Shown here: one piece after another, positions 1 to 43,371 of the stretch
How positions within the stretch are numbered: the first letter of the stretch is position 1
Layout of the letters: the number at the start of each line of letters is the position of its first letter
Virus record (IMG/VR): IMGVR_UViG_3300012008_000012
Coordinates: 1 to 43,371 of that record
Direction: 5' to 3' (one strand)
Origin: a virus
Length of the DNA: 43,371 nucleotides
Notes under the pieces: generated by a model
Database searches by the model: none
What the model saw: the letters and a program-made list of their open reading frames with translations, nothing else
What the model was told of the DNA's origin: nothing
Made by a program: the position numbers and the translations under genes

Positions 1-393
1 GGCCTGAAGTGGGCGGAGAAGCTCGCCGCTGCCGACGAGCGTGCGATGGCGCGCTCGCTGAAAACGCGAGAGCAGCGCGTCGCGGATGTGCTGAAGCTCA
101 CGGACGGCCTGGTCGACCACTTCACGTCCGAGGCGGCTTCGCCGGCCAAGCTGGAGGCGGCGACGTTCCTCGACGTGGAGCGGATGGTGAAGCTGAGCGA
201 GCTGCTGATCGGGAAGGCGACGGACCGGATTTCGATTCCGGAGACGACGGCGCTTCTGCAGCAGGGGTTCGCGCTTGTGCTGCGGGTGGCGCTTATGGAC
301 GCTCCGGTGGCGGAGCGGGTGTTGGCGGCGCAGGCGGGGATCCGCGAGCTCGTGGCTGGCATCGACAACGACGAAGGAGGCGAGACGACGTGA
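1..393 (+). CDS. Small terminase subunit-like protein, C-terminal part
   Basis: This is the continuation of the frame that starts at 43141; joined across the window ends it gives about 174 residues. The N-terminal half carries a helix-turn-helix. This part is helical and ends at TGA 391-393. Small terminase subunits recognise the packaging site and feed DNA to the large terminase, whose gene lies 2.6 kb downstream. The assignment rests on the helix-turn-helix, the size and the position before the packaging and head block, not on a diagnostic motif. Codon 1 reads Gly here and Ser in the right-hand copy because of the single base difference at position 1. Confidence 0.65.
   Translation, partial: GLKWAEKLAAADERAMARSLKTREQRVADVLKLTDGLVDHFTSEAASPAKLEAATFLDVERMVKLSELLIGKATDRISIPETTALLQQGFALVLRVALMDAPVAERVLAAQAGIRELVAGIDNDEGGETT
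2..99 (+). repeat. Left copy of 98-base terminal direct repeat
   Basis: These 98 bases are identical to 43274-43371, read base by base; base 1 (g) differs from its counterpart at 43273 (a). The repeat lies inside one reading frame that continues across the join. It is best read as the overlap of a circular assembly rather than a biological terminus, although a short terminal redundancy cannot be excluded. Confidence 0.9.
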
Positions 394-596
394 CGCTCTT
401 CGATCGCTTTATCGACCGAGGCGGGTTCCCGCGTGCCGGGCTAGCGAACGGAGTGCGCATGGCCGACTCGTTCCGTCCGAAGAAGGTCTGGTACCAGCGA
501 CGGTTTCTGATCGTCTGCGCGAACTGCGACTCACGCTTCGAGACGCACTGCCAGATCCATCTCGCCTACCACTGCCCCGGGAAGTGCGACCGGTGA
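390..596 (+). CDS. Small zinc-ribbon protein (68 aa)
   Basis: GTG at 390 overlaps the small-terminase stop, and a strong Shine-Dalgarno (AAGGAGG, 374-380) sits 9 bases upstream, which decides this start over the internal ATG at 459. The C-terminal half has a CxxC followed by further His and Cys residues (CANC, HCQIH, HCPGKC), a likely zinc-binding knuckle. Its role is unknown. It is one of about ten tiny Cys-pair proteins in this genome. Confidence 0.6.
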   Translation: MTLFDRFIDRGGFPRAGLANGVRMADSFRPKKVWYQRRFLIVCANCDSRFETHCQIHLAYHCPGKCDR

Positions 597-1316
597 CCTT
601 GCACGCCTCCGAGATCCTGGCCGGCCTCCCTCCCGTCCTGACCGGCCGCCTCGAGTTCTGCGCGTGCGGCCACGTCCCGGGCGATCACGTTGCAGGCCGC
701 GGCTGCCAGCACGTCAACAAACCGTCCAAACGCTTCTCGGCGAGCGCGCGCTGCCACTGCTCGCGCTTCGCCGTCCACCCCGAGCTCGCGGACGCGGAGG
801 TGTTCCTGACGAAGCAGATGAACCACGTCGTGCGCAAGCAGGGGCTCTCGCTCGAACAGGTTGAGCGCGACGAGCTTCTGCAGGTGATGCGGATCTCGCT
901 ATGGCGTGCGTCGGCCAAGTTCGACTCGCGCTCGCACATCCGCTTCGGCAGCTTCGCGAGCTACGAGCTGTACCAGGACGCGATCGACGAGATGCGCCAC
1001 TCGCGGATGTTCGGCCGACAAGGCCAGTACCGTTTGCAGCCACTTGTCGCACACGACGAAGACGACTCCTGGTTCATCGACCCCGTCGACCCACTCGAAA
1101 ACGACGAGACCCCTGCGGCGCGACTTCGAGCGGATCGACTGGACCGCACTATCCCCGAGCTCGTTGTCGACCCTCCGGACCCTTGGGACATTGATGCTCG
1201 ATGGGCATTCACAGACCGAGATCGCGAAGCGCTCCGGACTGTCGTCGTCGGTGGTCGCGGCTCGCGTGAAGGCACTGCGCATAGAGCTCGCGGCACAGCT
1301 TGGGCTGACGGTCTAA
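593..1316 (+). CDS. Zinc-ribbon/sigma-70-like transcription factor with apparent +1 frameshift
   Basis: GTG 593 overlaps the previous stop. Residues 20-60 form a Cys/His zinc-binding module (CACGH...H...C...CHC). Residues 70-145 resemble sigma region 2, with a FDSRSHIRFGSFASYEL stretch. Frame 2 then loses sense near residue 173. From about 1113 frame 3 encodes a clear region-4-like helix-turn-helix (LDGHSQTEIAKRSGLSSSVV) ending at TAA 1314-1316. Joining the frames at the CCCC run 1110-1113 gives about 240 residues. Without the shift, frame 2 runs to TGA 1346-1348 with a meaningless tail. Sigma-like RinA/ArpU-type proteins upstream of terminase genes activate late transcription in other phages, and I infer the same job here. 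The shift may be programmed, a mutation or an assembly error. Confidence 0.65.
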
Positions 1317-1344
1317 CCGCTCTCATCTCAACCAAGGAGGCCGC

Positions 1345-1929
1345 ATGAGCACCACGCCGGTTAAACGACGCACGTTCTCACCCGAGTTCGCGGGCAAGGT
1401 GACCGTCGACCGCACAAGCCTGCAGATGAGCGACACGCTCGCTTTCGACGAGTGGTTGCAGCTTGGCCGGCAGTTGACCGAGGTTGGCGACTCGATGGCG
1501 TGGTGGGTCGGCGACTGGATCGAGCAGGGCACCGTCGCCTACGGCGCCAAGTACGAGGCTGGGCTCGCGGTGATGGGGCTCGCGGAGTCGACGCTGAAAA
1601 GCTACGCCTACCTGTCGCGGCGGTTTACGACGTTCCGACGTCGGAACCTTTCGTGGGGACATCACGAGGTCGTGGCCGCTCTCGTCGAGGCGGAGCAGGA
1701 CGCGTTCCTCGACTCGGCCGAGAAGCACGCGTGGTCGGTTCGCGATCTCCGCGACGCCGTGCGGGACTCGCGCGCGTTGCCCGTCTTCGATGAGACGCGG
1801 ATCACGCTCGAGCAGCTGAAGCTCGTCGTCCCGCACGACACGGCGGAGCGGTGGAAGACCGCTGCCGACCGTGCAGGGCTCGCGTTCCCGGAGTGGTGCG
1901 CGAAGACGCTCGACGCGGCTGCCGCGTGA
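1345..1929 (+). CDS. LmbU-like DNA-binding regulator (194 aa)
   Basis: The start at ATG 1345 has an AAGGAGG Shine-Dalgarno at 1335-1341. The central part (WWVGDWIEQG, YGAKYEAGL, LSWGHHEVVAAL) matches the pattern of LmbU-family regulators, known from actinobacterial antibiotic clusters and also seen in phages. These carry a helix-turn-helix and act as transcription regulators. Lying between the sigma-like gene and the packaging genes, it may tune late expression; that is inference. Confidence 0.6.
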   Translation: MSTTPVKRRTFSPEFAGKVTVDRTSLQMSDTLAFDEWLQLGRQLTEVGDSMAWWVGDWIEQGTVAYGAKYEAGLAVMGLAESTLKSYAYLSRRFTTFRRRNLSWGHHEVVAALVEAEQDAFLDSAEKHAWSVRDLRDAVRDSRALPVFDETRITLEQLKLVVPHDTAERWKTAADRAGLAFPEWCAKTLDAAAA

Positions 1930-2231
1930 ACGTAGATCCAAACCTGTGTGCTGACTGCGGCGTCGACACCGCGCCTTGTTCGGGGAAGCGCGGCTGTCGG
2001 CACAAGGGCCGATGGGAGCACTACATGGTCACGAACGATGTGTGGGCCGAAGCTGGCATGACCACCGGCTACCTCTGCATCGGCTGTCTCGAAGCTCGCC
2101 TCGGCCGCACGCTGGTCGCGGCGGACTTCACGAGAGTGCCGATCAACGAGCCCGGCAATCCTTGGAACACCGCGCGCCTCGATGACCGGCTTGCTGACGT
2201 GCCCCGGACTCCCTGGCCCGCACGAACCTAG
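1926..2231 (+). CDS. Conserved zinc-ribbon protein (101 aa)
   Basis: GTG 1926 overlaps the LmbU-like stop by 4 bases. Two Cys pairs (CADC near residue 8, CIGC near 54) flank a WEHYMV and VWAEAGM core; this layout recurs in small actinobacterial and phage proteins of unknown function. The stop codon TAG (2229-2231) is part of the first copy of the recurring CGAAYCTAG motif. Confidence 0.65.
   Translation: MNVDPNLCADCGVDTAPCSGKRGCRHKGRWEHYMVTNDVWAEAGMTTGYLCIGCLEARLGRTLVAADFTRVPINEPGNPWNTARLDDRLADVPRTPWPART
2222..2231 (+). promoter_or_regulatory. Start-associated motif copy 1 (ACGAACCTAG)
   Basis: Ten bases ending 3 bases before ATG 2235, with no Shine-Dalgarno in front of that gene. It is one of ten copies; see the findings for the promoter interpretation. 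Confidence 0.75.
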
Positions 2232-2234
2232 ACC

Positions 2235-2429
2235 ATGAGCGTCCGTGTCTGTCCGCACCCGGAGAAGCGCTGGTACGCGACGAAGAGCCGCGCGAAGCTC
2301 GCGCTCCGGCGGCAGCACAGCAGCATCGACTCGCGCGACACGATCCACGCGTACCGCTGCCTCTGCGGCGGCTTCCACCTCGGCCACAAGCTCGGGTATC
2401 GCGGCCACAAGCTGCGAGTGGCGGCGTGA
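2235..2429 (+). CDS. Small Cys/His-rich protein (64 aa)
   Basis: ATG 2235 lies 3 bases after motif copy 1, so the transcript may be leaderless. The sequence is basic, with CPHPEK near the N-terminus and YRCLCGGFHLGH in the C-terminal half, which suggests one zinc site. Function unknown. Confidence 0.6.
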   Translation: MSVRVCPHPEKRWYATKSRAKLALRRQHSSIDSRDTIHAYRCLCGGFHLGHKLGYRGHKLRVAA

Positions 2430-2641
2430 TGCCGCGTTGGGCTGTCCTCGCACGCTGCGGCTGCATCGTGCTCGGCTACGACGGCGACGACGTGGACGCG
2501 ATCTGCGACGACATCTGGGACAGCGACATCTTCCTCGATCGTCACGGGATCCTCTGCCCGCTGCACGGTCGCGCGCTCCCGACCGCGACGGTGCGTCTCG
2601 GCTCCGGCGCGTGCATCGTTCCCGTGGGCTACGACCGGTGA
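2426..2641 (+). CDS. Hypothetical protein (71 aa)
   Basis: GTG 2426 is directly followed by ATG, and the gene overlaps its upstream neighbour by 4 bases. It has an acidic middle (DGDDVDAICDDIWDSD) and scattered Cys residues. No family recognised. Confidence 0.55.
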   Translation: MMPRWAVLARCGCIVLGYDGDDVDAICDDIWDSDIFLDRHGILCPLHGRALPTATVRLGSGACIVPVGYDR

Positions 2642-2847
2642 GCGCGACCATGACGGCAGCCGAGACGCACGCCAAGGCGCTCCTCCGCAGCGAAGAGCTG
2701 TCCGCGTGGCACGAGTACCTCACAGCGACCCGGCATCAGCCGGAGGCCCGCTACGACGAGGTCGAGCCGTGGGCGTGGGCGCGACTGCGCGCGAGGTTGC
2801 GTGCGGTGACGGCGCGCAGGCACCGGCTCGCGAGGACAGCGGCGTGA
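2638..2847 (+). CDS. Hypothetical basic protein (69 aa)
   Basis: GTG 2638 overlaps the previous stop by 4 bases. The N-terminus is helical and the C-terminus Arg-rich. It belongs to the chain of coupled small genes leading into the large terminase. No family recognised. Confidence 0.5.
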   Translation: MSATMTAAETHAKALLRSEELSAWHEYLTATRHQPEARYDEVEPWAWARLRARLRAVTARRHRLARTAA

Positions 2848-2981
2848 GCGGCGGCATCGACTTCGCGGCCGACACCGCACTGCCGGACTGGCCGCTCGCC
2901 GAAGAGACCGGCGTCGGCTTCTGCCAGGACGAGACGCTCGCCTTGGGGATCGCCGACCGGCCGATCCTGCGAGACGAGTGA
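2844..2981 (+). CDS. Hypothetical small acidic protein (45 aa)
   Basis: GTG 2844 and TGA 2979-2981 each overlap a neighbouring gene by 4 bases, which supports a real translated unit between its neighbour and the large terminase despite the short length. No motif recognised. Confidence 0.45.
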   Translation: MSGGIDFAADTALPDWPLAEETGVGFCQDETLALGIADRPILRDE

Positions 2982-4810
2982 GCGCGCTCGCGCAGGCCGC
3001 CGGCGCTGCGGCGCGCGAGCTCGAGCTCCAGTTCGCACGCGCAGAGCAGCGCGACATCGAGCTGACCGAAGCCGAACGCTGGGCCCGCGACCCGGTCGGC
3101 TGGATCAACGAGCACGTCTGGATCGCCTCCGTGTTCGGCTCGGACGGGATCCGCGCCCGCGTCCGGCAGGTGCGGATGCGTCTGTTCCCCGGCCAGGTCG
3201 AGACGATCGCGGCCTGGATCGACCTGGCCCACCTCGAAGTGACGGGTGAGCTGCGGTTCCGCAACTTCGACGCCGAGAAGAGCCGGCAGATCGGCGAGAC
3301 GTGGGGCTTCGCCGCGACGATCACCTGGATCATGCACTACCACCGCGGCAGCGTCGGCGGCTGCCTGCACCGCGTCGGCGCCGAGATCGACGACGGCGGC
3401 GAACGCAACACGATCAAGAGCCTGTTCGGGAAGATCCGCTACATCGACCAGCGCCTCGACCGGGCGCGCATCCCCGGCCTCGGCACGCTCCGCTTCTGGC
3501 CCGTCTCGAACCAGGGGCCCGCGAAGATCGAGAACCTCGCGAACGGCGCCGTCGTGTACGGGGAAGGCCAGAAGGACGACCCGTTCCGCGGCATGACCTT
3601 GGACTACTTCTTCGGGGACGAGTTCGCGTTCGTCCAGCACGGCGAGTCCGTGCACGCGGCCGTCGATGACGCGTGCCCGGAGGGGAAGGCATACGTCTCG
3701 ACGGTGCAGGGCGACGACAACGTGCACGCCCGGATCGCGGACGAGCAGCCGGAAGGGTGGACGTATCTGCGGCTGCACTGGTCGGCGCACCCGGTCTACC
3801 AGGTTGGCCTACACACGGCGGCCGCGTTGGAGCGGGACGAGCGCGGCAAGGTCGTCGGTGTCGCCGACCCGGGCGAGGACGGTTGCGCGCTCTGCGCCGG
3901 CGTGCTCGCAGGCCTCGACTGGACGCCGCGCGAGCCCAGGGCGCACCGCTACCCCGGCAAGCTCGCCTCCCCCTGGTACGACGAACGCGTGATCGGCAAG
4001 ACCGACGAGCAGGTCGCGCGCGAGCTCGACATCGACCGCGAAGGCGCCCTCGGCGGCCGCGTGTTCACGGAGTTCCAGACCGAGCGGCATGTCGTCGCAG
4101 CCGGCATCCCCTACGACTCGGCGTTCCCGATCGAGCTCGCCTGGGACTTCGGCCTCGACTGCACGAGCGTCGTCGTGCTGCAGGATGCGCCGCACGAGCT
4201 GCGCGCGATCGCGCTGCTTGAGATGGGCGACCTGTTCGGCACGACCGCGGTGCCGCACCTCGTCGCGGCGGCGCTGCGCGAGCTGCTCGTCGAGTTGGGT
4301 GTGCAGGCGCGGCACACGACGCCGATGTGGACGAAGCAGATGCAGGGGATCGGCGACCCCGCCGGCGACGGTCGCAGCACGCAGACCGGGATCTCCGACA
4401 TTCAGGAGTACGCGAAGCAGGGCTTCTCGATCACGACGCCGCCGAGGCGGCTGACGATGCGTGTGGAGACGTCGATCACGGCGGTGAAGCGGCTGCTGCT
4501 CGGGACGCCGAAGCCGCTGCAGATCTGCGGCGTGAAGGCCGAGGTGCTCGCGCGGCGATTGCGGAACAACACCTGGCCGGTCGACCCGATCACGCAGAAG
4601 CGGAGGAAGGGCGCGACCCGGCCGCTCGATGACATCCACAACCACACCGCACGCGCTCTGGCGTATTTCGTGGTGGCGAAGTTCCCGCCGCCGGTCGAGT
4701 ACGACGCCGACCTCGCGGGCGCGGTGGGCGCGGAGACGGTCGACGACAGCTTCGACCGGCGCAGCCGCCGTGGCGTCAACTCGTCGCTCTCGTACGGGAT
4801 GAAGTTCTAG
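2978..4810 (+). CDS. terL: Terminase large subunit (610 aa)
   Basis: The packaging motor: an ATPase that drives DNA into proheads plus a nuclease that cuts the concatemer. The ATPase half shows a KSRQIGETW element near residues 101-109 in the Walker A position, of the K-x-R-Q-x-G type rather than the textbook GKS/T form. The Walker B acidic pair is at D214-E215. The RNase H-like nuclease half has Asp at about 390 (AWDFGLD), 460 (GDPAGDG) and 551-552 (PLDDIHNH). Full family length. GTG 2978 overlaps the upstream gene by 4 bases. The portal gene follows after 27 bases that contain motif copy 2. Confidence 0.9.
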   Translation: MSALAQAAGAAARELELQFARAEQRDIELTEAERWARDPVGWINEHVWIASVFGSDGIRARVRQVRMRLFPGQVETIAAWIDLAHLEVTGELRFRNFDAEKSRQIGETWGFAATITWIMHYHRGSVGGCLHRVGAEIDDGGERNTIKSLFGKIRYIDQRLDRARIPGLGTLRFWPVSNQGPAKIENLANGAVVYGEGQKDDPFRGMTLDYFFGDEFAFVQHGESVHAAVDDACPEGKAYVSTVQGDDNVHARIADEQPEGWTYLRLHWSAHPVYQVGLHTAAALERDERGKVVGVADPGEDGCALCAGVLAGLDWTPREPRAHRYPGKLASPWYDERVIGKTDEQVARELDIDREGALGGRVFTEFQTERHVVAAGIPYDSAFPIELAWDFGLDCTSVVVLQDAPHELRAIALLEMGDLFGTTAVPHLVAAALRELLVELGVQARHTTPMWTKQMQGIGDPAGDGRSTQTGISDIQEYAKQGFSITTPPRRLTMRVETSITAVKRLLLGTPKPLQICGVKAEVLARRLRNNTWPVDPITQKRRKGATRPLDDIHNHTARALAYFVVAKFPPPVEYDADLAGAVGAETVDDSFDRRSRRGVNSSLSYGMKF

Positions 4811-4824
4811 CCGCTCGCCGTGGG

Positions 4825-4834
4825 ACGAACCTAG
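4825..4834 (+). promoter_or_regulatory. Start-associated motif copy 2 (ACGAACCTAG)
   Basis: It ends 3 bases before the portal GTG at 4838, in the intergenic gap after the large terminase. No Shine-Dalgarno is visible at that start. Confidence 0.75.
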
Positions 4835-4837
4835 ACC

Positions 4838-6229
4838 GTGAAGCTCGGCCCGCTCGATCTGACCCGTCGCCGCTCGCTCGCGGCCGACCCGGCACCGCCC
4901 GGCGGCGAGCTCGGCGTCGACTCCGACCACTGGTTGAACCGCTGGGCCGGCGGCGGACCCGACCCGAACGTCATCCTGACCGGCTCCCAGAAGTTCGCGG
5001 TCTACGACGAGATGGCGCTCTCCGATGCGACCTGCAAGGCGCTGCTGTGGATGATCAAGCTGCCGTTGCAGGGCGCGATCTGGGACGCCGAACCCGCGAG
5101 CGAAGACCCGATCGACCTGCTGATCGCGAACGCTGTCCGTTGGAACTTCGGGCTCGCCGACTACGACGGACAGCTCGATGTGACGTGGCGGCAGACGCTC
5201 GACCAGAAGCTCTTGAAGCTGCGCTACGGGTGCATGTGGGAGGAGATCGTCTGGGGCGACCCCGTCACCTGGACAGACGACGACACGGGCGCGACACGCC
5301 TGATCCGCCCGATCGTCCGGCTCGCACCACGCCTGCCGAAGACGGTGATCGACGTCGAGTACGAGCACGGCAAGGTCGCCAAGATCACCCAGAACCTCGC
5401 GAACGCGAAACCGATCCCGGCGGAGAAGCTCGCCTACTACGTCCTCGATGCGCAGCCGGGCCGCTGGGACGGCACGAGCATCTTGCGTGCCGCGTGGGGC
5501 CCGTTCGAGATGAAGAAGCAGCTGATGATCTCGGCCGGCATCGCCTGGGACCGCTGGTCGGCGGGCTTCCCGGTTGTCCGCTACCCGCTCTCGGGCGGAC
5601 AGGCGGAGGAGCAGAAGGCCGAGGAGATGGGCCGCGCGATCCGCAACCACGAACGCGCCTACCTCGCGTTCGCCGGCCCGAAGCCGACCGACCTCTCACC
5701 CGACGGGTGGGACCTCACGATCGAAGGCGGCCCGCAGCATCTCCCCGACCCGGTGCCGCTGTTGAAGGAGTACTCGTACATGATCCTCCAGGCTGGCCTG
5801 ATGACGTTCATGGCCCTGGGGAACTCGCCGTCGGGGTCGCGTGCGGTCGGACAGATCCAGGACGAGCCGTACTACATGGTCGTCGAGGCGATCGCGACCG
5901 ACCTCGGGTTGGAGGTTCAGCGTGGCCCGTGGCGGCGCTTCGTCGACGTCAACTTCGGCCCCGAGTACGCGACGCCGAACTGCAAGGCGTCGAAGATCCA
6001 GTCGGAGGACGTGAACGCGCTCGCGACGACGATGGCGAGCCTGAAGCTGGCCGGCTTCGACTTCTCCGACAAGGAAACCCAGGACGTGGTGCGTGAACGG
6101 ATGCACCTGCCGGATCTCGCCGACGATTGGGAGGCGACACCGACAGAAGGCTCCGGGCTGCCTGCCGCACCGAAGTTGCCGCCGGCGCTGAAGGTTGACC
6201 CGGCGCAACTGACGCTGCCGACGCCATGA
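4838..6229 (+). CDS. Portal protein, DUF935/Mu gp29-like (463 aa)
   Basis: Forms the dodecameric ring at the head vertex through which DNA passes. Recognised from family-like stretches such as LKLRYGCMWEEIVWGD, the PIPAEKLAYYVLDAQPG segment and the WGPFEMKKQLM helix, and from its place right after the large terminase and before a Mu F-like gene. The C-terminus is Pro-rich. GTG 4838 is chosen because motif copy 2 sits 3 bases upstream and no better start lies nearby. Confidence 0.85.
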   Translation: MKLGPLDLTRRRSLAADPAPPGGELGVDSDHWLNRWAGGGPDPNVILTGSQKFAVYDEMALSDATCKALLWMIKLPLQGAIWDAEPASEDPIDLLIANAVRWNFGLADYDGQLDVTWRQTLDQKLLKLRYGCMWEEIVWGDPVTWTDDDTGATRLIRPIVRLAPRLPKTVIDVEYEHGKVAKITQNLANAKPIPAEKLAYYVLDAQPGRWDGTSILRAAWGPFEMKKQLMISAGIAWDRWSAGFPVVRYPLSGGQAEEQKAEEMGRAIRNHERAYLAFAGPKPTDLSPDGWDLTIEGGPQHLPDPVPLLKEYSYMILQAGLMTFMALGNSPSGSRAVGQIQDEPYYMVVEAIATDLGLEVQRGPWRRFVDVNFGPEYATPNCKASKIQSEDVNALATTMASLKLAGFDFSDKETQDVVRERMHLPDLADDWEATPTEGSGLPAAPKLPPALKVDPAQLTLPTP

Positions 6230-6672
6230 CCTCCAGGACGTTCGGCCCGTACGCGGCGACCGTCGTCGCGATCCACGACGGCGACACGATCGACCTCTCG
6301 CTCGTCCTCGTAAAGATGCGCTCGACCGTGGCGGCTCGAGCCAAGGCGCTCGACGTCGACCTCGGCTTCAACGTGCACCGCACCCCGGACGGTGTCGTGC
6401 TCGAGCGGCAGTCCGTGCGCCTGCTCGGCTGCAACGCGCCCGAGCTCGCGACACCGGCAGGGAAGGCGGCGCTCGCGTACATCGAGACGCTCGTGAAGAT
6501 CGGCGACCTGGTGACGCTCGTCTCGCACGGCTGGGACAAGTACGGAGGCCGCATCGACGGCGTCGTGACGCTCACGGACGGCCGCGATCTCGCGCAGGCG
6601 ATGGTCGCTGCAGGGCAGGCCGCGGCCTGGGACGGCAGCGGCGCGAAGCCCGTCCCGCCACCTGCCCCGTGA
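6226..6672 (+). CDS. Staphylococcal-nuclease-like (SNase/thermonuclease) protein (148 aa)
   Basis: The fold pattern is clear: HDGDT (D18, D20, T21), VRLLG-CNAPE (R65, E73) and YGGRIDG (R109), then GRDLAQAMVAAGQA. R65, E73 and R109 correspond to the catalytic Arg35, Glu43 and Arg87 of staphylococcal nuclease with the same 8-residue Arg-Glu spacing. The usual Ca-binding Asp40 position is Asn70, so activity is uncertain. ATG 6226 overlaps the portal stop by 4 bases, so it is coupled to head genes. I see no obvious signal peptide. It could be packaged, act in DNA processing, or degrade host DNA. Confidence 0.8.
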   Translation: MTSRTFGPYAATVVAIHDGDTIDLSLVLVKMRSTVAARAKALDVDLGFNVHRTPDGVVLERQSVRLLGCNAPELATPAGKAALAYIETLVKIGDLVTLVSHGWDKYGGRIDGVVTLTDGRDLAQAMVAAGQAAAWDGSGAKPVPPPAP

Positions 6673-7448
6673 CCGACCGCCAGATCGACCACGCCCGCAT
6701 CGAGGCTCGCATCGGCCGGCTCCTCACCGCCGCCGAGAAACACATCGACGTCGAGGCGATCGATCATCTCTTGAACACGGCGAAGGATTACCTGGACGCC
6801 GCGATCCGGTCGGAGCAGGCGCGGCTCGCCCGGCTCGTCGCTGCCGGTGACGGCGGCCGCCTCGAGGTGACACCCAGGATGGTCGCGATCCTGCGCGACC
6901 TCCGCAAGCACGGCCGCGCGCACGCACTCAACGAACTCGCGAGCATGGGCTACCCCGTGCGCGCGAACGAGCGCCGCTTCGCGGTACCGGCGCAACCACC
7001 CGGCGAACCTCCGCCGCCGCGGCCGTACCTCGTCGTCGTCTCCGACTCGATCATCGAAGGCCGGCTGCGGGCGCGCCTCGGCGCGTTGACGGTGAAGGTG
7101 CAACTCCAGGCGACCGGCCTCGACCTCTCCACGATGGCCGTGGGTGCGATCGAGAAGGCGCTCATCGACGTCCTCGGCGCGCGGAGCATCGCGGCCGATC
7201 TGGTGAGTCCGTCGTTCATGGCAGGGCTCGGCGACACGTTCGAGAATCACCGCGACCTCGTCGACGGCTGGGAGTATTCCTCGGTGCTCGACGCCGCGAC
7301 GTGCGACCCTTGCGGCGAGCACGACGGCGAGCAGTTCGACTCGTGGGACGCGATCCAGGAAGTGCTCCCCGGAGGGGGGCCAAATCCTGAGTGCGAGGGC
7401 GGCGACCGCTGCCGATGTCGCGCCGTTCCTCGTCCGGCGGGAGGGTAG
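6669..7448 (+). CDS. Mu F-like minor head (head morphogenesis) protein (259 aa)
   Basis: The C-terminal signature VDGWEYSSVLDAATCDPCGEHDG, broken here as WEYSSVLDAATCDPC and EHDGEQF, followed by LPGGGPNPEC and DRCRCRAV, is typical of the Mu F/SPP1 gp7 family. These proteins associate with the portal and help head assembly or DNA ejection. Length fits a compact family member. GTG 6669 overlaps the nuclease gene by 4 bases. Confidence 0.85.
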   Translation: MTDRQIDHARIEARIGRLLTAAEKHIDVEAIDHLLNTAKDYLDAAIRSEQARLARLVAAGDGGRLEVTPRMVAILRDLRKHGRAHALNELASMGYPVRANERRFAVPAQPPGEPPPPRPYLVVVSDSIIEGRLRARLGALTVKVQLQATGLDLSTMAVGAIEKALIDVLGARSIAADLVSPSFMAGLGDTFENHRDLVDGWEYSSVLDAATCDPCGEHDGEQFDSWDAIQEVLPGGGPNPECEGGDRCRCRAVPRPAGG

Positions 7449-7457
7449 AATCAGGGC

Positions 7458-7583
7458 ATGGCTGTAACGCTCGGAGAGATGGAAACGCGGCGGGACTTGC
7501 CGCCGCTGTGCAAGCAGAGCCGCGACCCCCGCACCGGCCTCGTCGTCGAGCGTCTTGAGCGCCTCGTGGATCGGCGGGTGTAG
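7458..7583 (+). CDS. Hypothetical small protein; frame continues past a TAG to 7643
   Basis: ATG 7458 opens a 41-residue frame ending at TAG 7581-7583. The same frame stays open afterwards for 19 codons (beginning ETWVDLDGKKWGRW) to TAG 7641-7643, and this second part looks coding (Trp-rich, GC-rich third positions). The gene may be a 61-residue protein with a readthrough or mutated amber codon, or a short protein with decayed remains. It sits between the Mu F-like and Mu G-like genes. Confidence 0.45.
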   Translation: MAVTLGEMETRRDLPPLCKQSRDPRTGLVVERLERLVDRRV

Positions 7584-7647
7584 GAGACGTGGGTCGACTT
7601 GGATGGCAAGAAGTGGGGCCGCTGGCAGTGGGCAAGCGGGCTCTAGC

Positions 7648-7657
7648 ACGAACCTAG
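7648..7657 (+). promoter_or_regulatory. Start-associated motif copy 3 (ACGAACCTAG)
   Basis: It ends 3 bases before GTG 7661 of the Mu G-like gene, the third and last copy of the ACGAAC variant. Confidence 0.75.
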
Positions 7658-7660
7658 TTC

Positions 7661-8125
7661 GTGCCTTTCGACGTTCACGTCACCGGCGACGAGGAGTACC
7701 GGCGGAAGCTCGCGCAGCTCGAGCTCTTCATCAGCGACCTGCGGACGTTCTGGCCCATGCTCGTCCCGGTCGTCGGCGGATGGATGCGCGACCAGTTCGA
7801 GAGCGAGGGCGCCTGGGGTGGCGCTGAGTGGGCGCCGCTGTCCCCCTCCTACGCGCTCGAGAAGGCACGCTCGCATCCGGGCCGCACGATCCTGATACGA
7901 GACGGCACGTTGCGCCGCGCGGCTTCCGAGATGCGCCGCGAAGTCACACCGAGGACGTTGACGATGTGGGTCGATGACCCGGTTGCTTCTTTCCACCAGA
8001 GCGGCACGGACGACATGCCGGCGCGTCCGTTGATCCCGGATCCGTTGCCGTCGAGCGCGCGCGCCGAGGTCGAGATGGCCGCCCACGAGTACGTCAGCGT
8101 CTTGGTTCGCCGCCTCGGCCTCTGA
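7661..8125 (+). CDS. Mu G-like virion morphogenesis / tail completion protein (154 aa)
   Basis: Family features are GAWGGAEWAPLSPSYALEKAR near residues 50-70 (seen here as WGGAEW and LSPSYALEK), then ILIRDGTLRRAA, a SFHQSGTDDMPARP segment and a helical C-terminus. Mu G-type proteins act at the head-tail joint. GTG 7661 follows motif copy 3 by 3 bases and has no Shine-Dalgarno, so the motif supports this start. Confidence 0.8.
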   Translation: MPFDVHVTGDEEYRRKLAQLELFISDLRTFWPMLVPVVGGWMRDQFESEGAWGGAEWAPLSPSYALEKARSHPGRTILIRDGTLRRAASEMRREVTPRTLTMWVDDPVASFHQSGTDDMPARPLIPDPLPSSARAEVEMAAHEYVSVLVRRLGL

Positions 8126-8126
8126 G

Positions 8127-8136
8127 CCGAATCTAG
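8127..8136 (+). promoter_or_regulatory. Start-associated motif copy 4 (CCGAATCTAG), before tRNA
   Basis: It ends 3 bases before the predicted mature 5' base of tRNA-Met (8140). No coding start follows it. This copy argues that the motif acts on transcription or RNA processing rather than on translation. Confidence 0.75.
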
Positions 8137-8139
8137 GAG

Positions 8140-8212
8140 TGCGCCGTGGAGCAACTGGTAGCTCGCCGCCCTCATAAGGCGGAGGTTCCGCGTTCGAGTC
8201 GCGGCGGCGCCA
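8140..8212 (+). tRNA. tRNA-Met (anticodon CAT)
   Basis: The cloverleaf can be drawn by hand. Acceptor 8140-8146 pairs with 8205-8211 except the first T:C pair. The D stem is GAGC/GCTC with loop AACTGGTA. The anticodon stem is CCGCC/GGCGG with loop CTCATAA, anticodon CAT. The variable loop is AGGTT. The T stem is CCGCG/CGCGG with loop TTCGAGT. Discriminator A is at 8212 and CCA is not encoded. CAT could be elongator Met or lysidine-modified Ile. The unpaired first acceptor position would suit an initiator tRNA, but the three G:C pairs typical of initiators are not seen in the anticodon stem. Confidence 0.9.
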
Positions 8213-8219
8213 TCGCAGG

Positions 8220-8229
8220 CCGAATCTAG
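8220..8229 (+). promoter_or_regulatory. Start-associated motif copy 5 (CCGAATCTAG)
   Basis: It lies 7 bases after the tRNA and just before the putative tail-terminator frame. GTG 8232 comes 2 bases later but is out of frame with the downstream protein. Confidence 0.7.
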
Positions 8230-8290
8230 GGGTGTTATCGACCTCTTTGCCCCCAGGATTGACACGTCGCTCGCCAGCCTGCGCGCGAAC

Positions 8291-8773
8291 ATGCCGACGC
8301 GGATAGCGGCGTTTAACGCGGAGAACAACGGCGCTCAGCTCACTGTCCCGGCCGACGACGGTGGCGCGCTCTCACCACCACGCCCCTCATTGGGCTACGT
8401 CTTCGGGGGTCTTCCGAGGGCGGGCGCAGGCGAGTTCCCGAAGATCGAGGTCGCGATCCCTGACGCGCAAGTCGACAACCTCTCGCTCGCGCACATCGAA
8501 GGCGACCTCACCTCGAGCATCGTCGTCGCGTGTTGGGCTGGGCGCACGTCGGGCGAGGACTTCCCCACCGTTTACCGACAAGTCTTGGGATTCGCGCGTT
8601 GCGTCACCGAGGTTTTGCTCGTCCCTGATGCGATCTATCCGCGTGAGACGGTCGAGCGGATCCGCTACGCGATTTCAGCCAACCCGGACCGCCGCGAGCG
8701 CGACGCAATGGAAACTTTCAGCTTCGGGGCGTTCGCGTTCTTTTCGACTGCGGGGGTTGCGCAGAGGCCCTAG
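8291..8773 (+). CDS. Putative tail terminator / head-tail completion protein
   Basis: From ATG 8291 the frame gives 160 residues. Coding character extends upstream to about 8234 (VIDLFAPRIDTSLASL), directly after motif copy 5, but no ATG, GTG or TTG exists in that frame after the TAG at 8159. The true start may be a non-standard GTT at 8234, or a 1-base change separates GTG 8232 from the frame. The name comes from position after the Mu G-like gene, size and an alpha/beta pattern typical of tail-terminator proteins; no diagnostic motif. The 3' end overlaps the minus-strand endonuclease gene by 56 bases. Confidence 0.55.
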   Translation: MPTRIAAFNAENNGAQLTVPADDGGALSPPRPSLGYVFGGLPRAGAGEFPKIEVAIPDAQVDNLSLAHIEGDLTSSIVVACWAGRTSGEDFPTVYRQVLGFARCVTEVLLVPDAIYPRETVERIRYAISANPDRRERDAMETFSFGAFAFFSTAGVAQRP

Positions 8774-9428
8774 GTGGCTTTCGCCATTGGGCGTCGAAGC
8801 GGCGATGACACAGAGGGCAGAGTTCGCGGTAGTCGGCACGGTTGCGTGTGTGCCGCGCCGGGTGATGCTGGAACGCGTGATGAGTCTTGCCTTTCTTGCC
8901 GCACTCCTCACAGACCCCGGTCTTTGGGTAGTTGTAGAGCAGCCAAGTGTGTGCGGCGTTGCTGCTTAACTCATCGCCCGTCCATCTCGCGCTGCCGTCC
9001 CCGCGCGAGTGGTGGCCGTGAACGAAGCGGATGTGTTCGCCAGCAACGTGTCCGACGCGACGATTGCCGATCGTGGCGATTGACGTCACCTGCCCACAGC
9101 CACACTGGCACAGGCCTGACGGGTTGGGTGACGCGCTCGTCACGCGCCTGGCGTGGCCGAGACGGAACCGCAACGGTTCGCCTCTCACGTCGCCCGTAAC
9201 CCTGCTCGTGACCGCTGAGAGGTTCGTCCGAGTGCCGCACCCACACAGGCATAGACCTGACGGGTTGGGCGGTTCGATGCCTACGGTGCGGATCCCGTAG
9301 CTGCCATGGCCACGGCGGTACTTCACCGGTTGGCCCTTGACCCAGCCTCTCTTGCGGCTGGTTATCGTCGCGATCCACGTCGGCGCGCCACATCCGCAAC
9401 CGCACAAGCCGTAGGGTGTTTCACTCAT
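8718..9428 (-). CDS. HNH homing endonuclease with three CGCG-type DNA-binding repeats (236 aa)
   Basis: Read on the minus strand from ATG 9428, with GGAG 11 bases upstream. Three similar units near residues 7-41, 58-93 and 104-140 follow the pattern LCxCGCG...GxxxRxRxGH, Cys/His modules common in HNH homing endonucleases. An HNH/zinc region follows at about 165-210 (CEECGKKG, FQHHPARH, LCPLCHRRF). The C-terminus is basic. Its insertion on the opposite strand within the structural operon is typical of a mobile gene. It adjoins tRNA-Met and converges with the putative tail-terminator gene. Confidence 0.8.
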   Translation of the reverse strand: MSETPYGLCGCGCGAPTWIATITSRKRGWVKGQPVKYRRGHGSYGIRTVGIEPPNPSGLCLCGCGTRTNLSAVTSRVTGDVRGEPLRFRLGHARRVTSASPNPSGLCQCGCGQVTSIATIGNRRVGHVAGEHIRFVHGHHSRGDGSARWTGDELSSNAAHTWLLYNYPKTGVCEECGKKGKTHHAFQHHPARHTRNRADYRELCPLCHRRFDAQWRKPPRASAQPPQSKRTRTPRS

Positions 9429-9476
9429 CGAGGGGTCAACTCCTTCGGTGACACGGGGGCGGGCCGACCACAATCG

Positions 9477-9502
9477 GCGCCGCCCTCATTCTATCGCGGC
9501 GC
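9477..9502. other. Perfect 7-bp inverted repeat (hairpin)
   Basis: GCGCCGC (9477-9483) pairs with GCGGCGC (9496-9502) around a 12-base loop. It lies between the two minus-strand genes, just past the stop of the upstream one (9507). No T-run follows, so a terminator role is possible but unproven. Confidence 0.4.
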
Positions 9503-9506
9503 GGCC

Positions 9507-9737
9507 CTAGATGTCGGAGCGGTAGCCCTCGAGCGCGGCGCCGAGCTCGGCCATCGTGTCACCGTCGACGGAGTAGCTGGCATCGCGGTCGTCGGCCATG
9601 CGCGCGAGCTCGTGCACGTTCGCGGCCTTTTCCTCGATCAGCTTCAGCCGTGCCCAGTCCTTCCACGGCACGACGGCCATGTCTTCGCTCTCGGCGATGT
9701 CGCCGACTGCGTGACCGATGACGCGCTCCTCGTCCAT
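9507..9737 (-). CDS. Hypothetical small acidic protein (76 aa), minus strand
   Basis: ATG 9737 (alternative ATG 9746) opens a 76-residue acidic, helical protein with a VVPWKDWARLKLIEEKA segment that faintly recalls Phd/YefM-type antitoxin cores; I do not assign that function. Like its neighbour it is read against the structural operon, so it may have arrived with the homing endonuclease. Confidence 0.5.
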   Translation of the reverse strand: MDEERVIGHAVGDIAESEDMAVVPWKDWARLKLIEEKAANVHELARMADDRDASYSVDGDTMAELGAALEGYRSDI

Positions 9738-9763
9738 GCCTCGCATCGTACCGCGCACACCCG

Positions 9764-9773
9764 CCGAATCTAG
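9764..9773 (+). promoter_or_regulatory. Start-associated motif copy 6 (CCGAATCTAG)
   Basis: It ends 3 bases before GTG 9777 of the protease/scaffold gene. After the minus-strand insertion this site could restart plus-strand late transcription. Confidence 0.75.
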
Positions 9774-9776
9774 GTC

Positions 9777-11315
9777 GTGCCCGCCCTCGAGACCGTAGAC
9801 ATCCCCGCCGTTGAGATCATGCGATCTGGCGGCCCCGTCTACGCGATCGGGTCCCCCGCCGGCGGCGACTACTACAGCCGCGAAGACCTCGAGGGCATGG
9901 CGGCAGCGCACGTCGCCTTGGGCGACGAGATCCGCGCGCCGATCAAGCTCGGCCACTCCGACCGGCAGCAGCTGCTCGCGAACAGCGGCCTCACGAAGGG
10001 CGAGATGCCCGCCGCGGGCTGGCTCGACAGCGCGACCTTCCGCATCGAGGACGCCGAGGACGGTTCCGCGCGTCTGCTCGCCGACGCGAAGGCTGTCCCG
10101 AAGAAGCTGGCCGACCTGATGGAGGTCGGCGCGTTCCGCACCCGCTCGAGCGAGATCCGCTCGTACACGTCGCAGAAGACGCAGGGCGAGTACCCGTGGG
10201 TCGTCGACGGGCTCGCGCTGATGGGTGAGCAGGTGCCCGCGATCCAGACATTGGACGACGTGCACAAGCTGTACCAGCGCGCCGAGATCGGCGAGCCCGC
10301 CGCCGAGACGTCGTTCGTGATCCGCCACAACGCCGCCGCCGCCATGACGATGCCCGACGGTGTCAAGGCCTGCTCGATGAAGGGCGTCGCCGGCTACAGC
10401 GGCGGCGTTCTCTGCCACGTCCATGACGGCACCGACGCCGGCAAGGCGACCGCGCTCGCGAAGGCGAAGACCGACGCTGCGGCTGCACGCAAGAACGCGG
10501 CAGGCGCGGTCGTCTGGACGCCTGACGGTTCGCTCGAGGACTTGCGTTCCGACCTGAACGAGGCGCTGAACCCGTCCGGCTACGACATCCCCGGCATCCC
10601 CCGCTTGTGGGTGCGTGATGTCGCACGTTCGAGCGATGTCGCGCTCGTCTCGGAGGGCTGGGATCCCGACGACGAGGCGTGGGTTGTGCCGTTCACCATC
10701 GACGCCGCGAACGACGCCGTCGTACCCGCGCCACGCTCGACGTGGACCGCTGCCGAGCAGACCTGGGTGGCCGCTTCCGCGGAGCTCTCTCGCAAAAACT
10801 CGGCGCGCGCCGAATCTAGGCACGTGGAGCTCACACTCACCGACGAGCAGGCAGTCGAGGTTCGCACGACCCTCGGCCTGGAGGCAGACGCGGAGATCAC
10901 CGCCGACGTGCTCGTCGAAGCGTCCACCGCTCGCGCGAACGAGCTCACCGCAGCGAAGACCGCTGTGGCCGACGCCGAGACGCGCAAGAACGAAGCTTCC
11001 GACCTCGTCAAGACCGTCCGCAAGCTCGAGGCCGACGTGAAGGTCGAGCAGACCCGCCGCTTCGAGCTCGAGCGCGACACCGACCTCACCGCCGCCGTCC
11101 GCGCCGGGAAGATCGACCCCGCGCAGCTGGACGACTGGCAGAAGGATTACGACGACAACCAGGCCGGCACCCGCCGCATCCTGGAGCGCCTCAAGTCTGA
11201 CCCGGATCTCGTCCGCGAGTTCGGACGCGACGACGGCGACGACACCGAGACGCAGACCGACGAGGAGTACCAGCGCGACTTCGAGCGGCGCCACGGCATG
11301 AAGGCGAGCGTCTGA
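9777..11315 (+). CDS. Mu I-like prohead protease fused to scaffold (512 aa)
   Basis: The N-terminal region (about residues 1-180) fits the Mu gpI-type prohead protease family: APIKLGHSD and the RTRSSEIRS, WVVDGLALMG elements. A linker of about residues 190-340 follows. The C-terminal 163 residues are a charged coiled coil (AAKTAVADAETRKN type) typical of scaffolds. The arrangement matches Mu, where scaffold Z is made from an in-frame internal start of I. GTG 9777 is preceded by motif copy 6. The decoration and major capsid genes follow immediately. Confidence 0.8.
   Translation: MPALETVDIPAVEIMRSGGPVYAIGSPAGGDYYSREDLEGMAAAHVALGDEIRAPIKLGHSDRQQLLANSGLTKGEMPAAGWLDSATFRIEDAEDGSARLLADAKAVPKKLADLMEVGAFRTRSSEIRSYTSQKTQGEYPWVVDGLALMGEQVPAIQTLDDVHKLYQRAEIGEPAAETSFVIRHNAAAAMTMPDGVKACSMKGVAGYSGGVLCHVHDGTDAGKATALAKAKTDAAAARKNAAGAVVWTPDGSLEDLRSDLNEALNPSGYDIPGIPRLWVRDVARSSDVALVSEGWDPDDEAWVVPFTIDAANDAVVPAPRSTWTAAEQTWVAASAELSRKNSARAESRHVELTLTDEQAVEVRTTLGLEADAEITADVLVEASTARANELTAAKTAVADAETRKNEASDLVKTVRKLEADVKVEQTRRFELERDTDLTAAVRAGKIDPAQLDDWQKDYDDNQAGTRRILERLKSDPDLVREFGRDDGDDTETQTDEEYQRDFERRHGMKASV
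10810..10819 (+). promoter_or_regulatory. Start-associated motif copy 7, inside the protease gene
   Basis: CCGAATCTAG lies within the protease coding sequence, where it encodes part of RAESRH, and ends 4 bases before the in-frame GTG 10824. It marks the nested scaffold start. Confidence 0.75.
10824..11315 (+). CDS. Nested scaffold protein, Mu Z-like (163 aa)
   Basis: In-frame internal GTG 10824 would yield the coiled-coil C-terminal third of the protease fusion as a separate protein. This is the classical lambda C/Nu3 and Mu I/Z arrangement, in which many scaffold copies are needed per protease. The start is supported by motif copy 7 just upstream, in a position where the codon choice of an ordinary coding region would not be expected to produce it. 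Confidence 0.65.
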   Translation: MELTLTDEQAVEVRTTLGLEADAEITADVLVEASTARANELTAAKTAVADAETRKNEASDLVKTVRKLEADVKVEQTRRFELERDTDLTAAVRAGKIDPAQLDDWQKDYDDNQAGTRRILERLKSDPDLVREFGRDDGDDTETQTDEEYQRDFERRHGMKASV

Positions 11316-11316
11316 G

Positions 11317-11742
11317 ATGGCGAAGACCGGTGGAGTCGTCGAGGTCTTCCCCAGTGGGGCGCCTAAGTTCACGCGGACTGCGGCCGCAGCGATCACCGCG
11401 GGCCGCCTCGTCGAGGTCGTCGCCACGGGCACCGTCCAGATGGCCGGCGCCGTGTCGATCAAGGTGTGCGGCGTCGCGCTCGAAGGCACAGACTTCGTCG
11501 GCACCGCCGACAAGATCGCGGTCGCGAGCGGCGGCGTCTTCCTGCTCAAAGCGGCGGGCGCGGTGACGGCGGGAGACAAGCTGATCGCCGGCGCGGCCGG
11601 CACCGTCACGACCTTGCCGGTAGTCGCCGGCGCCTGGGCCGCCGCCGACCTCACGAACACGCGCGCCATCATCGGGATCGCGCTCGACTCGATCGCCGAC
11701 ACCGCGCTCGGCCGTGTCCTCCTCCAAACGACAGGCTGCTGA
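11317..11742 (+). CDS. Capsid decoration protein, DUF2190-like (141 aa)
   Basis: Ala/Gly/Val-rich beta protein with repeated turns (ITAGRLVEV, GVALEGTD, AGDKLIAGAAG), matching the DUF2190/head-decoration type that sits just before the major capsid gene in many siphoviruses. It binds the outside of capsids. It starts one base after the protease stop. Confidence 0.7.
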   Translation: MAKTGGVVEVFPSGAPKFTRTAAAAITAGRLVEVVATGTVQMAGAVSIKVCGVALEGTDFVGTADKIAVASGGVFLLKAAGAVTAGDKLIAGAAGTVTTLPVVAGAWAAADLTNTRAIIGIALDSIADTALGRVLLQTTGC

Positions 11743-11746
11743 GTAG

Positions 11747-12691
11747 ATGCCTTCCTCCACGTACCCGGCAGGTTCCCCGGCGATCAGTGTTCAGGCGCTG
11801 CTCAAGCAGCCGCAGCGGATCAGCCGCGACCTCGCGAACCTCGTCTTCCAGCGTCTCGTCGCCTGGAAAATCTGCGTGCACGGCAGCCCCGAATCGGTTC
11901 GTGGTGGCGCCATGCAGTACCAGGAGGCCGAGAGCATCTTCGTCGACACAGGCACGGACGTCGAAGAGATTTCGCCTCGTGGCGACTGGCCGCGCGCGAT
12001 CTGGTCGGAGGCCCTCAAGACGACGGCCGTCAAGCAGTTCGGCCTCGAACTCCCCATCGACGCGCTCGCGATCCGCCGCAACCAGATCGACCGGATCATC
12101 CGTGGCGAACGGAAGCTCGCGAACAACCTCGTCCGCTTCATCGACACCTACGTCCTCGGCCTCCTCACCACGAACGCCGGCATCACCACGCAGGCCGCCT
12201 CGGCCGTCTGGACGACCGCCGGCACGGACGTCATCAAGGACATCGCGCTGTGTCAGGAGCTGATCGAGAATAAGAACCTCGGCTACAACGGGTTCGAGAA
12301 CGCCGTCCTCGTCCTGCATACGAAGCGCCGCGACGACCTCCTGAACAACACCGTCCTGCGCGGCGCGCTGCCGCGCGAGGACCACTCCGGGCAGATCCAG
12401 TCCGGCACGATGGCCCCCTTCCTCGGCCTCAAGGACATCCTCTTCACGTCGAACATCACGGAGACGACGGCGCTCCTGATGGACGCGACGATGGCCGCGA
12501 CGATCGCGATCGAGGAGCCCGACGGCTCCGAAGGCTGGAGCTCGTACGACGCGGGCCCCGACACGCCGCCGATGTATGTGCAGGTGTACGACGAGAAGCG
12601 CAACAAGGGCAAGGTCGTCTCGGCGGGAACGTGGCCTGGTGTCGCGGTCACCGATCCGGGCGCGATCGTCCTGATCACGGGTGTCGCCTAA
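11747..12691 (+). CDS. Major capsid protein (314 aa)
   Basis: Position after protease, scaffold and decoration genes, the length, and the order of elements fit an HK97-fold shell protein: an N-terminal helix, a P-loop-like ERKLANNLVRFIDTYVLGLL helix, a FLGLKDILFTSNITE strand pair and a C-terminal beta domain. It starts 4 bases after the decoration stop. Confidence 0.8.
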   Translation: MPSSTYPAGSPAISVQALLKQPQRISRDLANLVFQRLVAWKICVHGSPESVRGGAMQYQEAESIFVDTGTDVEEISPRGDWPRAIWSEALKTTAVKQFGLELPIDALAIRRNQIDRIIRGERKLANNLVRFIDTYVLGLLTTNAGITTQAASAVWTTAGTDVIKDIALCQELIENKNLGYNGFENAVLVLHTKRRDDLLNNTVLRGALPREDHSGQIQSGTMAPFLGLKDILFTSNITETTALLMDATMAATIAIEEPDGSEGWSSYDAGPDTPPMYVQVYDEKRNKGKVVSAGTWPGVAVTDPGAIVLITGVA

Positions 12692-12692
12692 C

Positions 12693-13115
12693 ATGGCGCG
12701 CACGCGTTCACCGCAGGAAGCGTTCGCCGGGCAGCGCGATCCGAACTTCGCCCGCTCCGACGCGAAGACGGTCAAGGCGGTCGTGCTCGCCGACGGCTAC
12801 GCCTACCACGAGGTCTCCGGAGACCCGCGCACGCCGCGTGTCGACGTCGCGGCGCCCGCAGGCACGGGGTCCGCGAAGGGCGTCGTGATCGAGGTGTCGC
12901 AGGCCGAGTTCGATCGTGGCGCCAAGATGGAGCCGCCCGCGCTCGCGCACGCCGGGTCAAGGGAAGCGAAGACCGCTCTCGCGGAGCCGGTCGAGGACGT
13001 TGTCCAGGCGCGGTACGCGGGCCTGACGGACGCCGACCTCGCAGCCGTTGTGACCGCTCGTGGCGAAGACGCCAAGGGCAAGAGTCGCGACGAGCTCTTG
13101 GCCATCCTCACCTAG
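12693..13115 (+). CDS. Hypothetical head-associated protein (140 aa)
   Basis: ATG 12693 follows the capsid stop by one base; a GTG at 12681 would extend it by four residues. The C-terminus (LTDADLAAVV, SRDELLAILT) resembles a short Rho-N/SAP-like helical motif often found at the ends of small phage head proteins. Function not assigned. Confidence 0.55.
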   Translation: MARTRSPQEAFAGQRDPNFARSDAKTVKAVVLADGYAYHEVSGDPRTPRVDVAAPAGTGSAKGVVIEVSQAEFDRGAKMEPPALAHAGSREAKTALAEPVEDVVQARYAGLTDADLAAVVTARGEDAKGKSRDELLAILT

Positions 13116-13131
13116 AAGGGGCTGACGCCTG

Positions 13132-13635
13132 ATGGCGTATGCCGCTCTCGCAGACGTACAGGCTCGCGCCGGCGCTCTCTCGAACGCGTGGACGGCAGGC
13201 TCGAAGCCGTCGACCGCGGACGTGACGCAGTTCACCGTCGACGTCGCCGCGGAGATCGACGCGTACATCGGTGCGCGCGGCCTCAGCACTCCAGCCGTCG
13301 GGCCCGCAGCCGCCGCGCTGAAGAACGTGAACGCGGACGGTGCGCTCGTGCTCGCGCTCGAAGCGACCTACCCGGAAGGGAAAGGCCTCGCGTCAGCGTC
13401 AGAGCAGATCGAGACGGTGCGCGCCCGCTACGACAAGACGATGGAGGCGATCATGGACGGCGCCCATCCCGCCGTCCGGCTGCTCGAGGCAGGCAACGTC
13501 TCCTCGCGTGCGTCGTCGTTCTGGGAGAACGAGCCGCTGTACGGCATCTTCCCGTTCGACCCGCGCCTCGACCCGTTGGCGCCGGACGCGAACCCGTACA
13601 CCGCGCCGACAGTCGCACGAGGAATGTCGCTATGA
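13132..13635 (+). CDS. Head-tail adaptor, DUF1320/gp6-like (167 aa)
   Basis: The opening MAYAALADVQARAG followed by helical segments (TADVTQFTVDVAAEIDAYIG) is characteristic of adaptor proteins that dock beneath the portal. GGGG-containing sequence upstream (AAGGGG at 13117) may serve as a ribosome site. A 10-codon ATGA-coupled frame (13632-13664) follows, ending in motif copy 8. Confidence 0.7.
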   Translation: MAYAALADVQARAGALSNAWTAGSKPSTADVTQFTVDVAAEIDAYIGARGLSTPAVGPAAAALKNVNADGALVLALEATYPEGKGLASASEQIETVRARYDKTMEAIMDGAHPAVRLLEAGNVSSRASSFWENEPLYGIFPFDPRLDPLAPDANPYTAPTVARGMSL

Positions 13636-13654
13636 GCGCCGATGCCCGCGGTTG

Positions 13655-13664
13655 CCGAATCTAG
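13655..13664 (+). promoter_or_regulatory. Start-associated motif copy 8 (CCGAATCTAG)
   Basis: It ends 3 bases before GTG 13668. The TAG inside it would also stop a 10-codon ATG frame opened at 13632. Confidence 0.75.
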
Positions 13665-13667
13665 ACC

Positions 13668-13994
13668 GTGGCACGCGACAAGGTGAAAGCGCTCGAGCTC
13701 GACACGGCCGCAGCCGGCTACAGCGGCACGGACGCCGTCCACTTCGGTGACTTCCCCGGCATGTGGGCGCCCGGCCATCCGGTCGCCGTCTCGGAGCTCG
13801 GCTTCGACACGGAGAAGGAGGCGCTCGCCGCCGTCAAGGCGCTCGGGCTGCCGCTCCGCGAAGTGTCCGTCGAGCAGGGCACCGCACGGATGCCGGAACG
13901 GCCGAACCACGCGGCCGCCTCCGAGGCACCGGTCGAGCCGGAGCCCGCCGCCGAGCCTGCCGTCGAGAAGCCCGCCGCGAAGGACGCTGAGTAG
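13668..13994 (+). CDS. Hypothetical protein upstream of tail tube (108 aa)
   Basis: GTG 13668 follows motif copy 8 by 3 bases. Two halves are visible: an ordered N-terminus (VHFGDFPGMWAPGHPVAV) and a Pro/Glu/Ala-rich disordered tail from about residue 75. Its place between adaptor and tail tube fits a minor head-tail joining protein, but no family is recognised. Confidence 0.55.
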   Translation: MARDKVKALELDTAAAGYSGTDAVHFGDFPGMWAPGHPVAVSELGFDTEKEALAAVKALGLPLREVSVEQGTARMPERPNHAAASEAPVEPEPAAEPAVEKPAAKDAE

Positions 13995-15244
13995 TGGCCG
14001 CCGTCGACTTCGCACTCCTCCAGCTCGAGGAGTCACCGCTCAACGAGCTCACGTATCTGCTCGCCGCGACACCGAACCGTGTCGCAACCGAGAAGCTGTA
14101 CCTGCCGGTCACGTCGGCGCTTCTGACGCCGGGCCCGGCCTACAAGGACCGCGCCGACGAGCTCCGCTCGATCCTGGGCGCCGTCCCGAAGATCATTGAG
14201 TCGTATGCGCCGGCAGGGTCGATCGCGGAGAACTGCTACGTCCACGACCTCACCTGGCTGCTCGAGCTCGCAGGTTTCGCGGGCGTCTACACCCCCGGTG
14301 GCGCGACCGTGCAGGGCCCGGAAGCGACGAGCGGGAGCGGCGTCAACGCACTCAACTCCGCGGTCGTGAACGTCGGCTCGACGGCCGGTTTCCCTGCGGC
14401 CGGCACGTTCATCCTCACTTCCTCCGTGACCGCCGTCACCTACACCGGTGTCACGGCGACCTCGTTCACGGGTTGCGGCAACCATATCGCGATGACCGGC
14501 GGCGAGACGATCCGCGACAACGTCCCCGTCGGCGCGTCGAAATGGGTGTTCACGAAGCGGTCAGGCATCACCGCCCGCACCGCGCAGATCGTCACGAACT
14601 ACGCGGACGAGGCGATGCAGCTGCAGGGCAACGGCTACGCCGTCTCGCAACTCGCGCTCACAGCCGACGGCGCCCTGACCGCGACGCTCGAGGGGTTGCT
14701 GCTGAAGCGGCTCGCCGTCGACGCCGTCTCCGTTCCCGTCTATGCGTCCTCGGCGACCCCGCCGGTACGTCGCGGCGACCTGTCGCTGACGTGGCTGACG
14801 GGGTCGGCTGTGCCGGGCGACTTCTCCCTGTCGATCGCGAACCCGCTCGCGCCTGTGCGGACGCTGTCGATCACGCCGCCGTCGAACTATCCCGACTCGA
14901 TGGAGTTCGGTGACGCGCAGGTCGCGCTGACCGGCAGCATCCCGAAGCGGATCCTGTCGGCGACCGACTACGACGCGCTGATGGCCGCCACTACGTTCGC
15001 CGCGAAGGCGCGCTGGAAGACGTCGAAGGTGATCGGCGCGACCACGTACGCGTACACGGCCGTCGTCGAGATGCCGGCATGCCAGTACACCGGCGGTGAC
15101 GCGGACCCGGTCGGCAACAAGCGCCGCTTCGGTGCGAGCTTCAACTTCGAGGCCGCCTACGACGAAGTCTCGGGGCAGGATGTGAAGATCACGCTCGTCA
15201 ACGACGTGACGGCTCTCGGCGTCTCGGTCGGCCTCCCCTTCTGA
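13994..15244 (+). CDS. Major tail (tube) protein with inserted beta domain (416 aa)
   Basis: GTG 13994 shares one base with the upstream stop. The C-terminal half (SATDYDALMAATTF, YAYTAVVEMPACQYTG) fits a tail tube protein, and position before frameshifted chaperones supports this. Around residues 115-165 lies an extra beta module (NSAVVNVGSTAGFPAAG, VTYTGVTATSFTG) that recurs in unrelated phage proteins and may be displayed on the tail surface. Confidence 0.75.
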   Translation: MAAVDFALLQLEESPLNELTYLLAATPNRVATEKLYLPVTSALLTPGPAYKDRADELRSILGAVPKIIESYAPAGSIAENCYVHDLTWLLELAGFAGVYTPGGATVQGPEATSGSGVNALNSAVVNVGSTAGFPAAGTFILTSSVTAVTYTGVTATSFTGCGNHIAMTGGETIRDNVPVGASKWVFTKRSGITARTAQIVTNYADEAMQLQGNGYAVSQLALTADGALTATLEGLLLKRLAVDAVSVPVYASSATPPVRRGDLSLTWLTGSAVPGDFSLSIANPLAPVRTLSITPPSNYPDSMEFGDAQVALTGSIPKRILSATDYDALMAATTFAAKARWKTSKVIGATTYAYTAVVEMPACQYTGGDADPVGNKRRFGASFNFEAAYDEVSGQDVKITLVNDVTALGVSVGLPF

Positions 15245-15932
15245 TGGGCTCGCCGTTCGATCTGCGGCGGTTCGCTCCGCCCGCGGAGACGACGTTCACG
15301 CTCTCGCGCGGCGGCGACCACGCCTACGCCGTCCGAGGAGACCCCGAGGTCGGCGACATCCTGACGATGTACAAGATCGAGAACGTCGTCAGAGGCATCG
15401 GCGAGGGCGACCCCGTCGAGGCACTCGTCGAGGGCAAGGCGCTGCTCCTGAAGATGATCCGCGAGTGCCAGCCCGCCGTGAAGGAGATCGAGGTTGGCCC
15501 GCAGGAGCTGATCGTCCTCTTCGCGCTGTTCGTGAAAGGCCCGACCGTCGCCGAGGCGGTCATGGCGTCGATCACGGCCTCGAACGCGGCTGAGGCGGAA
15601 GGGCACGGTCGCGGCGAAGACGAGCGCGCGCCGCAGGAAGACGACGATGAGAGCGAGGGCGGCGCCACGGTCGCCCCTTTACCGTCTCGGAAGCGTTCGT
15701 CCGGTCGATCCTCCAGCTCGGGAAAGCGCGCGGCTGGCCTGCCGGCTACTGGCACGGGTTGAGGTGGAGCGCGTTGTGTGCCCATCTCGCGTTCGAGTTC
15801 GAGCCTGCGCAGTCTGAGCCGTCCGGCGGCTCGCGTGCCCGTGTGGCCCCGCTGGCGCGGCCGGGCACGGCTGATCTGCGGCTCGTCGAATGGGCCGACG
15901 ACGGCGACGATCCGCTCGCCGGGGAGGTGTAG
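15244..15932 (+). CDS. Tail assembly chaperones, -1 frameshift fusion (gpG/gpGT type)
   Basis: The 0 frame (15244-15762) gives a 172-residue protein. A -1 shift at the heptamer CCCTTTA (15675-15681) switches to a frame coding for FTVSEAFVRSILQLGKARG-like sequence that ends at TAG 15930-15932. The heptamer is phased as C CCT TTA, the standard X XXY YYZ layout. After the site the 0 frame turns into low-complexity Ser/Lys sequence while the -1 frame stays Trp-rich and protein-like, so the longer product of about 229 residues is the meaningful one. Such proteins wrap the tape measure during tail assembly. Confidence 0.8.
15675..15681 (+). other. Programmed -1 frameshift heptamer CCCTTTA
   Basis: Canonical slippery sequence in the correct phase relative to the upstream frame (GCC CCT TTA), at the junction where coding sense moves to the -1 frame of the tail chaperones. 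Confidence 0.75.
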
Positions 15933-15935
15933 CCG

Positions 15936-18900
15936 ATGAGCGGTCCGCGCGTCGGCGTCACCTTTGACGGCTCCGCAGTCGGCGCTGTCACGGCGGCCCG
16001 TCAGACCGCCCTGGCGATCGACAAGGTCAAGGTTTCCGCCGCCGGGTCGAGCGCACCGCTGCGCGGCATGGAGCGCGATCTCGGCCGGGTTGAGCGTGGC
16101 GCGTTCGCCGGGTCGGGTGCGTTCCGTGGGATGGGCCGCTCGATCGCGTTCGCGTCCGGTGCGTTCCTCGGTGCCGCCGGGTTCGTCGCGGTGATCAAGT
16201 CGTCGATCGACGTCGTCCTCGCAGCGCAGACGGGGATCGCGAAGCTCGACCAGGCGATCGTGAACGCGCACGCCTCCGTCAAAGCCTTGACCCCGATCCT
16301 GGAGTCGCACGCCGCGGCCGCCCGCCTGCTCGGCTTCTCGGACGACCAGACCCGCGAGGCGGAGGCGAAACTCGTCACCGCGTTCGGCGCAACCAAGCAC
16401 GCGCTCGGCGAGGTGCAGGTCGCCGCCGACCTCGCGCGCGCCACGAACACCGACCTCGGCAGCGCGACAAAGCAGCTGATCCTGCTCCAGGAGGGCAACA
16501 TGCGCGCGGCGAAGCAGTTCGGTCTCGCGCTGCCTGACCTGACGGCGAAGGTGTGGGCGCAGAAGGCGGCCCAGGACGGCCTAACCGTCTCCCAGGAGAA
16601 GGGGAAGACGCTCTACGACGAGCTGCTGCCCAGGATCAAGGATCAGGCGAAGGCCCTGGCGGACACGCCGGCGGGGAAGATCAAGATCTTCCACGCGGAG
16701 GTGCAGCATTTGCAGGAGTCGATCGGGCAGGGACTGCTCCCCGTCGTCGACAAGTACCTGACCGAGGTCGATGCGTGGCTCGCGAAGTCGTCGAACCAGA
16801 AGAAGGTCACCGACGACGTGAAGAAGGTCGTCGGTGACCTCGCGGGGGCGCTGCATGACGCGAAGGACGCGACCGGGGCGGTGCTGAAGGTCGTGAACCC
16901 CGTCGTGCACGCGATGGGCGGCTGGAAGACCGTCATCGAGGATCTGATCGCGTTGAAGTTCGCGACGATGCTGACGGGCTGGACGGGCGGTCTGCGTGGC
17001 CTGATCGGGACAGAGGCGGCCGCCGGCGGCACCGGACTGCTCGGCGCGAACGCCGCTTCGGCCGGCCTGCTCGGCAAGCTGAAGATGCTCGGCGCGCTCG
17101 GCGCGATCGCGATCGCCATCGACTTGGTCATCAACGCGAAGGCCGTCGACAAGAAAGTCGCCGCGTTCCTGGACAGCCACGGTCTCGGCTTCCTCTCCGG
17201 CGACCAGAACAAGGCGTCCGCCTACCAGCAATACATGGCGCTGCCGGGCCAGCTCCGGAAGCTCACGCCGGCCCAGGTGTCGCAGCTTCCGGGCTCACCG
17301 CAGAGCACCGCCCCGGGCAACACCGCGAAGCAGCGGTCGATCGTCAACACCGCGGAGCAGCTCGGGCCCGCCTCGGGCGGTATCTACGTCACTGGCGGCA
17401 CGGGTGGCGGCGTTGTCGGCTCGACGACGGGCGGCAAGATCACGCTCGTCCCCGGCTTCGACTGCTCCGGCTACCTGTATGAGATCTACAAGAAAAACGG
17501 CGTGGACATTCCGCGCACGTCGGAGGCGCAGTTCAACGATCCACGCGCGCAGGATGTCACCGGCAACGAGCAGCCTGGCGACGGCGTCTACTTCGTCGGC
17601 TCCTCGGAGTACGCGCCGCCCGGCCACTGCGGCATCTACGTCGGCGGCGGCCAGTTCATCGAGTACTACCAATCCGGCAAGCCGGCCCGCGTCTCGCAGC
17701 TCTCTGGCTATCCGGGATACATGGGTGCACGCCGCTGGGTTCAGATCAAGCAGCAGGGCAGCGGTCTAGGCGCGGGCACCGGCACGCCGTTCGGGCCCGA
17801 CCTGACCAAGACGACGCACACGACGACGACCACCACGACGAAGCCGAAGAAGACACCGTGGGTCGGCATGACACAGTCGGCGCTCACCACCGCGCAAGGC
17901 TCGATCGCCGCAACCCTGAAGGGCCTCCCCGCCACCCTCGACCCCGAAGAGAAGAACGCCGTCGCGCATATCGAGGCGCTCCAGAGCAAGCTGCGCATCC
18001 ACATGACCCCCGCCGCCCTCGCCGCTGACCGCGTCGAGCTGACGAAATGGGGCAAGGTCTTGCACACGGAGATCACCGCGAACGCGAAGGTGATCGCAGC
18101 CGCCGCGGCCGAGGCGAAACAGGTCTTCGACCGGGCGCTCTCGCTCGACGTGTCGCACATCCTGCGCGACTTCGACCAGAACTACGCCGCCCAGATCAAG
18201 ACGTTCGACACCGAGACGAGCCGCAGCCTGAAGGACATGCAGACCGCGTTCTCGCGGCAGCAGGCCCTGTTCGACCGGGCAACCCAGCAGGGCCTCGCCG
18301 GGTTCGTTGTCGCGCAGACACCGGAGGAGAAGGCGCTCGCCGACTTCATCGCCGGCCGGGCCGCAACCGTGGCGACCGCAGCCGCAGCGCGGCGGACGAC
18401 CGACCTCGCAACACAGCAGGCGGCGCTCTCGACGATGCAGCAGGTCGGCGTCGGCGGAACCGACGCGACAGGAACGGTCGTCACGCAGGCGATGCTCGAC
18501 TCGGCCGTCGCGGCCGTCACCACAGCCCAGGACGCGATCAACCAGGCCAGCCTCGACACGCAGCAGGCCGGGCTGCAGGCCGCCGCCGATCTCTCGCGCA
18601 CCGCCGCCGACGCGAAGACGAGCGCCGACCAGCAGGCATACCAGGACTCCCGCGATCTCCAGAAGCAGGCGTTGCAGGACGCGGAGACCGACCGCGAGCA
18701 GGCCTACCAGGATCAGCGCGACGCACAGAAGATCGCGATGCAGAACGTCAACGACGACGCGAAGACCCTGCTGCAGCAGCACCTCGACGACCTCGGCACG
18801 TCGCTCGGGCAGCACCTAATCACTTGGCAGACCTACTTCGCCGAGCTCGCCAAGCTCGGCGTCGACACGTCCGGGTTCTCGGTCTCGCTTCCAGGCGGAC

Positions 18901-19211
18901 TCACCGTCCCCAGCGGAGTGATCGGCGGCGGCTTCGGCGGCGGCTTCGCGAAGGGGACAGGCGTAGGCGGCGTCCCCGGCCAGTACGTCGGCCGCGACGA
19001 CACCGTCCTGGCCCGCGTCACGCCCGGCGAGGACGTACTCACCCGCTCCGTGTCGCGGCAGCTCGAGGACTTCCTCGCTGGCGGCGGCACGAGTGGCGGG
19101 CCGGGCGTGACGATCGTGACCCTCAACGGGCGTGAGATCGCGCGGCAGACCGCGACGCCGATGAGCGCCGAGCAGGCCCGCCAGATCGGCTACACCATCC
19201 AGAGAGGCTGA
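15936..19211 (+). CDS. Tape measure protein with NlpC/P60 peptidase domain (1091 aa)
   Basis: The longest gene, placed after the tail chaperones; it sets tail length. Hydrophobic segments lie near residues 65-85 and in an Ala/Gly-rich region about 345-410. An NlpC/P60 cell-wall peptidase domain occupies roughly 465-605: catalytic Cys510 in DCSGY and His564 in GHCGIYVG. A Thr-rich linker follows (about 625-640). The last third is a long Gln/Asp-rich coiled coil (about 730-970). The embedded peptidase probably opens host peptidoglycan during DNA entry. The start, ATG 15936, has a GGGGAGG site 6-12 bases upstream. Confidence 0.88.
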   Translation: MSGPRVGVTFDGSAVGAVTAARQTALAIDKVKVSAAGSSAPLRGMERDLGRVERGAFAGSGAFRGMGRSIAFASGAFLGAAGFVAVIKSSIDVVLAAQTGIAKLDQAIVNAHASVKALTPILESHAAAARLLGFSDDQTREAEAKLVTAFGATKHALGEVQVAADLARATNTDLGSATKQLILLQEGNMRAAKQFGLALPDLTAKVWAQKAAQDGLTVSQEKGKTLYDELLPRIKDQAKALADTPAGKIKIFHAEVQHLQESIGQGLLPVVDKYLTEVDAWLAKSSNQKKVTDDVKKVVGDLAGALHDAKDATGAVLKVVNPVVHAMGGWKTVIEDLIALKFATMLTGWTGGLRGLIGTEAAAGGTGLLGANAASAGLLGKLKMLGALGAIAIAIDLVINAKAVDKKVAAFLDSHGLGFLSGDQNKASAYQQYMALPGQLRKLTPAQVSQLPGSPQSTAPGNTAKQRSIVNTAEQLGPASGGIYVTGGTGGGVVGSTTGGKITLVPGFDCSGYLYEIYKKNGVDIPRTSEAQFNDPRAQDVTGNEQPGDGVYFVGSSEYAPPGHCGIYVGGGQFIEYYQSGKPARVSQLSGYPGYMGARRWVQIKQQGSGLGAGTGTPFGPDLTKTTHTTTTTTTKPKKTPWVGMTQSALTTAQGSIAATLKGLPATLDPEEKNAVAHIEALQSKLRIHMTPAALAADRVELTKWGKVLHTEITANAKVIAAAAAEAKQVFDRALSLDVSHILRDFDQNYAAQIKTFDTETSRSLKDMQTAFSRQQALFDRATQQGLAGFVVAQTPEEKALADFIAGRAATVATAAAARRTTDLATQQAALSTMQQVGVGGTDATGTVVTQAMLDSAVAAVTTAQDAINQASLDTQQAGLQAAADLSRTAADAKTSADQQAYQDSRDLQKQALQDAETDREQAYQDQRDAQKIAMQNVNDDAKTLLQQHLDDLGTSLGQHLITWQTYFAELAKLGVDTSGFSVSLPGGLTVPSGVIGGGFGGGFAKGTGVGGVPGQYVGRDDTVLARVTPGEDVLTRSVSRQLEDFLAGGGTSGGPGVTIVTLNGREIARQTATPMSAEQARQIGYTIQRG

Positions 19212-19212
19212 C

Positions 19213-20988
19213 ATGGCCGCCGTCGCGCGAGCCGTCACGAACGGCTGGGTCTCCTGGGCCGCCTACAACATCGGCCTGCTCTCCTTCGACCACTCCACCT
19301 TCGACGGCTCCGACGTGTTCGGCGTCTCACCGTTGGACGCAAGCTTCGGCGGCACCTACGACGACGTGTCCGCGAAGATCGCCGGGGTCCACGTCACGCG
19401 CGGCCGCTCCAACAACCTCGACGTCGTCCTGGCCGGCTCCGCGAGCGTCGACCTGCGCGACCCGGACGGACTCTTCAACCCTGACAACGCGGGCGCGATC
19501 CGGAACCTCTGCACGAACCCCAGCTTCGAGACGAACCTGACCGGGTGGTCACGCATCTGGGGCGTCGAGACGCTGTCGCGGAGCATGGCCAACCAAGAGT
19601 TCGGGGCAGCCGCTCTCAGCGTTGGCATCGACGGGGCACATGGGTCAGAGGGTGTCTTCTACGACACCGGCAACAGCCTCTCTCCCGGTCTCACCTACAC
19701 GTTTTCGTGCTGGATCCTCAATCTCGGTGGGGGCGCCATCAACCTTCTTCTACGTGAGCTCACGAGCGGCGGCGCTACCGTCGGCAGCGACAGCGTAAGC
19801 GCCACAACGGTTGCGGCCTCGGGGGTATGGACCCGTCTGTCCGTTACCCGCACATTCGGGGCGACAGGCGTCCTCGCGCGCTGCTTCGTTACGAACCCGG
19901 CGCTGGAGGTAAAGACCTTCTACATCGACGGGGCGCAGCTCGAGCCGGCCGCCGCCGCAACCACTTACTGCGACGGCGACCAGGACAACTGCCGCTGGTC
20001 AGGTGTCGCGCACGCCTCCACCAGCATCTACGGCGGCCCGCTCTACGGCCAGCTCGAAGACCGCCTGCACCCCGTCAAGCTCGTCGACACGTTCGCAGGC
20101 ACCAGCTACGGCCTCTTCTACGGCTGGGTGCGCCGCTTCCACTGGGAGCCGCAAGGACGGCGCGGCATCACCCGCCTCGAATGCGTCGACCTCTTCTACT
20201 GGCTCGAACGCGCAAACCCCGTCATCGCGTCGACCGGCGCCACGACGACGGGCACGGCGATCGGGAAGATCCTCGACGCGGTCGGCGCGACGGACATTGC
20301 GATGCGCGACCTCGACGCGGGCGACTCGATCCCCGACTTCTCCGCCGACGGCACGCAGACCGGCCTCCAGCTGATCCAGAGACTGCTCGAGGCAGAGCGC
20401 GGCGTCTTCTTCATCGCCGGGTCAGGAAAGGCGACGTACCGATCAAGGACGGCGCGGTTGACGAAGACCTCCTCGACGACGATCACCGACAAGATGAGCG
20501 GCGCAGCACCCGGCGTCGACTGGGACCAGGCGTACACGCGGATCACCGTGCAACGCATCGACGCGACCGGGGCGGTCACCTACACCGCCACCGCATTCGA
20601 CAGCGCCGTCGTCGCGAAGGTCGGCTACAACGACATGCCGGCAATCCAGACGCCCTACCTCTCCTCGAACGCGCAGGCGGACGCGCTCGCCTCCTGGATC
20701 CTCTCCCAGAACGTCTCCCCGAAGCCACCGATGCGCGACTTCACTCTCGACAACAGGGAAGCCGCACAGCTCACCCAGATCCTCGCCCGCGAGCTCGTCG
20801 ACCGGATCACGGTGAACGCAGCTAGGGGCGGCACGAGCGGTGCCCACCATGTTGATTCGCTTGACCTCACCATCGACGGTGCGTCCGGCGCGCACACGGT
20901 GAACTGGCTCTTGTCGAAGGCGTCCCCGGTTATGCCCATCCAGTTCGACACCGCCCAGTTCGACGCTGGCTACCAGTTCGTCTATTGA
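19213..20988 (+). CDS. Tail hub / minor tail protein with carbohydrate-binding-like insert (591 aa)
   Basis: The N-terminal ~95 residues (VHVTRGRSNNLDVVL, ASVDLRDPDGLFNP) and the region after about 265 (LEDRLHPVKLVD, then LLEAERGVFFIAGSG) form a tail-hub-like scaffold. Between them, residues about 97-250 look like a CBM4/9-type beta sandwich (NLCTNPSFETNLTGW, YTFSCWILN, FYIDGAQLEPA). Such inserts bind cell-surface glycans, so this protein may contribute to adsorption. ATG 19213 lies one base after the tape-measure stop. Confidence 0.7.
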   Translation: MAAVARAVTNGWVSWAAYNIGLLSFDHSTFDGSDVFGVSPLDASFGGTYDDVSAKIAGVHVTRGRSNNLDVVLAGSASVDLRDPDGLFNPDNAGAIRNLCTNPSFETNLTGWSRIWGVETLSRSMANQEFGAAALSVGIDGAHGSEGVFYDTGNSLSPGLTYTFSCWILNLGGGAINLLLRELTSGGATVGSDSVSATTVAASGVWTRLSVTRTFGATGVLARCFVTNPALEVKTFYIDGAQLEPAAAATTYCDGDQDNCRWSGVAHASTSIYGGPLYGQLEDRLHPVKLVDTFAGTSYGLFYGWVRRFHWEPQGRRGITRLECVDLFYWLERANPVIASTGATTTGTAIGKILDAVGATDIAMRDLDAGDSIPDFSADGTQTGLQLIQRLLEAERGVFFIAGSGKATYRSRTARLTKTSSTTITDKMSGAAPGVDWDQAYTRITVQRIDATGAVTYTATAFDSAVVAKVGYNDMPAIQTPYLSSNAQADALASWILSQNVSPKPPMRDFTLDNREAAQLTQILARELVDRITVNAARGGTSGAHHVDSLDLTIDGASGAHTVNWLLSKASPVMPIQFDTAQFDAGYQFVY

Positions 20989-20998
20989 CCCGGCCGAG

Positions 20999-21008
20999 CC
21001 GAATCTAG
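20999..21008 (+). promoter_or_regulatory. Start-associated motif copy 9 (CCGAATCTAG)
   Basis: It ends 6 bases before ATG 21015, the largest spacing among the protein-coding copies. Confidence 0.7.
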
Positions 21009-21014
21009 ACGCAG

Positions 21015-21626
21015 ATGGCCGGCTACCTGACCCCGCCCGCAGTAGCTCCCGGGAACGTCCTCACGTCGGCGGCGTGGAACCTGATCCGCGACGACCTCGA
21101 CTTCGGGATGGTCCGCCCGATCGCCGACATCATCCTCGGCGCTTCGGCCGCGTCGATCGACTTCACGAGCATTCCGGCGACGTTCGCGCAGCTCCTCCTC
21201 GTCGCATATCTCCGTAGCGACAAGGCCGCCGTCACCTCCGACCTCATCACATGCCGCTTCAACAACGACAGCGGCGCCACCTACAGCTACCAGTCGCTGC
21301 AAGCACTCAATGCGGGCATCTCCGCCGCCGGCGCCGTCGCCGCCACCGCCCTTCTCCTCGGCACGATCCCAGCCGCGACCGCGCCCGCCAGCACGTTCGC
21401 GACCGTCGAGCTGCTGATCCCTCACTATGCCGGCGTAGCCAACTACAAGACCTGGAGCGGCCGGAACTTTCGTCGTCTCGGCGCGACCGCCGGAGATGTC
21501 GCCACTAACTGGCAGGGCGGCGAATGGTCGGCGAGCGCCGCCGTCAACCGGCTCACGCTGCTCGCGTCGGCGAGCAACCTCCTCACCGGCAGCCGCGCCA
21601 CCCTCTACGGGATGGGAGGCATCTAG
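21015..21626 (+). CDS. Putative tail fibre / minor tail protein (203 aa)
   Basis: Beta-rich protein with TSIPATFAQLLLVAYLRSD and RFNNDSGATYSYQ segments, a pattern common in small receptor-binding or tail-tip proteins of actinobacteriophages. No catalytic motif. Preceded by motif copy 9 and no Shine-Dalgarno. Confidence 0.6.
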   Translation: MAGYLTPPAVAPGNVLTSAAWNLIRDDLDFGMVRPIADIILGASAASIDFTSIPATFAQLLLVAYLRSDKAAVTSDLITCRFNNDSGATYSYQSLQALNAGISAAGAVAATALLLGTIPAATAPASTFATVELLIPHYAGVANYKTWSGRNFRRLGATAGDVATNWQGGEWSASAAVNRLTLLASASNLLTGSRATLYGMGGI

Positions 21627-21628
21627 CC

Positions 21629-22162
21629 ATGACGGACACACCGGTCAAGGTTGTTGTCGACTGCTCCGTCCCTGACCGAGACGCCGTGGCCGCGTACACC
21701 CAGGACCAGGTCGAGGCCGTCCTCAAGTCACGCACGGACGGGAAAATCACGAGTGAGGAAGCGGCAGCGAGCCTCGTTGCGCTCGCCGACCTCGCCGTTG
21801 GAGCCGCAGGGATCCCCGACCGCGTCACGGTCGTGCCGCTCGACGCCGACGAGCTCGCGCAACGCGACAAGGATCAGGCCGCTGCCGCTGCCGCTGCCGC
21901 GGCGCCGGCGACTCCCGCTGAGCTCGCGGCCGTACCGGCGGAGATGGTCGCCGCGAATCTCGCCGCCTCGTTCACGACGACCGACGAGGTAGCGACGGCC
22001 GCCGAGCAGCTCCACCTGGCGGCCAAGGCGGGGATCGCGAACTTCAAAGCTGACATCGGCGCCTGGAAAACGCTGACGGACGCGCAGAAACTCTCGCACG
22101 TCGAGGGCCTGATGCAGTCGATGGTCGGCGTGCTGCAGCACTTGACGGGCGACTACTCATAA
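21629..22162 (+). CDS. Hypothetical tail-region protein (177 aa)
   Basis: ATG 21629 has both a GGGAGG site 9 bases upstream and a partial motif (ATCTAG) ending 2 bases upstream. It is helical, with a run of nine Ala near residue 90 acting as a linker. It lies between the fibre-like protein and the endolysin. Function unknown. Confidence 0.55.
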   Translation: MTDTPVKVVVDCSVPDRDAVAAYTQDQVEAVLKSRTDGKITSEEAAASLVALADLAVGAAGIPDRVTVVPLDADELAQRDKDQAAAAAAAAAPATPAELAAVPAEMVAANLAASFTTTDEVATAAEQLHLAAKAGIANFKADIGAWKTLTDAQKLSHVEGLMQSMVGVLQHLTGDYS

Positions 22163-22214
22163 TCTGCCGCGGGAAGTAGCGGCTGCTCGCGTCGTCGTCG
22201 CCCTGAGTCAACTG

Positions 22215-22224
22215 CCGAATCTAG
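22215..22224 (+). promoter_or_regulatory. Start-associated motif copy 10 (CCGAATCTAG)
   Basis: It ends 3 bases before GTG 22228 of the endolysin and is the last copy in the genome; no copies occur in the early half. Confidence 0.75.
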
Positions 22225-22227
22225 AGC

Positions 22228-23007
22228 GTGTTGAACTCGCTCAAGAAGCTGGTCGGACGTGACGTGCGCAGCCTGATCGTGAAGCAGGCCCGCTGGGGTG
22301 TCGCGAACGAGCCGCGGATCCACTACCGCGAGGCGCGGCCGATGCCGCTTACCGCGACCCTGCCGTTGACGACGGACTGCTCGGGCTTCGTGACGCTCTG
22401 CTTCTTCCTGGCGGGTGCCCCTGACCCGAACGGCCTCAACTACAACGGGCAGGGCTACACCGGGACGCTTCTCGCGCACGGCCAGCACATCCCGCTCGCG
22501 GCCGTCAAGCCGGGCGACGCCGTCGTCTACGGGCCCGGCACGGGTTGGCACACCGCGCTCGTCGTCGAGGCAGGCCACGACCCGCTCACGGTGTCGCACG
22601 GCCAGGAGGCAGGCCCGCAGTATTGCCGTGTCTCGCAGGACGGCAGGCTGCCGCAGACGTATCTCAGGTTCCCGACGAACTCCCGCGAGGCCGCGAAGCA
22701 CGTCCCGCACGCGCCGCCGGTGAAGCCGAAGCAGCAGCCGCACCAGCCGAAGCCGCGCCCGAGGAAGCCCGCCCCGCCTCCCCCGGCCGCCACGAACTCG
22801 ACCTCGAAGGTGGGCGACCACGGCGACCGCGTCCGCACGCTGCAACGGCTCCTGAAGCACGCCGGGTTCCGGGTCACAGTGGACGGTGTCTTCGGGAAGG
22901 CGACCCTCGCGAGTGTGCGCGCGTTTCAGAAGCGGCACGGCCTCAAGGTTGATGGTCAGGCGGGGCCGCGGACGTGGGCGGCGCTCAACAAGGCCGCCGG
23001 ACAGTGA
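22228..23007 (+). CDS. Endolysin: NlpC/P60-like peptidase plus peptidoglycan-binding domain (259 aa)
   Basis: Cys51 in TTDCSGFVTLC and His108 in GWHTALVVEAG form the core of a papain-like NlpC/P60 amidase/endopeptidase that cuts peptidoglycan stem peptides. A Pro/Lys-rich linker spans about 160-190. Residues 195-255 are a PG_binding_1 domain (GDRVRTLQRLLKHAGF, VDGVFGKAT, VRAFQKRHGL). No signal peptide is seen, so export would depend on the holin encoded two genes later. Motif copy 10 precedes GTG 22228. Confidence 0.85.
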   Translation: MLNSLKKLVGRDVRSLIVKQARWGVANEPRIHYREARPMPLTATLPLTTDCSGFVTLCFFLAGAPDPNGLNYNGQGYTGTLLAHGQHIPLAAVKPGDAVVYGPGTGWHTALVVEAGHDPLTVSHGQEAGPQYCRVSQDGRLPQTYLRFPTNSREAAKHVPHAPPVKPKQQPHQPKPRPRKPAPPPPAATNSTSKVGDHGDRVRTLQRLLKHAGFRVTVDGVFGKATLASVRAFQKRHGLKVDGQAGPRTWAALNKAAGQ

Positions 23008-23564
23008 GCGCCGATCCTTCCCGCATTGGGACGTCGGCGAGCGACCCGACGCGGAACGTCATCGACCTCGTCTCGGCAGCCATCGTTCGCCAAGACGACC
23101 TCCGCGAGTCAGAGTCCCTCCACATCCGGGAGATCGTCGAACTTCGAGCCAGATACGACGGCGAGCTCCGCGAGGCCGAGACGGCGCGCATCGACGCTAT
23201 CCGCGCCGTCGACGTCGGAGCTGTGAACCGTGCGGCCGAAGTCGCAGCGACCCAGGCGACAACGCTCGCCGCCGCGGTCGCCACCTCGGCGGAGACGCTC
23301 AGAACGCAGGTGGCGGCAACCGCGACCGCCGGAGTCGTCGGGCTTGCCGCCGCGCTCGAGCCGATCCAGAAGGACATCTCCGAGCTTCGCCGCTACCAGT
23401 ACGAAGGCCAAGGCCAGAAGCAGCAGGGCATCGACTCTCGGGCTCTGCTCGCCGTCGCGGTCAGCCTCGTCGTGCTGGCCCTCCTCGGCGTCCAGACGTT
23501 CCGCCACCAGGCCGTCCCGAACATCGCGGTTTGTGTTCCGACCGCAGCCGTCCCCTGCCCCTAA
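23004..23564 (+). CDS. Coiled-coil membrane protein in lysis cassette (186 aa)
   Basis: GTG 23004 overlaps the endolysin stop by 4 bases. Residues about 25-140 are charged and Ala-rich coiled coil. A single transmembrane segment follows near 152-172 (ALLAVAVSLVVLALLGV), then a short C-terminal tail with Cys. Position suggests a lysis accessory such as a holin partner or spanin-like protein; this is inference. Confidence 0.6.
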   Translation: MSADPSRIGTSASDPTRNVIDLVSAAIVRQDDLRESESLHIREIVELRARYDGELREAETARIDAIRAVDVGAVNRAAEVAATQATTLAAAVATSAETLRTQVAATATAGVVGLAAALEPIQKDISELRRYQYEGQGQKQQGIDSRALLAVAVSLVVLALLGVQTFRHQAVPNIAVCVPTAAVPCP

Positions 23565-23575
23565 AGGAGACCACC

Positions 23576-23842
23576 ATGATGTCCACCCCCGACGTCACGG
23601 CCGTCCAGAAACTCGTCGCAGCGTTCACCGCCGTCCTCGCGACCGGCCTCGGCGTCGCAACCTCCTTCGGCGTCAACCTCACCGTCGACCAGGACACGAA
23701 GATCCTCGCCCTCTGGGCCGCCCTGGGCGGCTTCCTCGTCGTCGCGGACGCCGTCATCCGGCACGGCCGCTCCACCGGAACCACAACCCCGCCCGGCGCG
23801 ACCACGGCGCTCACCACGAAGAAACCGCCAGCGAAGCCCTAA
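23576..23842 (+). CDS. Putative holin (88 aa)
   Basis: Two hydrophobic segments (about residues 13-32 and 42-60) separated by a short polar loop, then a Thr/Pro/Lys-rich cytoplasmic tail: a class II holin layout. AAAGGAG upstream sits at good distance from ATG 23576 or 23579, a dual start of the kind known in holin genes. It would permeabilise the membrane to release the endolysin. Confidence 0.7.
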   Translation: MMSTPDVTAVQKLVAAFTAVLATGLGVATSFGVNLTVDQDTKILALWAALGGFLVVADAVIRHGRSTGTTTPPGATTALTTKKPPAKP

Positions 23843-23871
23843 AGGGCGAGCGCCATCAACGCGCGGCCTCT

Positions 23872-24369
23872 CTAATGCTCAAGGGGAAGAAAGTGGCCGG
23901 TCGCCGAGGAGTCGCCCAGGTCGAGATACCCGGCGCAACGTAAGAGCGACTGCTGCTGCGGGTTGTACGGGTGGTAGAACCTTGCGACTCGAACCGAGTG
24001 GGCCGGGACATTCAGGTCTCCGCTGGCCGAGGTGTTGTAGTAGTCCTCAGTGGAGGTGCCGCCGTCCGAGTAGTCGAAGCTCGCCCAAGGGTTGACAGTC
24101 GCTGCTCCGTCGCCTCGGTTGCGGATGCCGATGCTGACAAAGATCCTTGCCTGGTCTGGCTGTTCGAGGCAGTAGCTGTCGCTGCTGCTCCGCACGAGCG
24201 AGAGGAGAGCCTTCGGCGTCGGCGCGGCGGCGACGGCCGTTGTCGCGGGATGGTTGCCGATCCCGACCGAATGGGCCGCTTTCTTCACGCCCGCGATGAC
24301 GAGGCCGACCACGATCAGTAGCGCGATCAGGCCGCCGCAGCCGAGCTTCTGTCCGCCAGCCTTGGCCAT
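23872..24369 (-). CDS. Membrane-anchored exported protein, possible superinfection-exclusion factor (165 aa)
   Basis: Minus strand. An N-terminal transmembrane segment (about residues 10-30, LIALLIVVGLVIAGV) is followed by an extracellular beta-rich domain that resembles DUF4352-like surface proteins (IFVSIGIRNRGDG, FDYSDGG). Two Cys (about 67 and 149) could form a disulfide. A possible -10 box TATGAT lies 8 bases before the start codon, with no clear -35. Read opposite to the lysis genes and next to the repressor, it may be expressed from the prophage. Confidence 0.6.
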   Translation of the reverse strand: MAKAGGQKLGCGGLIALLIVVGLVIAGVKKAAHSVGIGNHPATTAVAAAPTPKALLSLVRSSSDSYCLEQPDQARIFVSIGIRNRGDGAATVNPWASFDYSDGGTSTEDYYNTSASGDLNVPAHSVRVARFYHPYNPQQQSLLRCAGYLDLGDSSATGHFLPLEH

Positions 24370-24509
24370 GAGAGTGCATCATATCGGGGGTTGACCCGGG
24401 GCAGCCACGGGAGGACTGTTGAGTCCTGCGGCCCGTGCGGCTTCGAGGACGGGCGAGGGCTTGGACGATCGCGAGGTTCTTGAGGCGCTGCTGGCGTGGC
24501 TTTACTCGT

Positions 24510-24854
24510 TTAGTCGGTCGCTGGCTTACGTTCAGGAGGCTGTCGCCGAGCAGCTTCGCGAAGACGACGAGCCCCCTCCTCTGTCTGGGCGACCGGGTCT
24601 AAGACTCGTCTCTCCTCCCAGAACTCCTCCTTGAACACGTCAGCCACCCGGATCATGCGATAGAGCTGCTCGCCCGCCGGGATCGGTGGCTTCGTTTTGT
24701 TCCACCGCCAGCCTTGGGCTGTTGTCTGCTTGATCCCGGCCGCCCGGATGAAGTCCTCCCACTCGTCGTAGTCGGAGACCTCCCAGAGCCGGAGGACGAA
24801 AGCTCGGACCTCCTGCCGGAGTTCGTTCGTCAGTAGCTCGCGTTCCCTTGGCAC
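24510..24854 (-). CDS. Putative immunity repressor (114 aa)
   Basis: Minus strand, GTG 24854, the first start after an in-frame stop. The middle (DFIRAAGIKQTTAQGWRW, then AGEQLYRMIRVADVF) reads as a Cro/C1-like helix-turn-helix. It is divergent from a second helix-turn-helix gene across 94 bases, the usual geometry of a lysogeny switch. The C-terminus is basic and disordered. Which of the two is the repressor is not decided by sequence alone. Confidence 0.6.
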   Translation of the reverse strand: MPRERELLTNELRQEVRAFVLRLWEVSDYDEWEDFIRAAGIKQTTAQGWRWNKTKPPIPAGEQLYRMIRVADVFKEEFWEERRVLDPVAQTEEGARRLREAARRQPPERKPATD

Positions 24855-24948
24855 GGGTCAGATCGTGCATCCAACCCTCGACCATCGCTAGAGGTAACTT
24901 GCTTAGCGCATTTGCTATTAGGTGTTCCCTATGGCACACTCGCTAATT
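24855..24948. promoter_or_regulatory. Divergent switch control region
   Basis: A 94-base gap between two divergent DNA-binding genes, more AT-rich than its surroundings. GCTA or its complement TAGC occurs at 24887, 24904, 24914 and 24942; the pair at 24904-24917 forms TAGC-N6-GCTA. These are candidate operator half-sites. I could not place convincing -35/-10 pairs. Confidence 0.4.
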
Positions 24949-25248
24949 ATGAAGATCCGAACGTTCGATGGAGCGCGCCTACGGGCCGCTCGAAACGCAA
25001 GGCGGCTCAGTCAGTCGGAGCTCGGGGCGCGGATCAACGCGCACGTCACGTCGATCTCCGATTGGGAGCGCGGTGCGAATGGCCCGTCAGGCCGTCACGT
25101 CGCGAGCCTCTCCCGCGAACTAGGGGTCGACGTCGACGAGTTCTACGGCGATGCCGACGACGAGGAGGCTGCCTTGCTGCCCTCCCTCGACGTTGCGTTG
25201 CGGAGCTATCTCCGCAACCTGATCCGCGAGGAGGCGGTGCGGGCGTGA
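24949..25248 (+). CDS. XRE-family helix-turn-helix regulator, Cro-like (99 aa)
   Basis: Residues about 5-60 give a classic XRE domain: LRAARNARRLSQSELG, then HVTSISDWERGANGP and VASLSRELGVDVDEFY. ATG 24949 is preferred over upstream ATG 24922 because the domain begins directly after it; no Shine-Dalgarno is present. It leads the rightward early operon and probably acts as Cro or a second regulator at the switch. Confidence 0.75.
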   Translation: MKIRTFDGARLRAARNARRLSQSELGARINAHVTSISDWERGANGPSGRHVASLSRELGVDVDEFYGDADDEEAALLPSLDVALRSYLRNLIREEAVRA

Positions 25249-26117
25249 ACACGCTGGAACGCGTAGCACTCTCCCACGCCGAGGCACGCTCGCTGACTGA
25301 CGAGGTGAAGAACGACGCGGAGCGGCTGTGGCGGAAGCTCGTCGAGCTGTACGAAGGCCGCGCGCATCTGACGCTCGGCTACTCGTCGTGGGGCGCGTAC
25401 TTCAAGGACGAGTTCGGCGGATCGCGACGGAAGGCGTACTACCTGCTCGACGCTGGACGGGTCGCGCGCGAACTCGAGTCCAGTGCACAATTGTGCACTC
25501 CTAACGAGGGCCAGGCGCGCGAGCTAGCGCCGCTCAAGAACGACCCGGCCGCGCTCCGCGCCGACTGGCCTGTCCTCTGCGACGTGTACGAGGGCATGAC
25601 CTTCGAAGACGCGTGCGAGCAGTTCCTCAAGCTCAACGACGGCCTCCTCGTCACCGCCTACGAAAAGTTCGACAAAGGCGTCAAGGCCGGCCGTTACGAG
25701 TGCATCGAGACGAAGAAGGTCATCGAGTCGTGCGGCTTCCGCGTCGCCAACAACGTCCGCGACGGCAATCTTGTCTGCGTCGCCGCTGCGGTCGACGTGT
25801 TCAAGCTTGACCAGGGCGACGCGCTCCGGCGCGCGCTCACGTGGGGTTCCGCCGCGTGGGGTCACACGCCGCAGGCAACGGACGGTTACGTCCTGCGCGG
25901 TCTCGGTCTCATCGCGCGTGCCTACTCGAACGGGGAAATCGACGACGCCGCGCTCGTTAAGAAACTTGCCAAGCACGGCGGCGGAGCCGCAAGCCTCACC
26001 GGCTCGGCAAAGAGCGCCCGGAACATCAAAGGTGGCTCGCTCGCCCGGAACCTCGCCAACATCATCGTCGATGTCTACAACAAGGGCCGTCGTAGCGGCG
26101 CCCTCGGACCCGTCTGA
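25245..26117 (+). CDS. DUF6551-like protein with N-terminal helix-turn-helix-like domain (290 aa)
   Basis: GTG 25245 overlaps the regulator stop by 4 bases. The N-terminal ~80 residues (LGYSSWGAYFKDEFGG, KAYYLLDAGRVAREL) resemble phage DNA-binding helical domains. The C-terminal ~190 (EQFLKLNDGLLVTAYEKF, KVIESCGFRVAN, ILVDVYNKGRR-like end) match the DUF6551 pattern, related to ParB-type proteins. Likely DNA-associated; the ParB nuclease core itself is not evident. A perfect palindrome lies inside the gene at 25482-25499. Confidence 0.55.
   Translation: MNTLERVALSHAEARSLTDEVKNDAERLWRKLVELYEGRAHLTLGYSSWGAYFKDEFGGSRRKAYYLLDAGRVARELESSAQLCTPNEGQARELAPLKNDPAALRADWPVLCDVYEGMTFEDACEQFLKLNDGLLVTAYEKFDKGVKAGRYECIETKKVIESCGFRVANNVRDGNLVCVAAAVDVFKLDQGDALRRALTWGSAAWGHTPQATDGYVLRGLGLIARAYSNGEIDDAALVKKLAKHGGGAASLTGSAKSARNIKGGSLARNLANIIVDVYNKGRRSGALGPV
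25482..25499. other. Perfect 18-bp palindrome AGTGCACAATTGTGCACT
   Basis: Exactly self-complementary over 18 bases, lying in coding sequence between the two domains of the DUF6551-like protein. Its AT-rich centre and symmetry suit a dimeric DNA-binding protein. Confidence 0.6.
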
Positions 26118-26923
26118 TGTTCGAGCGGTTCACAGAGCTGGCCCGTCAGGTCGTGGTGGACGCCCAAGACGAGGCGCGCGCACTCCGCCACGCCTACATC
26201 GGCCCCGAGCACATCCTGCTCGGCCTGATCCGCCAAGGCGACGGCCTCGCCGCACACGTCCTCGAAAGCCTCGACGTCACCTACGGCGAGGCACGCGCCC
26301 AAGTGGAGCGTCTCGTCGGCGTCGGTGACACCGAGATAGCCGGCCAGATCCCGTTCACACCGCGCTCGAAGAAGGTTCAGGAGTTGGCGCTTCGGGAGGC
26401 TTTGTCGCTCGGCCACAACTACATCGGGACGGAGCATCTTTTGCTCGGGCTCGTCCGCGAGAACGAAGGCGTCGCCACACGCATCCTGCTCGACTTCGAC
26501 GCCGACGCCGAGAAGATCCGCAACGCGATCCACCGCTGCCTCAGCGGCAACGCTCGACGCGCGAGCGCGATGCGGGACGTGAAGGTCGTGTTCACGGGAG
26601 AGCCGCGCATCTCGATGGCGGACGCGCAAGCGTTCCTCCATAGCGTGTTCGCGGAGGCGCTCAAGTGGGTTCGAACGGACGCTTCGCCTGACGAACGCGA
26701 GGCCGGTTTGAAAGCCGCGCTTCACATACTCGTCGACGGCGTCCCGCCCGCCACCGCCGTCTTCAACCTCGGCGGCCGCGAGTTCGCCCAGACCGTCCAT
26801 CTCATGTGTCTCGCCGAGAGACTCGAAGAACTCGCGCGCGACCTACGCGCGAGCCTCAAAGACCAGGGCCACCCGCACTCCCAGACAGAGCGCGCGGGCA
26901 GCCCCGACAACGAAGGAGCGTAA
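26117..26923 (+). CDS. Stand-alone ClpC N-terminal-domain protein (268 aa)
   Basis: Two Clp-N repeats are obvious: residues about 1-72 (MFERFTELARQVVVDAQ, HAYIGPEHILLGLIRQG) and about 78-145 (FTPRSKKVQELALREA, HNYIGTEHLLLGLVRENEG). This is the substrate/adaptor-binding domain of ClpC/ClpA unfoldases. The AAA+ ATPase modules are absent; instead a C-terminal ~110-residue helical domain of unknown type follows. It may sequester adaptors or substrates of host ClpC-ClpP, as the ATPase-less mycobacterial ClpC2 is thought to do. ATG 26117 shares one base with the upstream stop. Confidence 0.85.
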   Translation: MFERFTELARQVVVDAQDEARALRHAYIGPEHILLGLIRQGDGLAAHVLESLDVTYGEARAQVERLVGVGDTEIAGQIPFTPRSKKVQELALREALSLGHNYIGTEHLLLGLVRENEGVATRILLDFDADAEKIRNAIHRCLSGNARRASAMRDVKVVFTGEPRISMADAQAFLHSVFAEALKWVRTDASPDEREAGLKAALHILVDGVPPATAVFNLGGREFAQTVHLMCLAERLEELARDLRASLKDQGHPHSQTERAGSPDNEGA

Positions 26924-26929
26924 CACCCC

Positions 26930-27430
26930 ATGAGAGACGCAACCCACGCCGAGCTCCGCGACGAACCCGACCTCGTCCTGCAGGCGCTCGTCGGCGGCAC
27001 GGTGGCCGCCACCTGGACGACGAGGGAGCTGGCGAAGCACGAGCTCGCCTCCCGAGCGGTCGACAGTCACCGCACGCTCGCGACTCTGAGCGGTGCCGAG
27101 CTCGTCGACTACGCCAGGACGAACCCCCCGATCCTGTCGAGCGTCGAAGCCGAACTGCTGCGCCGCTGGAACGAGCACGACACCGACAGCGACGAAGGCC
27201 TCGCGATCCGCCGTTACGTCGATCGCGTCCAGCTCATGCGCCGGATGCGACGCGACGTCGACGTCGCGACCTACGACTTCGCCTCGTACGGCGTCACCGC
27301 CGCGATCGCGGCGATCGAGGCGCAGCGGCCGGTGCTCCATTCGGTGCCGATCGACCCTGAGACGTTGGCGGCGCGGGCGATGCGCACCGCGAAGAGCGCC
27401 TACGACCACCGCTACCCGGAAGGAGCCTGA
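26930..27430 (+). CDS. Hypothetical protein (166 aa)
   Basis: ATG 26930 has GAAGGAGCG 9-17 bases upstream. Helical, charged, with a basic patch (RRYVDRVQLMRRMRRDVDV). No family recognised. It lies in the early operon between the ClpC-like protein and the recombination genes. Confidence 0.55.
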   Translation: MRDATHAELRDEPDLVLQALVGGTVAATWTTRELAKHELASRAVDSHRTLATLSGAELVDYARTNPPILSSVEAELLRRWNEHDTDSDEGLAIRRYVDRVQLMRRMRRDVDVATYDFASYGVTAAIAAIEAQRPVLHSVPIDPETLAARAMRTAKSAYDHRYPEGA

Positions 27431-27431
27431 C

Positions 27432-27701
27432 ATGGCGGCCGTTCGTCTAACCGGCACGCAGCGCGCAGGTCTCGTCACGCTCTACCACGCCGCAAGGCGC
27501 GCATCGACGCTGAACGATCCCAAACGCGCCTGGGTCGGCTCTCGCGAGGGCATTTCGGGCACGACGATCCAAGCTCTCGAACGCCGAGGAATGGCGATCT
27601 CGCGCGACGCCAAGAAACCGTATCCGCGGATCGTCGGGCGGATCAGACAGCCAGGTATCGCGCACGTGCGCGAGCACCTGCTCGAAGGAGCAACCGCATG
27701 A
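27432..27701 (+). CDS. Hypothetical basic protein (89 aa)
   Basis: Starts one base after the previous stop, with AGGAGCC upstream. Lys/Arg-rich with a TTIQALERRGMAI segment that looks like a winged-helix recognition motif. Possible small DNA-binding protein. Confidence 0.5.
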   Translation: MAAVRLTGTQRAGLVTLYHAARRASTLNDPKRAWVGSREGISGTTIQALERRGMAISRDAKKPYPRIVGRIRQPGIAHVREHLLEGATA

Positions 27702-27931
27702 GCACTTACATCGTCTTCAAGCAGATCGAAGGCGGCAACGACGCCGGCGCCTGGGACCCGATCACCATGGAAGCAATCGAAGCAGCCACCGCGGACGCGG
27801 CTATCGAAGCCGCCCGCGCCACGCCGGGCACGTTCGTCGCTGTCCTCGTCAGGGGCTTCCGTCCGCGCACCCACTACGCGGCACCACGCGCGCCGGCGGC
27901 ACCGAAGCCGCCCGTTCAGGCGGTGCAGTGA
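27698..27931 (+). CDS. Hypothetical protein (77 aa)
   Basis: ATG 27698 overlaps upstream TGA by 4 bases. Mixed alpha/beta N-terminus (STYIVFKQIEG) and Pro/Ala-rich tail. It sits directly before RecT. Confidence 0.5.
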   Translation: MSTYIVFKQIEGGNDAGAWDPITMEAIEAATADAAIEAARATPGTFVAVLVRGFRPRTHYAAPRAPAAPKPPVQAVQ

Positions 27932-29025
27932 TGACCGGACAGGAGCTCGCCACCCGCACGCAGCAGGTCGTCGCGAACATCGAGAACCCCGCCTTCCTCG
28001 AACAGATCGAGGGCTTGCTGCCCGACAACGTCCCGATGCGCCGCTTCGTCCAGGTCGCGAAAACCGCGATCCGCACGAACCCTGGCCTCGTCGAAGCAGA
28101 CCAGACAACGCTCTTCGGCGCGATCATCCGCTGCGCACAGGCGGGCCTCTACCCCGACGGTCACGAAGCCGCTCTCGTCGCGTTCAAGGGCAAGATCACC
28201 TTCATCCCCATGATCGACGGCGTCGCCAAGCAGCTCGCCGAGTACGGCTGGCTGCTCCGCACAGGCGTCGTCCGTGAGGCCGACGAGTTCGACTGGTCAG
28301 AAGAGCCGATGTCGATCACGCATCGGCCGGCACGTCCCGGCGTCGACCGCGGCCAGTTCGTCTACACGTACGGGATCGCCACGCACGCTGACGGACGCAG
28401 GTTGCAGCGCGTCCTCGACCGCGACGACATCGCGAAGCGCAGGGCGAAGGCTCAGACGCAGGCGGTCTGGAACGAGTGGGAAGAGGCGATGTGGCGGAAA
28501 TCTTCCGGCCATGCGGTCGCGAAGATGGTCCCGCTCGCCGAGGGTGACCGCGCCCGCCTCGACCGCGTCCTCGCCTCGCTTGACACCGACCCGGTCGACG
28601 CGGCGGAGCAGCTGTACGGCCCCGACGCGATCAGCGAGCACGTCGACCTCGAGACCGGTGAGATCGTCCCCGCGGGCACTCCCGACGTGACGGAGCCTGC
28701 CACCGAATCCGGGGACGCCAGCCAGCAGGCCGAGACGGCGGCACCGCTTGCCGCCGTCCCGGCTCCTGGCGACGACGACGAGGAAGAGCCGGGCCCGAAG
28801 CAGACGGTCGACGAGATCGCAGCGGCGAAGGCCGCCGGGGTCGCCGCCATGGTGATCTCGAGCGGCGCCTACAAGGGCTCGACGATCGGCGCCGTCCACG
28901 ACATCGGCGAAGAAGGCTCCGCATGGTTCAGCTACGTGCTCAGGCACCCCGGCAAATACGACGCCGCGCTGGTGGCGGCGGTCGACACCTTCGTCAAAGG
29001 CACCCCGCAGGCCGAGGCCGCGTGA
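27928..29025 (+). CDS. recT: RecT-family single-strand annealing recombinase (365 aa)
   Basis: Residues about 1-215 show the RecT core: MRRFVQVAKTAIRTNP, LFGAIIRCAQAGLYPDG-type segment, ITFIPMIDGVAKQLAEYG, then AMWRKSSGHAVAKM. RecT anneals complementary DNA strands in phage recombination and replication. The C-terminal ~130 residues are an acidic Pro/Ala linker followed by a small domain (SGAYKGSTIGAVHDIGEEG) seen at the ends of some actinophage RecT proteins. Start at GTG 27928 or ATG 27931. No exonuclease partner (RecE/YqaJ) is evident; the SbcCD pair may fill that role. Confidence 0.85.
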   Translation: MMTGQELATRTQQVVANIENPAFLEQIEGLLPDNVPMRRFVQVAKTAIRTNPGLVEADQTTLFGAIIRCAQAGLYPDGHEAALVAFKGKITFIPMIDGVAKQLAEYGWLLRTGVVREADEFDWSEEPMSITHRPARPGVDRGQFVYTYGIATHADGRRLQRVLDRDDIAKRRAKAQTQAVWNEWEEAMWRKSSGHAVAKMVPLAEGDRARLDRVLASLDTDPVDAAEQLYGPDAISEHVDLETGEIVPAGTPDVTEPATESGDASQQAETAAPLAAVPAPGDDDEEEPGPKQTVDEIAAAKAAGVAAMVISSGAYKGSTIGAVHDIGEEGSAWFSYVLRHPGKYDAALVAAVDTFVKGTPQAEAA

Positions 29026-29210
29026 TGGCCGACGAACCGGTCGTCGAGCAGAAGTCGCGGTTCAAGATCACCATGAACGCGAAGCACGAACCGCAGTGGG
29101 AGCTGTCGGTCGTCGCGGGCGAGACGGCCGAAGAGCTCGACCGGCTGCGGCTGCTCGCGATCTCTCAGCACGAGCAGCTTCGCAGCGCGCTGCTCGGGAC
29201 GCGCTCGTGA
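29022..29210 (+). CDS. Hypothetical protein (62 aa)
   Basis: GTG 29022 overlaps the RecT stop by 4 bases; ATG 29025 is possible. KITMNAKHEPQWELSV and a helical C-terminus. No family recognised. Confidence 0.5.
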   Translation: MMADEPVVEQKSRFKITMNAKHEPQWELSVVAGETAEELDRLRLLAISQHEQLRSALLGTRS

Positions 29211-29848
29211 ACGCGGCAGACCGCTTCTTCGCAAAGGTCGCGCCCGGCCCTGGCGGCTGTCTGCTCTGGACGGGCGCGCTCGACAGCAACGGCTACGGCC
29301 GCTTCCAGGATGTCGACGGTCGAAACATGCCGGCGCATCGCTGGTTGCTCGAACGTGTCTTCGGACCTAACAGCGACCTGGTCACGGATCACCTCTGCCG
29401 CGTACGTGCGTGCGTGAGGCCGTCGCACCTGGAGTTCGTCACGTCGGCGGAGAACGTCCGCCGCGGTGTTGGGCCAGAGCGAACGCGCGCCAAGGCGGCA
29501 GCGCGCACCCACTGCGCGCGCGGTCATGAGCTCAGCGGCAACAACGTGTACCGGTATGCCGGCGGCAACGGCCGCACGAGCCGCATGTGCAAGGCGTGCC
29601 AGCGCGAGAATGCGAAGAGCAACGCCCCGCGGCTGAGGCCGCGTCGGGCGTTGGAGCAGCGCTGCCGCCGCGCGAACGTAAAACTGCTCGCAACGCGACC
29701 GATCGTTGCGATCCTGCACCATCCCCACGGCCCACTCGTGCACGTCGAAGTCAAAGTGGGAGACACACCCGCGGAGATCGACGCCGCCCGCGCTGAGGCC
29801 GTCCGCACCTACGGCGAGACAGCGCGGGCCGTCCGGGTGACGACGTGA
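29207..29848 (+). CDS. HNH endonuclease with C-terminal extension (213 aa)
   Basis: Residues about 12-135 follow a familiar HNH pattern: GCLLWTGALDSNGYGRF, AHRWLLERVFG, VTDHLCRVRACVRPSHLE, ENVRRG, THCARGHELSGNNVY, CKACQRENAK. Cys/His residues bind metal and the central DHLCR His is likely catalytic. The last ~60 residues are an unrelated alpha/beta stretch. GTG 29207 overlaps the upstream gene. Probably a free-standing homing-type nuclease between RecT and SbcD. Confidence 0.75.
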   Translation: MNAADRFFAKVAPGPGGCLLWTGALDSNGYGRFQDVDGRNMPAHRWLLERVFGPNSDLVTDHLCRVRACVRPSHLEFVTSAENVRRGVGPERTRAKAAARTHCARGHELSGNNVYRYAGGNGRTSRMCKACQRENAKSNAPRLRPRRALEQRCRRANVKLLATRPIVAILHHPHGPLVHVEVKVGDTPAEIDAARAEAVRTYGETARAVRVTT

Positions 29849-30045
29849 GCGCGCACGAAGCCCCGAGCGTCACCGTGACGTGCAAGTGCGGCGCCGAGAT
29901 TTACACCGGCCCGCGCGACCTCATCATCAACGGCGAGGTCATCGCGGAGAAGGTCGTCATCGACCTCAACGCGAACCACGCCGCGTTCGTCGAGCACTGG
30001 CAGACCGCGCACCCGGGCGAAGAGATGCCGGAGCGTCTCCTGTGA
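29845..30045 (+). CDS. Hypothetical protein (66 aa)
   Basis: GTG 29845 overlaps the HNH gene by 4 bases. One CKCG near residue 13 and AFVEHWQTAHPG at the C-terminus could form a Cys2His2-like site. Separates the two HNH genes. Confidence 0.5.
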   Translation: MSAHEAPSVTVTCKCGAEIYTGPRDLIINGEVIAEKVVIDLNANHAAFVEHWQTAHPGEEMPERLL

Positions 30046-30608
30046 AGATCCTCGCGACCGGTGAGCGGTACCCGAAGGGCCAGCAGGTCGCGGTCCGCTG
30101 GCCCGAGAGGACACTCGAAGAACGCTTCATGGAGAAAGTGCTCGTCGACGAGACGACGGGATGCTGGCTCTGGCAAGCCTCACTCAGCCTCGGCTACGGA
30201 AAGATCGGGACAGATGACGGCTCCCGGGGCGCGCACCGCGTCTCATACAAGCTGTTCGTCGGCCCGATCCCCGAGGGCTACACGCTCGACCACACCTGCC
30301 ACACGAACGATCCGACCTGTCCCGGCGGCGAGTGCATCCATCGCCGCTGCGTCAACCCCGCGCATCTCGAGCCGGTCACGCTCGCCGTCAACAAGGCGCG
30401 CGGTCAATCGCTACCAGCGCAGAACGCGCGCAAGACGCACTGCGATCACAATCACGAGTTCACACCGGCCAACACCTACGTCACAGCCGAGGGCTACAGG
30501 ACGTGCCGTACGTGTCGGCGTGAGGGTGCGCGTGACCGCTACGCGACCCGTAGTGCCATCATCCTCGCGCAGCAGCGCGCCGCGCGTGACCGAAGACGGG
30601 CCGCGTAA
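30042..30608 (+). CDS. HNH endonuclease, second copy (188 aa)
   Basis: Same family as the HNH protein encoded at 29207: GCWLWQASLSLGYGKIG, GAHRVSYKLFVGPIPEG, LDHTCHTNDPTC, CVNPAHLEPVT, THCDHNHEFTPANTY, CRTCRREGAR. GTG 30042 overlaps upstream by 4 bases. The two nucleases are clearly diverged, so this is not a recent duplication. Confidence 0.75.
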   Translation: MKILATGERYPKGQQVAVRWPERTLEERFMEKVLVDETTGCWLWQASLSLGYGKIGTDDGSRGAHRVSYKLFVGPIPEGYTLDHTCHTNDPTCPGGECIHRRCVNPAHLEPVTLAVNKARGQSLPAQNARKTHCDHNHEFTPANTYVTAEGYRTCRTCRREGARDRYATRSAIILAQQRAARDRRRAA

Positions 30609-31843
30609 TGCGCATCTTGGCTTCCGGCGACTGGCAATTTGGCCTGCATGACCGGCTCGCAGACCAGGAAGCCGCCGCGGAGAAGATCGTCGACCTCGCT
30701 CTCGAGCGAGAGGTCGGCCTCTTCCTTCACGGCGGCGACGTTCTCGAAGGACCCACGGTGCACCCGGAGCATTTGCGCGCGTTCCGCCGGCCGCTCGCCC
30801 GGCTGCGCGCCGCAGGCATCCCCGTGCTCGTTGCAACAGGCAACGGACGCCACGATCAAAGTATGCGTGACGCGACCGGCCTCGACGTGTTCGGCGACAT
30901 CCCCGGCGTCCAGGTCGCCTCCCGCGCCGACGTGTACCGCTTCGACGGCTGCATGGTCGCCGCGCTCCCCTGGGTCCACGTCGGCCGGATGGTCGCTGCA
31001 TCCAACGGCGGCGACCGCGACAACGTCAACGAGCGCGCAGCGGAGCTGCTCGTGCGGGTCGCGGCGGGGCTGCTTGAGGACTGCCGTCGTGTCGCACCGG
31101 AGCTTCCGGCGGTGCTGCTGCCTCATTGGTCGCTCTCCGGGGCGAGCCTGCCGACGGGGCTACCGGCGGACGCGATGCGCGAGCCCGTGATCGACACTGA
31201 CGCCCTCTGCAATCTCGGCTTCGACGCGATCGTGGCCTCTCACATTCACAAGCCACAGTCCTTCGGCGCGTCAGGCTGGTATGTGCCTCACGCGGCTGGC
31301 TACGAGGTAGTGGACGCGCTCGCGCTCTACACCGGAAGCCCGATCTGCCACGACTTCGGCGAGAGTAACCACCCACACGGATGCTGGATCGTCGACGTCG
31401 AGCAGGGCTCGTCGAGCGCCGAGTTCGTCCCGATCGAGTCGCGCGCGTTCGTCACGGCCGAGGTCGACTTCGCGAACGGCGAGGCAGTCTCGGACGAATC
31501 ATCCTTCGAGGACGAGCTCTTCGGCGCCGCACATCTCGCAGCGTTCAAAGCCGACACGAAGCTCGACGGTGCGATCGTGAGGCTTCGCTACACGGTCACC
31601 GCCGCGCAGGCCCGCCGGATCGACACGACGGCACTCACCGCAGCCCTCAAGGAAGCGGGCGCGCACGTCGTGAAGGTCGAGCCGGACATCGTGCGTGAGG
31701 ACCGCGCCCGCGTCGACGGCGTCCACGAGGATCTCGCACCCCTCGACGCCTACGACCTCTGGGCGACCTCCGGTGATCTCGATCCGGCGCTCGCATTGAG
31801 GGCGCGCGTCCGGCTCGCCGAGCACCTGGAAGCGGTGGCCTGA
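30608..31843 (+). CDS. sbcD: SbcD/Mre11-like nuclease subunit (411 aa)
   Basis: Calcineurin-like phosphoesterase motifs in order: GDWQFGLHD (Asp8), FLHGGDVLEG (Asp about 43), then ATGNGRHDQ (Asn79, His82) and later SHIHKPQ. The third motif reads GNGRHD where the family usually has GNHD, a two-residue insertion. With SbcC it would form the Mre11-Rad50-type complex that trims DNA ends and hairpins. ATG 30608 shares one base with the upstream stop. Confidence 0.8.
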   Translation: MRILASGDWQFGLHDRLADQEAAAEKIVDLALEREVGLFLHGGDVLEGPTVHPEHLRAFRRPLARLRAAGIPVLVATGNGRHDQSMRDATGLDVFGDIPGVQVASRADVYRFDGCMVAALPWVHVGRMVAASNGGDRDNVNERAAELLVRVAAGLLEDCRRVAPELPAVLLPHWSLSGASLPTGLPADAMREPVIDTDALCNLGFDAIVASHIHKPQSFGASGWYVPHAAGYEVVDALALYTGSPICHDFGESNHPHGCWIVDVEQGSSSAEFVPIESRAFVTAEVDFANGEAVSDESSFEDELFGAAHLAAFKADTKLDGAIVRLRYTVTAAQARRIDTTALTAALKEAGAHVVKVEPDIVREDRARVDGVHEDLAPLDAYDLWATSGDLDPALALRARVRLAEHLEAVA

Positions 31844-32199
31844 TGGCAGATCGTCCGTTCCCGTTCGCCCCGCTCCCGTCGTCGCTGCGAACGCCCGAGC
31901 AGATGGAGTGGATTCACGACCGCTTCAAGATCGACGGCCTCGAACGGCTCGCGCGCTCGACTCAGGAGTACTACGACCAGAAGGGCTACTACCTGCCCGA
32001 CGTCGCTGCACTTGCTCACGCTGCGCTGACGGCGCTCGACACGCTCCGGGAAGCGATCGGCAGCGCCGAGCCGCTCATCAGCATGAACGGCGAGACGACC
32101 ATGCCGCGCGAGTGCTGGCTTGCGATCGAGACGGCAATGCTCAACTCCGGATGCCTCGCACCTGTCGTCGGAGTTGTCGTGTCGGAGGATGGATCGTGA
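31843..32199 (+). CDS. Hypothetical protein between SbcD and SbcC (118 aa)
   Basis: Overlaps both neighbours (1 base and 4 bases), so translation is coupled with sbcD and sbcC. Helical with an N-terminal Pro-rich segment; no motif recognised. Confidence 0.55.
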   Translation: MADRPFPFAPLPSSLRTPEQMEWIHDRFKIDGLERLARSTQEYYDQKGYYLPDVAALAHAALTALDTLREAIGSAEPLISMNGETTMPRECWLAIETAMLNSGCLAPVVGVVVSEDGS

Positions 32200-34466
32200 A
32201 GCCGCTGACCTTGGAGCTGGAGAACTTCCGGACGTTCGTCGGCTACCACCGCGTCGACTTCGAGGACGGCCTCGTCGGCATCCTCGGCGAGCTCCGCGAC
32301 GGTGCGGACTCGATCAGCTCGAACGGCGCCGGGAAGAGCACGCTCCTGGAGGGCATCGACGTCGGCCTGTTCGGACGTCGCAGCCTGGCCGGGTTTCTGA
32401 CCCGCGGCGGCGACGTCGACACGATGACGCTCACCCTCACGTTCGACCACGCGGGCGAGACGTACCGCGTCCGCCGCTCGTTCAGCGCGCGCACGAAGGC
32501 GGGCAAGACGACGGTCGACTTCGAGCGCGCGGCATCCGAGGTGCTCGGCGAGGACGACGCGGAACCGTGGCCGATCTGGGAGCCGCTGACCTGCTCCTCG
32601 ACGAAAGAGACCGACCAGCTCATCGTCGAGACGGTCGGCCTCTCGAGAGACACCTATCGCAATTCCAGCTACCTGCGTCAGGGCGACGGCTCCTACGCGG
32701 ACCCGGCACGCGACCCGAAACAGCGGAAGGATCTGCTCGTCGAGGCCGCCCTGGGCCGCGACCCGGTGTGGCCGCGGCTGCAGGAGGCCGCGCGCGCCGC
32801 GCGCAGGAGCGCCGAGACGGGCCTGGAGCGGCTGGCCGGGGAGACGCGCGCCGCGCGCGAGCTCGCCGACACGAAGCCGGACGTCGTCCTCGACTGCAGT
32901 GAGGCGCGCTACGCCGAGGAAGCAGCGACCACGGCGCTTGCCACAGCCGAGGCGGAACTCCAGGCGGTCAGCGAGCGGTACCTCGCCGCGAAGGACGGGG
33001 CCGCACGACGCGCGACGTGCGAGGCAGAGCTCGAGCATGCAAAAAGCATGCTGCGCGCGCTGATCGATCGAGGGCAGGCCGCCGACGCAGCCGCCCGCCA
33101 GATCGTCGAGGCGATGACGCGACTCGAGGAGCTCGGCACCGCACCAGACACCGCACGGCTGGAGCAGCGGATCGCGGAGCTACAGACGGCCGTTGAGGCT
33201 CACCGGAGTGCGTCGCAGCTACACGAGTACGAAGCGCGCAACGCCACGCTCGCGACCTCGCAGCGCGACGACACTCTTCGCCGGGCGAGCGAACTAGCCA
33301 CGAAGGCCGAAAACCTGCGCGAGCAGGCAGGCTTGCTGGAGGACAGCTCGCTCGAGGAGAGCTGCGACCGCTGTGGACAGCACCTTGGCGTCGAAGCGCG
33401 CGCACGCGCCGTGGCGAGCATCCGAGACGACGCCGACAAGCTCGAACTCGAGGCGAAGCAGAACCGCGACCACGCCGCGACGATCACGATCCCGACGGTG
33501 CCGCCGAAGCCCGAGGGCGAAGCGCCAACGCAGGAGCTGCAGACCGTCGTCGGGCAACTCCGCGCCGCTCAGACGGCAGCGGCCGAGCGCGCGACGCTCG
33601 CCGAGCGGGTTACGCAGCTCGAGACAGCCGCCTCCTCGGGACCGTCACCCGACGACCTGACCGCCGCGCACAACACCGTCACCGCGAAGCAGGCGGAGCT
33701 CGACGACATCGAACCGGTCAACCTCCCGGCGATTGAGAGCGCCGGCCTGCGCGCGCGCGCTCTCGTCGATGCACACCGCGGCGCACTCGACACCACGAAG
33801 ACGACGAGGGCCCGCCTCGACGAGCGACTCGCCCAGATCACGAAGGCCGAGGCGCAGATCGCCGAATCAGAGAAGAACTCTGAATCGCTCCAGGCGTCAA
33901 TCGACGTCGAGACGGTCATCGAGCGCGCCTGCGGCCGCGACGGCATCCCCGCGCTGCTCTTGGAGAACGTCGTGATCCCGTCGCTCGAGGTCGAAGCCGA
34001 CAGCATCCTCCGCCAGCTCGGCACGCCGTACCGCGTCGAGCTGCGCACCCAGGCCGCACTGAAGAGCGGTGACGGGCTCCGCGACACCCTCGACGTTGTG
34101 ATCCTCGACGAGACCGGCGAGGCACCCTACGACGACTTCTCCGGCGGGGAGCAGACACGTATCGGACTCGCCCTGCAGATCGCGCTCGCGGTGTACCTCG
34201 CGCTGAGCGGTCGCGGCTCCAGGCTGCTCTGCCTCGACGAACCGAGCTACCTCGACAGCGCTGGCATGACGGCGCTGCTCAGGGTGCTCGAAGGGCTCGT
34301 CGCGCGCGACGTCTTCTCCGGCGTGCTGCTCGTCTCGCACGTTGCCGAGCTGCGCGACTCCCTCGACAACGTGATCGTCGTCGTCAAGGACGGTGGCCGG
34401 AGTCGCATCGACGGCAACTCCACAGGATCGCCACAGACCGCCACAGATGTGGAGGTCGCGGCGTGA
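32196..34466 (+). CDS. sbcC: SbcC/Rad50-like ATPase (756 aa)
   Basis: Walker A SNGAGKST (Lys47) at the N-terminus; two long coiled-coil arms around a zinc hook CDRCGQ (Cys390, Cys393); ABC signature FSGGEQTRIGLA (about 648-659); Walker B LLCLDEPS (Asp681, Glu682). Shorter than cellular SbcC, as usual in phages. Partner of the SbcD-like subunit, resecting DNA ends for RecT-mediated annealing. GTG 32196 overlaps upstream by 4 bases. Confidence 0.88.
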   Translation: MKPLTLELENFRTFVGYHRVDFEDGLVGILGELRDGADSISSNGAGKSTLLEGIDVGLFGRRSLAGFLTRGGDVDTMTLTLTFDHAGETYRVRRSFSARTKAGKTTVDFERAASEVLGEDDAEPWPIWEPLTCSSTKETDQLIVETVGLSRDTYRNSSYLRQGDGSYADPARDPKQRKDLLVEAALGRDPVWPRLQEAARAARRSAETGLERLAGETRAARELADTKPDVVLDCSEARYAEEAATTALATAEAELQAVSERYLAAKDGAARRATCEAELEHAKSMLRALIDRGQAADAAARQIVEAMTRLEELGTAPDTARLEQRIAELQTAVEAHRSASQLHEYEARNATLATSQRDDTLRRASELATKAENLREQAGLLEDSSLEESCDRCGQHLGVEARARAVASIRDDADKLELEAKQNRDHAATITIPTVPPKPEGEAPTQELQTVVGQLRAAQTAAAERATLAERVTQLETAASSGPSPDDLTAAHNTVTAKQAELDDIEPVNLPAIESAGLRARALVDAHRGALDTTKTTRARLDERLAQITKAEAQIAESEKNSESLQASIDVETVIERACGRDGIPALLLENVVIPSLEVEADSILRQLGTPYRVELRTQAALKSGDGLRDTLDVVILDETGEAPYDDFSGGEQTRIGLALQIALAVYLALSGRGSRLLCLDEPSYLDSAGMTALLRVLEGLVARDVFSGVLLVSHVAELRDSLDNVIVVVKDGGRSRIDGNSTGSPQTATDVEVAA

Positions 34467-34693
34467 TGTCGTTCCTCGTTCACGTGCTCGGCCCGGTCGG
34501 TGTCGTCACCCTGATCTTCGCGCTGCTCCTGGGTGGCGCCGTCTACGCGCTCGACGACTTCACGCGTCTGATCGCCTCACAGGTTGGCGCGGGTGGTGCA
34601 GTTCCGGACTCCTCCTCTTCGGTGTCGCCCGGACTGACGGTCACCGCCCGCGCCGGCACCTACGACGACGGATGGGGAGGAGAGGCGGCATGA
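34463..34693 (+). CDS. Small membrane protein (76 aa)
   Basis: GTG 34463 overlaps SbcC. One transmembrane helix near residues 8-30 (GPVGVVTLIFALLLGGAVY), then a Ser/Gly-rich acidic tail. Function unknown. Confidence 0.5.
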   Translation: MMSFLVHVLGPVGVVTLIFALLLGGAVYALDDFTRLIASQVGAGGAVPDSSSSVSPGLTVTARAGTYDDGWGGEAA

Positions 34694-34881
34694 GCGACCA
34701 CTACAGCGTGGACTTCGAGCGCAACGACGAGGGATGGTGGCCCGGGCGATGCGTCTGCGGCGCTGACCTCGGCATGTTCCCGGACGCCGAGGACGCCTGC
34801 GATGCGCTCATGGATCACGCCGCTCGAATCGTTGCGACGCTCCCTGCGGTGGCTCCCGGAGACGCTGAGGCGACGACGTGA
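34690..34881 (+). CDS. Hypothetical protein (63 aa)
   Basis: ATG 34690 overlaps upstream by 4 bases. PGRCVCGADLGMFP suggests a small metal knuckle; C-terminal helix. Function unknown. Confidence 0.5.
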   Translation: MSDHYSVDFERNDEGWWPGRCVCGADLGMFPDAEDACDALMDHAARIVATLPAVAPGDAEATT

Positions 34882-34970
34882 GGTGGCTACGAAGGTTCTG
34901 GGCGTGGGCCAATCCGCCGATCGTGATCACGATCCACGAAGAGAAGACGGATTGGACGAAGCGCTCGTGA
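34878..34970 (+). CDS. Tiny protein (30 aa), Trp-rich
   Basis: GTG 34878 and TGA 34968-34970 each overlap a neighbour by 4 bases, completing an unbroken chain of coupled genes; this is the main evidence for the gene. MRWLRRFWAWANPP gives it an amphipathic N-terminus. Confidence 0.4.
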   Translation: MRWLRRFWAWANPPIVITIHEEKTDWTKRS

Positions 34971-35167
34971 GGTTGCGCGCGACCCGGTCGAGTTCGCAGG
35001 CACTCGCTGCGGGCAAGGCCCCGCTCGTCACCGGCCTCTGCGCCCGCGGTCGCCACGACGAATGCAGCGGCAAGGTGTACGACGGCCACAACGTCCGGCG
35101 GCACGGACGGAAGGTCGCCGGCTACGTCAAATGCGGCTGCGACTGTCATGGGGAGGCGATGGCGTGA
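34967..35167 (+). CDS. Small Cys-rich protein (66 aa)
   Basis: GTG 34967 by overlap. TGLCARGRHDECSG and YVKCGCDCHGEA carry five Cys and two His, a zinc-ribbon signature. Function unknown. Confidence 0.5.
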   Translation: MRLRATRSSSQALAAGKAPLVTGLCARGRHDECSGKVYDGHNVRRHGRKVAGYVKCGCDCHGEAMA

Positions 35168-35316
35168 GCGAGCCAACCTTCGAGTCGCTCATGGAGCGGC
35201 TACACGAGATGCCCGCGCTGATCCGTCGCGCCCGCCGCTGGTCATTCTGGATGGGATGGCTGTCCGCGACGGTCGGCTTCTACCTCGCCCACGTCTTCGG
35301 ATGGTTGTGGGCGTGA
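35164..35316 (+). CDS. Small membrane protein (50 aa)
   Basis: GTG 35164 by 4-base overlap. A short helical N-terminus, then a C-terminal transmembrane segment (SFWMGWLSATVGFYLAHVF). Function unknown. Confidence 0.5.
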   Translation: MSEPTFESLMERLHEMPALIRRARRWSFWMGWLSATVGFYLAHVFGWLWA

Positions 35317-35522
35317 GCGCCGTCGAGCAGCCGGGCCGCTTCATGGACGCCCCACAGATCGTGCGCGAGCTCGGGGTGTCACGCTCGATGGCCGACAAGA
35401 TCATGCGCTGGTGCTCGAAGCACGGTGCCGGCGTCATCGCACCCCCGGACGTCCGGAAGGTCTACGTGCTGCGCGCCGACGTCGACGCGTGGATCACCGC
35501 GAACACCCGGAAGAGCGCATGA
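35313..35522 (+). CDS. MerR/excisionase-type helix-turn-helix protein (69 aa)
   Basis: GTG 35313 overlaps upstream by 4 bases. MDAPQIVRELGVSRSMADKI followed by VYVLRADVDAWI is the typical winged-helix pattern of excisionases and MerR-like proteins. Directly before integrase and coupled to it, it is the best candidate for a recombination directionality factor. Confidence 0.7.
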   Translation: MSAVEQPGRFMDAPQIVRELGVSRSMADKIMRWCSKHGAGVIAPPDVRKVYVLRADVDAWITANTRKSA

Positions 35523-36631
35523 GCCCCGCCTGGATCCGCAAGCGCAAGGTCAGCGTCCGCCGCAACCCGCGCGGCGTCAGCTACCAGGTCCTCTGGCGGT
35601 TCGGCGGTGCCGGGTCAGGCAAAGCAGGCGAGCCACCCAAGAGCGCCGGCACCTTCCCGACCGAGCAGCTCGCGAAGACGCGCCGCGACCTCGTCGCAGG
35701 CTGGCTCGCCCAAGGCCGCGACCCCCGCGTCGAGCTCGCCCGCCTCCGCAACGTGAGCGCGCCCGTCCGCGACTACGACGAGTGGGCGGACGCGTACCTC
35801 GCGAGTCGCATCGACTACGACGAGAAGTCGCTCGGCGGCGCCCGCTCCCACCTCAAACGGCTCCGCCCGCTCTTCGGACAGCGAGACCCGCACACGCTGA
35901 CGGTCGCCGAGCAGATCGAGGCCGTCGCCGTGCTCGCCGAGGCGCTTGCCCCCGCGAGCGTGCAGAAATACTGGGACACGCACAAGCTGATCCTCGACTT
36001 CGCCGGCGTGAAGCCGAACCCCGCCCGCGACGAGACCGTCAAGCTGCCGAAGGTCATCCGGTCGGAGATCACGCCGCCGTCGGCGGAGCACTTCCTCGCG
36101 CTGCTCGACAAGAGCACCGAGCGGTGGCGGCTGCCGCTCGTCGTGCTCGAACAGACCGCGATGACGATCGGGGAAGCAGCAACCCTCGACTGGGGAGACG
36201 TCGACGTGACCGGCAACCGCTTCCGGCTGCAGCGCGCGAACGTGAAAGCGCAACTGCGCGCCCGCGCGCGCTGGGTGCAGGTGCCCGAGTGGCTGATGCG
36301 GATCATCGCCGACACGTGTCCGCCGGAGGACAGGCTGAGTGCGCGCCGGGTGTTCCCGGATCTGACGCCGACCGGGGCGTGGAAAGCGATGACCGCGGCT
36401 TGCAAGGCCGCCGGCGTCCCCCACTACACGCCGCACGAGCTCCGCCACCGGCGCACGTCGCTGTGGCATGGGCAGGGCGTCCCGTCGAAAGAGCTCGCCG
36501 CCAGGGTCGGCCACTCGGACGCCTACCTGACCCTGAACACCTATAGCCATGTGATGCCGCTCGAGGAAGCGTCTCTCGACGCGCTCGTGGCTCTTCTTCG
36601 CGAAGACGCTGCGATGACGGGAACGCGATGA
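35519..36631 (+). CDS. int: Tyrosine integrase lacking the first catalytic Arg (370 aa)
   Basis: The N-terminal arm and core-binding regions cover about 1-170. The catalytic domain has HELRH (His306, Arg309), a GHSD box (His332) and the nucleophile Tyr342 in LNTYSHV. The usual Arg in the TGLRxGE box is Thr216 here (TAMTIGEA; codon ACG, one base from AGG). This would be expected to cripple strand cleavage unless another residue compensates. It catalyses phage integration and excision when intact. ATG 35519 overlaps the excisionase-like gene. Confidence 0.85.
   Translation: MSPAWIRKRKVSVRRNPRGVSYQVLWRFGGAGSGKAGEPPKSAGTFPTEQLAKTRRDLVAGWLAQGRDPRVELARLRNVSAPVRDYDEWADAYLASRIDYDEKSLGGARSHLKRLRPLFGQRDPHTLTVAEQIEAVAVLAEALAPASVQKYWDTHKLILDFAGVKPNPARDETVKLPKVIRSEITPPSAEHFLALLDKSTERWRLPLVVLEQTAMTIGEAATLDWGDVDVTGNRFRLQRANVKAQLRARARWVQVPEWLMRIIADTCPPEDRLSARRVFPDLTPTGAWKAMTAACKAAGVPHYTPHELRHRRTSLWHGQGVPSKELAARVGHSDAYLTLNTYSHVMPLEEASLDALVALLREDAAMTGTR
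36599..36618. repeat. 20-bp direct repeat, copy 1, at integrase 3' end
   Basis: Bases 36599-36618 are identical to 36760-36779. Similarity extends about ten more bases to the left with mismatches. In both copies it encodes REDAAMT. Confidence 0.7.
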
Positions 36632-36798
36632 GTGCCCTAAATCTCGCTATCCATGCGGGTGTCGTCTTCCGCACAACGAAACGACAGGCTGGCTCCAACA
36701 CCCGCGCACCGCTCGATCATGCGCCTGTAGACGCTGCTGACGTTGTAGCGGCTCGTCGCCGCGAAGACGCTGCGATGACATGCCGGGTTTCCGCGTGA
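36628..36798 (+). CDS. Hypothetical small protein (56 aa)
   Basis: ATG 36628 overlaps the integrase stop by 4 bases. The C-terminus (RREDAAMT) is encoded by the second copy of the 20-bp repeat, so it looks like a duplicated scrap of the integrase end. Function, if any, unknown. Confidence 0.4.
   Translation: MSALNLAIHAGVVFRTTKRQAGSNTRAPLDHAPVDAADVVAARRREDAAMTCRVSA
36760..36779. repeat. 20-bp direct repeat, copy 2
   Basis: Second identical copy, 161 bases after the first. A duplication of the integrase end or an attachment-region repeat. Confidence 0.7.
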
Positions 36799-37010
36799 GC
36801 GCGTCGCTGATCTTCGAGGTGCGCGCGGCCGACGGGCGAGTACTCGACCGCTTCGCCGAGACGGACCTCACGTGCGTCGCGCTCGGACACCCCGAGAAGG
36901 CATGGAACGAGGCCGCCTGCTGGGCGCACATCGCAATCGTTTCTGATCGCCGGGCCCGTGAGCCCGAGGCCGTGTCCCCTTCAAGGAGAGCCGAGCAATC
37001 AGATGCCTAG
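36795..37010 (+). CDS. Hypothetical protein (71 aa)
   Basis: GTG 36795 overlaps the upstream TGA by 4 bases and is preferred; ATG 36780 is the alternative. It begins with a beta strand (ASLIFEVRAADGRVLDRF) followed by a helix. Function unknown. Confidence 0.5.
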   Translation: MSASLIFEVRAADGRVLDRFAETDLTCVALGHPEKAWNEAACWAHIAIVSDRRAREPEAVSPSRRAEQSDA

Positions 37011-37506
37011 CCGTCTTCTTCGCCATGTTCACGATCCTGATCTGTGCGCTCCCCGCACGGTCGGCACCCCTGCCGTTCTCTGCCGTTCCTGCGGCCACGA
37101 CGAGCGGCTCCACCTCAACGGGATGTGCGGCGCGATGCACTGCGGCTGCACAGCGTTCGTCGCTGCATCCGGTGAACTGGCCGGGCCCGGTAGCGGCGTG
37201 GCTGTGCATTCATTCGCACGAGGCGGCGTGGACGAACAACCACCGCACCTGGGACGGCCGCTGGTCGGATTACGAAGGTGGTTTGCAGATGGACTCGGGG
37301 TTTCAGCGCACGTATGGCCTCGACTTCATGCAGCGTCATCATGGGTTGGGCGCGCACGCGTGGACGCCCAGGGAGCAGATGATCGCGGCGAACCGAGCAC
37401 GGATCGGCGTCGACTGGCGCGGCGACGGCTGGCCGGGTCCGCGCGGGTTCGGGCCTTGGCCGAACACGGCTCGGGCGTGCGGACTCCGCTGAGGAGTTCA
37501 ACGTGA
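37003..37506 (+). CDS. Zinc-ribbon frame overlapping the lysozyme-like gene (probably disrupted after ~37172)
   Basis: ATG 37003 with an AAGGAGAG site about 13 bases upstream. Residues about 27-55 give LCRSCGHDERLHLNGMCG and CGCTAF, the same Cys/His layout as the N-terminus of the sigma-like protein. After about 37172 this frame loses coding character, while frame 2 encodes a lytic-transglycosylase domain. An original stop may have been lost by an indel, or a +1 shift may join the two. Confidence 0.35.
   Translation: MPSRLLRHVHDPDLCAPRTVGTPAVLCRSCGHDERLHLNGMCGAMHCGCTAFVAASGELAGPGSGVAVHSFARGGVDEQPPHLGRPLVGLRRWFADGLGVSAHVWPRLHAASSWVGRARVDAQGADDRGEPSTDRRRLARRRLAGSARVRALAEHGSGVRTPLRSST
37025..37492 (+). 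CDS. Lytic-transglycosylase-like (lysozyme-fold) protein (155 aa)
   Basis: From about residue 50 the pattern fits actinobacterial transglycosylase-like proteins: WLCIHSHEAAWT with the likely catalytic Glu, WSDYEGGLQMDSGFQRTYG, WTPREQMIAANRA and the ending FGPWPNTARACG. From ATG 37025 the N-terminus is hydrophobic (FTILICALPARSA), a possible signal peptide. However, residues 15-50 lie in the stretch where frame 1 looks coding, so GTG 37172 (107 residues) is an alternative start. It would act on peptidoglycan; its place away from the lysis cassette suggests another role, such as lysogenic conversion. Confidence 0.6.
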   Translation: MFTILICALPARSAPLPFSAVPAATTSGSTSTGCAARCTAAAQRSSLHPVNWPGPVAAWLCIHSHEAAWTNNHRTWDGRWSDYEGGLQMDSGFQRTYGLDFMQRHHGLGAHAWTPREQMIAANRARIGVDWRGDGWPGPRGFGPWPNTARACGLR

Positions 37507-37730
37507 TCGGCCGGCAGCTTCGTGGGCGCCTCGACGCGCACGCCGCGTGCATCGAGCGTCTCGTCGATCCGGTGCACCGCGCTCAGGTCTCGGTGTGTCT
37601 CAAGCTGCGCCGCGAGACGCTGCGTGAGCGTCGGCGCGCGCAGTTGACGGTCGCCAGCCTCCGCTGGAAGAAGTCGCGGGCAGCGGGGCGCAAGGCTACG
37701 AAGCTCGCGCGGCGGAAGGCGCGGGCGTGA
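37503..37730 (+). CDS. Hypothetical basic protein (75 aa)
   Basis: GTG 37503 has a GAGGAG site about 8 bases upstream. Strongly basic (ends RRKARA), helical; possibly nucleic-acid binding. Confidence 0.5.
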   Translation: MIGRQLRGRLDAHAACIERLVDPVHRAQVSVCLKLRRETLRERRRAQLTVASLRWKKSRAAGRKATKLARRKARA

Positions 37731-37731
37731 T

Positions 37732-38892
37732 GTGTCTGACGGTTTCGACCTTGCACCCTTGCTCGACGCCGACGAGGCGGTCGTCATCCGGGTGCGCCAC
37801 GAGTTGGAGCCGTCCGCGCAGCGCCTGTTGGTGTCGCTCGGAGCGGGCTGGGTCGTCGACGCGGTGCACGGCGAGCGGTGCGTCTCGCATTGCGGCTGGA
37901 GCGTCTGCTCCGACAACGAGGAGGTTCTGATGGACGAAGCAGCACACACGGCGACGCAGTCCAGGTCGTGCAAGATCGCGGGCTGCCCGCACGAGTCGGT
38001 CGCCCGTCTCGGTAAGTTCGCGGGCCTCTGCTCCGACCACATCGACGCGCGCCGGCGAAGCGGAGTGGACGCGCCCGCGACGAACGGTGCGTCGGCGCCG
38101 CGCGCACCACGTTCGGGTGGCCCGTCCGGGCTGGCGGAGAAGGTGGCGACGCTCGGGAAGGTCGGCCGCGACGTCGACAAGCTGCGCGCCCAGGCGCGAA
38201 CGCTCACCGAGCGCGCCCTGACGGCGAAGGCGCGAGCCGACGAGGCCGAGCGCGAGTTTTCACGCGCTCGCCCGCGAGCTGATGGGCGCCGACCCGGCGT
38301 GACTGAGGCGGTCGTAAACCATCCCGGCGAACGGCGGCAACGCCTCGCCCGCGAAGCCGCCGAGCTGCGCGCCGCTGGTCTGCTCTACGACGAGATCGGG
38401 GAGGCGCTCGGGATCAGTCGCAGCTACGCGTCCGCTCTGCTCCTCGACCCGACCGGGACGCTCGGGAAGCAGCGTAAGCAGCGGTACCGGCAGCCGTGCG
38501 TCGACTGTGGCGCGGTGACGAGCGGCGCCGAAGGAAGAAAGGAGACGCCGCGCTGCCAGCCGTGCGCTGCGTGGCGCTCCGGGGCGGCGCAGCAGATCTG
38601 GACGCCCGGCCGTGTCATCGAGGCGATCCAGGACTGGGCAGCGATCTACGGGGAGCCGCCGTCGAGCGTCGACTGGAACCCGTGGGCCGCGCGCCACGTC
38701 GTCCACGACGAAGAACGCGCCCGCCGCTGGGAACGCGCCGACGGCCGCTGGCCCTGGTTCACGATCGTCCATCAGCGCTTCGGCTCCTTCTCCGAGGGCC
38801 TCCTCGCCGCAGGCTTCCAGCCACGCGACCCGGTCGGCAGCGTCGAGAACCAGAAGCGACGACGCTCGATGCGCCAGAAGGCGACCGCGTGA
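37732..38892 (+). CDS. Multidomain zinc/helix-turn-helix protein related to homing-nuclease accessory domains (386 aa)
   Basis: Domains in order: an N-terminal alpha/beta region (about 1-55); a small zinc module CKIAGCPHE...CSDHIDARR (about 80-105); a coiled coil (about 130-180); a helix-turn-helix (LLYDEIGEALGISRSYASAL, about 212-232); a zinc ribbon CVDCG...CQPC (about 250-275); and a C-terminal domain WTPGRVIEAIQDWAAIYG...FGSFSEGLLAAGF. The last domain is common in actinophage proteins near HNH nucleases. It looks like a DNA-binding protein assembled from modules; no nuclease triad is visible. Confidence 0.6.
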   Translation: MSDGFDLAPLLDADEAVVIRVRHELEPSAQRLLVSLGAGWVVDAVHGERCVSHCGWSVCSDNEEVLMDEAAHTATQSRSCKIAGCPHESVARLGKFAGLCSDHIDARRRSGVDAPATNGASAPRAPRSGGPSGLAEKVATLGKVGRDVDKLRAQARTLTERALTAKARADEAEREFSRARPRADGRRPGVTEAVVNHPGERRQRLAREAAELRAAGLLYDEIGEALGISRSYASALLLDPTGTLGKQRKQRYRQPCVDCGAVTSGAEGRKETPRCQPCAAWRSGAAQQIWTPGRVIEAIQDWAAIYGEPPSSVDWNPWAARHVVHDEERARRWERADGRWPWFTIVHQRFGSFSEGLLAAGFQPRDPVGSVENQKRRRSMRQKATA

Positions 38893-39122
38893 CCCGCGAG
38901 CTCCGCGACCACAAGACGCAGGTCGTCCGTGGCGGCCTCACCACGAACGGCCTCTATCGGCCTGTCCGGGTGCTGCCCGACTGGATCGGCTACCGCACTT
39001 CGCTCGCGAACGTCGACCGCCGCCTGGGGCGCGGCGAGACCGTCATCGAGTGCCCCGCGTGCGAGTGCGAGCTGGACGTCGCGGTGCCGGCTCACTCGCC
39101 GAAGTGCGGGGCGGCCGCCTGA
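38889..39122 (+). CDS. Small zinc-ribbon protein (77 aa)
   Basis: GTG 38889 by 4-base overlap. C-terminal CPACECELDVAV...SPKCG suggests a zinc site. Function unknown. Confidence 0.5.
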   Translation: MTRELRDHKTQVVRGGLTTNGLYRPVRVLPDWIGYRTSLANVDRRLGRGETVIECPACECELDVAVPAHSPKCGAAA

Positions 39123-39343
39123 TGTACGCCGTCGCCGCCACGAGCTACGAGCCGTTCGTCCGCGACCTCCGACGCGTCGACGCGCCCGACGAGTGGTTCA
39201 TCGAGCGCGTCCCCGCCGACAAGCGGCTCGCGGCGAGCATCGAACGGTGGAGCACGATGAGCGCCCACGGCTGGGACGTCACCGCCCTGGTCTCGGGTGA
39301 CTCCAGGACTGTTGTCGCGCTCGGATGCAGAGGCGCCGCGTGA
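39122..39343 (+). CDS. Hypothetical protein (73 aa)
   Basis: ATG 39122 shares one base with the previous stop. Acidic alpha/beta protein with DEWFIERVPADKR. No family recognised. Confidence 0.5.
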   Translation: MYAVAATSYEPFVRDLRRVDAPDEWFIERVPADKRLAASIERWSTMSAHGWDVTALVSGDSRTVVALGCRGAA

Positions 39344-39499
39344 CCCTCACCTGTCTGTGCGGACGGCCGCTCCCCGAGCTCGCCGTCAAGGAAGGCGACC
39401 CCGCGGCTGAACGCGGACAGCAAGATCATCTGCGGTGTCTGCCACCCGCCCGCCGACGGGCTCAACGTCGAATGGATCGACGCTGGGAGCGATACGTGA
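39340..39499 (+). CDS. Small zinc-ribbon protein with apparent +1 frameshift (about 52 aa)
   Basis: GTG 39340 opens with LTCLCGRPLPELAV. After the CCCC run at 39399-39402 the sense continues in the next frame as LNADSKIICGVCHPPADGL and stops at TGA 39497-39499. The two Cys pairs (CLC, CGVC) only come together if the frames are joined. The following gene starts with a GTGA overlap at exactly this stop, supporting the joined reading. Without the shift the first frame runs on through 39693. Confidence 0.5.
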
Positions 39500-39693
39500 G
39501 CCGCATGGTGAGACACCGCCACGCGAAGAAGATCGAGGCCGTCGTCGAGGATCACATCCCGCGGCTCATGCGTTGGTACGTCATCGAGTGCCGCTGCGGC
39601 TGGTCGTCGGCGCTCCACGCCAAGAAGGACGAGGCGCTCACCGCGTACCAGGCGCACCGTGCACGCGACAACCGGAAGAAGAAGGCCGCGTGA
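39496..39693 (+). CDS. Hypothetical basic protein (65 aa)
   Basis: GTG 39496 overlaps the shifted stop of the zinc-ribbon gene by 4 bases. YVIECRCGWSSALHAKKDEA near the C-terminus is a recurrent small-protein pattern. Same frame as the unshifted upstream reading. Confidence 0.55.
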   Translation: MSRMVRHRHAKKIEAVVEDHIPRLMRWYVIECRCGWSSALHAKKDEALTAYQAHRARDNRKKKAA

Positions 39694-40145
39694 TCGAGCT
39701 GACGATCATCGGCACGCCGGCGCCACAAGGCTCGAAGGTCCGCACCCGCTGGGGAGTCCGCGAGGACAACCCGAACACGAAACCGTGGCGCGCGACCGTC
39801 GCCGCCGAAGCAGCGCTCGCCCACGCAGGCCGCGCGCTCCTCGACGTGCCGGTGGAGGTTGACGCGTTCTTCGTGTTCCCGCGCCCGAAGTCGCACTACC
39901 GCACCGGCCGCAACGCCCACCTCTTAAAAGACACCGCCCCGGCCTGGTGTGCGACGAAGCCGGACGCGGACAAGCTCGCACGCGCCGTAGGGGACGCCCT
40001 CTCCGGCGTCCTGCTGCGCGACGACAACCTGATCGTCGAATGGCGCATCCGGAAGGTGTACGGCTCACCGGCGCGCTGCGAACTCAAGATCGCAGCCGCC
40101 GACAACCACGACGCCGCAGAAGCGGCAGAACGGAGCGCAGCATGA
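39690..40145 (+). CDS. rusA: RusA-like Holliday junction resolvase (151 aa)
   Basis: Opens with IELTIIGTPAPQGSKVR, then KPDADKLARAVGDALSG and VLLRDDNLIVEWRIRKVYG: the Asp residues in the PDADKL and RDDN boxes correspond to the metal-binding active site of RusA. It resolves branched DNA before packaging. GTG 39690 overlaps upstream by 4 bases. Confidence 0.85.
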   Translation: MIELTIIGTPAPQGSKVRTRWGVREDNPNTKPWRATVAAEAALAHAGRALLDVPVEVDAFFVFPRPKSHYRTGRNAHLLKDTAPAWCATKPDADKLARAVGDALSGVLLRDDNLIVEWRIRKVYGSPARCELKIAAADNHDAAEAAERSAA

Positions 40146-40270
40146 GCGCCGACCAAACCGAAAAGACGACCACGACGACCGAGACGAGCACGCCCGAGCC
40201 CGTCCCCGCACCCGACGAGACGACGACCACGACGACGACGACAACCGAGACAGACCAGCCGGACGAGTAA
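40142..40270 (+). CDS. Thr-rich low-complexity protein (42 aa)
   Basis: ATG 40142 overlaps the RusA stop by 4 bases. Almost entirely Thr, Glu, Pro and Asp, with a run of nine Thr. Expected to be disordered; could be a linker peptide or a non-functional frame. Confidence 0.4.
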   Translation: MSADQTEKTTTTTETSTPEPVPAPDETTTTTTTTTETDQPDE

Positions 40271-40280
40271 CGACCACAAG

Positions 40281-40317
40281 GGAGGACGGAATCGACAAAC
40301 CCTCGGTTCCGTCCTCC
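40281..40317 (+). other. 11-bp perfect stem-loop in intergenic RNA
   Basis: GGAGGACGGAA (40281-40291) pairs exactly with TTCCGTCCTCC (40307-40317) around a 15-base loop. No T-run follows, so it is not a standard terminator. It lies 29 bases before ATG 40347, whose own AAAGGAG site is outside the stem. Confidence 0.65.
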
Positions 40318-40346
40318 GACCACCTCGAGCAAAGGAGCACAGCAGC

Positions 40347-40646
40347 ATGAGCGCCACCGAACAGATCGTCCAGATCCCGCAACAGCTCACCTTCGACATC
40401 GGCGGCGACGTCGCACGCCCCACCGGCGCCAGCTTCCAGATCAGCGGCAAAGGCGACATCCGCAACCAGATGTTCATGGACGACGACGTCACCCTCCGCG
40501 TCATCGCAGCCGACGGCGAGATCATCGCCGAATTCGAAGGCGCCGTCACGAACGTCGCGTTCAAGAAGCACGCCCAGACCGAGACCGAAGCCGAATGGGT
40601 CGAGCGTGTCCACACGATCAAGCTCGGCGACCGGATCGACAACTGA
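40347..40646 (+). CDS. Hypothetical protein (99 aa)
   Basis: ATG 40347 with AAAGGAGC 9-16 bases upstream. Beta-rich (LTFDIGGDVARP, FQISGKGDIRNQ, VTLRVIAADGEII), length and position before the helicase suggest a replication accessory protein; no family assigned. Confidence 0.55.
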   Translation: MSATEQIVQIPQQLTFDIGGDVARPTGASFQISGKGDIRNQMFMDDDVTLRVIAADGEIIAEFEGAVTNVAFKKHAQTETEAEWVERVHTIKLGDRIDN

Positions 40647-40966
40647 TGGGCGGCGAGGAGACCACCTTCGAGGGCTGGGCGATCCTCGAACTCATGGGGC
40701 ACCGCAGGCTCGCCGGATACGTGCAGGAGGCGACGATCGCCGGCGGAGCGTTCGTTCGCATCGACGTGCCGCGCGCGCTCTTGCCCGACGAGGTGGCGGT
40801 CGGCGCACCGGCCGAGACTGCGGCAACGCAGTTCTACGCGCCAGCGGCGGTGTACTGCATCACCCCGACGAGCGAAGGGACCGCTCGGGCGGTCGCCGCG
40901 CGCTCACGGCCCACGCCTGTGCAGCGGTGGGAACTCGAGCCCGCACCGGACGACGTTCCGTTCTAG
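40646..40966 (+). CDS. Conserved phage protein of unknown function (106 aa)
   Basis: ATG 40646 shares one base with the upstream stop. FEGWAILELMGHRRLAGYV followed by FVRIDVP is a pattern I associate with a family often found next to phage replication genes; function unknown. Confidence 0.6.
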   Translation: MGGEETTFEGWAILELMGHRRLAGYVQEATIAGGAFVRIDVPRALLPDEVAVGAPAETAATQFYAPAAVYCITPTSEGTARAVAARSRPTPVQRWELEPAPDDVPF

Positions 40967-41027
40967 ACCAGCCGACGACCGTAGGGCCACCACGCGTGGC
41001 GGCAACGACCGACGACGAGAGGGGCTA

Positions 41028-42605
41028 ATGCTGGTGCAGGACAAGACGGTGCGCGCATGGTTCGACAAGCACGGCTGGAAGCTCGAACCGGCCGAGCTGC
41101 GCGCAGCCCTGCACCAGCGCGGCGCCGACGACGACACGATCGTCGAGCTGCTTGACGAAGGAGCCGACAAGCGGCGCGCACAGCCCGCTTCCCCTTCTCC
41201 GACATCAAGTGAGGTGACAAAACAGGAACCGGGCCGCAACGGTGCCGCGCCCGCGCCGCCGCCCGTCCCGGCGCAGTCGCACAACGTCCCGCCTCAGTCG
41301 CTCGAAGCCGAGGAGAGCGTCCTCGGCGCCATGATGATCTCGCCCAACGCGATCGCCGCCTGCTCAGAGATCCTCGACGCGAGCGACTTCTACCGCGAGA
41401 GCCACGCCAAGGTGTACCGGGCCGCGCTCGCACTCGACGCCAAAGGCGAACCCGTCGACGCGATCACACTCACCGACCAGCTCGAGCAGACAGGCGAACT
41501 CGAAGCCGTCGGCGGCCGCGTCCGACTCCACGAGCTCGCCGCGCTCGTGCCCGCTTCAGCCAACGCGCCGCACTACGCGAACATCGTCAAGGAGGCCGCG
41601 ACGCTGCGCGGCCTGATCCGCGCTGGCGGCGAAATCTCGCGGCTCGGCTGGGACCGGCCCGGCGAGACGCCCGAGCTCGTCGACCAGGCCGAAAGCATCG
41701 TTTTCGGCCTCTCCCAGGGACGCGACGGCGTCGACCAGACCGAGCACGTCGACGTCGCCCTCAAGGAGACGTTCCGGCGGATCACCGACCGCTACGAATC
41801 CGGCCTCGACACCGTCGGCCTCCCCTCCGGCTTCCACGCGCTCGACGACATCACGCTCGGCTTCGAGCCCGGAAACCTGATCCTGATCGCCGCCCGACCC
41901 TCGATCGGCAAGAGCGCCCTCCTGCACGCGATCCTCGCCAACGTCGCGATCCGACAAGGCCTCCCCGTCTGCCTCTTCACCGCCGAAATGTCCAAGTCGG
42001 AGGTCGTGCAACGCCTGATCGCCCGCGAGGCCCGCGTCGACGGCAAACGCATCCGCCGCGGCAACCTCAACCCCGACGACTGGCCGCGCATCACCCACGC
42101 CGCCGAGCGGATCGCCAAGGCGCCGTTCTACCACGACGACTCCGCCACGCTCGGGCTCGGCTACATCCGCCGCGTCGGCCGGCGCATGAAGCAACGGCAC
42201 CCCACCCTCGCGCTCCTGGCGGTCGACTACATCCAGCTCCTCGACGGCGACGGCGAAAACCAGAACCTGAAGATCAGCGCCATCTCGCGCGGCCTGAAGA
42301 TGCTCGCCCGCGAGCTCGACCTGCCGATCCTCGCGCTCTCACAGCTCAACCGGGCCGTCGAGCAACGCTCCGACAAGCGGCCCGTCCTCTCCGACCTGCG
42401 TGACTCCGGCAGCCTCGAGCAGGACGCCGACCTCGTCATGTTTCTCTACCGCGACGAGTACTACCACCCCGACAGCGACCAGCAAGGCACCGCCGAAGTC
42501 AACCTCGCCAAGCACCGCAACGGGCCGACCGACATGGTCAGGCTCGCGTTCCAGAAGACGACCGCCAGCTTCAGCGACCTCGCCCACCAGGAAGGCATCG
42601 GATGA
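41028..42605 (+). CDS. dnaB: DnaB-like replicative helicase (525 aa)
   Basis: An extra N-terminal helical module (about 1-45, AWFDKHGWKLEPAEL) and a Pro-rich linker precede the normal DnaB-N domain (about 85-190). The RecA-like helicase domain follows: Walker A ARPSIGKSA (Lys295), Walker B LLAVDYIQLL (Asp400), then LSQLNRAVEQR and DLRDSGSLEQDAD. It unwinds DNA at the replication fork. ATG 41028 has GAGAGGGG upstream. The 61-base gap before it shows no clear promoter. Confidence 0.9.
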   Translation: MLVQDKTVRAWFDKHGWKLEPAELRAALHQRGADDDTIVELLDEGADKRRAQPASPSPTSSEVTKQEPGRNGAAPAPPPVPAQSHNVPPQSLEAEESVLGAMMISPNAIAACSEILDASDFYRESHAKVYRAALALDAKGEPVDAITLTDQLEQTGELEAVGGRVRLHELAALVPASANAPHYANIVKEAATLRGLIRAGGEISRLGWDRPGETPELVDQAESIVFGLSQGRDGVDQTEHVDVALKETFRRITDRYESGLDTVGLPSGFHALDDITLGFEPGNLILIAARPSIGKSALLHAILANVAIRQGLPVCLFTAEMSKSEVVQRLIAREARVDGKRIRRGNLNPDDWPRITHAAERIAKAPFYHDDSATLGLGYIRRVGRRMKQRHPTLALLAVDYIQLLDGDGENQNLKISAISRGLKMLARELDLPILALSQLNRAVEQRSDKRPVLSDLRDSGSLEQDADLVMFLYRDEYYHPDSDQQGTAEVNLAKHRNGPTDMVRLAFQKTTASFSDLAHQEGIG

Positions 42606-43144
42606 ACGCGCCCGACGAACGCTGGATCGTGGTCAACAAGTGGGACGAGTTCCAGCATCCCGACGCGCTCCGCACCGGCAACATCCCCTGGCTCAAGACC
42701 TTCACGCGTCTGCTCTCCGACGACGCCTACCTCGGACTCAACGCAGGTGAGCGCGCCGTGCTTCACGGCATCTGGCTCGAGTACGCGAGGAGCCGCGGTC
42801 AGCTCCGACTCGCGCACGGTTCGCTCACTCGTCGGCTCAATCTGAAAGTCCGACAGGAACATCTAGACGCGCTCAACCATGCGGGATTCATCCACTTCTC
42901 TGCAAGCAAACCTGCAAGCACGATTGCAAGCACACCTGCAAGCACAGAAGAGACTAGAAGAGAAAGATCTTCGCGCACGCGCGCGACCCCGAGGAGCAAG
43001 CCCACAGAGCTCGACCCGTACTTTGCGGCTAACCCGCACGTCTGCCCCAAGCCCTCCTGCGCGCTCCGCTTCCCGAGCGCCCGCCGCCTCGAGGAGCACA
43101 TCGAGAACGTCCACTGGAACGACAAGCCCGAGGCGACATCGTGA
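42602..43144 (+). CDS. Replication-initiator-like protein with C2H2 finger (180 aa)
   Basis: ATG 42602 overlaps the helicase stop by 4 bases. The N-terminal ~95 residues (VVNKWDEFQHPDALRTG, LSDDAYLGLNAGERAVL) resemble the winged-helix domain of phage replisome organisers. A Ser/Thr/Arg-rich linker follows, with a repeated STPAST-like stretch. The C-terminus has CPKPSCALRFPSARRLEEHI completed by His, a C-x4-C-x12-H-x4-H classical zinc finger. Likely binds DNA to load the helicase. Confidence 0.6.
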   Translation: MNAPDERWIVVNKWDEFQHPDALRTGNIPWLKTFTRLLSDDAYLGLNAGERAVLHGIWLEYARSRGQLRLAHGSLTRRLNLKVRQEHLDALNHAGFIHFSASKPASTIASTPASTEETRRERSSRTRATPRSKPTELDPYFAANPHVCPKPSCALRFPSARRLEEHIENVHWNDKPEATS

Positions 43145-43371
43145 GCCGCCACCGCTTCGACCACGCCCAGGCGCTCGATGTCTACCTCGCCCTCGAGCCG
43201 CCCGGGCGCACGTACGCCGCGGTAGCGCGAGCGGTGGGCTGCAGCGAGCAGTCCGTTCGCCGCTGGGCGCGCAGCCTGAAGTGGGCGGAGAAGCTCGCCG
43301 CTGCCGACGAGCGTGCGATGGCGCGCTCGCTGAAAACGCGAGAGCAGCGCGTCGCGGATGTGCTGAAGCTC
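43141..43371 (+). CDS. Small terminase subunit-like protein, N-terminal part
   Basis: GTG 43141 overlaps the upstream gene by 4 bases. A helix-turn-helix (YAAVARAVGCSEQSVRRW, about residues 25-42) starts the protein; the frame is open at the window end and continues at base 100 of the left end after the shared 98-base overlap. Together with bases 1-393 it forms the full gene. Confidence 0.65.
   Translation, partial: MSRHRFDHAQALDVYLALEPPGRTYAAVARAVGCSEQSVRRWARSLKWAEKLAAADERAMARSLKTREQRVADVLKL
43274..43371 (+). repeat. Right copy of 98-base terminal direct repeat
   Basis: Identical to bases 2-99. Indicates that the linear window is a circular or circularly permuted molecule opened inside the small-terminase gene. 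Confidence 0.9.

Follow-up and report, generated by a model that had tools for sequence, protein, structure and literature searches.

A probable sigma-70-type factor encoded across two reading frames upstream of candidate leaderless late promoters in an uncultured phage

Ahead of the terminase gene of an uncultured phage lies a locus whose sigma-like halves fall in different reading frames, which raises the questions of whether the halves belong to one sigma factor, how the second half is translated, and which promoters such a factor would serve. The window, that is, the whole stretch analyzed, is the IMG/VR virus record IMGVR_UViG_3300012008_000012 in its full length of 43,371 bases. It carries an exact terminal direct repeat of 98 bases (2–99, identical to 43274–43371), and therefore is probably a complete genome from a circularized assembly. 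The structural module is siphophage-like (terminase, portal, protease, major capsid, tape measure), with capsid and portal about 25%–32% identical to those of actinophages; integrase, RecT, SbcCD-like proteins, and DnaB are also encoded. Pattern scans of viral records and genome contigs, together with tblastn in phages, yielded only two true relatives, the IMG/VR contigs L002 and L004, both syntenic with the window, and the sigma gene was compared across these three sequences.

The upstream half is encoded on the plus strand in frame 2 (593–1111), from a GTG at 593 with a Shine-Dalgarno interaction of −7.4 kcal/mol, through a Cys/His motif and sigma region 2 to an acidic linker. The Cys/His-rich segment (659–760, plus strand) is putatively zinc-binding: eight of its residues (C23, C25, H27, H32, C38, H40, C54, and C56) are invariant across the three sequences. 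The label "zinc ribbon" used in the first-pass annotation is thus reasonable, although no Pfam zinc model matches the segment. It is followed in the same frame by ERDELLQVMRISLWRASAKFDSRSHIRFGSFASYELYQDAID, which corresponds to sigma region 2 (residues 76–138; 818–1006, plus strand) according to TIGR02937, the FliA/WhiG profile, Pfam Sigma70_r2, and fold matches. The N frame alone scores 20.6 bits against TIGR02937 (E 3e-4) and 22.1 bits against FliA_WhiG, and matches Sigma70_r2 with E 9e-4. Its AlphaFold model is of low confidence (pLDDT 48), with Foldseek and VIA matches that are nearly all to sigma domain 2. Between the window and its relatives, the N part is 48%–54% identical. The acidic linker, QPLVAHDEDDSWFIDPVDPLENDET (1034–1111, plus strand), was assigned to frame 2 by codon log-likelihood and GC content by codon position; over 1034–1109, the log-likelihood ratio is +18 bits in favor of frame 2, and taking +1 coding as the null gives P 0.000.

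The downstream half, a region-4-like helix–turn–helix, is found on the plus strand in frame 3 (1113–1316, with TAA at 1314–1316), where the sequence DWTALSPSSLSTLRTLGTLMLDGHSQTEIAKRSGLSSSVVAARVKALRIELAAQLGLTV is supported by profile, fold, and codon-position conservation. On its own, this frame reaches only 12.5 bits against TIGR02937 (E 0.09), and its AlphaFold model, of moderate confidence (pLDDT 76), is a generic helix–turn–helix for which sigma domain 4 is among several equal families, other helix–turn–helix families fitting as well. Identity between the window and L004 at codon positions 1, 2, and 3 is 51%, 67%, and 40%, against a shuffled expectation of about 27%, 27%, and 40%; with position 2 far above expectation and position 3 at chance, conservation of the C frame is at the protein level.

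When the halves are joined, the protein matches the NCBIfam sigma70-ECF profile TIGR02937 with 30.8 bits (E 2e-7), residues 76–235 covering positions 14–164 of the 165 of the model, so that region 4 follows region 2 collinearly over nearly the whole profile. TIGR02937 is matched by all three members, as are Pfam Sigma70_r2 (best E 7e-5) and Sigma70_r4_2, with sigma profile scores below the curated cut-offs. The sigma similarity first claimed for both parts is therefore borne out, including in a profile search with the joined protein, the kind of check that had been proposed. In tblastn against phages, the alignment with SPO1 gp2.21 likewise runs collinearly through the junction (E 0.02). With a degenerate DNA pattern for region 2, coding K[FY]D..R..[IV]RF..[YF]A, eight matches were obtained in genome contigs; the five that were read out, and one viral match, are all sigma factors by sequence. 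The locus thus most likely encodes a phage sigma-70-type factor, with the domain order of ECF- and FliA-like proteins: region 2, acidic linker, region 4.

The break between the halves is a shared character. In the window, frame 2 runs from 593 and frame 3 from ~1113, both with profile support, which upholds the original description of two parts separated by +1; in L002 and L004, too, the helix–turn–helix lies +1 relative to the frame of the N part, so that looking for the break in homologs, as had been suggested, returned the same offset in all three sequences. A search for other frame breaks in either direction among the genes shared with the relatives found none. Since the split recurs in both relatives and no other shared gene is broken, a plain assembly error is unlikely, and we rejected it as the whole story, the exact junction in the window being less secure. 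We bracket the break at ~1034 to ~1137, and codon statistics place the change at about 1085–1125; the interval of +1 change of reading (1085–1127, plus strand) holds both CCCC (1110–1113) and an in-frame CTT-C (1124–1127). The junction had been put at CCCC, and the four cytosines are indeed there, but they are one candidate point within the bracket rather than a demonstrated slip site.

How the region-4 half is reached appears to differ between the window and its relatives. At the break, the +1 frame of L002 and L004 holds ATGGGCAACACC, whose ATG is preceded by Shine-Dalgarno sequences of −8.4 and −10.4 kcal/mol; among all ATGs of the three sequences, only about 6% and 2%, respectively, reach such strength. 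Frame-0 codons around this ATG are rare (AAT 2.6%, CAT 9%, CAA 2%–8%, GGG 16%), codon usage switches frame at the ATG, and linker codon usage favors the +1 frame in both contigs. A separate overlapping gene explains the relatives better on these grounds, and makes a frameshift unnecessary in them: Their region-4 half is most likely a separate subunit, translated from the internal ATG, which has a ribosome-binding site of its own. Near the junction of the window, no frame-3 start with a good Shine-Dalgarno sequence was found, the only start being TTG 1044 (+0.6 kcal/mol). Lacking an internal ATG, and with its linker coded in frame 2, the window is likelier to use a +1 ribosomal shift, which is also the simplest route to region 4. 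Several specific sites were considered and set aside. CCCC does not qualify as an SPP1-like CCC-N site, given that the frame-0 codons are ACC (1109–1111) and CCT (1112–1114), and an in-frame CCC-G at 1082–1085 would be followed in +1 by the very rare AGA, with poor codon statistics. No slippery heptamer common to the three sequences was seen; two of them, the window and L002, have an in-frame CTT-C, which L004 lacks. After the break, no stimulatory RNA structure was detected (fold z 0.04). The earlier suggestion of a programmed shift that sets a fixed ratio of products therefore keeps the offset, conserved in three of three sequences, but not a shared slippery site or an RNA structure, and the relatives have an internal ATG. 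The unshifted frame-2 reading continues through 1112–1348 (plus strand) to a TGA at 1346–1348, which overlaps the start codon (ATG, 1345) of the next gene. We rejected this tail as a second real protein, its similarity being weak and following the conservation of the C frame. The overlap of stop and start reads ATGA in the window (1345–1348), and GTGA at the corresponding place in L004.

Our reading of the locus, which we hold tentatively and at slightly less than even chances, is a two-frame sigma factor, with region 4 as a separate subunit in the relatives and attached through a +1 shift in the window, that directs late promoters. Under this mechanism, ribosomes in the window would shift at about 1085–1125 and make some full-length factor besides the unshifted region-2 product, while the relatives would start the region-4 half at the internal ATG. 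Two alternatives concern the coding. All three phages could encode a split two-subunit sigma in overlapping genes without any frameshift, the C subunit of the window beginning at a weak or noncanonical start (TTG 1044 or CTG 1113). The internal ATG, its Shine-Dalgarno energies, the rare frame-0 codons around it, and the linker usage of the relatives all speak for this, as do precedents for split sigma factors in T4 gp55/gp33 (PMC2988020) and SigO/RsoA (PMC8103513); however, the window has no such ATG, and a separate C gene starting at TTG 1044 is disfavored, since that codon lacks a Shine-Dalgarno sequence and the linker at 1034–1109 is coded in frame 2 and not in the C frame. We regard this arrangement as possible but rather unlikely. 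Alternatively, an assembly error of one base or a recent mutation could have broken what is naturally an ordinary fused sigma gene at the window junction, with the split of the relatives a separate event. Frame-2 coding is clean to ~1110, where frame 3 begins, leaving a reasonable acidic linker between the domains; the break point of the window differs from that of its relatives; and codon usage in the C region of the window is atypical (log-likelihood ratio −33 bits), falling outside both nulls, so that a damaged or erroneous junction is conceivable. The SPP1 reference sequence, too, needed correction of several frameshifting indels (PMC6316719). Yet at the homologous place the relatives are also shifted by +1, other shared genes are intact, and four cytosines make a short homopolymer; to this explanation we assign little probability.

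The promoters that the factor would serve are suggested by the motif CGAAYCTAG, which occurs 10 times in the window, always on the plus strand, against 0.27 copies expected. The sigma gene had been described as preceding all ten copies and the terminase, and mapping of the copies confirms that every one lies downstream. An ATG follows at +12 from the copy at 2223–2231 (CGAACCTAG) and at +15 from that at 21000–21008. GTG stands at +12 from the copies at 4826–4834 (portal gene), 7649–7657, 9765–9773 (head protease), 13656–13664, and 22216–22224, and at +13 from that at 10811–10819, inside the head protease ORF, where it would open a nested, scaffold-like reading frame, a placement that both relatives share. 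At 8128–8136 the motif is followed by a tRNA gene beginning at +12 (8140), and at 8221–8229 by a gene start that is noncanonical. In the relatives, 10 of 10 and 9 of 10 copies are oriented with the late genes, and across the three phages 22 of 29 copies have ATG or GTG at +12 or +13, with no second element near −35 over the set of 29. The best reading of these patterns is a −10-only promoter that gives leaderless late transcripts, CGAATCTAGACCGTG being a candidate promoter sequence of this type. In mycobacteria, an RTG at the start of the transcript suffices for translation (PMC4633059).

What links the sigma-like gene to the motif is genome position and joint conservation in three of three phages. 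From these, we infer that the factor reads the CGAAYCTAG sites: it would bind host RNA polymerase and direct it to the ten sites, which would act as −10-only promoters for leaderless late mRNAs and a tRNA. The protein could instead bind DNA as a sigma-like protein in some other role, leaving the motif to a different factor of phage or host; this alternative is compatible with any of the coding models. It draws on the fact that position and joint conservation are the sole link between sigma gene and motif; against it, the phage record contains a single Sigma70_r2-like gene, at the spacing from the start that a primary-sigma −10 element (TANNNT) would have, the motif does not resemble one, and motif and gene co-occur in every one of the three phages. 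We judge this alternative improbable. If the sigma factor does read the motif, a further and doubtful step would be a gated late sigma, in which a region-2-only product is complemented by the region-4 part through the +1 shift (window) or the internal start (relatives), the choice of frame setting the timing or level of the ten leaderless −10-only late promoters.

Known systems resemble the locus in part. As in T4 gp55/gp33, functions like those of regions 2 and 4 are encoded apart (probably so in the relatives) and late promoters are −10-only, whereas here the halves overlap in one locus, a Cys/His motif is added, and the genes are leaderless; among the matches listed from PHROGs, Pfam, NCBIfam, and tblastn in phages, similarity to gp55 or gp33 was absent. 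The two-subunit SigO/RsoA of Bacillus subtilis also divides sigma2 and sigma4 between two proteins, but is bacterial with its own small regulon, and neither overlapping frames nor phage late promoters are reported for it in the literature found. ECF and FliA-WhiG sigma-70 factors (TIGR02937, TIGR02479) share the domain order and, once the halves are joined, the end-to-end profile match, in contrast to the scores below curated cut-offs, the Cys/His extension, and the coding over two frames of the phage proteins. Among cultured phages, the collinear match is to the sigma-like gp2.21 of Bacillus phage SPO1 and is shared only by close SPO1 relatives; at 27% identity, gp2.21 is distant, and the match covers residues 93–229 only, not the Cys/His part. 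SPP1 gp17.1/gp17.1* is another phage gene with a +1 shift at a proline codon run, in-frame CCC slipping before U (PMC6316719), while in the window the shift is a candidate, frame 0 reads CCCC as ACC-CCT, and the site shows no conservation. Late regulators of the PBSX Xpf type and of the RinA/ArpU type, the latter having been the initial comparison for the locus, agree in the position of a sigma-like gene ahead of the terminase and in position only, the RinA/ArpU family profile being absent among the matches listed at E up to 0.1–1.

If our reading is true, an uncultured phage with actinophage-like structural genes has a sigma factor that is compact and naturally split, and about thirty −10-only leaderless promoters, nearly identical to one another, go with it across three phages. 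Split and fused forms of sigma would then interchange through overlapping frames, and promoter recognition by region 2 alone, as well as the need for region 4, would be directly testable.

Individual copies of the motif show further features. The tRNA-Met gene and its motif (together window 8128–8212) lie inside the structural module, with the motif 12 bases before the first base of the gene, which suggests transcription from a late promoter at the mature 5′ end; a search for RNA families in the window found only the tRNA. Within the head protease ORF (9777–11315), a motif precedes a GTG in the window and equally at L007 11471 and L008 11376, and the segment 10811–10824 resembles a promoter that would serve a nested scaffold protein. 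In L007, the TAG of one copy closes the frame of the gene that follows, so that a start near the motif (9438–9460) is possible only at AGC or ATC (ATC at +12). The L007 protein is 84% identical to that of the window, where 8221–8240 contains no in-frame ATG, GTG, or TTG, the next ATG being at 8291; after the 8221 motif and the L007 copy, translation may begin at a non-AUG codon of a leaderless mRNA.

Follow-up and report, generated by a model that had tools for sequence, protein, structure and literature searches.

The DNA analysed here (the window) comprises the 43,371 bases of a virus record in IMG/VR, in which the nine-base word CGAAYCTAG recurs just ahead of late genes. What is this element, and what reads it? 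An earlier note on the window had suggested a phage-specific leaderless promoter. This reading is now supported but not proven, for want of mapped 5′ ends and of direct evidence that the phage sigma factor described below reads the motif. In our view CGAAYCTAG is likely (probability about 0.75) the core of −10-only leaderless late promoters that are read by a phage sigma factor within a family of soil phages.

The motif in the late region

The window contains ten exact copies of CGAAYCTAG, all on the plus strand, between positions 2223 and 22224 and only among the late genes. In dinucleotide shuffles the word was found 0.27 times on average and at most twice. The earlier note had also counted ten plus-strand copies in the late part, with less than one expected by chance. 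Both claims held, its coordinates being shifted by 1 because they include the preceding base. The late genes lie at about 3–23 kb and code for terminase, portal, a Neck1-like protein, a protease-scaffold protein, a cement-like protein, the major head protein, tail proteins and endolysin. The copies and the tRNA gene adjoining one of them are listed here.

2223..2231, plus strand: CGAACCTAG, hexamer GAACCT at 2224-2229, ahead of ATG 2235 of the small ORF 2235-2429
4826..4834, plus strand: CGAACCTAG, upstream of GTG 4838, portal protein
7649..7657, plus strand: CGAACCTAG, upstream of GTG 7661, Neck1-like protein
8128..8136, plus strand: CGAATCTAG, immediately 5′ of tRNA-Met
8140..8212, plus strand: tRNA-Met (CAU), found by ARAGORN and Rfam; first base at hexamer +6; 1:72 mismatch, A11:U24
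8221..8229, plus strand: CGAATCTAG, precedes a gene with a conserved N-terminus from ATC 8237; annotated ATG 8291
9765..9773, plus strand: CGAATCTAG, upstream of GTG 9777, head maturation protease-scaffold ORF 9777-11315
10811..10819, plus strand: CGAATCTAG, within ORF 9777-11315, ahead of the in-frame GTG 10824 (nested scaffold start)
13656..13664, plus strand: CGAATCTAG, upstream of GTG 13668 (ORF 13668-13994)
21000..21008, plus strand: CGAATCTAG, 6 nt ahead of ATG 21015
22216..22224, plus strand: CGAATCTAG, upstream of GTG 22228, endolysin

Motif and spacing are shown by these positions. Seven copies end 3–4 nt ahead of an ATG or GTG and the copy at 21000 ends 6 nt ahead of an ATG, exactly as had been claimed. 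The two copies previously left without a clear start can now be placed: copy 8128 ends 3 nt before the tRNA-Met gene, and copy 8221 precedes an ORF whose N-terminus is conserved from an ATC. The in-frame scaffold start nested in the protease-scaffold gene behind copy 10811 had been missed.

It had further been claimed that the genes behind the motif lack a Shine-Dalgarno sequence and that those without the motif have one or are coupled by overlap, which held in part. Pairing is weak before the motif genes (−0.9 to −3.9 kcal/mol) and strong (−6 to −12 kcal/mol) in many, not all, of the other late genes. We found no pairing of the motif itself to the 16S tail. A consensus scan of positions 1–20000 of the window for standard sigma-70 promoters returned nothing beyond chance and no strong promoters nearby.

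The ORF behind copy 8221 has orthologues in two related contigs, L007 and L008. In L007 (9439-9452), as in the window (8222-8239), an ATC begins the conserved N-terminus after the motif; its counterpart in L008 is a GTG at the usual spacing. It is possible that the ATC is an unusual start codon, or that the start has been lost.

Relatives, motif classes and the common form

Protein searches of the IMG/VR viral contigs with the terminase and the major head protein yielded a dozen related contigs. When phage records were searched at the DNA level no relative emerged, and another protein search gave only weak matches, to Arthrobacter phages; the only one of these that was examined, phage Abba, is without the motif system. 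No relative turned up in two GTDB genome scans either, and the host remains unidentified. In a body of literature without most subscription papers we found the start-associated sequence (SAS) repeats of cluster K mycobacteriophages, the late promoters of T4 and the leaderless starts of mycobacteria; the motif itself is undescribed there.

The earlier note had proposed to look in related genomes for the motif at a fixed spacing to starts, and there the genes, the motif and the spacing are indeed kept. The closest contigs (L007, L008 and L029) carry CGAAYCTAG ahead of the orthologous starts. Across all contigs four motif classes are found, CGAAYCTAG, CGATACTCG, CGACATTC and CGATAGTAG, and each lineage has its own. 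L010/L016, L012/L017, L024, L031 and L058 belong to the CGATACTC[G] class, L022/L030 and L023 to the CGACATTC class and L034 and L036 to the CGATAGTAG class; these contigs are without CGAAYCTAG, and the word of their own class is over-represented at the position which it would take. Within a contig only a single class is present at starts; other class words are met now and then, but always away from starts. Three core bases of the motif change together across a genome. Conservation and class switching are thus shown.

Over 89 distinct sites from the four classes the common form is C-GANNNT-[A/C]G. The second and sixth positions of the hexamer, which would be −11A and −7T of a −10 element, are invariant in 89/89 sites. 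The sites were gathered by the word of their class, so that this test measures the agreement between classes. Outside a stretch of about 12 bases no upstream sequence is conserved, the −35 region included (the smallest group, with 12 sites, is noisy). In 47 sites the first ATG or GTG follows the hexamer at a distance of 5 nt and in another 17 at 6 nt, together 64/89, as compared with 3.7% for random window positions. The CGACATTC sites are looser and favour distances of 6–9, and at a few sites the start is 8–12 nt away.

The bases before the start are constrained as well. A C precedes the start codon in 43/47 of the sites at distance 5, and all ATG starts at distance 6 read CG-ATG (11/11). Usually a purine follows a C at hexamer +5/+6, the start position predicted in the absence of mapped 5′ ends, and this C-purine step stays in place even where the start codon shifts by 1 nt. 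Such behaviour is expected of a transcription start, not of a ribosome site.

The motif also stands before tRNA-Met genes, which makes it a poor fit to a ribosome-binding element. The first base of the tRNA is at hexamer +6 both in the window and in L036 (15589-15661), and at +10 in L034 (13709-13781); L007 and L008 have tRNA-like sequences at about +5 which are not recognised by the programs. These tRNAs show features of an initiator tRNA. The L036 tRNA-Met has the 1:72 mismatch, A11:U24 and the GGG:CCC anticodon stem, together with an unusual C33. The window tRNA shares the first two of these features and lacks GGG:CCC.

Within the protease gene the motif is found with an in-frame start in 10/10 contigs that reach the gene, 161–198 codons ahead of the stop. 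The residues encoded by this nested motif vary with the class (AESR, DTR or DSR), so that the conservation tracks the DNA element.

A candidate sigma factor upstream of terminase

Just upstream of the late genes the window encodes a candidate reader of the motif.

593..1348, plus strand: ORF frame with sigma-70 region 2 (homology 788-1069), candidate motif reader
1107..1316, plus strand: region-4-like helix-turn-helix, shifted by +1 from the region-2 frame, with its stop codon at 1314-1316

A diverged sigma region 2 is present upstream of terminase, at the same place, in 10/10 contigs that reach there, and the eight contigs searched with profiles have exactly one region 2 each. The presence of the gene is thus shown; its individual matches are weak. 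Sigma70_r2 is the best and almost the only Pfam match in 6/10 contigs, with E-values of up to 0.1 (best 1.4e-5); the window falls short of the curated cut-off. In comparisons with PDB profiles FliA, SigI6 and WhiG came out best (E = 0.03 to 0.3). The predicted core fold (pLDDT above 90) is matched by Foldseek almost exclusively to sigma domain 2, with a probability near 1 and E-values above 0.03. By sequence and predicted fold together, the frame 593-1348 qualifies as encoding a sigma-70 region 2.

A region-4-like helix-turn-helix follows region 2 in the +1 frame in 10/10 contigs. Sigma70_r4_2 is matched weakly in 8/10; the structural model is confident, but the fold matches are generic helix-turn-helix proteins. 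The region-4 segment opens with [S/T]-[M/L/V]-T in 8/10 contigs. Such an opening would fit equally an NTG codon at which a separate protein starts, or a frameshift immediately before it. A sequencing error as the cause of the frame break was rejected, as the same +1 relation occurs in 10/10 contigs.

Two observations may be added on this gene. The region-2 frame has no stop before region 4 starts (window 791-1316, L007, L008, L029, L016, L017, L030, L031, L034 and L036). In L016, L017, L029, L034 and L036 the region-2 frame continues past region 4 with a short sequence that resembles a zinc ribbon, CxxCGWRxYxxxPNGxPGWxxP..C..C.

Do sigma and motif evolve together? According to the trees, the minimum number of changes suffices to place the motif classes on the terminase phylogeny, and the fit to the sigma phylogeny is poorer. 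The motif of L031 is of the GATACT class, yet its sigma groups with the GATAGT sigmas, and the window and L007 share the same motif despite strongly diverged sigmas. Strict coevolution of sigma and motif, as tested by trees, is therefore not shown, and sigma–promoter coevolution is plausible without being demonstrated. As a separate observation, the sigma evolves very fast: between the window (593-1316) and L007 (653-1277) the terminases are 95% identical, and the sigma regions are 2.16 changes per column apart in the tree.

Proposed leaderless late promoters and the alternatives

We suggest the following mechanism. That the element acts as a promoter, where transcription starts, that sigma is needed and that translation is leaderless are all inferred in it, without transcript data. 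GAAYCT would serve as the −10 hexamer, its positions 2 and 6 being −11A and −7T. Transcription would begin 6, sometimes 7, nt past the hexamer at a purine that usually follows a C. This purine would open the start codon itself or stand immediately before an ATG. Any leader on the mRNAs of the late genes, on that of the nested scaffold or on the tRNA-Met would then be absent or only a few nucleotides long. The most likely reader would be the host RNA polymerase together with the phage sigma encoded just upstream of the late genes, which would consist of region 2 (788-1069) followed by the region-4-like helix-turn-helix in the +1 frame. The reading as leaderless promoters rests on the motif next to the tRNA, the nested starts in 10/10 contigs, the invariance of −11A and −7T, the C-purine pair and the phage sigma. 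Against it stand the weak individual sigma matches and the class, which tracks the terminase tree better than the sigma tree. In addition an ATC, which makes a poor start for a leaderless message, follows two related sites, and some spacings are loose.

The alternative that survives best retains leaderless promoters with another reader, either the host sigma with a phage activator or some other phage factor. The better fit of the motif class to the terminase phylogeny speaks for it, as does the lack of a conserved −35 for the region-4-like helix-turn-helix. We nevertheless regard it as unlikely: the hexamer starts with G and varies by lineage, unlike a fixed host consensus, and the sigma adjoins the late genes in 10/10 contigs. 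A search of 5 contigs revealed no T7-type (single-subunit) phage RNA polymerase, but its control gave no signal either.

The motif could also be an asymmetric operator or stoperator, that is, a site for a phage repressor or antiterminator between late genes. Stoperators, phage repressor sites that halt transcription, occur in cluster A mycobacteriophages. The motif is indeed asymmetric, short, mostly intergenic, of one orientation and lineage-specific. This explanation does not account for the fixed start distance, the invariance of −11A and −7T or the C-purine pair, which keeps its place whatever the class or codon, and the scan, limited to the consensus, revealed no strong ordinary sigma-70 promoters nearby to be blocked. 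We consider it very unlikely.

Just as improbable to us is an RNA-processing site, at which long late transcripts would be cut before start codons and the tRNA. The position of the motif directly before the mature tRNA and before start codons would suit cutting. However, an unknown nuclease would be required whose specificity varies between lineages and yet keeps exactly the key bases of a −10 element, and a C-purine initiator is a usual mark of starts.

A translational element aiding ribosomes, as proposed for the cluster K SAS, would agree with the proximity to start codons and the weak Shine-Dalgarno sequences before the motif genes, but we rate it lowest of all and set it aside, since both the window and L036 have copies ahead of tRNA genes, three core bases change in concert genome-wide and no pairing to the 16S tail was found.

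How do the predicted leaderless promoters compare with known systems? At the T4 late promoters gp55 reads a −10-like element without −35 conservation, assisted by the coactivator gp33 (PMC7892883). As there, a diverged phage protein with sigma-70 region 2 would act on late genes through a −10-like element alone (PMC7892883). In contrast to the gp55 type of promoter, which is marked by TATAAATA and by activation through the sliding clamp, the hexamer is GANNNT, and the predicted start is placed at the start codon; moreover, a region-4-like helix-turn-helix follows in another frame, whereas gp33 is structurally unrelated to sigma region 4. By sequence the window promoters are not members of the T4 gp55 family, and the resemblance in working is by analogy.

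Like the motif, the cluster K SAS is a short asymmetric repeat in one orientation, 3–7 nt before many phage starts (PMC3203893). The SAS is GGGATAGGAGCCC, has a Shine-Dalgarno core and belongs to non-structural genes, whereas the window motif lacks such a core, precedes late genes and also stands before a tRNA. The earlier note had already remarked that these repeats differ in sequence and include a ribosome site, which holds (PMC3203893).

In mycobacteria leaderless ATG and GTG starts are efficient (PMC4633059). The arrangement would be the same, with the promoter directly before the codon and ATG or GTG at the mRNA 5′ end (PMC4633059), but here a phage late regulon is predicted to use a −10 sequence of its own, with its 5′ ends unmapped. 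The Bacillus subtilis SigO/RsoA pair is a two-subunit sigma with regions 2 and 4 on separate polypeptides. This may also be the case here; unlike SigO/RsoA, region 4 of the phage lies in an overlapping +1 frame and a frameshift is not excluded. Similarly, the Nu3 scaffold of phage lambda arises from an in-frame start within the protease gene C, whereas the nested start described here has its own promoter-like motif.

A bolder reading is conceivable. A two-part late sigma in overlapping frames, region 4 being overprinted in +1, might switch the phage to a −10-only leaderless regulon comprising the structural genes, the nested scaffold and an initiator-like tRNA; late translation would then be independent of Shine-Dalgarno sequences, and sigma and promoter would drift together between lineages.

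If the leaderless reading is true, the sequence by itself discloses a whole phage late regulon of a lineage that is apparently uncultured, and nearly every promoter fixes its start codon, a clear case of leaderless late expression. Exact starts would become available for gene calling, nested scaffold genes included. The four motif classes would be natural sigma–promoter pairs for studies of −10 recognition, and the conserved +1 split of the sigma gene would call for a mechanism.

Two further genes of the window may be mentioned. A DnaB-like helicase is encoded at 41 kb, outside the motif-bearing late part. The ORF 26117-26923 contains a repeated ClpC N-domain-like sequence; it matches phrog_35667, whose function is unknown, and there is a weak match to a family of ATP-dependent proteases.
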